Below are positions 1 to 64,000 of a DNA stretch of 64,000 nucleotides, piece by piece (position 1 is the first letter of the stretch; each line of letters starts with the position of its first letter). Location: contig OY725504.1 of assembly GCA_963281255.1 (NCBI GenBank), positions 3,348,001-3,412,000 on the forward strand. Direction: 5' to 3'. The position numbers and the translations under genes were made by a program. The notes beneath the pieces were generated by a model that was not told the origin of the DNA, did not search any database, and was given only the letters and a program-made list of their open reading frames with translations. The stretch comes from Aphrocallistes beatrix. Its lineage: Eukaryota; Porifera; Hexactinellida; Sceptrulophora; Aphrocallistidae.

Positions 1-902
1 ACATTTTCGACTAATATGGAGAAACCACTGTCAGATGACTTGATTCTGAAAAAAACTTATTCAGAAACACCGCAACCTCTGAAAGAAAACAAGTAAATAC
101 AAAATATAAATATATTAAATTTTTAAATATTACTAAAAACGAATGCTACAGTTGTCATGTTAATAATAATTTAATCTATTACCATCCAAGGTGTGAAAAA
201 TGTGACAAAGTTTGCAAGACTCCTGCCGCTTTAAAAGCGCACATGATGACTCACAGCGACGTTAAGCCCTTTCAATGCCTCCAATGTATGAAATTCTTCA
301 AATCGGAGAACGGTGTAATAGCTCACTTGAAAATAGGCCATAAAGTGGGATTAGAAACAGGAACTGAGCAATATTATATCAAGGTTCCCTTGGAAGATCT
401 CAAAAACCAGGATCTTACCAAACCAACGAAACCGAAAGAGACAAAGAAGCGATTGGTGGAAGGAGGAACGAAGGAGGGAGGTGTGAAAAGAAGTAGGACA
501 AGTGCCTCTGGCACGTCTGGAAACGAAACGTTTACTTTTTTTCACGGTTTACCCCAATCAGTTAAAACAGCTTTGGTATGTAATTAAGAAATACTTTTTA
601 AATAGTACCAAACATCTAATGATTTTCAAATTCTTTAGCTGGCAGATTTATCACAAGATCAAAGCCAGGAAAAGAAGGTGGCAGATAAAGTTACGGATCC
701 TCCCTCTATGGATCAGAATAATCAATTCGGAGACCTCAACTGGCCATGCGGTGTGTGTGACGTCATCTTATCATTCAAACATACATTTGTCATTCACATG
801 TCGCATATCCACTCAATGCGAGTCATCTGTGATACATGCAAGCGTGTTTACACCGATGAAAATACACTGAATCAACATAATGAAGCTGTGCATGTTAATT
901 AA
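1..902 (+). CDS. C2H2 zinc-finger protein, 3' end (5' part outside window)
   Basis: Three exons join in phase: 1-92, 191-575 and 639-902, with introns of 98 and 63 bp bounded by GT and AG. The frame is open from base 1, so the start lies upstream. The protein shows four classic C2H2 fingers of the C-x2-C-x12-H-x3/4-H type. Two lie near the start of exon 2 (CEKC..H...H and CLQC..H....H) and two in the last exon (CGVC and CDTC), ending at a TAA at 900-902. A basic, Lys-rich linker of about 60 residues separates the pairs. A nucleic-acid-binding regulator is the family expectation. No orthologue is recognised and the target is unknown. The finger structure is seen directly; the upstream extent is not. 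Confidence 0.8.
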
Positions 903-1079
903 GTAATTTGTTAAGGTGGATGCAGCTTGTGCTGGTTTCAATTGGCAATGTGCTATTTCTGGAGTTCTTGTAATGACATATAATTATCGGTTTGGTGGCG
1001 TTAGTTTAAAGTGCTCTTGTCAATCTAATCAATCTAACATATGGCGGTTAACATGAATTCCTATGCCAACAGGAATTTT

Positions 1080-3127
1080 TTAAGGCTTGCGAATGTCATT
1101 CTCACTTGCTCTATTGTTTGATGATAAGAATTACTCCTTACATGATTAATTCCGTTTAATATAGTTCCACATATCTTGTACTGAAAACAAATATATATGA
1201 AACAATGGTGATTTGTGTGTTTGCATTGTTTAAGGCGGGATTATATGGATATCTGATTAATAAGTGATTATGTAATATTTAGTAAAAATTTGTGCGGCAA
1301 TTCCTGGTAGAACAAGGGGGCAAGGGATAGAAATGTTTTTTTAAATCCAACATAACTAAAAGCAGAAACTCACTTCTCAATTTGAGATTTGTATTCTCTT
1401 GCCATCTGCTGATATCTAAAAAGGTGAAGTTTAACCTTAAATAAATCGAATTCGCAACTAATCAGAATTAATTGAAAGGTTTTATTCTGTGAAATAACCC
1501 CTTATGTCTGAATATGTAAATCCAAGAAATAAATTCAGATATCATAATATGACAAAGGCTCTACAGCAGTAATTACCTCATTTTGTTTTGGTCAAATATC
1601 CGTTAAACAACCATAGTAAACTTTGAAACATGAAGTGATATAAACAATGGCATTACCCTTTGAACGCTAAACCTTATAAAAGTAACCACATAATGCGAGA
1701 GCATTCACGATTGGAATTCGCATTGGAGGCCAACGGAAATAGTGCTAAGTATTGGAAACAATTAGATCACTCTAACGATTAAGAAGTGAAGATAGATGGG
1801 TTTTTTCTCCAATTACCCTCGTTTAGTAAAGCTAAGGCTATTTTATTGGCGTCAATTTATTTCAGTATATTGCCCAAATATTCCGAGATTAACATAACCG
1901 TGTTAGCTTTTAGTGGAGTTCATTTCTGATCATATCAGTCATTGTAATTTCAGGAATGTCTAGTTAGACAGATGTAAGAGAGTATTTGTTTGAGCAAATA
2001 TAATACTAATATTGAGCGATGAATGTAATATAATTAAAGTTATTTATGCGATCATTCAACTGATATTTTTTAACAATGTGTAAATGTTTTAAAGGATTCA
2101 GTTAATAGTGACAATCTCGTGATAAGTTGGCTCAATCAATTAGCTGTAGTAGATTTGGGTTTATTAGATCATTTAAAATGTGTACCTTAACGCCACTCAG
2201 ATTCTATTTATCCAGTTACAACTCATTTTTGTGTGGAATTGGTGTATAAGAAACTTTACTTACTTGCGACTTGAGGCTTTAGCTTTTTCCAATGCAGCTT
2301 CAGCTTGCCTTCTGAGTCTGTGTTCTTCCTTGAAATGATACATTACTTCCTCCTAAAAATATAACTTTATAAACCCTGGCGAGGGTGGTCTGTATAATAT
2401 TAATTACATCAACAGCTGTTATACTGGAATAGGAAACACTTTCTAATAATCATGGGCGTAGCCAGTAATTTTTGTAGGGGTGCTGTAAGCCCCTGGAAGC
2501 TAACAACAATTTGTCCCACAATTTGGACAGATTCATCTAATTTTGAGTTTCTAGAAATACAAATTAACTTCGATAACACTCCCCTCTCACCAATTATTTA
2601 TAATTTACTAAATAAATATTCATACTTTATCCAGCCAGGGGGCCCTACGCCCTTGCTAATAATTCCTTTGTATGGAAGTTTAACGTAATAACGGGATGTG
2701 AATAGACTTTCCATATCAAATAATGTTGAGGACAAACCTGAATGTTACTCCGACTCAGTCCCACATCCATGTGTGAGCGTTTCACTCTTTCTCGTCGTTC
2801 GTTGCTGATTAACTTCGTCATGTCTTTCAATCGATCAAAAATATCAAATCTACGAATTAGGCGAAAACTTTCGAATATTATTTGTTTTGCAACCACCTAG
2901 CTTTAGCTTTTATAGTATACCATGATGCGATTGTATTCGCGACTGTCTCGCTGTACCAAGGATAAATGTAATTGCGGAAAATGTTTGCTTTGGAACTTGC
3001 AAGTTTTGCTGGGGTTTCTTTGTGGTTAATTTTATCGATTATCGATTTTGGTAAACAATGATACCTACTCAAAGGAATTTGCTGTTGCTCAAGAAACTTA
3101 GATGCGTTAATTTTCGCTTTTCTCTCG
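1080..3127 (-). CDS. Unidentified coiled-coil protein, minus strand, multi-exon, 5' end not found
   Basis: Five exons can be chained in phase on the minus strand: 2897-3127, 2738-2849, 2264-2352, 1374-1415 and 1080-1110 (TAA at 1080-1082). The second join needs a 47 bp intron (2850-2896) that removes an apparent frameshift; without it one frame stops at 2878. The chain reads as a helical, charged protein with an aromatic patch (motif IYPWYSETVANTIASWY) followed by a Lys/Arg/Glu-rich coiled coil (EEVMYHFKEEHRLRRQAE). Exon 2897-3127 begins with a partial codon, so at least one upstream exon is missing. I do not recognise the family. The last exon (10 codons) is the weakest call. The following intron on the minus strand holds a candidate repeat (2450-2665). 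Confidence 0.45.
2450..2665. repeat. Candidate MITE-like element with imperfect inverted ends
   Basis: The left end (ATGGGCGTAGCCAG at about 2452) and the right end (CCAGCCAGGGGGCCCTACGCCC at about 2632-2653) share GGGCGTAG in inverted orientation, with similar Gly/Cys-like G-runs beside it. The unit is about 215 bp, carries an open frame with no protein-like character, and sits in an intron of the minus-strand gene. Similar end motifs are common in invertebrate MITEs and SINEs, but only one copy is visible here, so the boundary and class are uncertain. Confidence 0.25.
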
Positions 3128-3774
3128 CTGTCAAAATTTTATCTGGCACCCCCAAAATTTGATGTTCATCGGCATCAAATAGTCTAGTCACAATTGCTAC
3201 ATATGATGGGAATCCCTAATAAACGAAATTACTTTCCATTTGTAGATGAATACTGACGAAATTATAGATTTCTTGTGAAACTGTTGACGTTTATATACAT
3301 ATACTGATTCTTCAATGTTGATTAGACAAATATTTCTGAATCGGTAGTATTTCAAATGCTGCCTGTACCGCAGCATTGGTCACAAGTAGACGGAAGGCAA
3401 AATACCCGTTATCTGAACCTAATCTATCATTATGGTATCTCATTGAGTTTGTAACAGGAAAATACTAATAAGAATACATAATTGGAGTTTAAGATTCACT
3501 CTTGTTATCTTCTACATATTTTGAAGTTCTACACTAATCAATACCAACTCGTGTCTACCAACACAAGCTCGTTGCAATATGATTTCTATTCGTGATGCCG
3601 TATGTCATCATCATTTGAAGAATTTTTCTAGAATAAGTTTATATGAAGAGTTATAATAGTTATCGAGAAACAAGTGTGATACGTACTATATACTTGAGAA
3701 CATCTGATTGCTTCTGTTTTATTTATTTATTCCAATTATTCGTGCTGGTTTGAATCAAAGTGTTGGGTGATATC

Positions 3775-4302
3775 CTAGTGCTGAAATTTTATATTTACTG
3801 GCTTCTTCTCTGCTTCTTTTTCCAGCCTCGAGATTGCTCTAGCTTTTGTCGCTAGATTGGGACTAACCGGGGTGGTGCATTTAAGTAGTGGGATCTCATT
3901 GAAACCCTGTTTGAATACAGTTTTGGAAGGTCGAGCTGTTGCAGCTTTGAATTCTAAGTCTTGACCCTTGGGATTGTCCACTGGTTTATATCGTGCTTGC
4001 TTAGTTCTTTTTCTAAGTCTAGATGTCCATAGTTTGGGGCTTATGGGAATAGTTGTTCTGGGCTTTTTGGCAGCAGATCGTTTTTTGTTTGGTAAGTTAG
4101 TTGTGGCTTGTTTGTTAGGTTTCACCTTCTTCGGAGACAGTTCATTCTCTGGTTCTGTAGATTCAACTTTACGTTTGATCGATTCGCTCGAGCTACAAGC
4201 TTCCAATGCATTAGAATCCTTTTTGTCAGAAATTCCACTGTCGGGAGACGACAAAATTTGTGCTTTCGTGTTGAGGTCCTGTGATAATTCTGTATCCGAC
4301 AT
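3775..4302 (-). CDS. Short TPX2-like spindle protein
   Basis: Single exon, 175 codons, ATG at 4300-4302, TGA-type end at 3775. The N-terminal third is acidic and Ser-rich; the middle is very basic with nuclear-localisation-like runs (KRKVES, SPKKVKPNK, KKRSAAKKPR). Two elements of the form T-I/V-P-x-SP-x-L (TIPISPKLWTSR and TTPVSPNLATKAR) plus Arg/Lys-rich flanks resemble those found in TPX2, the Ran-regulated microtubule and Aurora-A cofactor, whose importin-binding region uses such basic segments. Vertebrate TPX2 is about 750 residues, so this is either a truncated paralogue or an unrelated basic protein. The family call is inference from motifs only; no Aurora-binding N-terminus is seen. 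Confidence 0.4.
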   Translation of the reverse strand: MSDTELSQDLNTKAQILSSPDSGISDKKDSNALEACSSSESIKRKVESTEPENELSPKKVKPNKQATTNLPNKKRSAAKKPRTTIPISPKLWTSRLRKRTKQARYKPVDNPKGQDLEFKAATARPSKTVFKQGFNEIPLLKCTTPVSPNLATKARAISRLEKEAEKKPVNIKFQH

Positions 4303-4608
4303 CTTCGAGTTTGTTATAGTTTTAGAATTTCGGCATACATAAGAAACCCGTCTTACATTCTATGAATTATTGGAATTTATGGTTGCATACTATTTGTACT
4401 ATTGTTACTGGTCATCTGAGATGAGATAGAATTGCAATGCATGATTCCCCCGTCTGCTTGTTGAGACGATAGGCCTCACTCCTGCATAGTAAGTTATCAC
4501 TTATCAATACATTTTTGATGCACAAATTTTTCTATGCTTTTTTTAATATTTAAAACTTTTAAGTGCTTATTTTCCCAAAAAAATTGATCTAGATTTTGTA
4601 GCTACTTT

Positions 4609-7287
4609 ATGGATACTTTTGAGCTTATCCCAGTCCTAAAGAAGTTGCCCCTCGCTGTGGAGTGCATGACGACATGGGGAGACTGGCTGGCAGTTGGCAC
4701 CAGGGAGGGTCACATTCTTGGCTATCACATTGTTGCCAAGAGCCAGAAAGTGTTCCAAGAGAAAGGAGAGGATCGATTTGAACCAGAATTGAAGTACACT
4801 GCTCGTGGAATATCTAAAAAACCGATCATTCAAATGGCCGTTACAACAGAATTTCGGTTACTATTTGCTCTTACTGACGGCGGTGAACTACTTGTTCACA
4901 ACTTAGATCAATTCACAGCATCTGATCTCTCCATCCGTAATAAGATCTATCACTTATTCGCGGTTTCTGTCACCCCCGAAGAGGCTGGCCCTCCACAACT
5001 AACACTCTGTCTTGCTGAGAAGAAGAGACTCGTGTTCTTTTCGCTGTCTAGCAAAGGCCATGGATCTGGAGCTCGAGCGAGAGAACGAACTTGGGAAAAC
5101 CTCGGGGAACAGAATCTCACAGACTCAGCTCGCTGTGTTGTGTGGAATAAGGAGTGTGATGCGGTTTTTGTCGGTTTGAAGAAAGAATACCTTTTCGTTC
5201 CGGTGAAATCTACCTTACAGATAAAAGAGATATTCCCCCTAGGTCACATACGCTCCGAGCCTTTGGTCAAGAATGTCGACAACGACGAAGTGGCTATCTG
5301 TAAGGACGAGTACACCCACTTTCTGAGCTCAGTGGGGCAACCTTCTAGGGAGTATAAGATCACGTGGGGAGACATTCCACTCGACTTTATTTACGCCTAC
5401 CCTTACTACGTCGCTCTGCTGAATAAGATGATCGAGGTTAGAGCTGTGGAAGAGACGAATCCGTTCCGAATCCAAACCATTATCGTGCCTGAAAGTCCCA
5501 AATGCATAGTCCACTCTGAACACGCCTACATCGCATCGGCAGGACACATCTGGAGGCTAGAGCCTATCGCAACGCATCGGCAGTTGAAATCCGCCATTCA
5601 ATTCAAACATTTTTCGATTGGCCTGCAGTTAGCCGAGCTACTCGAAGGGACTCCAGAAGAGAAGAAAGGACAGGTCTTGCATATCAAAAAGCTACAAGCC
5701 TTCTCTCTCTTCACTCAACACGAATTCCAGCAGTCTCTTGAGAAGTACACAGAGATTAATGCTGATCCTATTGACGTTATAAGCCTATACCCTAAGCTAC
5801 TGCCAGACGCAATACGCCTCAAGCGGAAACACCCCGCTGAACCTCCTCCACTCACCGGAAAACCGCTCAACACAGCTATCGACGTCCTAACGCAATATTT
5901 AATGCAGCAACGGAATCGTTACTCAAAAGCATTGTCGAATAAGAACGAGTTTGAAGGTCCTAATGTAGACATGCTGCAGATCATCGATACAACTCTGTTG
6001 AAATGCTATGTGCAGTGTAACGAGTCCTTGATCGGCCCGCTTGTGAGATTGAAAGATAATTATCTGTTTCTGGTGGAGAGTGAGCGTATTTTGAAGAAAC
6101 AAGAGAAGTTAGCTGAGTTGATACAGCTTTATAACACGAAAAGTGAGCACAAGAAAGCACTGAACTTACTAATGACTTGTAATATCCAAGCTTCCGGTCC
6201 TCTTCGTGATCCTGTTCACACTATTGACTACCTGCAGAAACTGGGACCCGACCATCTCCCCTTAATTTTGGAGTTTTCCAAATGGGTTATTAATAAAGTT
6301 CCAGAAGAAGGCTTGAAGATATTTACCGAGGATTTACAGGAAGTTGAATTCCTGGATCGGGAGAAAGTACTGGATTACATAAAGAGAGAATTTCCTGATT
6401 TAGTTATCCCGTATCTGAAGGCCATTATGATAAACTGGGGAGAGAACAAGAGCCAATTTCACAATGAACTCATAACCTGTTACAAAAACGAAGTGTTCAG
6501 ACTGCTAGAACCTTATAGGAAGAAGAGATTCGAAGAGAGACCTAAAGCGGGGCAAGAACCAGGCCGATTAGGGACGTTACGCAGAGAACTGATTAGTTTC
6601 CTCGAAAATTCACAGCATTACAAGCCTGAAAAGCTCATCTCTAACTTCCCTCTAGATGAGATGTACGAAGAGCGAGCGCTGCTGCTAGGAAGGCTAGAGA
6701 GGCACGAACCTGCTCTAGCAATCTACGCCTACGTTCTGAAAGCACCTAACCTTGCAGAGGAGTACTGCGAGAAAAACTACCCTCACTATCGAGATGTATA
6801 TCTACAGTTAATGAAAATGTACTTGCTACCACCATCGCTAGAGAACCTTGGCATCGAATCCCCTTCTAAGGACAAGCTAGATTCTAACATGAAATCTGCC
6901 CTTCAACTACTCTCAAAATACCACGAAGTGATAGACACTACCCAAGTTTTGAACCTCCTACCTCCAAACACCCCGCTTAGAGATTTGAAGGTTTTCCTTT
7001 CCAGTGTCTTAGAGAAAAAGTCTAAAGAACGTAGGAATAATCAAGTTCTGAAAAGTTTAATTTTCGCTCAACACGTCCAAGTACAGCGTGAGCGCATCAA
7101 AGCAGAGAGCATGTACTACCATATCACTGACGATACATTCTGCGAGCACTGTAAGAAAAAGTTAGGAGATAGTGCTTTCGCCTGGAATCCCAATGGTACT
7201 ATTGTACATTATTATTGTTGGGACGCTAAGCAGAATAAGCAAGAGAAAGGTAAGACCCCAGTCAACATGACGCGACTAAACTCCTGA
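4609..7287 (+). CDS. VPS39: VPS39, HOPS complex tethering subunit (Vam6)
   Basis: One uninterrupted exon encodes 892 residues, close to the roughly 875-886 usual for the family. Residues 1 to about 290 form a citron-homology beta-propeller, followed by a long alpha-solenoid with the clathrin-heavy-chain-type repeat around 560-750. The C-terminus carries the zinc-binding CEHCKKKLGDSAF / HYYCWD segment typical of VPS39. Family-specific stretches such as LQIIDTTLLKCY, PEEGLKIFTEDL and ALNLLPPNTPLRDL are conserved almost residue for residue. VPS39 binds RAB7 and tethers late endosomes and autophagosomes to lysosomes within HOPS. The start ATG gives the expected N-terminus. It is odd that so long a gene lacks introns while CSK next door has fourteen. 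Confidence 0.97.
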   Translation: MDTFELIPVLKKLPLAVECMTTWGDWLAVGTREGHILGYHIVAKSQKVFQEKGEDRFEPELKYTARGISKKPIIQMAVTTEFRLLFALTDGGELLVHNLDQFTASDLSIRNKIYHLFAVSVTPEEAGPPQLTLCLAEKKRLVFFSLSSKGHGSGARARERTWENLGEQNLTDSARCVVWNKECDAVFVGLKKEYLFVPVKSTLQIKEIFPLGHIRSEPLVKNVDNDEVAICKDEYTHFLSSVGQPSREYKITWGDIPLDFIYAYPYYVALLNKMIEVRAVEETNPFRIQTIIVPESPKCIVHSEHAYIASAGHIWRLEPIATHRQLKSAIQFKHFSIGLQLAELLEGTPEEKKGQVLHIKKLQAFSLFTQHEFQQSLEKYTEINADPIDVISLYPKLLPDAIRLKRKHPAEPPPLTGKPLNTAIDVLTQYLMQQRNRYSKALSNKNEFEGPNVDMLQIIDTTLLKCYVQCNESLIGPLVRLKDNYLFLVESERILKKQEKLAELIQLYNTKSEHKKALNLLMTCNIQASGPLRDPVHTIDYLQKLGPDHLPLILEFSKWVINKVPEEGLKIFTEDLQEVEFLDREKVLDYIKREFPDLVIPYLKAIMINWGENKSQFHNELITCYKNEVFRLLEPYRKKRFEERPKAGQEPGRLGTLRRELISFLENSQHYKPEKLISNFPLDEMYEERALLLGRLERHEPALAIYAYVLKAPNLAEEYCEKNYPHYRDVYLQLMKMYLLPPSLENLGIESPSKDKLDSNMKSALQLLSKYHEVIDTTQVLNLLPPNTPLRDLKVFLSSVLEKKSKERRNNQVLKSLIFAQHVQVQRERIKAESMYYHITDDTFCEHCKKKLGDSAFAWNPNGTIVHYYCWDAKQNKQEKGKTPVNMTRLNS

Positions 7288-8292
7288 CATTGTTAGATAG
7301 TAATTGAGGTCAGAATGATGTAATATGTGTGATAAATTGTGTTTAATATTAAAGTGCCATACATTATACGTATATGACCATTTTTTGATACCTCTATTAT
7401 GGTGAAGCTATGCTATTTTTTGTAATTAAAACCCTAAAACTTCCGAAATTTTATTGTCTTACCCAATTAAGAACTATTTTCTCAATATATTCACAGTATT
7501 ACTGTAATGCTGATTTAAAAAACGCCCAGATTAATTGGCTTTGGTTAATTAATATCAAATATCATAAGCTACATTCCACACTTTTGAATTAATTATTTGG
7601 TAATAAATTGTGGTTTTCCTGTCAATTAGATCTTATTACACATCAAAACGAGGTAGTATCTCCTCCTGCCTACTTGAATAAATAACTATGGCTTGTACCA
7701 GGTTCTAGTCTTTCATCTAGAATTGTTTCTTGGTATTCAAGCCCATTGCATATTGCTATGGAATAAGAGGCTACCACTTCGTGAGATAAAAGAGACATGA
7801 GGCTATATAACATTTCTTCGCATAGCCATTTATTTCTGATTTAAATTGCCATAAATTTGAGGAGATCATCTGAATTATCATCACATACACAGCGATGTTA
7901 GATTTGTCAATATTGCCGGTGACAACATGTTTTTTGGCTTCATAAGTTCGAACTTAGGTTGTTAAGGTTTCAATATCTGTGCTCATAAGTTGAGAAACTG
8001 TCCTCTTACACTGATTCCTATCTTGTTACGGCATGTTTGACACGGATATATATATGCACTTGTATGCCCAGTTAGCCAGATTTCTCTCCGTGTGATTTAC
8101 TGGTGTTGTTCAGTCACCCTTATTAGCTCTAACACGCAATCACTGCCAACAAATCAGTCTAGCTCCTAATGATAAAAGGAAATTGATTATTTAATCTAAA
8201 TTTCGTTTATTCGCTTTGCTATTTAGAGATAGACTGAGCTAATCCTTAGGTTGCACTCCCCTCTTTCATCCCAACTAACTCAGCTTTGTCAC
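7288..8292 (+). other. Intergenic stretch between VPS39 and CSK
   Basis: About 1 kb of AT-rich DNA. It holds the VPS39 3' flank (AATATTAAA-like signals near 7350) and presumably the CSK promoter. No coding exon, structural RNA or repeat could be supported on either strand. Confidence 0.5.
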
Positions 8293-11760
<3,468 letters not shown>

Positions 11761-13373
11761 ATCAGCCAACCCGATAATTCATTGTACATACTCTATAAAA
11801 GAATTTTCAAAAATTTTTACGTTCTATCCATTAGGATGATTTTATCCCTAATCTGCATATCTACTTTTGTGTATTGTAGCTAGATTTCTGGTTATTTGAT
11901 TTTCTAATGGCTCTGATCATTGTTTTTAACTAAGAACATCTCATTTCTGTACCTAATCTGATATTCAAACGAGGTGTTTAGATCTCTGTATTATTCTAGT
12001 ATTAAATTGTTAATGAGCTGTTTTACTTGTATTCGTTTAATATTGGAAATTCCATAAGGACTGAATCACCTGACGCCATGAATTATTATTGGGAATCAGA
12101 TGAATGTGCAGTTTTACATGGCGCCGCTATTCCCATTATCGTATTGTTGCTTCTAAAATGCTTGCATGTTTCCATGTATGTATGATTAACATTAATAATT
12201 ATTTTATTGGCATAAAAACCATGTGAAAGATAGCACATAGCCTTGAATGTCACATACGGCGCTGAAATCATCGTGCGACCGTCTAGTTTCATTCCATCGA
12301 CATGCTTTTGTGTTTGAAGCTAGTACATGACGGAGCAGTGGAATCAATCAACAGATTAATTTATTAAAACTTCCTAAGTGTGATACTGTATACAAAATTC
12401 TTGACATAGTGTGAGATTGAACTTTGGAGATTCTCTAATTAAAACTATGTTTTGATGATATCATTAAGATGTAGCCGAATTTTTAAAGAATTTGGGTTTC
12501 TTATCAAAATAGAAGTCTTAGAATGTACTTTATTTTGGAGAGATATTTGGCGTTTTAATTGGTCTTCAAATAATCTTACATAAATTGATAACTTTCATAG
12601 TTTTGGGTTGTACAATTGCCTTTTACCGACGTGCATATGTTCCAGTCTAGTTTAATTAAATTAAACCCTGATTCTCTTTCAACAATCTTGTTTTTCTATG
12701 CCAGGTGGTCGAATCATCTTTTGTTCTTAATGGATTAAGCTCGACTACCTATTTTTGCGGTGTTGTTTGTTGTTAAATCAATTTTGTCATTTCAATATGC
12801 GAGTAATTTACACGTTGGGGTTCTGTTTATTTTTCACCAATATTTATTCTTTCATAAAAATTTGTTTTCTCCGCAAAATTATCTTTTCCTATAGACTTGA
12901 ATGCTAATGTTCCTTGATCTCCGTTCCAATATATTTCTTCCTAGCACCACGAATTTTAAATTTAACTAGAAACGGATTCATCTCATTCGAATAGATTACC
13001 ACTTTTGAGAAATGTCCATATTTCTATTACCAATTGACTGAACCTTGCTGACGTTCTTCTACGCGATAGATAATTATCCTCTCACAAGGCTTTACAATCA
13101 AAATAAAAAATGTTTATCTCCTGGCTGTTACAAATGACACAATTCCTGAGATCATATTTATTACATCATAACTTATTGCAATTATTAAGCATTCTATAAT
13201 TAGCACATGATGCCAAAATCAATGCGTGAAACCTAATTAAGCAAATTTGGCTCTGCTATACCTGACTAATATTGGATAAGTTTAAAAAATCTTTTTTACT
13301 AATCAAGAGTCAAAACTTTCTATCTATAATATTTACCTTTCCAATGGTTTCTACCCGAGCTACCAGAGATGGG

Positions 13374-13476
13374 TTTAATATATTCATATCAACAATATTT
13401 GAATCGAACAGAAATTCTTAATGTGGTGTTAAGAATTTCTGTTCGACACAATTATTGTTGATATGAATAGATTAAA
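13374..13476. repeat. Long inverted repeat / hairpin (miRNA-precursor-like or foldback)
   Basis: Two arms of about 47 nt pair with only about four mismatches around an 8 nt loop (ATGTGGTG at about 13421-13428). The left arm includes TTCATATCAACAATA and CGAACAGAAATTCTTA; the right arm carries their reverse complements. The size suits an animal miRNA hairpin, but such complete pairing is also typical of small foldback transposons. No target-site duplication was identified with certainty. Strand and transcription cannot be judged from sequence. Confidence 0.6.
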
Positions 13477-14975
13477 AACCTTTTTTGGTCACACTGATTA
13501 ATTAACTAGGTTGTGTTTGAACTATATTGTCTAGTTATATGTTTTATCTCCAGAACTATTTAATTATGTACCATTATCATATATGCAATTGCGTATGTTC
13601 CCAAAGTAGAAACTCACTCCTGAATACATGAATTCGGTATTACATTACCTTTTTCACATGTTAATTATTATATCTTTAATTCTAGAGATCTGTGTAACAG
13701 CTGACTAATATAGTTTTCTGTCAGCTAAATTAACACACGTGTTTTTTACATTTGATTACTAATTTAATTATCCACATAGTTCTGCTGAGAAATAATTAGA
13801 TTATTATAATTATCAATGTTTCTGATATCTGATAATTACCTGTACACTTTGCGGCCTAAGAAGTCATCAAAACATATTCGTTCAACCAGGACACTAATTG
13901 TATTACTATCATCTTGGTAGTATTATTTGTGCGATTTTTCCACTTTGTTCATTCAAAGTTTAACTGTTGCATCTAATAATTAGATATTTATAATTTGGGA
14001 ATTCGGTTCAAATTAACCAATTTTACGTTTCTTTCTTTTTTCTTTCTTGCAATTGATCATTAAATATTTAAATTGAAAAACGTTTAAATTATTACCTTGT
14101 AGTCAGTGTAATTAGCTTCCATATCCAATCCGAATAAATTTCTAAATAAATTTGTGAACCTACGTGAAATTCATATAAACATTATAGTCTACGATTTAGT
14201 TAATTATGTCAAATCAATATTAATTATTTATCGGCCCTTAACTTCCGCTAATCCACTAATCAATATTAGAGAAGGATATTAAAATTCTAAAATATTCTAA
14301 TGAAATTTCCCAAATTTTTCCCATCATTAATATTATGTTAGCATATGACGATTACAAAACTACATCCCTTTAGGTTTCCCTTACTACTAATTTTCTGAAT
14401 AATATTAATATAATTATGATGTTTATTCAAGTAATCAACCAGAACTTGATTGTGTAATTTCACTTCCAATTGAAATCATTCTACGTGTTCATTTCCTGGA
14501 ACACAGCTGCTTAATGGAGACTTGCCACACGCGAACGTCAATTGTGGAACAATATAATTTGGTTTGTGTGAAGATGAACTTATTGCTACATAATGAGTCA
14601 CAAACCACAGATCAACTAATCTGATGTGCCAGTTTTTCACTTTTCAGTGAAATTGGGTCCGAAATGGTTACTAAAATTATCTTTAAAAATATAATTCATG
14701 TTGACTAGAATGATTTAGTTGGAGAATCTTTTGTTCTCAAATATGATCTACCTTTAAACTAAAGCAATTTCTTGTCAATCAGTTTTGGGTTTGAAAAGTA
14801 AAATCCAGAACCTTTTGAAATCGTCAGTTATTTACTATAAATTAACACCTTTTCATGCCATTGCTAATTTTAATTTGAATACCCGGAAAATCTGCTCTCC
14901 AATTAGTCAGAAGACTTAATATTATTATTATTATTTGGTCCAAAAATAGATTGATGTTTAATATTTAAAAATAAA

Positions 14976-15129
14976 TGCAGTCGATTCCACTTAATCGGAA
15001 CACATATGGTCTTATAATTTTGTCTCGATTTTAGCGGAGTTCCCAATTAACAGGTTTAAACTTAGCGATGTTTATGTGAAGATGATTGCTATTTTATACA
15101 CTTTTTCCTTCTAAGTGGAGTCAACTGTA
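14976..15129. mobile_element. Degenerate MITE copy (CAGTC-type terminal inverted repeats)
   Basis: The left end TGCAGTCGATTCCACTTAAT and the right end AAGTGGAGTCAACTGTA are inverted and match, with substitutions, the ends of the fresher copies at 25712, 60798 and 61745. It is about 154 bp long with no coding capacity. Divergence between its two ends marks it as the oldest of the four copies. Confidence 0.6.
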
Positions 15130-15796
15130 TCCAATATTTTTAGATAATATTATTTTATTCTATTGATTACTACGTATATTGAAAATCCGGAAATCCCACA
15201 TTATATTTAAGGAAGACATGATAGCTGTCTCGATTTTAATACTTAAAAATTTTTAAAAACCATTACTGACTCATTTCTGTTAAAATTGATCGGTTTAAAT
15301 CATTTTTTCCGTTTATTTCTACAGATTCTAAAATCCTCGATTCCAAATGCTTGCGACTGAGATGGAATTAGATTCAATATTTTATCTTATCAATCCAATT
15401 TGTGAATAATTCCACTATTTTATCACTTTTAAACGCTTTTTAGAAATTCTTTTTGATATCTTAATATTGTTGAGAGATTTTACAAATAAAATAAGGATGA
15501 GCTTCCGACGGCGTAGCCATTCCATTTATTTCCGCCCATCAACTATCCACAGTCCTTCACCTCAACTTACGCCACATTGTAACACCGTTCTAATAATAGC
15601 ATACCATTAAAGTTTATATAAAATCAACCAATATGCTTAAGCAGTCATAGCAAATAAGTTTATATTTTGAATTCAGTTCTTACTTTTATTTTTATTGCCG
15701 CTTTTTCGGACGAAATCATTTCGAGTTCATTTTATTCTGAATCTACAGACAAGATTCTTTATCCATCAATATTTTTTTGTTTAAAATTTTTAAAAA

Positions 15797-18700
15797 ATGT
15801 CTGTTATTCCTGATCTTCCTGGTTGGCGAAGAGAAGTTTCCCGTCGCAAAAGTGGATTTTCTGCTGGGAAGACTGATGTATATTATTATAGGTAAGCCTA
15901 ATCCATTCGACCACATGATACTCGCTATATCTCATGTGTTAGTTCAGAGTTTGGGATTTTCTTGTGGCTTTGCTTTGTTTAAGAATTATTTCATTGGTTT
16001 CTAATAATATTTTCAAGGTGCAAACCACGATTTTTTCCACTCGACGTTTATTTGATCTTCTTAAATCATTGAATTTGATTATAAACAAAATTATATTAAC
16101 TTTCCATTCACCTGTTAAACGTAGTTAACATTGGTGAACACTAAAAATATATAGATCCTAGTTTCATCGAGACGAAGGAATAAATTTCGCATTTGAATAT
16201 TTCTCACATTTATGTATATTGTCTCCATAACATCGATATATGGCCATCTTTTTAACTATCATTGACGAAATTATGCAAATTCCTTGAGAGCATGTTTTCT
16301 CCGAGAAACATTTCCCACAATTTTACATGTTGTCTCCCATAATATCGAGAGTTGTTCTCATTTAAATCTCTTGTGTACTCACATATTTTGCTACTATACC
16401 GCATATCTAACACAATTAGTCTACAAATGAATAGGAATGATCATTTTTTGGACATTTGGGTATCCCATGCCTACACAGATCAAAACAGATCCCATGCATG
16501 TTTATAATCAAAGAAACATTGAACCTATTGAAACATTTTTTTGGTTTTCCCTCAGCATGGATTGTGCTCAAACTTTGGTTTGAACTTTTGGTTCGGTTCA
16601 TTAATTATCTATTAAATTTACATAAATGATACTTTGCTCTGTCTTCAAAGAGTATTAATTTTAAGATTGAAATCATCTCCAAAGATTTTTTAAATTTCTG
16701 CATTTTCCTGGAATTTATTTTGTTGAACAAATCATTAAATTAGCATGTTATTAAATTTCTTGTAAAAATGATTAGTAGTCTCGAAGACTGACTACCAAAC
16801 TATTCCATTTCAGAATACAAACGTATGATTTTGGTTCGTTTTTTCACCTTGAAGATGTTGCCAATTTTCTTAGAGATAACATACGTAAACTGTAAAATAC
16901 TTACTTGTCCTAGCCAGAAATATTTGCACATTACTAACTTCATAAACTAGCTTTTTTCATTTTTTTATAAGCTTAAAACTTAGACTTAGTATCGTTCATA
17001 TAACTTGATAGGATTAATTGAGAAGTTTTTTCATGGATCTCAGTAATTCTGTAATGATAGAACCCTAAATTGATGAATTAAATCGACACAAAATTCGTTT
17101 TCGGAGTTTTTTTAAAAAAGTTTGATAGTTTTAAAAGTCTAAGTTTAAAATTAAGAACATATACGTACTAGTTTTAAAATTCCCAACCTTACAATATGAA
17201 TTTTAACTTTTTTATAAATTTCTTAGTTGAACTCTATACCCATACACTTTATCTAAAGGGTTGATGGTGTAACTCGTACTCTTGTAATCACATTACATTT
17301 GCATGACAAACAAATGACAAATTAGCATTTTAGTACGCAGTATTATTGTATTATTTCTGATATAATTTTGAAGGGATAATCGTTAATGAAAGATAGCAGA
17401 TTATCAGTCTAAATATTCGAAAAATACTATCCATGTATTATCATATCTTGATGAAATTCAATACATCAATTACTACGTAACTAAATTACCAATCAAAGAG
17501 GATAATTAAGCTATTGTGTGGACGCCAACTTCGGTTTGGCCTCTGAAACCATTGTTAGTCCAAGGCGCATCGGATATATCACATTGCGAGCCTTTTAATG
17601 TTACTTTTAATGTTATTCCGTATCCAATAGAATGTAAATTATAGCTAGGTGGTACTATTGAATATTGTATGAATAGGCTGGAAGTCATATTATATTTTAC
17701 GAGTGAATTGTCATTGTATTTAAATATAAATATACACTATAGTTGTGGTCACAAAATTATACAGTTGGTAGATATATAGGCATTTTATTTCAAAATATAT
17801 TATAATCATCATTAATATTATTTGTTTAAATATGCAATTATCAATTCCTTTCCAAATGTCAGAAAAATTGCCCTTTGATAAAGTTTTGAATTCTTCTAAC
17901 TCAATGTTATCATATCCTTCTGTCTATAGTCCAAATGGAATGAAATTCCGTTCTAAACCTGAAATTTTGCGTACCCTTGGAGAGAACATAGACTTGTCTA
18001 AATTTGATTTCAAAAAAACAAAACTCAGTGAAGAGAACACCTGCTATTTAAACTCAAGAAAATCCCCACCAAAGAATCTTGACATTAACATCAGGAAAGC
18101 GAAAAGTCCTCCAACAACCAAAATTCAATATCGCACGAATATAAAATCCCCTGCAAGAAAATCTCCTCGGATTTCGCCCCTCGAAGAGAAAAGACAATCG
18201 TGAGTAACTCTTATAACAATGGATAATATCAGTGTTAATTTTAAATACTTTTTTAATTATAATTTTAATAATACTGTAACTAGATTATATCAAAACAAGG
18301 TTCAGAGTTTAGTTGTATTTCTTATTCAAACAAAATATGCGCATTATTTGGCAATGCTCTGATACTAATTTCGATTAATAGTACATATAACAGTTAATAT
18401 TTTATACATTTTACTGCACACATTTATTTTAATAATTACATATGAAAGATAAATAATTAAAGTTCAATAACCACACGACTTAGTTGATGCATTGCTTTGA
18501 AGCACGATAAATCCACTCAATCCTCTTAAATAGAGTAATCAATCTTCTATTCTCACTTTACCGTTTCTCAGTAAATGAAATATTAATTTATGTCACAGAG
18601 TCATAGATGTTGAGGCTTGCTCGAAGAAAGTTGATTGTTGGAAGAATATAGAATTTTCCAACAAACGAACCATGTCAATAAACACGTATATTCATTCCAA

Positions 18701-20505
18701 TATACAAGTTAAGATAAAATCTCTTGATTATGCCATAATGAGGTGTTGTGTAGTTACGATGAGGCGTTTAAGCTATTTATAATTATAACTTGTATGTTAT
18801 CCATATTGACCAAGTGATATTCGCACCAACCAAGGCAATTAATTGAATTACTGGTAATTCAACCTTATCACAGATCAGTCGAGTTATCTAAAACACCACA
18901 ACACAGCTAATATAACTAAGTCTTAAAATATTCACGCATATAGAATTTGATTGTTTTCTTTCCAACCCATTTTCACCCAAATCCCTGATGTAATTACCTG
19001 GCTTGCTAAATAGATTAATAGGCAGACTAAACATATGTGTTATTACAATTAATTACATTGCCCGCTACTATATTCCCTTTTTATATAGACCTCAACAAAT
19101 ATTATCCCCATCTCTAAAAAAAGCCAGTATGATGAAACCACTTAGGCAAACGTGTGGAGTGATGAGACTTCCAATCGAATACATCCGTCCTGATCACACC
19201 AATACCGATGACGCGATGCCAGAGAAATTGTTACAGAATGGGTTGTTACAGGATCATTGGGACACGAGACTGAAGAGCTTCTACCCAGTAGATGGAAAGA
19301 CAGGTATTCTTGTTGCTTAAAATTCACGCATATTTTCATATAGTGATTGCCATACGATACTTGTTAAAGAATATTTCAAGTGTGATTGCGCATAATATTA
19401 TGTAAAATTCCGATGTGATTAAATGACTATATATCTTTGAATGAACGTTCTTTAAAAGAAATTCATTTGATAATCCATTGTACGACCCAATTAGAATTGA
19501 TAGAAATTTGAATAAATCAAACTTCCGTCTCTAGGTGAGATAATGACACCACCACCTCCTCCCTCCAACGCTATTCAGTCTAACATCCTAATACAGGCCA
19601 ACTCAATTCATCCGAACAATATACAAGCACATATTCCAGCCAAGCAGCCAGTTACCCTCTCTAATGCGCCGTATTTAAACAAGATGCCGAGTCCCCCAGG
19701 GCAGAATCCGACCATTTTACAACCGAATAAAATATTTCAACAGCACCCCCAGCAGCCCACCGGTACCCCGATATCATTAAACATAACGCCCGGCATGCTC
19801 TCGAATACCAACCACAACCTCTCCCCGGCTACAGTCAATCAATTGCACGCGCTTCTACTGAAGAATCCCCTCAGGAGTGAGCCTAACATTCCACAGACTC
19901 AACCTAGTTACACCACACTGCAACAGCCAAGGCTTGCCAAACCCATTCCAAGCAAGCCGACTCCAATGATGCAGACGAAATCCGCGAGCAATCCGCTCTA
20001 CATTCTACAGAGTCAGCTTCCGCAGGATTTACAGCTAGCGGCAAGAGGTGCTGCTTCGCAATCCGCCGGCGGAAGTAACCTTATCCAGATTGTCTCGAAT
20101 CAACCGCAAGGACAAGTAGGTGTGAATAAAGTGGTCCAGTTAAACAATGCGAGTGGTCTCAAACGACAAGAAGGTATGTCATAATTTTGAATTACTGTCA
20201 GCTTCCAGCGAATCGGATCATCCCTGGTTCGATAAATATTGTTGCTTTTATTTATTATGAAATATTCTCTAGTTTTACTATTGAACGTTCCACCAACAAA
20301 TTCAAACAATTCACAATCACAGACGATCAAAATAAGTAACAAAAATACTTTACCTGCTCCGATTCCCAGCAGGCAGATCGTCCAGTCAGTTAATCCCACG
20401 CCACAGGCACCTATCATATCCGATGACGTCATCCGGAAACAGGAACTACGGATTGAACAACTCAAAAAGCAACTCCTGGCAGCTGAAAGCACAAAGACCT
20501 CTTAG
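15797..20505 (+). CDS. MBD2/3: Methyl-CpG-binding domain protein, MBD2/3 type (NuRD subunit)
   Basis: Five exons join in phase: 15797-15891, 17930-18199, 19089-19303, 19535-20173 and 20273-20505, giving 483 residues. The MBD is split by a 2 kb intron: LPGWRREVSRRKSGFSAGK and TDVYYY in exon 1, then SPNGMKFRSKPEILRTLG in exon 2, followed by the family's DLSKFDF. Exon 3 carries a RQT-type block and WDTRLKSF similar to the MBD2/3 C-terminal region. The last exon ends with a coiled coil (ISDDVIRKQELRIEQLKKQL) matching the segment that binds GATAD2/p66 in NuRD. A Gln/Asn/Pro-rich insert of about 210 residues (exon 4) makes it much longer than vertebrate MBD3 (about 290). It is expected to link methylated DNA, or NuRD recruitment, to histone deacetylation. 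Confidence 0.92.
15892..17929 (+). other. Intron 1 of the MBD2/3 gene (2.0 kb)
   Basis: GT at 15892 and AG at 17928-17929; the phase joins AG|T to a serine within the MBD. Nothing convincing is seen inside. A 60-codon minus-strand frame at 17506-17688 has mildly protein-like composition but no partner exon or family match. Confidence 0.6.
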
Positions 20506-21266
20506 ATCCCTCGCTCTTATTACCTAAAGCGTCAGGTTAAACAGAGTATTTATTTGCTACCATGCACACAAATGAATATATTACACCTGAATTTTGTAGA
20601 ATTTTATATGGGTTAGTCTCGTACACGTTTTTACCAGTGGCTAGCTAGCATGGCATCAGCAGTGGCTCTACACAGTTTGTCAGTCGCTAACGAAATTAAA
20701 TCACTTCTCTAAAGCTGCTGTGTCTCTCTATTTGTGTTTGTTCTATGCTTGACTGTTCTTAATTAATTTATATAGTTAATAGCTGATCGACTCTTTGTAA
20801 TACTGTTTTGTAGATTGGGTTGTGTTTATATACTTTAGGTCTATGTATGTACCTGCGTTGTGTTATGATTGATTGCTATTACGTCTGTTTATTTTAAACT
20901 TTAACAATATATTATGGCACCGACTTTTGGTGGTCTTCGCTCCTTTCGATGTATATCATAATCTATTATCATATCTATTTTAAGTTGGGCAGAAGGTTAG
21001 TTTATAAAAAACAATTATATTGAACGTCCCTACTGTCTTGATACAGCCTTCTGCGTGGGATAATTTAGGAGCATTTTAATTCAAATTCCAGAATGCCATA
21101 GTTACATGAAGTAATGAAGAGAGACGTGTTCTTTAAATGTTTCTTGACACCCGCGAACGCCAAAGCTAACCGAAAATATAAATACGAGATATAACTAATG
21201 GAAGAAATAGAAATCAACAAATCGATTAAACCTAATGATAATATCTATGTTTTCTTTCTAAATAGG
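20506..21266 (+). other. MBD2/3 3' flank and subtilase 5' flank
   Basis: No coding exon is supported. A pyrimidine-rich tract followed by AAATAG directly before the subtilase ATG (21267) looks like a splice acceptor, so the subtilase may have an upstream untranslated exon in this stretch. Confidence 0.45.
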
Positions 21267-24200
21267 ATGATCTTAGTGCATATACTCATACTAGCTTATG
21301 TTCTTACATTATGGCCCCTCCCTACGTCCTGTCGTCCCCAGCTCTACCTCTCTCCTACTCAGCACGCGAATTCCGGGATCTACTCAATCGTGCTGAAAGG
21401 AAGCGCTCCACCCTCTTCTAGAGATGTTTTGATCCGCTCTATCCAACTCACTTCACAAGAAAATGAATTCAAAGTTATCTCTAAGTCTCATCGAGTGCAT
21501 TTGGGCTTCACGGCTAGAATAGCACCCGAATTAGTGCAGAATGTACGTGTTTCACTCAATAATTTTATTTTTATCTTATTAAATATTTTTTTATTTTAGA
21601 TTTTGAGGAACAAGCTTGTGAAATACGTTCAAGAGGATCACCTACTAAAACCTGGAGAGAATAATCTGAAAGAAGATTGCTATTCTCGCGTAAGTAACAT
21701 TTAAAATTTAATCTTCATAATCAGGGTAAGCTTCATTATTATTACAACAAACCTATATATGTACTATAATTATCATTAAAAAGGAATTTTAGAAAACACT
21801 TTAACTTGTCTTGAGTTCATTTCAGCTACCACCAGTCTCCCAGCTCCATCCACTGCTATTCCCACTGGAAAATTGATCGTCTCTTCTACCCCACACCCTG
21901 CGAATGTCTTCAGCCTATCTCCCTTTTCGTTATGCACCAGTAGACAATGGCGATTTGTTTCACTTATGATTATTCGGTTGAGGCTATCCGTTGCGATATA
22001 CTCGATCTGCATGCCGAATTCAATAGTATGCATTACTCTCCTGTTCGTGATCACGAATATTTTCGATGTACTGCTAAGAACGTATATATTCGCATTGGGT
22101 GCGACTGCAATGCCAACTGGACCAGGGATATCCGGGATATTACTCTCTTTCTTTAACCTTTCATTCATTATGTGTACTTGATCATCTGACTGGTCACAAA
22201 TGTAGAGAAGTTTCTTGTCAGCACTAGTCGCCATACCAAGCGGCTTTATAAACGATCTCCCTTGAACGAATAGGAACCTCTCCACCAACTCGCTCGCAGC
22301 GCCATCACGTAAATTAAGCTCAAATGCCTTGTTTGGCGCACTTGTCGTGAATATGATCCTCTCGCTGAAGTGGCAAATGTTTGGTATGGAAATGCATTGC
22401 GCAATAGTTGTGTACTTGCGTAGTAGGTATTGCTTGATAAATGTCCCGTTGCTATTGTACATTAGTATTGACTTATTAGTGCAATCTGCTACGTAGATGT
22501 TATTATTTTTGTCAAATGTGACGTCAGATATCATGGCTGCCTCATTAGGACAGGAGAGAATGCTTGTATTAATGCTAGAAGTGTATGCGTGTTTTCTTAA
22601 AGATCTCTTTTGTGGTTTTGGAGATGGTTCTTCGTTCTCGTGAGAAACCGGTTCCGAGGAAATTTTTTTCTTTTCGGGTGGTGATAGCTTTGGCGGTGGT
22701 TCACTTTTATTATGTGCATTTCTTAGTAACTTTTGTATCGACTTTTTATGAACTATTTGCTCTGAAGAAGAAAGAATTTGAGTGCATAGTTTGGATATAT
22801 TTTCAAACCTATACATTGTCTGGAGTGAGTTTTCATTGTTTTGTTTCTCTCCTTCTAAGCGATTGGAATTTTCTTTAAATATCGCGGTCATCTTTGCCAA
22901 CTCCTTATCGCGTGTTTTTTCCAACTGTTTTATCTGCTCCGTGTAATGTTTCTGAACAGCCATCTCTCTTTCCTCATACTGTTGCTTCTCCCAGGCACAT
23001 TTATCTTGCAGGTACTGTGATCGTTGTTTTAACTCATTCTTACAGTCTTCTATGCTCGTATTCTCAAATTCCAAAGCTTTTCTCGTCATATCCAACGCCG
23101 TTGTAACGTTGATTAGCTCATGATCTTCGTGTTCTCTCTCGCATCTAGAGCATATAAACTTGTTATCCACACTGCATATGTATTGGGCATAGCGATGTGG
23201 ATGTTCGCTGCATTTTGGCTCATCTTCCCTACGTGATTGGAGTATCGCGAAATTTTCATTCAAAATCTCTTCTTTGCTGAGATACACACAATCTTTGTTC
23301 AAATTGTGTCTCTCAAAGTGAGGTCCACAGAAATATTGTTCGGTGTCGAAGCAGAAATACTCTGGGTCATATTCTTGCTGTTGAATGCAGAGAAAGCATT
23401 TTATCCTTGGATTTCTTATTTTAAAATCCTCCATTACACTCGCTAGGATGTCTACTTTAGAATGAAGGAAATTCTTCTCCTGTTTCATTTCTGTGCGCCG
23501 CTTCGAATTCTTCTTATTACACTTTCCACAAGGTTCGCTTGACAATTCGAATGAGATATTTTGTAGACAAAATGTACACATCACATGGCCACAATCTAGT
23601 ATGGACGATGATTGACCTAATTCGTGACAATTCTCACATTTGAATTCCTTTATTGACATTTTGAATTGTTTTTAGTGGTTATTGCAATTAAGATGCTATT
23701 TTTATACTTTAATTTACTCGAGTTCTTACTATGTACATATACAATGTAATTTGATTCCTCTGAGCTATTTTGATGCAGTAATATTGCCTCAAATTTGTTG
23801 GATTTGGATTTGTGTCTTTGTCCCAGCGAATTTTAAATTTTATCACCAATTTTGCAACTCGTATGAATTTAAATTAAGCTTTATTTCCCTATTTTAAACA
23901 CCCTTCATTAATCATAATATGGATTAAAATATTACATAAACCATAACCAACAAGTATTAATATCCACCAGCTCGATGAAGATCAGATGGCATGATTTAAC
24001 AGGTTAAAATGGCAATTTTTACTTTTATGTAAGGTCAGCAGGTTTTGAAACTTTTTCATTTATGCTATCCTCAAGATTTATCTGTTTAAATGTCAACTTT
24101 TACTTTAGATTCCACCTCATGACTGTCCCCAATCTACTAAAGACTGGAATCTGGACATCCTAGATGGGAACCATCAACGAGATGGGTGTGTACGCCGGCC

Positions 24201-26198
24201 GTACGGACTGCTGGGCAGATCCGTGTCTGTGTATGTTATGGACACTGGAGTGATGTATGAACACGAGCAGTTTGAAGGCAGAGCCAAGTACCCAGGATTC
24301 GATATCGTTGACCAGGTCTGTGAGCAAAGATTCCATATCTGTGCTTGGAATGCATTACATATTCTCCTTTAGGAGTTTAAAATCCTGCTGAACGGTATTA
24401 GAGCGAACTTTTCTTCGAGATGCTAACATATAATAATGATTATTGTTTTTTAAAATTAAAACTCGCTTTTTGCTTTTCTAGTATGTGCTAAGTAGTACCA
24501 TTTTGCAATTTAGAGATTACCTAGCTAAAAAAAAAGAGATTATCTAGCTAAATATATATAAATATTCCGGTCTAATTCTCCGCTTAAACTATTTTGAATT
24601 CCTCAATTGGATAAAATGGAAGAATCTCTAAAGAACTTTTGGAATTAGCGCATTCACTTACATAAAACACTATCTTATTTATCAAATGTTTTGTGTTTAG
24701 TATTTCGATGAGAATCTAGGAGGGAGGGACACGCATGGACATGGGACGGGCGTGTCAGGGGTGATAGGTGGAAAGGATGTTGGGGTTGCACCTGGGGTAA
24801 CCATTTTCTCTGTGCGGATACTTAGATCGGATATTTCTGGCAGCTGGGGAATGTTTGCAGATGGTATTGAACAGATTTTGAGGTAATTCGGGGTCATTAT
24901 TCTAAAGTTATTAATAAAATTACTCCCTAATTAGAGATAGATGTGTAATTCTTAGTGTAAGCACTTTACACTTAATTATTCATCATGATGTGTGGGTACA
25001 ATGATAATAGTATTTTATAATTTTAATAATTGGTTCGGATAAATTTAAAATGATGTTGGATATAAGTTTATTGTTTCCTTTATTCGGATGCGAAATGATT
25101 TGTTTATTTCTATTTTAATGATTATTGATATTACACGTTATTTATTTATTTATGATTGTCAAACAGAATTTATAAGGAACTTTTGTAGGGGATATTGCAT
25201 AGAAATACAGCTAATGATTTTGCAGTCCAAATCAAAACTATGATTATAACTGGATTGACGTAAATGGTTGCTGTATTGTAAGATTAAATTTAACTATGAA
25301 ATTGAACATCCCAGGCCCAGATGTTATGACGCTATCCCCTGCCAATATTCATTTAATAAAAGCCTATCTTATTTAGTCACAGAGAAACACAGAGGGAGAA
25401 ATCTCCCTGTATCGTGTCGGCATCAGTGTTCAGTGAGATGCACCACTCTTCAGCTGGATGGAGATACACACTGATCAACAGTCTGAGAAAACTAAGCACA
25501 GCTGGCTGCGTATTCGTCACGATAGCCGGGAATAATGGCGATTCTGCTTGCAGGTATCTACCTGCAAACCTCACAATGCCTATCGTGGTGGGAGGATCCA
25601 CGCCAGCATTTACTGTCCAGCAGATCAGTAATTACGGACCTTGTGTTGATATATTTGCACCTGGTAGGTCTACTAATCGGTTAACGCACTAAGATTAACT
25701 AAATTTCCAATTACAGTCGACTCCGCTTAATAGGGTCACATCGGTCAGAGGACATTTTGCCCTGATTAAGCGGATAACCTTATTAACCGAAAATATTTTG
25801 TATTTATTTTCTATGTGTGAGAGCTATTCTAGTCCTGCCAAAAGTGGCCCGATTAAGCGGTTGACCCTATTAAACAGTGACCCTATTAAGCGGGAGTCAA
25901 CTGTATTTAATGTATTCCTATATATAAAGGAAAGGACATCCAGACAGCCTCTAAGTCATGCCCTTCTTGTCTGCACAAGATGACAGGGACCTCATTCGCT
26001 GCTCCTCATGCAGCAGGAGTAGCCGCCTTACTGCTAGAGCAATGCCCTGGACTTTCTCACAAAGATGTTAAGTCTAAATTAATTCAGTTTTCTCTCAAAG
26101 ATAAACTGCTTATTGACTCCAATCAATCACCATCGGACACTCCGAATCGACTTCTTCAAATGCCAGCTTCATTCTGTGAGTGTAACCAGCGTGATTAA
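21267..26198 (+). CDS. Secreted subtilisin-family serine protease (S8A, proteinase K-like)
   Basis: Seven exons give about 452 residues: 21267-21542, 21600-21689, 24109-24315, 24701-24882, 25226-25259, about 25363-25663 and 25930-26198. The ATG at 21267 starts directly with a hydrophobic signal peptide (MILVHILILAYVLTLW). An I9-type propeptide follows (GIYSIVLKGS ... VKYVQEDHLL). The catalytic triad is intact: Asp in VYVMDTGV, His in DTHGHGTGVSGV and Ser in GTSFAAPHAAG; the oxyanion Asn is in AGNNGDSAC. The layout resembles proteinase K and the PCSK9 branch but stops soon after the catalytic domain, with no Cys/His-rich tail. The exon 5 to 6 junction is the least certain (weak acceptor at 25361-25362). 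Intron 2 hosts a TRIM-NHL gene; intron 6 is mostly a MITE. Confidence 0.85.
21776..23659 (-). CDS. TRIM-NHL protein (RING, B-box, coiled coil, NHL repeats), nested
   Basis: One exon of 627 residues lies wholly within intron 2 of the plus-strand subtilase gene. The N-terminus has a RING-like array (CENC, LDCGHVMCTFC, CGKCNKK). A first Cys/His cluster with FLCIQQ / FCGPHFERH resembles B-box 1. A clearer B-box 2 follows (CSEHPHRYAQYICSVDNKFI ending CEREHEDHELI). A Glu/Lys-rich coiled coil covers roughly residues 185-310, then a basic Ser/Pro-rich linker. The last 250 residues form NHL-type propeller repeats (SDVTFDKNNNIYVAD; FPVGIAVDGAGRLVVAEMNS). Such proteins act as E3 ligases and/or RNA-binding regulators. 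The specific orthologue cannot be assigned. RING spacing is somewhat irregular, so ligase activity is inference. Confidence 0.9.
   Translation of the reverse strand: MSIKEFKCENCHELGQSSSILDCGHVMCTFCLQNISFELSSEPCGKCNKKNSKRRTEMKQEKNFLHSKVDILASVMEDFKIRNPRIKCFLCIQQQEYDPEYFCFDTEQYFCGPHFERHNLNKDCVYLSKEEILNENFAILQSRREDEPKCSEHPHRYAQYICSVDNKFICSRCEREHEDHELINVTTALDMTRKALEFENTSIEDCKNELKQRSQYLQDKCAWEKQQYEEREMAVQKHYTEQIKQLEKTRDKELAKMTAIFKENSNRLEGEKQNNENSLQTMYRFENISKLCTQILSSSEQIVHKKSIQKLLRNAHNKSEPPPKLSPPEKKKISSEPVSHENEEPSPKPQKRSLRKHAYTSSINTSILSCPNEAAMISDVTFDKNNNIYVADCTNKSILMYNSNGTFIKQYLLRKYTTIAQCISIPNICHFSERIIFTTSAPNKAFELNLRDGAASELVERFLFVQGRSFIKPLGMATSADKKLLYICDQSDDQVHIMNERLKKESNIPDIPGPVGIAVAPNANIYVLSSTSKIFVITNRRVMHTIEFGMQIEYIATDSLNRIIISETNRHCLLVHNEKGDRLKTFAGCGVEETINFPVGIAVDGAGRLVVAEMNSRQVKVFSKIPF
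25712..25905. mobile_element. MITE copy inside subtilase intron 6
   Basis: Ends TACAGTCGACTCCGCTTAAT and CGGGAGTCAACTGTA are inverted. Inside are extra copies of the GATTAAGCGG / CCCTATTAA subterminal motif, so this copy (about 194 bp) is longer than the others. It fills most of the 266 bp intron 25664-25929 and may have lengthened that intron. Confidence 0.75.
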
Positions 26199-26433
26199 CT
26201 TATTTGAATGATTTTACTTGTACATTTTTCAAGGTGTTTTTTTCTGTATATTTTAAGTTGTTTTCATATTTGAGTATTTGCATTTGACCTTCAAATTTGC
26301 CCCTCAGATCTCTAATTAAGTTTAATCAAATGCTATTTGTGGGTAAATACGTAGAGAGTTCAGAAAGACATTTATTAGGTTAATGAGAGTACACTGTGTT
26401 AGAGCCTTATTATAAATCTATAAAATGTCTGTT

Positions 26434-29400
26434 TCATACTTTTCCTAAGAATATTTTGTTGATCCTGCTTGCCTCCCAGGGGAGAAGAGGTGTGGTGAGA
26501 TGGACGGACGGCTTTTTAGGCTGGGGAGGTGGAGACTTTTCTTTGACACCTTCTTGAGGAAATTTGTTGAGTGCGTTCAATCTCAAACTTCGCATGTTCT
26601 GTATAAGTGTATCGGGCGGCATGAAGAAATTAGGTACTTGCATATCCTCTGGGATGTTCATCTTGATTGTGTCATCAGGTTCTAGCTCTAAGATGGGTCT
26701 GTGTCTCTCTTCACGATGCGAAACTTGAGGTGGTTGAATGTAAGTATTGCTTGTCAGATCGTCAACCCATTTTAAAATGTCTTCCGATTTCTCTTCTGTC
26801 TCCAAAATGTCCGAAATTATACTGACATCCGTAAGCGATTTGGGGCTGTAACAAACTTCATTATTTCCCTCGTAATCGTTTGAAAATGTATTAAGAATAT
26901 GATGCGTGTTATTTTCAGGATCAGTGCTATCCTGTTGAATGTGTATCTCTTCTGTCTCAAAAATGTTAGGTGATAAATTTCGCAGGCTTGTACTTTCTTG
27001 GAGATATGGTTCTTCCGTGCTCGCAATTGAAACAACTTCACTTCCGTTACAACTGAGTATTTCTGGTTCAGTGAATGCATGTGTGTTTACGTCTTCAAAC
27101 AGTGTCGGTTGGATTGGTATTTCTTCGTTTATATCTTCCAATGATGGAGTGTTTTCATCGAGTGGATATGTGTGATGGAATTCGTCCTCTCGAACTATCT
27201 CCTGCATTTCGTCTCTGTTGATGATAGATTCACTTCCGTCGTTTCTATCTGAATCAAATTGCTCAGACATACAAGGTGAATCAGGTATGTCTTGAGGAAG
27301 AAGAATTTCAACTTCAGTTTGTCTATCATCCGATGTCTGTTCCACTCTTTCTAAATTTAAGAGTGAGGGATCTGTTATTTCCGATTCAATTTGCTCTGTC
27401 AGGAAATGTTTGTTGAATAGTTCTCCCGTGTTTGTGCACTCGCTCTCAACATGTTTATCTAGCAGTCTGTCTACTCGACTCATCGTCAAGAGTGTAGGGT
27501 CATTAAACTCATCAAAACCTGAATGATTAAATGACGAGTCTGGGACTACTTCAGGGGGGTTAGAAATCTGATTCAGATTTTGCTTCAGGTTCGCTTGCAC
27601 ACGCTCCAAATCAGCCAAAGAGCTTTTCAGTCGTCTCATAAGAAACGATCCAGTCACATTAGCATCTGGTACTCCAGACATGTCCACTTCTACATCCTGT
27701 ATTACAATGGGGTTATGGAATCGGACTGGATTATCAATCAAACAACAAAGATCTCTACGCTTCCATTCTAACTTCTGCTCCTGTACCCTCACAGAAGAAG
27801 GAATGTTAAGCCTCTCCCTAGGCGTAGCTCGTACTTTTATCTGTCCCTGGCAAGATGACATGACATTCGCGATATTATACCACCCAGCTAGCTCAGGCAG
27901 TCCGTATTTCAAAGGAGACAGGTCAACTTTTGCTACTCCCATCAATTGAGCATGTGCAACATCAATTGACGCAGAATACCACAGTTTAACTTCGAGTCCT
28001 ACCATAGGTGAGAATATATCTTCTTCTATGTGCACTTCTTGTTGGCAATTCCAAACCGGTGACATGCTAACCTCAATTTTCTCAGTTCGAAATAAGAGAG
28101 AATCAGAATGAACAGTCACCTGAAGAAAGCCAGTACTTTCTGACAGTGAGGTTAAGTGGGCAGCAGTTTCTATTGATATTAGAACGGGAATTCCTATAGG
28201 AACTTGACTCTGTACTGTATCTTCATTTATATCACCTCCTGGTGACTGAGTTTGTGTCAGAATACTTTTATTGTGAAGAGATCTCTCAAGCATTTCCATT
28301 TCAGTTGGTGGGTGCATTGAAATCTCGATTTCTAAGCAGCTACCTCCGAGGGAGTTCACTCCTGGCTTAAACAAGGGGAATACACCAGACAACTGCGGTT
28401 CTTGATACTCTCGAAATCCACACATTTCAAAGAGATTTACGTAGGCATTTCCGATTAGAAAATCATCAATATTTGGCTTAGTAACTGGCACTTTTGATTT
28501 GGTGTTTGTCAGCCAAATTTGCACCTCAAATCTCTCCTCCTGCAAATACCACTCCAAAGCTGATGATGGAAAGACCTGGCAACCTTTCTTATAATCTAAA
28601 TCATATACAAATCTGTTTCCTTCACTTTTTCTGACAGAGAAAGTTGGCGAAAATGTAGTTTGCTTGTCATAGAATCTGTATCGAAGATAGCATAGGTTCT
28701 TATTTTTTTGTTGTGAGATCTTAGCTAGCCATAGACGACGAATGTTGATGTCAATTTCAAGGTTAGTTTCGGCTTCTAATTGCAAAGCATCGAACTTTAC
28801 AGGTCGCTCTATTTGATAGCCAAATTTATTCGCTTCGTACATAACCTTTTCCCTTTCTTCTATTGACGAGAATTCTACAGTCACCTCAAGTGCTCCTACA
28901 CACTTGCTACCTTTTCCATTCGGTGGTTTCAAAGAATACCAACCTCTGATCCCAGTGCTCTTGAGAATAAGCATTTCAAACGGTAGCGTGCATTCTGCTA
29001 TAATAACATGCGGCATATTGGAATGCGGTTTATTGCGCGGTGAGATGTCCTCTGGCATCGGAACGTGCCATATTTGGAAGGTGATAGTACTCTTGGATAG
29101 AGTTTCAGCGAGACTAATGGGAGAATGGTTGTCGATTACACTATGTGATAAAGAGAGCGGGATTTCTATTTCGTACAAAAAATTGGGGGAGAAAGTTGCT
29201 GCAATTGCTTTCGTTGTGTGAGTTTTCTTGGAAAAGGATAGCCGTACCATTACATAAGTGTTGCAGCCTGTTTCTAGTTCGTATCGCGAAATGTTCGTGT
29301 CAGATTTCGCAGCAAGTTCCAAAGCATCTTTGAGACCTGTCGCTTGCTTGATCTGCAGCTTGATGAAGACTTGGGGGTGGTTGCGTGAAGTAACAGCTGT

Positions 29401-32400
29401 AGGATCAGAAGGACTGTATTCTGGATCCAATTTTACAAGTTTGTACCTATGATACAGTTGAGATCATTTGAACCTGCAAAATTTCCTTGACAAGTATACA
29501 ATTTAGTTATTTACCTGACAGTAAGATCTAGCTGCCCACAGTTCGTGTTATCTGTGTAATGTGTTGTAAGGCTTTGCTCGTTCTCTACTAAATGCAGTGG
29601 TATTGTGAATGTCCTCACCGTGAAGCTACCCTCATGTTGCACCAGTGTCACCATCTCGCAGACCTTAGCTGTAGGCAGGTACCCACGTGCTAGAAGGTGG
29701 TTCTGTGTGTCAGGGTAGTAGTATCGCCGCCACAGTTCAAATTCGATCTGTGGCCTCCATGACCTGTAAAATTTAAATTACGCGTAATTAAAATGGTTTT
29801 ATAGTTAATCAATGAATCACATAATTAACCACGAAATTTCCGCCACTAAAAATGTACATTTATAGTATTTTTGGAATTAGCCGAATTTAGAATGAAACTA
29901 GTTCGCTTTTTGATGAAACTGAGTCACGAGAAGGTGACGATCTACCTTAAAAACGGTACGACGGTAGATGGAACGATTGCTGGTGTAGACATGACAATGA
30001 ACACGCACTTAAAGAATGTCAAACTGACACTGAAAGGAAGAGAGACACAGTCGTTAGACTTCTTAACAATCCGCGGTAACAATATCCGGTATTTCATTCT
30101 CCCAGAAAACCTGCCTTTGGACACACTTCTGATTGATGATTCCCCTTCTGAGAAGAAGAAAAGGAAGAACATGGCGCCGTTTGGCAGGGGGAGAGGGAGG
30201 GGTCGTGGACGTGGGCGGGGCAGGGGGAGAGGAAGAGGGGGCAGGAGATAAGTTTTTGGGTTAACCAACCCTTGATAGGTTGTCTCAGCTCATGCTTCTC
30301 GTTTTGTCGGGTATTATTAGATCGCTTGGTTAACATTTTGAATAGCAGATATTTTTATTTTCTTGCTCAATTGTTATTAAATCAATTTCCCATTAACTAA
30401 GTATATTATATTCTTCAATAGATTCTGCCATTAGTCGAGTGGGGTTCTTACACAGCTAATGTCCAATGGTTAGAAGAGGACATTAATAATCATTGCTATT
30501 TGAAAAAAATTAATTTAAGCCAAACAAGACTAATTTGTATTTTACTTAGTGTATTTACTTACAAGAAACAAACCAATATTACAGACGAGCTAGTTGATCA
30601 CTTAATGGCATCCCAAAGGAAAAAGGATCTGCAAGAAGTTCCAAGTCCAGCACAAATAGAGGCTGAAGTGAAAGAGTTTGTAAAAGCTATTGAAGAAAAC
30701 AACTCCAAAGCTTTTACGAGAACATTCAAAATACTGCAAAAAACGACAAAACAAACTGGATTAAATCCAGACCAAATCTCAAGAATAATCTTAAAAATTC
30801 CTGAAATTAAAATCAAGCCAGAACGTGCACTCTCTCTTTTACTCCCTAATGACACTGTGCTAGTTAAGTCAGTCATTAGCATCATCTGCTGGTTCAACTC
30901 TCTTTCAGTGGAGAGCGATAAAGAAATAGATACGATGGCTGCTATCATTACTTGGGTGATCACCATTTATCCTTATATCGAAGATCAGCTTCAACTCAAC
31001 CAATACTATGACCTCCTGATGCATTATATCTCTTCATACTACCTTGCACCGTACATTTGCCACCTGTTAGCTTTCATGACAAGAGCCGAAGACGTGAAAA
31101 CGTATCGCGTAATGAAGATATTTCGCATGAACAACAATTCTTACTTCCTGCCGAAAGAGTTTGATGGCCTTCTAATCTTATATAAGCGTCTACGAACGGA
31201 CGATCTGAACCTTAACGTTTCAAGCGTTGTTAACCATATTGTACTATTCACGTGTCCTGATGAGAAAATGGTAGCCGAAATATGCAACCTTCGTGTTAAG
31301 ACAAATGATTCCGCAACCAGATTACTTAAAGAATCGCCGATATTCGCCAGACGACCTATCGAGCTTCTATCTAAAAAGGACCAGGCTTATCTTCCTCAAA
31401 ATTGGTACAATCTGTTTAGTAGTGAGACTGTTGACTGTGAACACCCCATGCTGACTCAGCTCTCAGCTCTACTCTTCAATCAAGGACACGCCTCACTCAG
31501 CCGAATTTTATTCTGGATCGACCAAGCTATCTGCGCTTCCAAACAGAATTGCGACCTTTTACCAAACAGAATGGTGAATTTTCTCGATTTGAATCTGTTT
31601 CCTACTCTGCCTTTCCAAATTGAGATGGATTTTACATCTTTAGTTCTAACTTTGACCAAAATAGCCGATTTTATCAATCAATCCATCCCAACTTTAGGAG
31701 AGGTTGTGAAAGCACTGCTTCCCTGTGACACGTATCCCCACGAAATTCTCTTGCAATCGCTTAAGCAAATCGACCTTCTCGCCTTTCTTGAGCTGAAAAG
31801 TTACCTCATAGATCGGATAAGATGCGAGCTAATGAAACCGATAAAAAGTGGGGCGTTTTTATTAGGACTTTTCAGTAGTTTATGCGACATGATGAATAAT
31901 TGGTTATCTCGCAGCAATACAAACTTGATTGTGAATCCAGACAAACTGACAGACATCTCTGCAATTCTGAACACAAGTGCTCACCACAGTGAGAACCTTG
32001 CATACGCATTCACTGACTTTGTTGAGTTCGCATTTATGCTGGGTAAAGAAATCCTATACGATTCTGATTCCCACTTGATAATCCAAGTTGCGGTCATTCA
32101 CTTACTGATCCAGATAGCACAGATTCCACTGAGACACCAGATCGCATTGCTCTACCTGCCACACCCTAATTTGATATATAAGCTTTTCCTCACTCACTCG
32201 CCGATAATCTTCAATTGTCTTTTCAAATTACTCGCCAATTATTTTCACGCCTTTGAGAAAGTGAAAGTATTATCACCCAAAGTATACCACAGCAGTTCCA
32301 TCCAAGATCAAGTCGAGGCGTTCAATCAGATTATGGTCGTCATACTGTACAAGCTCCTACCGAGTCCAGATATACCGATTAAGATGCAGAAACCTGTGTA

Positions 32401-35400
32401 TACCATTCCTGAATGCGTCCTGGAGCATTTCAAGGTAAGGAAAGAGAGCAATACACTCCTGATATGCAACCATTGGGCGTTGCGTGGGTATGTGGCGCTG
32501 TATTTTGAGACCACACAGCCAGCCATCGAATCTAGAAGCATAATTCACCATCCCTTGTCTATCCTGGAGAGCAAAGCTAAAACGAATCAATTCCTATCTT
32601 TCTTGGAGGAGCATTGTCACTTGACAGGACTTACCGACTTTTGGAGACTAGTGAGAAACGATCATTAAGATTATAACCTGAATATTTCATATCAATAAAC
32701 GAGTAGTCTTAACTTTTAATATACTTTATTTAACCGATTTTCACATAGAAATGTTATTGTGGAATTTAATACTTGTTGTTTGTAGCTATTTTATAACCTA
32801 GGTACCAAATAACAACTTTGAACAATCTGAAAATGATCCAAAGGGTGTTACTTTTCGTGTTTTTATTGTGTATGTTATTGGGAGGGTGCAAGTGTGATGA
32901 GAAAGATGAGGAAGAGCCGATACTTCAAGCTGTCAAAAATGATGACATTGAAAAAACAGAGGATTTACAAGTCAAAGTGAATGTAGAGCCGCATTTAGAG
33001 GTAGGATATAGCATTAAATGAAACAAATAATATAAAATGAAGCTTTTTTGATATTAAAATTTGCGTCTTATTTAGGAAGGAGATGGAGAAATGACGAATA
33101 AGGAATTGTCGATGAGTGAAGTTATAAAAAATAGAATAACCGACGCGGTTATAAACAGAATTAGGAAGCTAGGAAAAGAATTAACCTCAACTGAAGAGAC
33201 TGAAGGAATTGCTAAAGAATTTGAAGACAGTGTGTTGAAACGCATGGACGACCTAACGATACAAGACATAGTAGATTTGTTGTCTGAAGTAATTTCTAAA
33301 GACGAAGAGATCAAACGAATGATTAATGAGCTATATGAGAGTGGTGTTAGTAATGGAGACCTGATCGAGATGCTTAAAATTAATGGAAATTTCATATTGA
33401 ATCGAATTAAAGAATCAAGATATAGCTCAGAAGGGGAAAATGTTGAGGAAGTTAGCGAACAGGAAACGTAAGTTGAATTAATATCATTACAGTAAACAAA
33501 AGAGCATCCTCCATTCCATCAAACGGTTGCCTAGTAACATAAGGACACCCTTGACGGTTCCCTAGCAACATAAGAGCATCTACATTCCGTCGAATGGTTC
33601 CCTAGCAACATAAGAACATATAAATTCCGTTGAAAGGTCTCCTTTGCAAAATAAGAACATCTACATTCCGTTGAATGGTTCCCTAGCAATATAAGAGCAT
33701 CTACATTCCGTCGAATGGTTCCCTAGCAACATAAGAACATCTACATTCCGTTGAAAGGTTCCCTAGCAACATAAGAACATCTACATTCCGTTGAAAGGTT
33801 CCCTAGCAACATAAGAGCATCTACATTCCGTTGAAAGGTCCCCTTTGCAACATAAGAACATCTACATTCCGTCGAATGGTTCCCTAGCAACATAAGAACA
33901 TCTACATTCCGTTGAATGGTATCCTAGCAACATAAGAGCATCTACATTCCTTCTAATAGTTTCCTAGCAACATAAGAGCACAATACATACCACAAACTTG
34001 AGCTGACTGTTCTTTTTCGTAAAATTGGAACTATGACTGTTCTTTTTCGTTAAATTGGAACTATGACTGTTCTTTTTCATTAAATTGGAACTATGACTGT
34101 TCTTTTTCGTTAAATTGGAACTATGACTGTTCCTTTTCGTTAAATTGGAACAATGACTGTTCCTTTTCGTTAAATTGGAACAATGACTGTTCCTTTTCGT
34201 TAAATTGGAACTATGACTGTTCTTTTTCATTAAATTGGAACAATGACTGTTCCTTTTCGTTAAATTGGAACTATGACTGTTCTTTTTCATTAAATTGGAA
34301 CTATGTTCTTTTTCATTAAATTGGAACTATGACTGTTCTTTTTCGTTAAATTATAACTATGACTGTTCCTTTTCATTGAATTCGGACTATGACTGTTATT
34401 TTTTCGTTAAATTGGAACTATGACTGTTATTTTTCATTAAATTGGAGCTATGACTGTTCTTTTTCGTATATTTGGACTATGACTGTTCCTTTTTTTTAAA
34501 CTCGTACTCTGAATTATTTTTTAACTTTGACTAATACAAAATGAATACATTTATATTGTTTGCTCATAACATAATAGTTTTAACGAATTTATAATGTCAT
34601 TGAACGCTATTTAGTGACATTATCCAAGCTGTCGATTCAGATAAAACTGATCTTTCCGAATTGTGTCCTTCCGACACACAAACAGACACCTCTAAACCAC
34701 CAGATACAGAGCAGATACAACTAACCATGCAGGATATCGAGCAGATTAATTCATTACTCCATCAAGCAGGATTTGATTCAGAATTGTTACCCGAATCTTC
34801 ACAGTTGTCCGCTGCTTTCGAATGGGCTCTTAACCAAACTCTCTATTCAAATTATTCCATTCTCCTGTATAGACTCATATTCGAAGATAAATTGGTTTCG
34901 CGAAATTTGTCACTCGCTTTACAATTAGCAACACTTTTAGCAGATAAGGGCATACCCTCAGGACACAATGTATTAGCGTATATTCACAAAACAGGTAAAG
35001 ATAAACTTCATAAGATTAATTTCAACCAATTAACCCAGACATTTCTCATTATAAATCAGGTTACAGTCTATTCAATGAGAGCAGTGTTAACAATACAAAA
35101 CCGAATGCACAGATCGCATTGACTTACTACACATTTAGCGCGCTTGGGGGAAACATATTCAGTGAGATGGCAATGGCCTACAAACACCAGATTGGAGTGG
35201 GAGTGCCCGCCTCTTGTCAACTGGCTCTAGTCTACTATCAGCGGGTGGCGAAGAAAATGCTGAAACAGGTTATTAGACGCATATTCGGAATAACTGAACT
35301 TAATTTGTTGTGAGTTTGATCATCGTTAATTGTAACTAGATTGGCTTGTCTGGTGGTCCTGCCTTGTATAAGAACAGGCTCAGTGACATCACAGAAGATT

Positions 35401-38400
35401 CGGGAGATAAAGGGACCAACGGAGATCTGATCGACTACTTCGAGATGCTAGCTCATAAAGGGGAAGCCACGTACTCTATGATCCTGGGGCAGCTGTTCCT
35501 GCAAGGCACTAAGGGTGCTGGGAGGAATATTGACACAGCGATCAGGTTTTTCGAACTTGCTGCGAAGGATAATAATGATAACGCACTGGTGATGCTAGGT
35601 TCGATTTTCGCAGACTGCACATTGAGAGGAGTGACCGACTACAACAAAGCTATTTCCTACCTGAATAGGCAAGTCGATTAATGCATTGTATTGTCTAGCC
35701 GGAATTTAGTACAATAATTATGCAATGAAGTTTAACAAAAGAATTAATTGGTGGTAATTTATACTTTTATTTTCCTGCTATATAGAGCGATTGAGTTTGG
35801 CAATGCAGGAGCTAAGACAGTACTGGGATTCTTGCACTTGGTAGGATTGGGAGTGAAGCGAGATTATAAGCGAGCGAAACAGCTGATTGACGCAGGCGTG
35901 AAAAAGAATGATCAAGACGCGGTTTTGTACCTCGGCATTATGTTGTACTATGGCTTGGGAGTGCAGAGCAATAGAGACCAAGCTTTGAGGTACTTCATTA
36001 AAGCATCCGAAAATGGGAACCTTCTAGCGATCTACTTCCTCGCGAAAGCTTACGCTGATCAGACGAAAACGTGTCCGTCAGCTGTGAAACTGCTTAAAGG
36101 AATGGTCGAGAGAGGTTTCTGGTCCCATCTGTTGATGGTAGCTCACCGTTCATATGACGATAAGGAGTACACACGAGCGTATCTGCTCTACAGCTTCCTG
36201 GGTGAAATGGGATATGAGGTAATTTTACATGGGAGAGCTGCATTTGTCCTAAAAGTGTTTTTTCTGAAGAAAGGGGTGTGTGTAGAGGCCTTTTAGGTGA
36301 GGCATCTTGCTCCCCTTTGGGACCATTTGAGGCATTTTGGTCGGGGAATATATTGTAATGCTAGGATTTTGCAGTTTTTAAGAGTGATGTTTATTTGCAA
36401 ACTGAAATTCGGACAAATGCATGCGTCCCTTTTACATTATAGTAAGTGTGCTTAAAAGGAAAGTAATTTAGCGATGTTTTATAGATAGCACAAAGTAATA
36501 CGGCTTTTTTGCTGGAGAAATATTCAAATGAAATATTCGCTCAATTCAACGATTCTCAGTTCAGAGCTTACCATCATTGGTCTCGCTCTGCAGAACAAGG
36601 CTCATCGCAGTCTAGAATACGGCTGGGAGATTACAACTATTATGGGATAGGAAGGCCAGTGGACTATGATACTGCTGTCAATGAGTACAAACAAGCTGCG
36701 AAAGATCAAAATGCACAAGGAAAATTTAACTTGGGTTTCATGTACCAGCGAGGTCTCGGGGTACCAAAGGTAAGCACAGTACAAGTTAAGTGATAGTAAC
36801 TTCACTTCGTCTTTAACTGCTAAATACTGTAGGATTTTCCCCTTGCAAAGCGTAACTATGACGAGTGTTTGAGCTTAGAAGGAGACGCGTATATGGCTGT
36901 CAATCTCGCTCTGTTTCATTTGGTCATAACTTCACAGTTTGACTGGGTAACTTCCAGCATCAATCTCCCTTTCAGTGTCAATCCTTTATCATTCTTCATC
37001 TCTTTCATCGTGAATTGGGACATCTATCTTATTACAATGCTCGTAATGGTGCTTGGTCTCGTGTACTTGATGTATAAACAACATTTGGCACAGAATACAT
37101 AGAAGCGATGAGAAAATCAGGAAAATGCAAGTAAAGATAGGAAGGCAGAGGCTGCTGAGTTGTTTTTGGATTTAGGCATACCTTTATCAGGGTGTAATAA
37201 TATCTAATATTAAGTGAATGCTTACATAATTATGCTAGGGCAAGCAATTTTATTAAGTACGTAAGTAGTCAAAATATCCTATGATTAGCAAAGCTATACT
37301 ATGCTATTGCTATAATTCATGGATACAACTAAGTATTCATGTGCTAGTGGAAGCGATGCTCATGGAATAATGACTCCTAATTATTTAAAAATAGACATTA
37401 AATCAGTTTAAATCAAATGCCTTTTTGATATGATTCACTTTTATAACTAGCACCCTTTATCCTAAAATGGAGATACGAATGACAGAAAAGGAGAGAAGAG
37501 CAAAAAAAGTGGGTCATTTGAAGATACTTTTCTCAGAACATGAGTTTCAGATCGTCCCCGTCTACTTCCAGGAATCCATCTGGCACATCCTCCAATCTAT
37601 TCGCGACATGGCTCCCTACTCTTGTGACGAACATAGCCATTTTAACTACGGATTTTTCGTCCGACAAACGATGGAATCTGAGGAGGGAATGTTTATATCC
37701 GAGGAGAAATGCATAGGAGAGATCCTGGACATCTTTTCAGTCGATCCACCTGCGGTTGAGTATATGCTGAAGCGAAGGAATAACAAAAAGCAGTTACATA
37801 TCCGGCAAGTCAACAAGATCAATACGAAGATAAATCAGAAAAAGTGTTTCGAACTGGTCATGTCCGGACAAGTTGGGAAGTTGGAAGCACTACTAGCCAC
37901 AGGCGTGGATCCTAATTTCCTGTTTGAAGAGATGGGAGAAAGTCCACTGACTTATTCAGCTAGTGCTAAGTCACCTCCCAATTTCACGGAAGTGATACAG
38001 ACCTTAGTGAATGGTGGGGCTATAACACACTATCGAAATAAAGAAGGCTTAACTCCAATGCATAGAGCTGTGTTGGACGGGAAACTTGATTCGGTTAAGA
38101 GGCTACTCATTCTAGGCGCTTCCCCTAGTCCATTGGATGCGAAAAGCTTAACCCCGCTTTTCCGTGCCTGTTTAATGCCGGACAGCCGAGAAATCTGCGA
38201 AATTTTGCTGAGAGACCGTAGTGTCGTCGGTTGTACAGATATCAATGGATGGAGTGAGCTACATCACGCTGCTAAACATGGTAAGTTTATCATTCTTTAG
38301 AATTTGCTTGGGATGTTATTTCAGTGTATATACTGAAAGTAAGATGCGTAATAGATATGTTAATATAATGTTAAATTACCCAATTTCTTTGAATATATTC

Positions 38401-41400
38401 GAATCATTATTTTGGTGGATCATTGGATTTTCTAAGCACGAGTTCTTCTAATCATTCTCTGAACTCATGTTGAAATTAAAATTACTAATGAGTTCACACA
38501 GAAAAACATTCTATTTCCTCAAATTTCTTTTAAAAACAATTTTTGGATTAAGAACTAAAATAAAATATTTTCAGATTATTTCATCTAGGTTATGTCGACA
38601 TAATGGAACTGCTGATATGGTATGGCGCAGACATAAACGCTCAGAATACCGCCGGGAATGCACCTCTTCACATATGTTGCGTGCACGAACAGGAGGCAGC
38701 TGCTATTGTCTTGCTACGGCGCGGCGCAAACCGAGAATTAGCAAATAATCAAAACCATACTCCCTGCCATATCGCGGTTATTTATGGGAACAAAAACCTT
38801 GCGAATCGGATCCATGAGCATGTTGATAAGGAAGTTGTGCGATTCTCAGACCGTCCCAGTTATAACCCGCGTGCAAGGCCGGTTTCTCAGCTGTATCAGC
38901 TGTGTGTGATTAAAAAAAGTGCGGGAAATCCAACCATGTCTAAGTCGAAACAGGATTTAACTCAGCTGAGTGAGACTGGTGGCAATTCAAAATTTGGTTC
39001 CCTCAAACGATCAATGTTTCGAAGCGCTAGTAAGAAGAGCTTAATTGGAGGAGGACGAATTCGGATGAGACCTGTTTCCAAGGGAAAATCCTATGTTGTA
39101 ACACGAAATTTCACACCTCAACTTAAGGATGATTTGACCCTAACTGTGGGGGATAATGTTGAAGTGTTGTATATCGGGAGGGAGGGGTTTATCGAAGGTA
39201 TATGTAATGGGAAACAGGGTTGGTTTGCAGGAAATTGCGTTGAACAAGCCAAAGATTCCGAAACAGAGAACAAAGCAGAAAAGCAGAAAGTACAGGAAAT
39301 TAAACCAAAGAAGATTAAGATTAAAAAGTCTTCGAAAGGCTTTGGTTTCTCAATTCGTGGCGCTACAAGCGACAACATTAACTTTCATCCAAACCCTCTC
39401 GTCCCCTCACTGCATTATGTGGCACAGATAGATGAAGGAGGGTCTGCTGAAAAAGCTGGACTAGAAGTTGGCCACTTTATTTTGATGATAAACACACAGA
39501 ATGTAATCACTTCCTCTCATAACGAAGTTGTTGAGTTAGTACGTACAACTAAAAAGGTGCTAGAAATAATGGTAACCAGATCACTACGTACGTTCTCCTC
39601 TGAATCCATCAGCAAAAACCAACCAACATTGCAAAAGCCAGTTGTCCCCCCTAGGATGAGGCCAGTACAGAAAGTCCAGAGTGCTGAAAGTCGAAGTGCT
39701 GATAGCATTCATGAGTTAGGCGACACAAAGCTTAGGAGTTCTACCTCTCCCACTTATAGGGACGAGCGTAGACTTGGCCATGTCAATCCTCTGTTTTTCG
39801 TTCAAGAAGAACCGGAAGGGAGTGCTACCCCGCCTAAGATAAAGTCTAGACACGAGTACGCGACCGTACGTAAGGAGGGCAAAATCGATGATAAGAAATC
39901 GCGCATATCGAATGAAGGGCAAGCTTACTTGCGTGCACAGAGAAATTATGATGAAATGCAATCAAGATCGGATACAGCGCTCACTACAAGGCGTAGCGAG
40001 GAGACGTGTATGCCTAGAAGTTCAGTTGGAGGATCAGTCGAACTCTCTTATAATGAATCGAGTAGTAGTAACGCTGATATGAGGACAGACTCCAAGGTGT
40101 CCGACTTCACAATAGAGTCAGGCTACTTCTACAACTCACAGGGCGAACTGATTGCAGATGCTCAACTCGGACCTGAAACTGCTATCACGAAAACAAATTC
40201 TGTCTACGTTGACGACGATCTGGGAGCAGAAGCGGTTGAACCGTACGAATACTCAGACAATAAACCGCAGGAAAATATGGACTACCATTCTCAAGACTAT
40301 TTTGCGACGTTTAGTAATGCCTCTTTAGAAAACAACAAGGCTGATTCTACATTTGATGATGAAGGTGAGTTCACGCCTTTTGAACGCATTCAAACCACTG
40401 AAGAGCCTCCATACGACACCTTAGACCGGAAACATCTGTTCTATTCTGGCTTCGAAGGCGAGGAAACGTATGACCATCTGAACTTCAATCCTAATTACTA
40501 TTCGAATACGCCTAGTGATGGAGATACATTGGAAGGGGAATTGGCTGATAGTTATGACGGGGATCAGTACGAGCAGTTACAAACTGAGGAAGAATTCTAT
40601 CACATGATGGGAAAGAATGGCAGCAGTGAAGAGTTGACAGCGGGAAACTATGAAATGGAGGGAGGAGAATTGCCTAATTATAATGACGAAAGTCCTGTGG
40701 AGGCGTTTGTAAGTACAGACAATGAAGAGGTGAAGGAGAACGTAGTTGTAGAGGATGATAAAGATGATCTGAGTCAGTTCGCTAAAGCTGTGCTTGAGAA
40801 ATCTTTAACTCTGAAACGACGCCGGTCAGGACAAACTGAGAGTAACAGTGCCAGTGAAACAGGATCCAACTTATCTCTCAAGAACTCAGAGTCGGATAAG
40901 AAGCAAGAATCACTCACTTCTGACCTCGGAACAGATATCAGTTCTACATTTGACACAGACACTACGATGCAGCAGGCGCTACTCAATACCCTTTCAAGCC
41001 CAGCTCACGAGCCCCCACTCTTATCAGCTGATCCCATCGTCCTGCAAGATAAACAAGGTGGGGACGAAGAATGGTTATTGGAACCGCCTAAAATTGAGCA
41101 CGAGGTACCTGACACATCGCTATTAGAACCTGCTACTGAGTATGAAGCTAGATTCTATGGCAGTGAAAAGGTAGGAGAGGTGGAGCTGAGGGGTACCAGC
41201 AGAACGGTACAAGACCCAGTTGTAAGGGAATCAGGTTCCCCCGTCATGGGTACATGGCTGGACGAACGGAATCCGAAGCATTGGAAACACATGTTAAAGA
41301 AAGTTCAGAGACAGGCACCGTCCAAACCAGATGAAGATTGTGCATTCGTGAGCAGACAGCTGTCAGCATCTGAATCAAAGAGCTGTGACAACCTCTACCC

Positions 41401-44400
41401 GTATTCCGCCGTGCAGTCATCATCACCTGTACCAGACCGTATGATGTATATTCTAGAGGAAGAGAAACGCTTTGCGAGTCGGATTCCGAGCATCTACACA
41501 CAAGAGCGTCTTAATGACAGCGAAGACCAAAACTCGTATTGGAAAGATCAACTAAACACGTCACAGAGTGGGAAGAAGAAATCCAACAGCGATTCTGAGC
41601 TAAATAAACTGGCTTCTAAGAGGGATGAAGTTACGATAACACTCCCCCCTGAAAATGAACCTCCTCCTCTCCCAAACTATTCCACTTTCCCCGGGGACTT
41701 ACAACAGGACGATGTAGTAGAGGATACACCATCATCCTTTGAACCCTACACTGACTTCACCCCCATTCCCATTGATATCATAGACGAAACAGATGCCCCG
41801 GACGATCCTCTACAAGTATACACGCCTCCCTTTGACTACCTTCAAGGGGTCCCTTCCCCTCCTTCCTCACGGCTAATCCTTGAAACCAACTCTCCCCTCA
41901 TGTCACCACCAGAAGAATTCGACAGTACGGATCCAATCGACGCACTACTACCACCTCCTCCCATTGTTAACAAAAGCTTCATTGATGATGATTTCCTACC
42001 GCCACCTCCTTCAAGCTTAGAATTAAAAAGTATGCGTGATCAGAAAGATGTAGCTCCGCCAGATGAAATACTCTACCGTATGGACTTGAAACATAGCAGA
42101 CGTTTCAAAAAGCCTGAAGAGTGGTCGACAGATGAGGTAGGAGATTGGCTAGAGAGTTTCTCTATGGAAGGGTATAGAGAGACTTTTATTGAGAACGACA
42201 TTCAAGGATCGCATTTACAGCTGCTGAATAAAGAGGACTTGACTGCGCTCGGGATCACCAAGCTAGGCCATAAAATGACTATCCTTAAAGAAATATCCAA
42301 ACTTCACTTTTAGTCCTTCACTCCCTCATCAGTTGAAAGCTTATTTTTTATTTCATAAACTTTCTGAAACCTTCTGTTAGGCTAGCAGACGAGGTAAAAT
42401 TAAACTGTCTATTATCCCAAATTATTTATTACTTGGATCAAACATTGTTGTGTGATGCCAGATTGAATGCCCTTACAATTATGCACGAGCTGCAAACAGA
42501 CATTTAAATTATTTTAGTACCTGTATAGTGTATAAGTGTTGTCATGAGTACTTAGCATACGCCACAGGTCTTCTTTAGTTTGGTGATAGGTCTGTAATTT
42601 TATTGCGTTATGTATGGTTCAAGAGTACTTTATTCATGAGGCGAAGTGGAAATATAACATTTGCGAGTTTAGTATAGCATAAACTTTTATTTAGCAGTGC
42701 AATTTATTAATTACTGTTCTATGTACTAAATTTTGCACTTATTTCAACAGGTGTTAATACCCTGAGTATAAATTTTACCAGTGACTAGAAACCAAAACTA
42801 AATCGTAGTTACTGATTAATTTGAACTTAATTATCAGAAAATACGTATATTCAGGATAAGTTAGGTAGTTTTTTTTGCTTTCAAGTGATTTAGAACTATT
42901 ACTTTCAACATAGAACCATTCCTATTGAACATGAAAATGTGCGATACGAATCAAATTTTGTGATAACCTATAAATACAAAAATTATGAACTACCAATAAT
43001 TATCAACAAATAATGCATTTCGAATCAAAAAGAAGACATCTAGAAAAAGACTCACTCAATCGCCTGGAAAGAGATATCACTCTTAAGAAGGATGAAGTTA
43101 AGAGACGATATAACACATATAAAGAAAATCTAGAACTAGAAGAGAGGGAGTTAAACAAAATACTAGACCAAATATATGCCAATGCTTTGGCAAGGCTCAA
43201 CGAACGCAACAAGCTTATAGCCAATTTAAATTCCTGTTGTGCTAAGTTGGGAGACTGCAAGAATAACAGACTGGTGGATACTTATGAACAGAGTATCGCA
43301 CCGCTCAATGAGAAGATTTACGAACTCAGAGATGATTGTATTATCGCACCGAACATAAGATTGGATTGGAACGAAGAGGCAATTGAATCCACTGGGAATC
43401 TATGCTCATTCAGAGTGACGTCAGCTCCCTATAAAGAGCGTATATACCCGGAGTGGACGGCTGTTGAGAATGGGGAGGGTGAAAACGAGATGTTGGAACC
43501 TAATTCGTTGATTCTCGCTAATGGCGAAATTCTCGTCTCAGATTTGAGTAGAAATGCGATACAAATCTTCAATAAACAGGGCGCATATTTATCTTCAATA
43601 AATCACCCGAACTTGCACAGACCAACGTACATGCATGCTTACAAAAATTCGCTTTTCGTATCATGTGATGGGAAGGAAGAGAAAGTATTGAAATTCGTGC
43701 GAACCCAGGGGGGCGAATGGGAATATGAAAACAAGATTATAGTGGGACACTCAATAGCGGCACTGAATGTTGATGATAACGGAGTTTTATACATTTTCTT
43801 GTCAGAAATGTTCAAAGTCTTTGCAGTGGAAACAGCCTGCATGAAGAAAATGGTGGAATTTGAGCTTAAAACTAAACACTTCGTGGAAAGTAGGACACAG
43901 ATAATGGACGCGAAACTTCACAACGGTGAATGGTACATTCTTTTCGCCAACACCGAATATCCACTGCAATGCTTTGATAAGAATGGAAAACTCACACGGA
44001 CCGTAATCCCCAGTCAGCTTTTGAAAGGAGCGCTCCACTTCTGTATGGATCCAGACGGGAACATTATCACTACCGAAGAGTGGAAAGGTCAAGTGAGCGT
44101 GTTCACAAACAACGGAGAATTCATTTCAAGCATAGGCTCATCTGGAGACATGGAGAAACCAAGAGGAGTAGACATTGACGAAGATGGCCGTGTATTTATT
44201 TGTGATTTAAAATCCTATGACATGCTGTCTTGTTATTAGAATGTATATAGACTTGCTAAATGCTATTAAAAATCGAATCTGAAATTGATCACATAAAATT
44301 GTTATTCAGTACAAATCTTTGCCAATCTCTCTACTATAACTACCACAATTTCATATCGGAATGTTATATTAATTAATATTATCATCATTGAATCAATGAA

Positions 44401-47400
44401 ACATTTTGATTACAAAAGGTGCTAATTCAAGGTTTTCAGCTGTAACATTTTTGGATGGCTTATGAATCATAAGAGTTGTAGAGACTTTTACAAATAAATT
44501 TTTTACGGTCTTGAAAAGATGTGTTTGGAATATTCAAACAGTTCTATGGTAGCGCATCATTAGAACTTTTCAAATTCTCACGCTGTATAAATAGCATTGT
44601 ATGTGACCTCATCATTTAGTTTGTTTACTGGAGCGCGTGTCTAAATTACTCAAGCAGATAAATAAATTCTTTCGAAATAGGCTTTCAGAATATTTATATA
44701 AACCCCAACTACGACTCCCTAAACTCATATAATTCATTCCAGATTTCCAATGTCTGAACCCGCATCTCAAGACCTGACCTATACCCCGCTTGATCGCGCG
44801 AAACATCAGTTTGAAAATGCCAAAATCGCGTTTGAAAAGACTATTCTGTCACAAGAAAAGGTGTTCGATGAGGCAAAAGGGATCCCAGACTTCTTGAGCG
44901 ACAGTTTCGGCATTTCCCGCGTCCTCTTAGCGTTTCCTCGAGGTGCTACCTTCCTCGATGAACTCATGAGATCAAACCGTACAAGTGTCTACGAACAGTT
45001 TGGAAAAACTGAGGAAAAACCCGAGTCAAAAACTCGTTTCAATCTAGGCTTCAATCGAGGTGCACGCAAACAATCCGACCCGTCGCAAGACACAGAAAAG
45101 GTGTTAGAAATCGCAGTTCGCATTCACTTCTACACTGACAGTAATATAGTAACGATAGTTGATCACGCTAGCAATCTGGTAGTTGACTGTGGAATTGTTC
45201 CTTCAGACATGCCGAAAGACAAATTCTGGCCTCACTTCTTCAGTCGTAGCATGGAAATGGTACCAAAGCTCAAATATGCATCCGTAATAATAGACAACTC
45301 AACATTCATCAATTCAATCGACATCGCATACGCCTATGGAGTGCCTAAAAAGCGACCAGTAAGCGACCCCGCTCCAGTAACAGCAGTGAGTGATAGTGAG
45401 GACGAGGAGGTTGAGGACAAGTCCTCCTGTCTGACTTGCAAATCCGTTCGTCATCGCACTAACCCTTCTTATCGCCGCTGTGTTTGGTGCCGCTTCACGA
45501 TAGATTCTGAATTCGAAGGTGTGAAAAAAGTACACATACTAATGGACATCCTGCAGCACTTGAAATGCATCCCTAATCTGAGTGATAAAGAGAAATGCGT
45601 TCTAGCGGATCTTGTCGTGTGTGTGATCAGCCAGCATAAGGTGAAACATTTCGCGCTGCTCAGCCTAAGGAGTAAGCCTGGTGTCATATACGAGACACTT
45701 CGCAATTTGAAAGAAGACATCTATTCTCTCCTCTATTTCCTGGTAAAGAAAGAAGTCACTGAGAAACTGCACCAAATAATTCCCATCGGGATGGAGCGTA
45801 CTTTCTATGCTGAGTTTGAGATGATAGGCGTACCCAAAGGGAAAGTGGATAGGTACAGGTTGAATATAGAGGTTTTTGAGAAGCTGCATAGCATTTGGGA
45901 GGAATACTTCACAGCTGATTGTCTGGAGAAGATTCTGTACTACGAGGCCACTTGTGAGATCTACTTCTACCCACTGAACGTAGGTACGATCCCTTGTAAC
46001 AAGAAAAACTGTAAGAACTGTGAAATGATGGTCGAGAAGAAGCATTTCACGAGCACACAAAGACGCAAAATATACGAAGTTAGTGACTCGATTAACTGTA
46101 ACGCACGCTGTATCATCTACCTACTAACTTGCACTATATGTCGTAAGCAGTATGTAGGCTCTAGCAGTAAGGAATTGCAAGCTCGCCTTGAAGACCACCG
46201 CTCCATGGCTAGGCAAGGTAGGGGAACAAGCGCGGATGTACACGCCTTCTATGAGCATGCTAAAAACCGCGAGAATGTGCCGAAGGACAAGCGATGCAAA
46301 GTTGATAAGCACCAAGTGATCTCATTGAAGGATGACCCTATGAAGATATACGAGCTGATTGGAATCGAGATTACCAAACCTCACAAATTGGCCGATAGGG
46401 AGAGTCACTGGATCCGTGAGCTGGAGAGCGCAGTACCTCACGGGCTAAATGAGTTCTACTAGCCCCCGTCCCCCCTCCTCTTCTTCCCTCTCCTCCTTCT
46501 TACCTATTCAAGTATACGCTCCTATCACTTACATCTCATCTGTCTCAAACGCACCCCGCTTCTTACTAATACGCTCCCCTTTCTTACCTTATTTATAACT
46601 TGATACTAATTCTTAATACTTTTGTACTGCTATTATAGATGGCCTTATGTTGTTGCTTCTCTACTTATTATAAGCTAGCTTTTACATTAGTGCTTTCTTG
46701 ATTGCATTTTCTATAAAATTATGTTCAAATACGTATATACTATGTTATATAATATCATTAGTTTATTCCCTCTTCTACTTGTGTTGACTATTACCACATA
46801 AACTTATACGTAAATCGCTACACTAAACGAGTAATATTCCTTACATTCTCTCGACGTTACTTTCTTCCCTTCTCATCCCCTGGTACGTAGAATCGAGCAG
46901 GATCTGCTGTAGAGAGGTGCCTCGACGCAGGTACAGTCTGTGTGTGTGGTGAGCTGAGAAGTTGGGAGAGGGGAGGCTTAGGGTAGTGGGAGTACTAAAC
47001 GTGGTTAATTCCGCTTGATCGTCCGTGGTGTAATGGGCTGGATCCTGATCGCCACGTGTTGACACAGGGAATTTGTAGGAGACATAGCAGTCTGTCTCTC
47101 CCCATACACCTAGTACATAGAATCATCAAGTATGCTATCAACATGCAATTACAATCATGGCATTACCTGATCCTAAAGGGTGCACGTCTTTCGCTCCATC
47201 GATACAAATCTCAAAAACGTGTTCTGAATCTTCAGAGAAAACATGATCAGATGCGGAGACTGGAAATGAACCCTCCTGAGAAAGGAAGAGCGGTGCAGTC
47301 ACACCTGCCTCCTAATCATGAATAAATACGAATTACCATCGTTCTAACAAAAATATTTACAGTATTATACATATGAATATTTAAAAATTATATTCAACAA

Positions 47401-50400
47401 ATATTAGACTATTTATGGCAGCTAAGTTCGTCTCTCCAACAAGATATCCTGATGTCCCGAGTCAGGAAGAAACCCGATTCATCCGCCGTGCAGAACGCGC
47501 TATTGTAGATGCGAAGGGCAAGGCTCGTCCCGAATTGAAAGGCGAACACGGCTGGACACAACTGGGCATGTGCGAGTCTAGCTTCTTACACCCATCTTAC
47601 GTGTCCAACAATATTGAGCGGAGAAGCGCGCATGAGTTGAGCATCGAATCGTTCCGCAGGCAGTACGAACTGCCAGGGAAGCCAGTCGTGTTGACAGGAT
47701 TGATGAGAGATTGGGCAGCGAAGAGGAAATGGACGATAGAAAGATTGACTAAAAAGTACCGCAATCAAAAGTTCAAATGCGGTGAAGATGATGACGGGAA
47801 TAGTGTGAAGCTGAAAATGAAGTATTACAGATATTACGCGCAGACAAATCGAGATGACAGTCCCTTGTATATCTTCGATAGCGGCTTTGGGGAGCATCGA
47901 AAGAAGAAATCCATCCTGGAGGATTATCAGGTACCAGACTATTTCGCTGACGATCTATTCCGGTATGTCAGTGAGACTCGACGGCCACCGTACCGCTGGT
48001 TCGTAATGGGGCCGCCCCGGTCTGGGACGGGAATTCACATCGACCCTCTTGGGACTTCGGCCTGGAATGCGGTCGTACACGGACGCAAGCAGTGGTGCAT
48101 TTTCCCGCCTAACACCCCGAAGGCGATGGTGAAACCGTGCACAGGAGAGGGCGGGAGTCAGCGCTCAGAAGCGATCTCTTGGTTCCGCTATGTATACCCC
48201 AAATGCCTCTTGTCGTCATGGCCGAGCGAGTTTCGGCCGTTCGATTTCATCCAAGAAGCAGGAGAGGTGGTGTATGTGCCTGGGGGTTGGTGGCATGCAG
48301 TCGTGAACCTTGACTTGAGTGTAGCAGTCACTCAGAATCTCGTCTCCCCTGTCACTTTCCATCGGGTCCTGCCGAAAACGTTGAGAGGCAGACCGAAATT
48401 TGCCGAAAAATGGTTAGAAAACCTACAAAAATATCGCCCAGAAGTTGCAAGTGAGGCGGAACAGATAAACTTAGATGCTAACACTGGTTTGCCGACAAGC
48501 AGCTCCAGTTCTTGTAGCAGCTCGAGTTTGAGCAGCGATAGCGAGAGCTACTCAGATAGCGAGGCCGAGGGTGAGGGGAAAGGGCGGGACAATCCGCAAG
48601 ATTCGAGTATGTCCGAATGCGGGAGACGTACACAAGGAATGAAGCGACCAATACAAACCACACATCTTTCAAAATCTGTTCCTGACACGAAGAAAGTGAG
48701 AGAATCAAGTTTAATAGATGAAGATAGTAGATAGGGATTTACTCGTTACTGCTAACTGTTATAATATGCCATTTCAGTCTAATTGACAGATCATGAAGCT
48801 TCTATTAGTGAATTTGGATGCATTTTGAAAAGAAAATTGATTATTACTTATTCAAATGATTACTCACTTTATTTTTGTTCTGCATTTTGTCTGTAGTTTT
48901 AAAGTTGAAATTTCCTTCAGTAATGTTGTCTTCTAACTTGCTAATTTGTTCCAGAGAGCCGAGTGCTAACAGAGCGGAGATGAAACCACGATTCTTTCCA
49001 GTGAGTGGGTCTGTTATAGGGTAACATCCATTTTCGCTAATAATTGGGTACTGTCCCTACGAATTATAATGGCATATATTATATCATTACATATAACACG
49101 AATTAAAATAATTAGTTAATTTGCCTGTAGAGATTGTGTGGTGTTTTCAGGGTGTGTGAAACTGATGTAGAACTGATGAAGTGAGAGTTGAACAAGACCG
49201 ATCAACTCATCTCTGACTCTATTTCGATTAGTCTCCTTATGCCACACTTCTACCACAGCCACTTTATTACACAATCGTGTTGATAGCACTTCGTGTGTCA
49301 ATTGAACAGGAAATAATTGCCTAGAAATTAGGAAATAAACATTGCATTTTGAAGCTGATGCTACATTTTTAAATAATACCTAAAGGCGAAGTTGGGAGAT
49401 GCATTTTCCCAGTGCACCGTGCTATGTGGTGATGGATCGGCACAGAATATCTTTGCCACTAAATAGGGGTTAACACCTCTCCAAGGACATTCCTTCCGAT
49501 TGATCGCTATCTCAGTACCATCTGATACCAGTAGCAACAGGTGTAGCCATCTGGCGTTGTCAGGATGAGTGTGTGCTGGAGAGTTTTCTGATTCGTAACT
49601 GCTAGACTCTTCGTCTGTTGAAGTGTATTCTTCTTCCACGTGTGAAGGAGAAGCAAATGTTACATGTTTGTCTTTATTCACTTTAATTGGAGTCCTAGGC
49701 GTATTCATCTCATCTAAAATGTGTATTCTTTAATTCATAGCTGAGTATTTCTATTTATTTAAGCTCACCTTTTTTTGTGCTCTCTTTATATTCCTTTACC
49801 TTCTTCGTAAAGTGAGCTGCTTCGCCAGCTAACTCTATGCTGGCTTCTAACTGAGTTGGGTGCTGCTCTTTCTGGAGGTGTGAAGGCACACAGACTTCAA
49901 GCGAGGCATTCAAATCGAGGTTTTCAGATTCTAACAGATCTCTGAGGGGAATTGATGCGACACCTGTTCATTCAAACTGTCTAAAAATTAGTTAATTATT
50001 CTGGATTCAAAGCTACACTACCTAAATAAATCGCTTTTTTCTGTCCCAGGTTCTTTCTATAAATCTTGAATTCAATTTTGCTGTTCCACCATTTCCTAAT
50101 CATTCCGCCTGTTAAACACAGTGGCACAACGGTTCTATGGTTGAATAGGATGTTTCCCTCTCCGTCTACTTTCCTAGTGATAACCCGAACGCTCTCTTCA
50201 GGTCTCCGAGTAGTCCGTTTCCGAGTGTCTGCGGTTTCTTGTTGGTCGAGTTGGTACTCCACGATATAAGTGCATCTAGATGTGGAAACGAATAAATGGT
50301 TTAATTCTGGTTAAAATAACGAACGTATCTGCTCACCTGTAGATTCTAGAGATCTGTGTGGGTGGGGTTATTGGTGCGTTCAGGGTTTCCAGAGGAGAAT

Positions 50401-53400
50401 TGAATATTAGTTTACCGATTTGCACCCTAGCTGCGTAAACTCGCCCCAGTTCTGTGATCTTGTCTATTCCCAGTCTGTCTCGAATTGATTCATAACTCTG
50501 TTCACTACTTCCTCTTTGTGGAGAAATTGCATTAGTTTTGTGAGGTAATATCTTATTAGTTTGAAAAGGAGTGTGCTTATCTTGAGTAGGTATTTCCTCC
50601 AGGACTGATGCAGTTTGTTCTTGAAAGATACCGGTCTCGAGTATCAATGGATCATCAAATGGTAATTCTCTATAAAATTATCTTTAATCATACTTAAACC
50701 AAAATGAGAATCTCCATATTCTTACATTTACTTAAAGTAGTATCTTACTAACAATATTTGATTTCTGTCTGCAGTTAAGTTGTCGCAGTAGAGGATATTT
50801 TCAATTAGCGCGGGATCTCGTACCAAACTCTCCTCAAGGAATTGGCTATATTCTCCTGGTAAGGCTTGTTCACCCCCTGTGGTCTGAGTGGGATCCTCTG
50901 GTAGCAGTAGTCCTGCAAGGATGCTATATATTAGCATGTGTCGTGGAATTAAATAAATAAATGCCTACCGATTACTGTGTCAATTTCTGTTAGATTTGTG
51001 CTGTGTTGTGATGTTGGATACGTTTTGCTTCCATACGCGTTGCCATTATAACGAGTATGGTGGTTTGCAGCAGAGTTAGGAAACGGCTGCTGATACTGAT
51101 TGAGCTTTTCCTGAGATTCGAGTAAGGACTCTACCATGTTCTTCCTCAGTGATTCTCCCTTCTCTATCAGTAGTGACAGAGAGTTATCTGATTCAAAAGC
51201 GGGATCTAAACACACAATAGATACCTATGTATAAATAACTGTACATAGCATATTATTAGATTTTTTTATTATTAGATTTAATGGCTAACCTACCACCCAT
51301 GTTCGACTACATCCGTAAAGAGATTGAAATTAAGGCGCACCCTATCAGTGATGACTACGAACTGACGAATATCGAGTTGGGTGTAGGTCTTAGTGGGAAA
51401 GTATATAAGTGCATAGAGCGAGCAACAAAAGCGGAAAGAGCAGTCAAGGTATTAAACTCGTCAAAAAACGCAAGAAATGAAATGTCAATCCACTCACAAG
51501 TCTGTCACCATGTAAATATCGTAAAGGTCATATCTATATATGATGAAAATCGCGAAGATACGAAAAAGGTGTACATTGTAATGGAGATCATGACTGGTGG
51601 AGAATTGTTTGATAGAATCAAAGAGAAGGAATTCTTCACAGAGAGAGAAGCGGCAAAAATGGTACGACAGGTTTGCTTAGCAATCAGCCACTTGCACAAG
51701 AACGGAATCGCACATAGAGATGTCAAACCAGAAAACTTTCTTTTCGCAACGAAAGAAGAGAATTCTATCTTGAAGCTTACAGATTTCGGATTCTCGAAGA
51801 ATTACCGCGAATCAAACTTAACCTCACCCTGTTACACGCCTTATTACGTCGCACCAGAAGTGTTAACAACCGCGAAATATGACAAAGCATGCGACATGTG
51901 GTCAGTAGGTGTGATAACCTACATCATGTTATGCGGGTACCCACCCTTCTACTCACATTCTGAGAGAACCTTTTCACATGGAATGCAGTCACGTATCAAA
52001 CAAGGCCAGTATCACTTCCCTCAAGATGATTGGAAAAACATCTCAAAAAGCGCGAAAGACCTCATCCACAATCTTCTGAGAGTAGACCCTAAGTCTAGAT
52101 ATACGGTTGAACAGACGCTAGCTGACCCTTGGATAGCTAAGTACCAGGAGGTCCCTTTAACACCACTAACGACTGGCTCGATGCTAGGCACGAAGCAGAA
52201 TTGGCCGGAGATCTTGGACACCTTCCAGGTGTCTCTATCTGAAATGCGACTTCGAGATAATATTGTGTTAAAACCACTCTCAGAGAGTAATTCTCTGTTT
52301 AAGCGCCGACAGAAGAAGGAAGGTACAGCGTCGGAATTAGTGGAAAAGAAAGAATTAATTGACTAGGACATGTATAGATTATAGGTATATTATTCAAATT
52401 CCTCAACACACTACATGTACTATACTAACTAGGATTGTGTATTTTATTATATTATTACCTTTTTCAGTTGTATTTACCAATGTTTTTACATCTTCAAACT
52501 CGGTGCGCTTATATAACCGAGGTTTGTGGGACTTTATTGGGATTGGTGATTCTTCAAAACTCTGTTCTCTTACGGGCGAGAGAATGAGATCGGGATCGGG
52601 TGTAGGGATTCTTAATTGTTTAGTTGGTTTAGGCTTGCGTAGGTTCGGAATTGGGAAACCATCTTGCAGTGCAGAGGGAATCATATCAAATTGATCATCA
52701 AAGTGCGGCTCTTTCTGTACTACGCCTACACAATGTTATCATAAAGTAGTGATGATATAGAGCATTTTATCTCAGGCAAAATTTTTGTAATCAACAGGGT
52801 ATAATTAATCTTCTTTGAGTCGGTTACGAATCACTGATTACCTATCATTGTGAGTTTAGCCTTTATCCTCAAGTTTGCAATGTGTCTCCTCGTGTTGTCG
52901 TATAGTGGAACAATATCTGTAATATAATCCTAAATAATAGAACAATGAATGGCGTACTGATTAAAAAAATGTAGCAGCTCAACAAATAAATATGCAATGT
53001 CGGAGTTACATTGTTAATTGGATGACTCGTAATTGTAAGTTAATAGGCTTGCTGGAAACCTGAGCTGAAAGACCAAAAACACGTGAGGCGCTCATTTATA
53101 TAATAGGATTATACATATATATATATATTCAAATCTTTGAGAGAGAAATAATTATTGCTAGCATACTTCTATTAAGACGCGTTGAAGACAAGGTAGAATG
53201 GGAACCAGCCCGAGTATCCTCACAAATGATGAATTGGATGAATTGCACCAAGAGACCAAGTTCACTCATCATCAAATAAAACGACTGCACATACGCTTCA
53301 ATGCGTTGGATAAAGAGAATAAGGGTCATCTCCAAATGAAAGACCTCCAATTGATACCAGAGTTGGCACTGAATCCTTTGGGAAGTAGGATCATTGAATC

Positions 53401-56400
53401 GTTTTTTGAGCTCAAAAGTGAACCGCATTCTGACATGATGAATTTTAAACAATTCGTTTTGACGCTAGCTACATTCCAAAGCGCGAGAAAAGGGAAACCA
53501 GAAGAATTAGCAGAAATAACCGATGCGAAAATAGACTTTATATTTAAATGTTATGATGTCTCGAACACGGGGAGAATAACAAAGAGTGATTTGGTCCATA
53601 TACTGCATTGCATGGTGGGAAACCACGTTTCGGAGGAACAAACGTTAGCAATCGCTGAGAGAACACTCCGTGAAGGGGATATGGAAAAGGATGGACAACT
53701 CAGCAAGGCAGAATTTAGGGAGGCGCTGAAAGATATAGACCTTGAAGAGAAGATGACTATCAGATTTTTAGCCTAATTCAAAGTCTGAGTGTATATTCGC
53801 TGTTGGTTCTTTTAGCTTACAACCTATTGATGTATTTGTTTGTTTGTTTGTTGTTTGATTTCAAGTGTTTATTTACATAATTACGAGTGAGTAGAAATAT
53901 ATTTACTGTAGCAAACTGTTCTTAGTAACATAAATATAAATATTTTAAATAATATCTCGTATATAATATTTACTAATAAAAATTCGTACCCTTTCAAGCA
54001 AGGATTCCACGTTTATCAGACTACCTTGTCCGACTATCTTCTTATTCTTTCCACGCTCCTCGATAGCGTCTAGCATTAGAGAACCAGTGTCCACAAGATA
54101 CGTCTTGAACTGTTTGGGGCCTGATTTGATCGCATAATTCACACCTAGAGAAACAAACAACATTACCACTGGTGTTCCATATGCTACAATTCTTAAAATC
54201 TACAAAAACATTTGGCTGTTGTAAATATCTTGGTACCATACAAACACAGCAATGGAACTTTGAAAGAAGAAATTTTTCAAAAGAGATGAGAGCCAGATTG
54301 AGTAAATTCAAGTTTCTACCAGGAGAAACAATGCATATTGTCCGCCCGTATAGACCAGTCGCAGACAATGTAGTTGTATTCAACGTCGCAATGAAATTCA
54401 CTAAGTTTGAAGTTAAGAACTATCTTGAACAGATATACGGATTGAAAGTCGCTGAAGTAAATACAATTATCAATGTAGGTTAGTTATTACGTATCTTGAA
54501 AAAATGGATACAAGTATCAACAAGTTATAATACGAATGGAAATTTAGTGGATTTTTCTCTATATCTTAGGTGAAACTGTGGTTGGAAGAGACGTTAATGA
54601 TGGACGAGTAAAAAAACGCAGGTATTTAGACCAAAAACTTGCGTATGTAGTGCTAGCAGAAGGAAAGTTCGTGTATCCAGAGGTAGAGTCAGCATTCTTC
54701 TCGAAAGAACAGCTACAAAAGCATATGCGCGGGGTGGACGATATCAAGGATTTCGAGAAATCTAAGAAAGATCCTAAAAAGAAGACGATTAAGAGAACTG
54801 TATCTAGATTTGCTCCTAAATAAGATATTAGATTAGTATTTTGAAGTCACTTATTAACGAATTAAGAATTGGGTTTCAATTAATTCAAATTTGAAAATCA
54901 AATCGATAAATGGATGTCGAACATTTTAAATTTGTGAATAATTTATTTTCCTGAGATAGTGTTATCAAATTTAGCATTTAGAAATGTCCAAATCTCTTCA
55001 GCAATACCAACTGCGAATGTCTCGCTTGAGGAAGATCATTTTCGGCGAGGTAGTTAGACCGAATCAAGATGTGAAGATAGCGCGACTTTTCGCACGTCGA
55101 CCATGGGAAATGACAATGGATGATTATTACCCGCCTTTTAAGAAATTTGATAAGTTACTTTGGAAACTGAGGTGCATGGGACTGTACCATGATGAGCATT
55201 GGGACTTTACGAATTGGATCTTAACGGAGAGGGCTAAGACGGGGAAATTGAAACTTAAAGGAGAGGGAAAGAGAGAGATGCATAGGAAGGAGGACTCTGA
55301 AATTGCAGTTGAGGCTGCAAAGAAATAACTTTATTATACAAGTAGTTCTTAATAAACCGATACGAGCATTTATCTCCTTTTCCCGTTAGAAATTATTGAG
55401 AAACTGTTCGGGTGCAGAATAGTCGAAACAGTTCATCATACTAAACATTTTAACACCTTTTCTAGACCACCGAATTCAGCTTAGGAATATTGGGATTCAA
55501 TACGAGGGATGATAAACATTAAATAAAAATTAACTAGGTTAGGTTGTTAGATGAAATTCACATTGCACACTAAAAAATTGAGTAGGGACATAGTTTATAT
55601 TTAGTTTTAAATATACGTATAATATTTATGCGATACTAAAATGAATATATCTCTAGTCTAGTTTAATATCAAATAGATATCAATTCTAATATATACAGAA
55701 TTAGCATAATTTGTACGATTTATAAATTCTAAAAATATTTTGCATCTAAAGAAACAATGGATCTGAGCAATGGTTTGCAGGAAAACTCGAAATTTCTCGA
55801 TGTGCCCAACATCCAATACAAACTCGAGATCCCCAACCTGGTAAGCTATGACCCCTCAGAAGCAGAAGAAACTTTCGACAGACTGCAACTAATGAGTAAT
55901 GACGAGAAAGGTCTAGAATTTGATAATGAATCCATTCTAAAGAAGAGTATCATTACGCCTGATTTCATGCGGAGGGAAAGCATACCTCCTTACAAGGTTA
56001 GCAAGTATAGACTGAAGAAGCAGCGGAAGATAGAGAGGGAGAAGAAAACAGGAGAAGGTAAAGTTCTGTGCACCTAGTGTGTATTTATCTTATCCAAATT
56101 CCGCATAGCATTTCAAAACTTGTATTTAGGTTGGCATGAAATGCACGCACCTGAAATGACCGAAGAACTGGCAAACGAGCTGAAACTGTTGGAAATGCGA
56201 GGCTCACTCGACGCTAAAAGATACTACAACGAAAAGAAATCTAAAAAGAAGCCTAAATTCTTTCAGATCGGACGCATCATAGAAGGTCCTGGCGAGTTCT
56301 ATTCTAGTCGATTGACGAAGAAGGAGAGAAAACGTACAATGGTGGAAGAATTGTTAGCAGATTCGAAATTTCAACGCTACAATAAAAAGAGATTCTTGAA

Positions 56401-57279
56401 GCTACAATTAACGAGGAGGCGTGGGAAATTCGGGTATAAGAACAAGTATCGAGGGAAATATAGATTCTAATTCATTATAGTATTCAGTTTTGTTTATTAA
56501 AATAATCTTTTGCTATGTAACTCTATATTGAGACAGAATGACGTCATGATGAATTGTTACTACGTAACGGGGATTATTAACACTTGTTATTAAGAATATT
56601 CGCTATAATTTGATTAGATTTGGAGATGCTAGGAATAATAGAGAGTCTGACCATCTCCCAATTGATGTGGTTTTCACTCCTACTCTGCTTCGGACTGGTC
56701 GGCTGCCTGGTGCCAATACTCCCCTGCACCTACCAATGGTTCCTGCTCCACGATCAAGTTAAACAGCAGAAGGCGAAGGATTAATACTAACTTTTATTTG
56801 GTTTGGTTTTAAATTAATTTTGTTTCAACTCACTACAAATAGAGGTCACATTGGTAGATTGCAGGATCTGCCCCTCGTGTAGAATGGGCGGGTAGAGTGT
56901 CTTGTGGCAAGGCTCTCCCCACCAACGCAATCTAGAGAAGAACACACAATACCATACTGCTGTAAGGATCTTATCAATGTCATATGGTGTACCTAATGGC
57001 TAAGCCATCTGGGGGATTCACTGGCAGTCTCCAGTCGACTTGTCCTAAAGTGACGATTAGTGTGCCTCTCAGGGGCCCCTGGACTGAAGGGGGGAGGGAA
57101 AGTGGGTCGATAGAACCGGTTACAACTGCTTGTAAAGTTGGAAGCGATTTGCCGGCTATCTTTAGTGACTTCTTCCGTTTTCGCTTGACTAGTTTTTTGC
57201 CTTGGTTCTTCTTTGGACTAACAAAATTCAGAGTTTTACTACGCCCGCTGTCCTTGTCACTTTTTGAAATTTTAGGCAT
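26434..57279 (-). CDS. C2CD3: C2CD3, centriole elongation C2-domain protein; host of 12-13 nested genes
   Basis: Seventeen minus-strand exons join in phase to 2140 residues (vertebrate about 2350): 56993-57279, 56834-56931, 53990-54144, 52842-52929, 52459-52725, 50969-51205, 50753-50912, 50337-50669, 50022-50275, 49769-49963, 49380-49713, 49125-49320, 48868-49056, 47167-47311, 46887-47109, 29515-29763 and 26434-29446. Family landmarks occur in order: [12 protein letters not shown] and RWWGE at the N-terminus, SGPKQF, a [12 protein letters not shown]2 core, LGLV-like [50 protein letters not shown], then the large last exon with three further C2-type domains and a closing [20 protein letters not shown] motif. 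C2CD3 acts at the distal centriole and is needed for ciliogenesis. The 46887/29763 junction spans 17.1 kb but keeps phase (AC|G) and family order. Confidence 0.88.
29892..30251 (+). CDS. SNRPD1: Small nuclear ribonucleoprotein Sm D1
   Basis: Single exon, 119 residues, as in other animals. The ATG at 29892 gives the invariant [13 protein letters not shown] start; an upstream in-frame extension has no ATG. Sm1 and Sm2 motifs are clear ([15 protein letters not shown] and [20 protein letters not shown]). The tail is a run of about ten Gly-Arg dipeptides, the target of symmetric arginine methylation and SMN binding. The protein is part of the heptameric Sm ring of spliceosomal snRNPs. It sits only about 130 bp from a C2CD3 exon on the other strand. 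Confidence 0.97.
30605..32668 (+). CDS. CENPI: Centromere protein I (Mis6 family)
   Basis: Single exon of 687 residues. The frame is open about 35 codons further upstream but without ATG; the ATG at 30605 starts [17 protein letters not shown]. The body is an all-helical repeat protein with the CENP-I/Mis6 core: a segment around residues 90-200 ([39 protein letters not shown]) and LLILYKRLR. Length and profile match animal CENP-I (about 750). CENP-I belongs to the constitutive centromere-associated network (CENP-H/I/K/M) that bridges CENP-A chromatin and the outer kinetochore. The family is divergent, so the call rests on the core region. Intronless. Confidence 0.82.
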   Translation: MASQRKKDLQEVPSPAQIEAEVKEFVKAIEENNSKAFTRTFKILQKTTKQTGLNPDQISRIILKIPEIKIKPERALSLLLPNDTVLVKSVISIICWFNSLSVESDKEIDTMAAIITWVITIYPYIEDQLQLNQYYDLLMHYISSYYLAPYICHLLAFMTRAEDVKTYRVMKIFRMNNNSYFLPKEFDGLLILYKRLRTDDLNLNVSSVVNHIVLFTCPDEKMVAEICNLRVKTNDSATRLLKESPIFARRPIELLSKKDQAYLPQNWYNLFSSETVDCEHPMLTQLSALLFNQGHASLSRILFWIDQAICASKQNCDLLPNRMVNFLDLNLFPTLPFQIEMDFTSLVLTLTKIADFINQSIPTLGEVVKALLPCDTYPHEILLQSLKQIDLLAFLELKSYLIDRIRCELMKPIKSGAFLLGLFSSLCDMMNNWLSRSNTNLIVNPDKLTDISAILNTSAHHSENLAYAFTDFVEFAFMLGKEILYDSDSHLIIQVAVIHLLIQIAQIPLRHQIALLYLPHPNLIYKLFLTHSPIIFNCLFKLLANYFHAFEKVKVLSPKVYHSSSIQDQVEAFNQIMVVILYKLLPSPDIPIKMQKPVYTIPECVLEHFKVRKESNTLLICNHWALRGYVALYFETTQPAIESRSIIHHPLSILESKAKTNQFLSFLEEHCHLTGLTDFWRLVRNDH
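32833..37102 (+). CDS. SEL1L: SEL1L, ER-associated degradation adaptor with Sel1 repeats
   Basis: Eight exons join in phase to 821 residues: 32833-33000, 33076-33467, 34615-34994, 35060-35268, 35340-35668, 35786-36218, 36485-36769 and 36833-37102. Exon 1 is a signal peptide ([19 protein letters not shown]). Exon 2 is an acidic helical region; no fibronectin-II domain is seen, unlike vertebrate SEL1L. From exon 3 on, Sel1 (TPR-like) repeats follow the family order, e.g. [41 protein letters not shown] and [15 protein letters not shown]. The last exon has a single membrane segment ([21 protein letters not shown]) and ends soon after, lacking the Pro-rich tail of mammals. SEL1L scaffolds the HRD1 ubiquitin ligase in the ER membrane. 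Intron 2 holds two minisatellites; intron 5 has a GC donor. Confidence 0.95.
33500..33981. repeat. Minisatellite, 40 bp unit, about 12 copies
   Basis: Tandem 40 bp units containing CCTAGCAACATAAGAACATC followed by TACATTCCGTTGAAAGGTTC run head to tail through SEL1L intron 2. Copies differ by a few substitutions, with C/T at the CCGTCGAATGG versus CCGTTGAAAGG positions and G/A in AAGAGCAT versus AAGAACAT, giving mixed higher-order variants. Spacing is exact at 40 bp over most of the array. Confidence 0.95.
34005..34510. repeat. Minisatellite, 30 bp unit, about 16-17 copies
   Basis: Tandem 30 bp units of GACTGTTCTTTTTCGTTAAA plus TTGGAACTAT follow the 40 bp array after a 25 bp gap. The centre is exact; the distal end (after about 34300) decays with indels. 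Because the unit is a multiple of three, the minus strand holds a 108-codon open frame of ten-residue repeats ([10 protein letters not shown] type), which I treat as an artefact of the array. Confidence 0.95.
35669..35785 (+). other. GC-AG intron in SEL1L
   Basis: The donor reads AATAG|GCAAGT and the acceptor TATATAG|AGCG. Joining restores [12 protein letters not shown] with correct phase and Sel1-repeat continuity. No GT donor nearby restores the frame. Confidence 0.8.
37467..42313 (+). CDS. SHANK: SHANK scaffold protein (FERM-F0-like, ankyrin, SH3, PDZ, SAM)
   Basis: Two exons (37467-38280 and 38589-42313) encode 1512 residues. Order: an N-terminal ubiquitin-like SPN region (residues about 15-110), ankyrin repeats (about 120-375; e.g. 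[32 protein letters not shown]), SH3 (about 436-492; [15 protein letters not shown] ... GWFAGNCV), PDZ (about 505-600, carboxylate loop [10 protein letters not shown]), a long acidic/Ser-rich linker, Pro-rich segments ([16 protein letters not shown]) and a C-terminal SAM (about 1446-1512; [23 protein letters not shown]). MSPPEEF near residue 1378 matches the PPxxF Homer-EVH1 ligand. All domains of vertebrate SHANK are present. SHANKs link membrane receptors to Homer and actin at postsynaptic and other cortical sites. Confidence 0.97.
42314..43012 (+). other. SHANK 3' flank, no gene seen
   Basis: About 700 bp of AT-rich sequence between SHANK and the NHL gene, within the large C2CD3 intron. 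No exon or repeat is supported on either strand. Confidence 0.5.
43013..44239 (+). CDS. Coiled-coil plus NHL-repeat protein (TRIM-like without RING or B-box)
   Basis: Single exon, 408 residues, ATG at 43013. Residues 1 to about 110 form a charged coiled coil ([16 protein letters not shown]). Residues about 165-405 are NHL-like propeller repeats ([39 protein letters not shown]). No RING, B-box or CxxC cluster precedes the coiled coil, and the upstream 700 bp offers none. It resembles the C-terminal two-thirds of the TRIM-NHL protein at 21776-23659 and could be a truncated relative or a separate scaffold. NHL propellers bind RNA or protein; which applies here is unknown. Confidence 0.8.
   Translation: MHFESKRRHLEKDSLNRLERDITLKKDEVKRRYNTYKENLELEERELNKILDQIYANALARLNERNKLIANLNSCCAKLGDCKNNRLVDTYEQSIAPLNEKIYELRDDCIIAPNIRLDWNEEAIESTGNLCSFRVTSAPYKERIYPEWTAVENGEGENEMLEPNSLILANGEILVSDLSRNAIQIFNKQGAYLSSINHPNLHRPTYMHAYKNSLFVSCDGKEEKVLKFVRTQGGEWEYENKIIVGHSIAALNVDDNGVLYIFLSEMFKVFAVETACMKKMVEFELKTKHFVESRTQIMDAKLHNGEWYILFANTEYPLQCFDKNGKLTRTVIPSQLLKGALHFCMDPDGNIITTEEWKGQVSVFTNNGEFISSIGSSGDMEKPRGVDIDEDGRVFICDLKSYDMLSCY
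44240..44749 (+). other. Intergenic stretch between NHL and GIY-YIG genes
   Basis: About 510 bp, AT-rich. It contains the likely promoter of the downstream gene (TATAAATAG at about 44587). Nothing else is recognised. Confidence 0.4.
44750..46462 (+). CDS. GIY-YIG nuclease-like protein with Penelope-type C-terminus, novel N-terminus
   Basis: Single exon, 570 residues. The last 160 residues resemble the endonuclease of Penelope-like retroelements: a Cys cluster ([14 protein letters not shown], about 414-427), a paired GIY-YIG core ([15 protein letters not shown], about 455-469), an Arg/His helix ([14 protein letters not shown]), then [20 protein letters not shown] at the C-terminus, the usual E..WI..L....P.GLN ending. 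No reverse transcriptase precedes it. Residues 1-400 are not recognised; they include a CxxC-x16-CxxC zinc-ribbon-like pair (CLTC ... CVWC, about 227-247), an acidic patch and helical regions. Codon use and lack of stops suggest a maintained host gene. Function could be DNA or RNA processing; this is inference. It lies inside the 17 kb C2CD3 intron. Confidence 0.75.
   Translation: MSEPASQDLTYTPLDRAKHQFENAKIAFEKTILSQEKVFDEAKGIPDFLSDSFGISRVLLAFPRGATFLDELMRSNRTSVYEQFGKTEEKPESKTRFNLGFNRGARKQSDPSQDTEKVLEIAVRIHFYTDSNIVTIVDHASNLVVDCGIVPSDMPKDKFWPHFFSRSMEMVPKLKYASVIIDNSTFINSIDIAYAYGVPKKRPVSDPAPVTAVSDSEDEEVEDKSSCLTCKSVRHRTNPSYRRCVWCRFTIDSEFEGVKKVHILMDILQHLKCIPNLSDKEKCVLADLVVCVISQHKVKHFALLSLRSKPGVIYETLRNLKEDIYSLLYFLVKKEVTEKLHQIIPIGMERTFYAEFEMIGVPKGKVDRYRLNIEVFEKLHSIWEEYFTADCLEKILYYEATCEIYFYPLNVGTIPCNKKNCKNCEMMVEKKHFTSTQRRKIYEVSDSINCNARCIIYLLTCTICRKQYVGSSSKELQARLEDHRSMARQGRGTSADVHAFYEHAKNRENVPKDKRCKVDKHQVISLKDDPMKIYELIGIEITKPHKLADRESHWIRELESAVPHGLNEFY
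47415..48734 (+). CDS. JMJD6: JMJD6, JmjC-domain lysyl hydroxylase/arginine demethylase
   Basis: Single exon, 439 residues (vertebrate about 403). JMJD6-specific blocks are conserved: [40 protein letters not shown] and [20 protein letters not shown]. The 2-oxoglutarate/Fe(II) ligands are present: His and Asp in TGIHIDPLG and the distal His in [10 protein letters not shown] poly-Ser tract follows the catalytic core (about 360-385), as in vertebrates. JMJD6 hydroxylates lysines of splicing factors such as U2AF2 and acts in the nucleus. An N-terminal extension of about 25 residues precedes the usual start. Nested in C2CD3 intron 13 (47312-48867), opposite strand. Confidence 0.96.
   Translation: MAAKFVSPTRYPDVPSQEETRFIRRAERAIVDAKGKARPELKGEHGWTQLGMCESSFLHPSYVSNNIERRSAHELSIESFRRQYELPGKPVVLTGLMRDWAAKRKWTIERLTKKYRNQKFKCGEDDDGNSVKLKMKYYRYYAQTNRDDSPLYIFDSGFGEHRKKKSILEDYQVPDYFADDLFRYVSETRRPPYRWFVMGPPRSGTGIHIDPLGTSAWNAVVHGRKQWCIFPPNTPKAMVKPCTGEGGSQRSEAISWFRYVYPKCLLSSWPSEFRPFDFIQEAGEVVYVPGGWWHAVVNLDLSVAVTQNLVSPVTFHRVLPKTLRGRPKFAEKWLENLQKYRPEVASEAEQINLDANTGLPTSSSSSCSSSSLSSDSESYSDSEAEGEGKGRDNPQDSSMSECGRRTQGMKRPIQTTHLSKSVPDTKKVRESSLIDEDSR
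49057..49124 (-). other. GC-AG intron in C2CD3
   Basis: On the minus strand the donor is CTACAG|GCAAAT and the acceptor ATTCGTAG|GGACAG. The join gives [15 protein letters not shown], matching the C2CD3 family at this point, in phase. No GT donor near the exon end keeps the frame. Confidence 0.7.
51281..52366 (+). CDS. MAPKAPK2: MAP kinase-activated protein kinase 2/3-type Ser/Thr kinase
   Basis: Single exon, 361 residues. The kinase domain starts at [18 protein letters not shown] (glycine loop) with catalytic Lys in [17 protein letters not shown] and APE. The activation segment [16 protein letters not shown] is the MK2/MK3 signature; the proline-directed site is Ser-Pro instead of the usual Thr-Pro. 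After the catalytic core, VPLTPLTT matches the second p38 site in the autoinhibitory region, and a basic FKRRQKK cluster resembles the nuclear-localisation/MAPK-docking tail. MK2-type kinases act downstream of p38 in stress responses and mRNA stability. The N-terminus lacks the Pro-rich SH3-binding segment of mammalian MK2. Nested in C2CD3 intron 5. Confidence 0.93.
   Translation: MANLPPMFDYIRKEIEIKAHPISDDYELTNIELGVGLSGKVYKCIERATKAERAVKVLNSSKNARNEMSIHSQVCHHVNIVKVISIYDENREDTKKVYIVMEIMTGGELFDRIKEKEFFTEREAAKMVRQVCLAISHLHKNGIAHRDVKPENFLFATKEENSILKLTDFGFSKNYRESNLTSPCYTPYYVAPEVLTTAKYDKACDMWSVGVITYIMLCGYPPFYSHSERTFSHGMQSRIKQGQYHFPQDDWKNISKSAKDLIHNLLRVDPKSRYTVEQTLADPWIAKYQEVPLTPLTTGSMLGTKQNWPEILDTFQVSLSEMRLRDNIVLKPLSESNSLFKRRQKKEGTASELVEKKELID
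53198..53776 (+). CDS. CHP1: Calcineurin B homologous protein (CHP-type EF-hand)
   Basis: Single exon, 192 residues (CHP1 is 195). The start MGTSPS is an N-myristoylation signal, as in CHP1. The sequence follows CHP1 throughout: [16 protein letters not shown], a degenerate EF1 ([12 protein letters not shown]), [17 protein letters not shown], canonical-looking EF3 ([12 protein letters not shown]) and EF4 ([12 protein letters not shown]), ending [13 protein letters not shown] proteins bind Na+/H+ exchangers and regulate membrane traffic. Nested in C2CD3 intron 3 (52930-53989), opposite strand. Confidence 0.92.
   Translation: MGTSPSILTNDELDELHQETKFTHHQIKRLHIRFNALDKENKGHLQMKDLQLIPELALNPLGSRIIESFFELKSEPHSDMMNFKQFVLTLATFQSARKGKPEELAEITDAKIDFIFKCYDVSNTGRITKSDLVHILHCMVGNHVSEEQTLAIAERTLREGDMEKDGQLSKAEFREALKDIDLEEKMTIRFLA
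54181..54823 (+). CDS. MRPL23: Mitochondrial ribosomal protein L23 (uL23m)
   Basis: Exons 54181-54478 and 54570-54823 join in phase to 183 residues. The N-terminus is a basic, uncharged-to-positive leader suited to mitochondrial import. The L23 fold is recognisable: [34 protein letters not shown] and the continuing [18 protein letters not shown]. The C-terminus is Lys-rich. It is part of the large mitoribosomal subunit near the exit tunnel. The ATG lies 36 bp from a C2CD3 exon on the other strand, so the C2CD3 acceptor region overlaps the 5' flank and first codons of this gene. Confidence 0.85.
54984..55328 (+). CDS. MRPS33: Mitochondrial ribosomal protein S33 (mS33)
   Basis: Single exon, 114 residues (vertebrate 106). 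The conserved [19 protein letters not shown] block opens the protein, followed by [37 protein letters not shown] and a basic GKGKR-like tail. It is a component of the mitochondrial small subunit. Same strand as and 160 bp downstream of MRPL23, inside C2CD3 intron 2. Confidence 0.92.
   Translation: MSKSLQQYQLRMSRLRKIIFGEVVRPNQDVKIARLFARRPWEMTMDDYYPPFKKFDKLLWKLRCMGLYHDEHWDFTNWILTERAKTGKLKLKGEGKREMHRKEDSEIAVEAAKK
55329..55756 (+). other. Gap between MRPS33 and the Fcf2 gene
   Basis: About 430 bp of AT-rich DNA within C2CD3 intron 2. No exon, hairpin or repeat is supported. Confidence 0.4.
55757..56470 (+). CDS. Fcf2-type pre-rRNA processing protein (DNTTIP2-like)
   Basis: Exons 55757-56057 and 56130-56470 join in phase to 213 residues. 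The second exon is a full Fcf2 domain: [20 protein letters not shown], the [12 protein letters not shown] block, [35 protein letters not shown] and a basic tail. The length equals yeast Fcf2 (about 217), unlike vertebrate DNTTIP2 (about 750), which carries the domain at its end. Fcf2 acts in early cleavages of pre-rRNA in the nucleolus, for small-subunit production. It shares C2CD3 intron 2 with two mitoribosomal genes. Confidence 0.9.
56626..56784 (+). CDS. Small membrane-protein ORF, 52 residues
   Basis: ATG at 56626 to TAA at 56784. The composition is far less AT-rich than its surroundings. It encodes one hydrophobic segment ([20 protein letters not shown]) followed by a Trp-containing stretch and a polar, basic tail ([10 protein letters not shown]), as in small single-pass membrane proteins. 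It lies 49 bp from C2CD3 exon 2, in the same intron and strand as MRPL23, MRPS33 and the Fcf2 gene. I do not recognise the family. Supporting signs are composition and topology only. Confidence 0.45.
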   Translation: MLGIIESLTISQLMWFSLLLCFGLVGCLVPILPCTYQWFLLHDQVKQQKAKD

Positions 57280-57498
57280 TCTACAATAACTGACAATTGT
57301 TCCTCACAAATTTCATACAAAAACCACAATAAACTAGTAAACAAGATAATATCCTTTGTAAAAGTAAATAACTAATATATATATATAGCTATGTATAGTT
57401 TAGGCAAAAATAATTTTATTTTAAATATAATATGCATAATTATGCTGACACTTTAGAAACTAGTTCATCAGGTACACACTCATAGCATTTATGAAGGT

Positions 57499-58461
57499 TC
57501 ATTTTTTAAGTTTACTGCGGCAGTCATCACAGCAACCATCATTCTGCAAGATTACTTTCTCAAAACAGTGCAGGCAGTAGTATAAATCCTGCTGACTGCT
57601 ATCGCTGTAGCATTGGGGACACACACAGTGATGAGCATCTTCTTCTCGACCAGTTTGAGGCTTGTCTTTGACTTCTGTTTTCTTCTTCTTTTTCCTTACA
57701 ACAGTTGAAACCTTTTCCAGGAGACTACTGCTTGATTCCTCCTCAGTTCTTTGTTTAGCTTGGGGAGAATCGGTAAATATTTGGCCCCTGGTATCTATGG
57801 GGTTAATAAAACGTGAAGAAGGTATGGGGTTTAGGTGATGAGGATACTGCTGTATAGTAGAGCTGTATGAGGTTCCATATTGCATTGGGGATGGTTGTCC
57901 GTTATAAGGAGAGGATAAGGTCTGTCTATAGCAATACTCACACCGAGAAAAACCAGGATTTGCAGGGTTTTTCTTGCATTCCTTACACATGGAAGAAATA
58001 GTCGGTACCGTTGAGTTGTACGTAGTTCCATATTGCTTTGAGGGTGGTAATCCGTTCATTGAAAATGATATGGTCTGTCTATAGCAATACTCGCACTGAA
58101 GATAACCAGGATTTGCAGGGTTTTTCTTGCAATCGGTACACATGGGGGGAGTACCCGCTAGAGGACTCTTATCTCCACTTTCTAATTTAGCTATACAGCT
58201 TTTACAAACATCTTTATCCGTTTCATAAAAAAATTGGGAGCACATAATGCATATTTTCTCACCAGTAGGCATACCCACGCCACTCTGGAAGCAATTTTCA
58301 CAGAGTTCGAATCCTGGGTTCGGGGGTTTACCACACTTTCTACAGCTTGAATAAGTGTATCCCATCTTGCTTTTTGTATAGCATTCCTGGCACCATTTGA
58401 AGTTGGGATTGCATTTGTTTACTTTGCAACTTGAGCATATCCGTTTGTTGCTTGTTGCCAT
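57499..58461 (-). CDS. CxxC-repeat (treble-clef/zinc-ribbon-like) protein
   Basis: Single exon, 320 residues. At least five units of the form C-x2-C-x4-NPGF-x3-C-x2-C occur (e.g. CRKCGKPPNPGFELCENCF, CKECKKNPANPGFSRCEYCY), plus a Cys-rich C-terminus (CVCPQC, CLHC, CCDDC). Two central units with their linkers (58020-58150 and 57860-57990) are near-identical also in DNA, a recent internal duplication. A basic KKKKK stretch near residue 255 may be a nuclear signal. Comparable Cys units bind zinc and mediate protein or nucleic-acid contacts. No named family is recognised. It lies tail to head with the C2CD3 start, 220 bp away. Confidence 0.75.
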   Translation of the reverse strand: MATSNKRICSSCKVNKCNPNFKWCQECYTKSKMGYTYSSCRKCGKPPNPGFELCENCFQSGVGMPTGEKICIMCSQFFYETDKDVCKSCIAKLESGDKSPLAGTPPMCTDCKKNPANPGYLQCEYCYRQTISFSMNGLPPSKQYGTTYNSTVPTISSMCKECKKNPANPGFSRCEYCYRQTLSSPYNGQPSPMQYGTSYSSTIQQYPHHLNPIPSSRFINPIDTRGQIFTDSPQAKQRTEEESSSSLLEKVSTVVRKKKKKTEVKDKPQTGREEDAHHCVCPQCYSDSSQQDLYYCLHCFEKVILQNDGCCDDCRSKLKK

Positions 58462-58685
58462 AAAATACTATGTATCTGTAATAAATGAACTGGAAACGTT
58501 TGTTTATGAGAAGAATTAATATAAAAGTTTGATAGCTCAGTTTTGTACAAGTAATAATGAAACAAATCGAAAAGAAATACAAATATTAACAACCAATGAG
58601 ATATCAGACTTGATTCTCGAAGCTTATTAAAGCATCAGAATAAGTATTTTTCTTAAAGCCTAGAATTTATAATTATCTTTTTTCA

Positions 58686-59330
58686 ATGGCCAGCTCAGGT
58701 TTCACTAGTCATATCGGAACTCTACGAGCTAAAGAAGGCCTGAACGTCAAGATCATTCAGCTAGTGGACAAACTCGAGACGAAAGATCTAAAACGACTAG
58801 CGTTTCTTTTTCGAATCAATGAGAGGGAATGGGAGAGTGTGTTTGGAAAGCTGAGTTTAGCTGGTCTTAGGCTTATGCAGCTTTTATCCAAAGAACATCG
58901 ACTCTGTCTGAAATTATTGAGCGAACATTTACAGTGCTGTAACAAATGGGTACTATCTGAAGAAATAGACGATCTCCTAAACAGTGATGCGGAGTTTTGT
59001 GAGAATGACGAGTTGCTATATCAGAAACTCGCTCTAGCACAGGGAAAGGGGCAGCCAAACACAATGGATGCTGACCCTAAACTACGGGTTTTTCTGATTG
59101 ATAAAACAAGCGAATTGAACGCAGAAGTATTTTCAACCCTAAAACAGTACTTCGAAGATTCTATTCCAGATTCAGAAATGCAGGAACTGAAAGATAACGT
59201 TGATCTCTACAGGTCTCTTTCTAAACGTCTAGCTCTCAACTTGGGGATAATCAGGGAAGCGTTTTTGATGTCAAACGAGGTTGAAATCGCTGACAGTTTT
59301 GCGAGTTTCATAAAGGAATGCCACTTGTAA
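58686..59330 (+). CDS. Death-effector-domain-like adaptor protein
   Basis: Single exon, 214 residues. Residues about 20-100 read as a death-effector-type six-helix bundle: IIQLVDKLETKDLKRLAFLF, then LAGLRLMQLL and LKLLSEHLQCCNKW, with the family's hydrophobic spacing. The second half (about 130-214) is another helical block (SIPDSEMQELKDNVDLYRSL ... RLALNLGIIREAF) that could be a second death-fold domain. No caspase or kinase domain is attached, so it would be an adaptor like FADD or a decoy like FLIP. The call is from pattern only; a diverged fold is hard to assign by eye. Confidence 0.6.
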   Translation: MASSGFTSHIGTLRAKEGLNVKIIQLVDKLETKDLKRLAFLFRINEREWESVFGKLSLAGLRLMQLLSKEHRLCLKLLSEHLQCCNKWVLSEEIDDLLNSDAEFCENDELLYQKLALAQGKGQPNTMDADPKLRVFLIDKTSELNAEVFSTLKQYFEDSIPDSEMQELKDNVDLYRSLSKRLALNLGIIREAFLMSNEVEIADSFASFIKECHL

Positions 59331-59646
59331 ACTATACATTGTACAATGGAGTGTGTACATTCTTTATTAAAGATCCAACTTCTTAATAAATTATAAGAAA
59401 TATCAGACAAATAACTGAAATCAGGCAATGATTTAACTGTCAATTCAAATAGAGTACATAAAGTATTGATATTGTGCAAAACAATTTAATAGAATCACCA
59501 CTATAAGTTACCGATGAAAATGTATCACGAACTACAAGCTCCTCCGTCAATATATACATGTCTGCTAGACAATACAATCTTGTGCCGTGTAAGTTATAAC
59601 ATAAAATAATGTATGATACCAGACCTATGTATAGAGGATAGGCGTT

Positions 59647-62600
59647 TTAATATAAGTCAGGGAGATTGCTTTGGTTAAATCCTGTGGATTCCTTCGTTTC
59701 CCAGTACCCACCCTTGTACTTGTGTATGAGCGTGTTAGTACACGGGTCGAATCGCTTTTCAAACCATTGCGGTTTATACTCTGATTCTTCGTGAAGTTTC
59801 CTTGCATCTTCAAACTCCCCTTTTTGCTCCAACTCAAGTGCTTTCGCGGCTAAAGCTTCCCTTGCGCGGCGCTTCGCTCTTTGTTTTTCTTCTAATTTGT
59901 GTTTGATCACGTTCGCCTGATCAAAATCTCCATTTTCCATCAGCCTCTGGTCAGGCCTGAGTCTAGAGTCAGTTGGAGCAACGCCAGGCTCGGGTTCATT
60001 TAATAACAAAGCGAAATCGGTGAAATTGTACATATCCTCGTGGAGTTTGTGCTCTACCCGTGTCCAGCACCGTCTATACTCTCCAATCTCTTCAATGTCG
60101 TCTGCTCCAAAGGTCACTGGAGCGTATTCCATGAACTCGTCCCAGTAACCGCGTAAAACGAAACGTTTTATCTTATTTCCATCGTATATCGCCCCTGTAA
60201 CTCTTCTATGCCTCTCACGTGAGAAGTAACTACAGAAGAAACAGATTATAAATAAAATGCAGACCAATAGTCAAACTCAAATTTAGGTTACCTGTATGCG
60301 ATGTATTTGAGAACACATCTATCTTTAGTTTTGTGGTTAATAATCTCCATTTCACCATGTTGATCTATCCATAACCTCCCCACGATAATGTTATGTACGG
60401 TCGTGGTGACCTTTCTCCAGGTGTAGTGATTCCCACTTTTGTAGAAAACGAGATGGCCTACCCCCTGTGGAATCACGGTGAGGTACTTCCCACGGAATTT
60501 ACTCGAGGCAGTGAAATCTTGCCAATGGAGCCAGTCCTTGTGTTCTGCATACATTGCGAGTGCTGGGGGATGATGGCTGACCTAAGCAAGTTTTGGAGAT
60601 AAGAAAAACTGTCAATTTGCAATTTCTACACAGAAACTAAATCTAAAATTGTTCAGTGCCTACAAGCTTGAATATTGAATAATGGACTCCGTTGCATTTA
60701 AAGTGTTTGAGTCATAAACACGTTGACAGAAATAGACAACGTGCAAAAACTGAAATGATCGAACTTCAGATTCCTCTCGAAAGATAAAAAACTTTATACA
60801 GTCAACTCCGCTTAATCGGGACAAGTCTCCAGGAACGAAATTGTTCCCATACATAAAAGCTAATACTAAATTGCATCGGTAAATTGGGATCTCCGCTTAA
60901 TCGGGACAAAATTCCCGGGACCAAAGTGACCCGATTAAGCGGAGTCACCTGTATATATATATTTTTAGGAATGCTTGAATTCCTCACATACTTACTTGCT
61001 CCATCAACACTCTCCATCCCATTTCGTTCCTACGATCGCACTCATACGTCTCCCCAAGCAGTGGGTTGAACGGCTTGGTCGTCCGATCAATCGTCGTGCT
61101 GTAGGCACTCGTCGTGAATCCAGCGACAAAGCACATCTGTTCCAGTGAATTCTTCTCATTAGCTGCCGCATCGAGGATGTTACTGTATTCGAATTCTTCC
61201 AACAGACGTTGTAGGAGAGATAGAGGCTCATTGAAATGTACTGGCATAGGAATCTTGGATAGATCCTTGCCAATGCATTTTTTTAGAATTGCCCAATAGC
61301 TTAATCTATATGAGATAACGTATGTAAGAACATTTTCACACCTTTGAATGTAACAATTTTCCGTAATATTGACTCAAAAACTTACTTTACATTGGGTTTA
61401 GGTATTATAGCCGTTCTTCTATTAGAAAGAGACGGAGCACATTTCAGGTTTTTTATGAAATTTTGCGAGGGCTCCTTCGGTGTATCAATATCCCTGTTTA
61501 GACCTTCAGGCCCAGGCTGATAGTACGCACTCGGTCCATCGGTGCAAATTCCATTCGCAGAAGAATCCCTTTCACACCCAACACTGCCCTTGCTTCGCCC
61601 CCTATACTGCGGGGGGAGTAGGTTTGGCACTAGGAGAGGTTCTTGCTCTAAATATTCAGGCTCAATCGTGTCACTAGAAAAAATCCATTCTTAAAATGTT
61701 ACTTATTAGCATCATACATATTTTAATACGTACGTGTGTATTAATACAGTCAACTCCGCTTAATCGGGACAAGTCTCCAGGAACGGAATGGTTCCCATAC
61801 ATAGAAGTTAATATTAAATTTCATCGGCTAATTGGGAACTCCGCTTAATCGGAACAAAATATCCTGGACCCGATTAAGCGGAGTCACCTGTGTAATATAT
61901 CTTATTTTATTAATGGTTACCTAGTAGCTGCATCAAAGAATTCATCATCGTCGTCATCATCTGAAAATGTGTTCGGCATAATGGCGCCATATGTGGGAGG
62001 GATAGTATCACCCTTGCTGATGCTCTCATTGGGATCCCAGTCCAACCCGTTGTGTCCTCTGTGTAAACGAGGGTTAGCGCCACTCATCACTGTGATCGGT
62101 TCTGCTAGTGAGTTGTTGCTATCGCTCAGAGTGAACTCTGTCCCTTTGGGGGTATAAAGCCTCTCGGAAGGCGGTATTTTTCCACTCTGTTCTTTCTCTA
62201 AACACTGTCTTTCAAGCTCGACCAGTTGAGTTGCTAAGGATTCCATTTGGTTGACTAGTTCTTCTCTTTGAATTTCTTCTTGCATATAAGTCTTCTGGCA
62301 CCTAAAATGCACATCCATTGAATTATATTCATACTCGGGTGCACGAGTATTTTCAGTGTGAACAATAAACTTCCAATTACAATCGGATCGTAATTGAAAA
62401 TTTGTTATTATTTAATGATCCAATTCCATAATGAAATACATCTATAATTAGATAAATTGTGCAAGAAATTTCATCTCACACATAATTATTTCTAATGGAG
62501 ATAATGGAGATGACATGACATGTCTGAGGAGACAACTCGTGATGCTTAATACAATGATTTTGAGTTAGAATCACATTTAGTTTAGCCTAAAACAACCATA

Positions 62601-63957
62601 TAAACTATCCTTCTAAATGCATAGTCTCGTGAATATCGTGTTACTCGGGAAGGTTAAGCAGCCACTCATGTTTCATTCTGTTGCCACATATCTTTCCCAC
62701 TTTCTCGTTGCAGAAGTATTTAAAAATATTTCTGTAATTATACTTATGTTACTGATAATCTTAAAAGTTAATAAAAACAAGGAACTTGTGTATTCGAATA
62801 GTTTAATCGATAAAGAGAATGTCCATTTGGGAAGCAGCTTGCCAAAATATAAATTCCTCAAAAATAATGATGAATGATGACCTATTTATCTGTGTTTCGT
62901 TATTGTGTAAGGTTTAACTATAGGTGACATCAATGATGTGCACCCTTTATATGATTACTAATCCCACGTGGTTGTTATTCCATCATACTTCGTCTAACTT
63001 ACGTGCTGTGGAAGAATTCCATCATAATTAATGACAATTGTAAGATTTGGTTTGAAAAACTGAGGTTTTCAAAATACAGATATGATACCTGCAATTGGGC
63101 TAATAAAACAACTTAAACTTGACTTGTATAGACTTACTTTTGATACGTTTCATTCGCACATTCGTAATATTCATTCGCCTTTTTGACTAACGTTGTCGCT
63201 GTGAGAGAATAAAGAGTGAATTTCTCTTTTAAAACTGGACTCAGATGCTCCAATGCATCTCCTGTGTTTATAACCTGCAGCAATTGCTGCCCCTTTCTTT
63301 GGAGTGAGTCATAGTTACTTTGAAAGTCCTGTAGTCTGTTCTGCAATACTTCTAACGGGGACTCAGTGCCTTGGCTTGAATCCGTCTCATAGCGAGGGAT
63401 AGGATACTCTTCGTCTGTAGCTCTGATAGCCTATTTGAAATAGCGTTAAAAATATGAGTTTTAGAAAATTGTTATTACAATAGGAAACGAACAAAGTTTT
63501 TTGCCATATCCAATTCTGTCACCCATTTCTGCTTCTCTTCTTCATTGGACGCCTTTAGGTGAAAGACTTGACTTGTCCCGTTCCTTACGACGAAATAAGT
63601 TTTACTCAACGTTTCAATGTAAGCGCCGGACAGATTGATAGAACCCCTGCAAGTGTGGGCGATGTCCTCTTTGCTACGGTAATAGGAGAGTGCACCATCA
63701 TTCAGGACAAACCATCTTTTCTGATAGCCTTTAATGTAGTTCGTCCATTTCCATAGCAAGCCTTTCCTGAAATGGATTCCGTTCGACGGGACAGGAGACA
63801 TGTGATCTCCGGGTGGAGTCCCTGGCAACGATCCGGCTGGGTTATTGGAATCCTTTGTTTTAGTCAATCTTGGAGCTCTCCTTATCTTGGGTGGTGCCGG
63901 ACTTACAAGCACCAGCGGGTGGTTTATACTTGGCTGAGACTCCTGATTTATCGACAT
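59647..63957 (-). CDS. OSBP: Oxysterol-binding protein (PH, coiled coil, FFAT, ORD)
   Basis: Seven exons join in phase to 869 residues: 63493-63957, 63138-63430, 61921-62301, 61386-61673, 60996-61305, 60292-60581 and 59647-60229. The PH domain (residues about 65-155; GLLWKWTNYIKGYQKRWFVL) targets Golgi PI4P. A coiled coil follows, then an FFAT-like motif DDDEFFDAA that binds ER VAP proteins. The lipid-transfer domain has the EQVSHHPP signature split exactly by an intron, plus KPFNPLLGET and the closing DSRLRPDQRLMENGDF. OSBP exchanges cholesterol and PI4P at ER-Golgi contacts. The exon 1 donor GTTCGT is unusual but the only one that keeps phase. Two introns carry MITEs. Confidence 0.96.
60798..60953. 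mobile_element. MITE copy in OSBP intron
   Basis: About 156 bp with inverted ends CAGTCAACTCCGCTTAATCG and CGATTAAGCGGAGTCACCTG, flanked by TA on both sides. It has no coding capacity. Internal copies of CCGCTTAATCGGGACA form a second, subterminal repeat pair. The end sequence and TA flanks fit Tc1/mariner-pogo-type MITEs. Confidence 0.85.
61745..61894. mobile_element. MITE copy in OSBP intron (second)
   Basis: About 150 bp, nearly identical to the copy at 60798 (shared GGGACAAGTCTCCAGGAACG), with the same inverted ends. It lies inside the 247 bp intron 61674-61920. The close match of the two OSBP copies suggests recent or local transposition. Confidence 0.85.
62302..63137 (-). other. OSBP intron 2 with a weak plus-strand ORF
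   Basis: An 836 bp intron, the longest in OSBP. An 86-codon plus-strand frame (62617-62877) starts with ATG and contains a hydrophobic run (VIILMLLIILKV) and a polar Lys/Asn-rich tail. Composition is AT-rich like the intron, so it may be chance. It is noted because other introns here host opposite-strand genes. Confidence 0.3.
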
Positions 63958-64000
63958 TTTCTGCTGCTGATCAACTACTAAACTAAAACGTTTTCTCTTG

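Follow-up and report, generated by a model that had tools for sequence, protein, structure and literature searches.

Nested genes, whose coding regions lie within introns of a host gene, are well known. In the ctenophore Hormiphora californensis, 2357 nested genes were reported in 1654 hosts, a mean of about 1.4, and a figure legend of the same report describes a host with four guests, two of which are doubly nested (PMC8527503). In the glass sponge Aphrocallistes vastus, 2432 genes (12.4%) are nested, introns are short, and 12409 single-exon transcripts were obtained for 19578 genes (PMC10282587). C. elegans has 567 opposite nested pairs, such as ceh-10 in polq-1, which on average are less co-expressed than neighbours, and a short transcript of the host can be triggered by transcription of the guest (PMC12274878). 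Further, the antisense intronic guest 2mit in Drosophila timeless2 is conserved from Drosophila to honey bee (PMC3786989).

In this study, a window of 64,000 bp (C18:3348001-3412000) from a genome of 100.5 Mb in 28 contigs was analysed, in which a minus-strand C2CD3 gene holds 12 recognisable genes plus a 52-codon ORF in five of its introns, with all 13 coding spans on the plus strand. Similar to the H. californensis genome of ~110 Mb, protein genes lie in introns and several guests share one host (PMC8527503); however, compared with ~1.4 guests per host there, the C2CD3 nest comprises 12 to 13 guests, six of them in one intron and all antisense. Of the nested-gene definition of that report, the coding-region part, a guest coding region within one host intron, holds for 13 of the 13 guests, and splice sites and phase fit a joining of the host exons on either side; the ctenophore method required transcripts inside one intron (PMC8527503). 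Given the ctenophore mean, a geometric law predicts hosts with at least 12 guests 0.003 times in 1654, a value that is a rough scale only because real tails are fatter than geometric. A. vastus, probably of the same sponge class, likewise shows nested genes, short introns and many single-exon genes, but neither a number of guests per host nor a nest in C2CD3 was encountered in its report (PMC10282587). The C. elegans pairs share the opposite-strand intronic guest, but are treated singly, as opposed to 13 guests in one host (PMC12274878), and 2mit in timeless2 is an antisense guest like those found here, but one guest only (PMC3786989). In a literature search of partial coverage, a host with this many guests was not found.

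The original prediction called this arrangement extreme, which holds for 12–13 guests in one host but has to be tempered, as hosts with several nested genes have been described in genomes of this type. The observation itself is real and correctly described; it belongs to a known phenomenon, gene nesting, at its extreme end, the number in one host being the unusual part. The limits of gene nesting can be examined cleanly at this natural locus, which also suggests that introns may serve compact genomes as space for genes.

The host gene C2CD3

The host was modelled as 17 minus-strand exons (Table 1), from the start codon at 57279 to the stop codon ending at 26434, which were joined by script at hand-chosen splice sites, in family order, into one in-phase frame of 2154 codons with one stop; both the exon number and the two gene ends agreed exactly with the original prediction. 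Of the 16 introns, one has GC-AG borders and the other 15 have GT-AG. Candidates from an automatic exon scan, which was trained on the long ORFs of the region (C2CD3 exon 17 included) and listed none lying within long ORFs, overlapped with 14 exons of the 17. With GTTAGT, exon 7 has a poor donor, so its end may be off by a few codons.

Table 1. Host exons and guest genes of the C2CD3 locus (window positions).
Feature	Position	Strand	Remarks
C2CD3 exon 1	56993..57279	-	PF25339 start; start codon at 57279
C2CD3 exon 2	56834..56931	-	in-phase model, PF25339
C2CD3 exon 3	53990..54144	-	in-phase model, PF25339
C2CD3 exon 4	52842..52929	-	PF25339 ends here
C2CD3 exon 5	52459..52725	-	in-phase model, alignment with reconstructed C2CD3
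C2CD3 exon 6	50969..51205	-	in-phase model, alignment with reconstructed C2CD3
C2CD3 exon 7	50753..50912	-	in-phase model; end uncertain by a few codons (donor GTTAGT)
C2CD3 exon 8	50337..50669	-	in-phase model, alignment with reconstructed C2CD3
C2CD3 exon 9	50022..50275	-	model, alignment with reconstructed C2CD3, genome search
C2CD3 exon 10	49769..49963	-	model, alignment with reconstructed C2CD3, genome search
C2CD3 exon 11	49380..49713	-	model, alignment with reconstructed C2CD3, genome search
C2CD3 exon 12	49125..49320	-	GC donor; model, alignment with reconstructed C2CD3, genome search
C2CD3 exon 13	48868..49056	-	model, alignment with reconstructed C2CD3, genome search
C2CD3 exon 14	47167..47311	-	model, alignment with reconstructed C2CD3, genome search
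C2CD3 exon 15	46845..47109	-	model, alignment with reconstructed C2CD3, genome search
C2CD3 exon 16	29515..29763	-	joined to exon 15 over 17,081-bp intron
C2CD3 exon 17	26434..29446	-	terminal; C2 domain; stop codon
SNRPD1 (SmD1)	29892..30251	+	intron 15
CENPI	30605..32668	+	intron 15; frame open from 30422; putative start at first ATG
SEL1L	32833..37102	+	intron 15; 8 exons assembled by eye
SHANK (Ank-SH3-PDZ-SAM)	37467..42313	+	intron 15; 2 exons
NHL-repeat gene	43013..44239	+	intron 15
GIY-YIG gene	44750..46462	+	intron 15
JMJD6	47415..48734	+	intron 13
MAPKAPK2-type kinase	51281..52366	+	intron 5
CHP1-type EF-hand gene	53198..53776	+	intron 3
MRPL23	54181..54823	+	intron 2; 2 exons; start codon 36 bp past host exon 3
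MRPS33	54984..55328	+	intron 2
FCF2	55757..56470	+	intron 2; 2 exons
52-codon hydrophobic ORF	56626..56784	+	intron 2; candidate coding frame

C2CD3, a ciliary gene, encodes a centriole distal-end protein, and the identity of the host as C2CD3 was supported by a match of PF25339 (C2_C2CD3_N; E=5.1e-29, 101.4 bits vs. a cut-off of 27) to residues 61–208, which runs over exons 1–4 and hence across introns 2 and 3. In the Pfam scan of the spliced protein, which covered 1804 of the 2154 residues, PF00168 (C2) matched three stretches (E=8.6e-11, 42.4 bits vs. a cut-off of 22). When six excised pieces were searched, a C2 match was obtained with one (exon 17), at 19.4 bits, under the Pfam cut-off of 22, and the exon 14–16 piece, covering the 17-kb junction, gave no match in Pfam. 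The PDB search with C2CD3 returned no solved relative at E<=1, only an unrelated chain (E=0.73).

In the 100.5 Mb, at E<=0.01, PF25339 matched only C2CD3 exons 1 and 3 at this locus, exon 17 gave one match, at its own locus, and the exon 9–16 piece gave eight, all at its own locus and in order. As judged from these sequence searches, which covered exons 1–4 by way of PF25339 and exons 9–17 directly, C2CD3 is a single-copy gene. The possibility, raised in the original prediction, that the two halves belong to different paralogues was not supported, as each part searched occurs once in the genome, here and in order. Consistently, one colinear alignment with human C2CD3 was obtained (1831 columns, 27% identity, 482 bits), which passes the exon junctions, although the human sequence was a reconstruction made after the window had been read and not a database entry, so that the alignment counts as support and not as proof.

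Given that exons 14–16 match no Pfam family, the 17-kb junction between exons 15 and 16 rests on splice phase, genome uniqueness and the alignment with the reconstructed human sequence. Since this intron is so long while guest-free introns measure 55–116 bp, and Pfam is silent over the junction, two or more genes might be considered, with exons 1–15 and 16–17 translated apart or joined by trans-splicing only. However, the exon 15 donor AT|GTAAGG and the exon 16 acceptor TTTTACAG|G fit in phase across 17,081 bp, the alignment with the reconstructed sequence crosses the junction with a gap of only 10 residues, and neither part was found elsewhere in the genome, which makes such a division very unlikely. 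An assembly artefact is scarcely credible: nothing was found in its favour, host exons and guests alternate with splice sites and frames intact at many places, and the 144 kb analysed around the locus contain no N.

Guest genes and intron lengths

The 12 named guests all have open coding frames on the plus strand, and their domains or PDB relatives are those expected. SNRPD1, CENPI, JMJD6, the MAPKAPK2-type kinase and the CHP1-type gene were identified by PDB proteins. In detail, the SNRPD1 guest matched SmD1 with 176 bits over 119 of 119 residues, the JMJD6 guest JMJD6 with 460 bits, the kinase MAPKAPK2 with 325 bits, and the CHP1-type guest calcium-binding protein p22 / calcineurin B homologous protein 1 with 143 bits, while the CENPI guest matched CENP-I at E=1.9e-11 and PF07778 at E=2.8e-17. 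The other seven were identified by domain. SEL1L, assembled by eye from eight pieces that follow AG and are followed by GT or GC, gave 821 residues with Sel1 repeats (98 bits). The two SHANK exons join in frame and encode ankyrin, SH3, PDZ and SAM domains; its top PDB relatives were designed ankyrin proteins, and SHANK3 (9.7e-21) and SHANK1 PDZ (1.1e-16) were matched as well. The remaining domain matches were NHL (E=2.4e-8), GIY-YIG (E=7.3e-6; no PDB match at E<=1), Ribosomal_L23 in MRPL23 (E=1.1e-10), and the Pfam matches of MRPS33 (E=2.7e-12) and FCF2 (E=8.7e-34). The 52-codon ORF (56626-56784) matches no Pfam family and is at most a candidate gene. Taken together, the frames, domains, PDB relatives and intron positions support a single C2CD3 host that carries a dozen antisense guests, distributed over five introns. 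The original statement that the guests are functionally unrelated applies to most of them; the three in intron 2 that could be named, MRPL23, MRPS33 and FCF2, all relate to the ribosome.

Single open frames were found for 9 of the 13 guests, which would be expected if retrocopies had landed in C2CD3 introns. Against this, SEL1L has eight exons and SHANK, MRPL23 and FCF2 have two each, and single-exon genes are the rule in the published glass sponge (PMC10282587). Moreover, a genome search for second copies, which covered three of the 13 guests, all single-exon, found only distant relatives of SNRPD1 and JMJD6 (best other matches 32 and 35 bits) and no other match of CENPI at E<=0.001, so that no intron-bearing parents were found for these three. 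Guest introns and the lack of close second copies of these three thus indicate that simple retroposition does not explain the nest, and a retrocopy origin is improbable.

The C2CD3 introns differ in length according to whether they hold guests. The 11 guest-free introns are 55–116 bp long, whereas the five guest-bearing ones measure 1060, 1253, 1556, 2689 and 17081 bp; that is, introns are long only where guests sit, and guest coding spans fill 55–87% of each long intron. Most likely, it is the guest genes that account for the existence of the five long introns. Successive guests are separated by 155–952 bp, with one gap of 2546 bp, when host exons are counted within the gaps. In each long intron, 36, 75, 103, 128 or 268 bp separate the host exon from the first guest start codon, and 49 to 382 bp lie between the end of the last guest stop codon and the next host exon. 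Start codons at 36–128 bp leave little room for a promoter within the intron, and, judging from this spacing, guest leaders, promoters or tails may overlap host exons antisense. AATAAA or ATTAAA occurs within 250 bp past the stop codon in 7 of the 13 guests, a count that is uninformative by itself.

Several minor features of the window were also recorded. SEL1L intron 2 contains two adjoining minisatellites (window 33556-34500), a 40-bp unit repeated 10.5 times and a 30-bp unit repeated 16.7 times. One GC-AG intron was found in C2CD3 (49125) and apparently one in SEL1L (~35667). MRPL23, MRPS33 and FCF2 (54181-56470) are adjacent and co-directional. A TRIM-like gene with a B-box and NHL repeats (21779-23671, minus strand) lies just downstream of C2CD3, and NHL repeats are likewise present in one of the guests (43013-44239). 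No RNA families or tRNAs were found in the window.

Strand bias and surrounding genes

The description of the guests as all antisense holds for 13 of 13, but is less striking against the surroundings. In 144 kb of C18, 33 of 42 pairs of neighbouring coding ORFs share their strand, a proportion that overstates gene pairs since some neighbours are exons of one gene; eight of the co-directional pairs lie within the nest, and outside it 25 of 34 neighbours are co-directional. As neighbours are mostly co-directional, few block insertions, about five, could suffice for a single strand. The sole other background sample, C1:2000001-2200000, is too gene-poor to judge strand runs, with seven coding ORFs in 146 readable kb (54 kb being N), compared with 43 in the 144 kb.

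The bias might also reflect selection, whereby same-strand guests add splice and poly(A) signals to the host pre-mRNA and only antisense insertions survive. The chance of finding 13 independent guests on one strand is about 0.0002, and opposite-strand nesting is common in animals (PMC12274878, PMC3786989). However, with five independent blocks a single strand has a chance of 0.06, and the antisense strand in particular one of 0.03, and parallel nested genes occur in the ctenophore (PMC8527503) and apparently in a myosin gene of this genome, so that selection against same-strand guests is a possible but rather doubtful cause.

In that myosin gene on C10, an 8-kb gap (within C10:235101-243500) separates consecutive head parts and contains three ORFs of 352–412 codons on the host strand plus a shorter overlapping one on each strand; two of the three share a Cys-rich start, and one is NHL-like by eye. 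The gap is possibly a second nest in parallel orientation, and its ORFs, being mostly on the host's own strand, suggest that antisense is no rule. Six myosin heads of the genome each cover profile positions 2 to 679 within a single open frame.

Upstream of the window, a run of 13 plus-strand ORFs (window -37617 to -5433) with often small gaps shows an operon-like layout. This run, from -37.6 to -5.4 kb, presumably holds RPS3, DHX8, GPAA1 and ERGIC2, and we take its members to be mostly unrelated housekeeping genes. The exon scan beneath it gave three weak minus-strand candidates (totals 6.1–7.1, -37 to -9 kb) and a fourth (14.2) at -7.9 kb, opposite a 218-codon plus-strand ORF. With these four candidates only, a second host under the run was not evident in the scan, indicating that in this region unrelated genes can be densely arrayed on one strand in the absence of nesting.

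The guests could also form one plus-strand block resolved by spliced-leader trans-splicing, with C2CD3 exons threaded between its cistrons and both strands read end to end. The common strand of all 13 guests, their short gaps save one, the co-directional runs nearby and the adjoining MRPL23, MRPS33 and FCF2 would fit this arrangement, and a trans-spliced leader of ~37 bp was reported in a glass sponge (PMC10282587). On the other hand, acceptor-like sites lie just upstream of the start codon in 5 of the 13 guests, compared with 18% in shuffled sequence, which is a mild enrichment; leaders were present on only 4% of the glass-sponge reads, and the word operon appears once in the main text of that report, in the reference list (PMC10282587). 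The threaded operon is therefore considered unlikely.

Transcription and origin of the nest

Based on these results, the locus is probably a single-copy C2CD3 gene whose long introns carry other genes, in a compact animal genome that most likely comes from a glass sponge, with the host transcribed as one pre-mRNA, the guests expressed independently, and the guests originating as blocks. The host would be transcribed as a minus-strand pre-mRNA of ~31 kb, from which the guests would be removed as intron, while plus-strand transcription would express the guests independently. Their leaders and promoters would lie in the 36–268 bp beside host exons, or run antisense across those exons, and the cost would be convergent transcription. 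As for the origin, some five blocks, each comprising one to six genes, probably entered the introns from co-directional runs, by DNA-level rearrangement and not by mRNA copying. Quite improbable, by comparison, is that a plus-strand multi-gene block, which includes the only close copies of essential genes such as SNRPD1 and is interleaved cistron by exon with C2CD3, makes the 31 kb, read on both strands, a switch between housekeeping and cilium building; if it were so, production of C2CD3 would require silent guests or a setting that tolerates convergent transcription.

With a single pre-mRNA, transcription of the host needs RNA polymerase to cross a dozen opposing genes, among which are the only close copies of SmD1 (a core splicing protein), JMJD6 and CENPI. 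With many guests in one host, transcriptional interference is measurable here. Further, a gene finder that forbids nesting would split C2CD3, so gene losses reported in such genomes deserve a check in which nesting is allowed.

A glass sponge is the likeliest source of this genome, judging from its size of 100.5 Mb, its many single-exon genes, a COX1 of non-bilaterian appearance and the mitochondrial codons. In the mitochondria of Hexactinellida, AGR is read as Ser and TGA as Trp. On the mitochondrial contig of this genome (C28, 17,996 bp), COX1 has TGA in frame as well as 16 AGA codons; several of these AGA codons presumably stand at positions that are usually Ser, and others at positions usually Gly or Asn.
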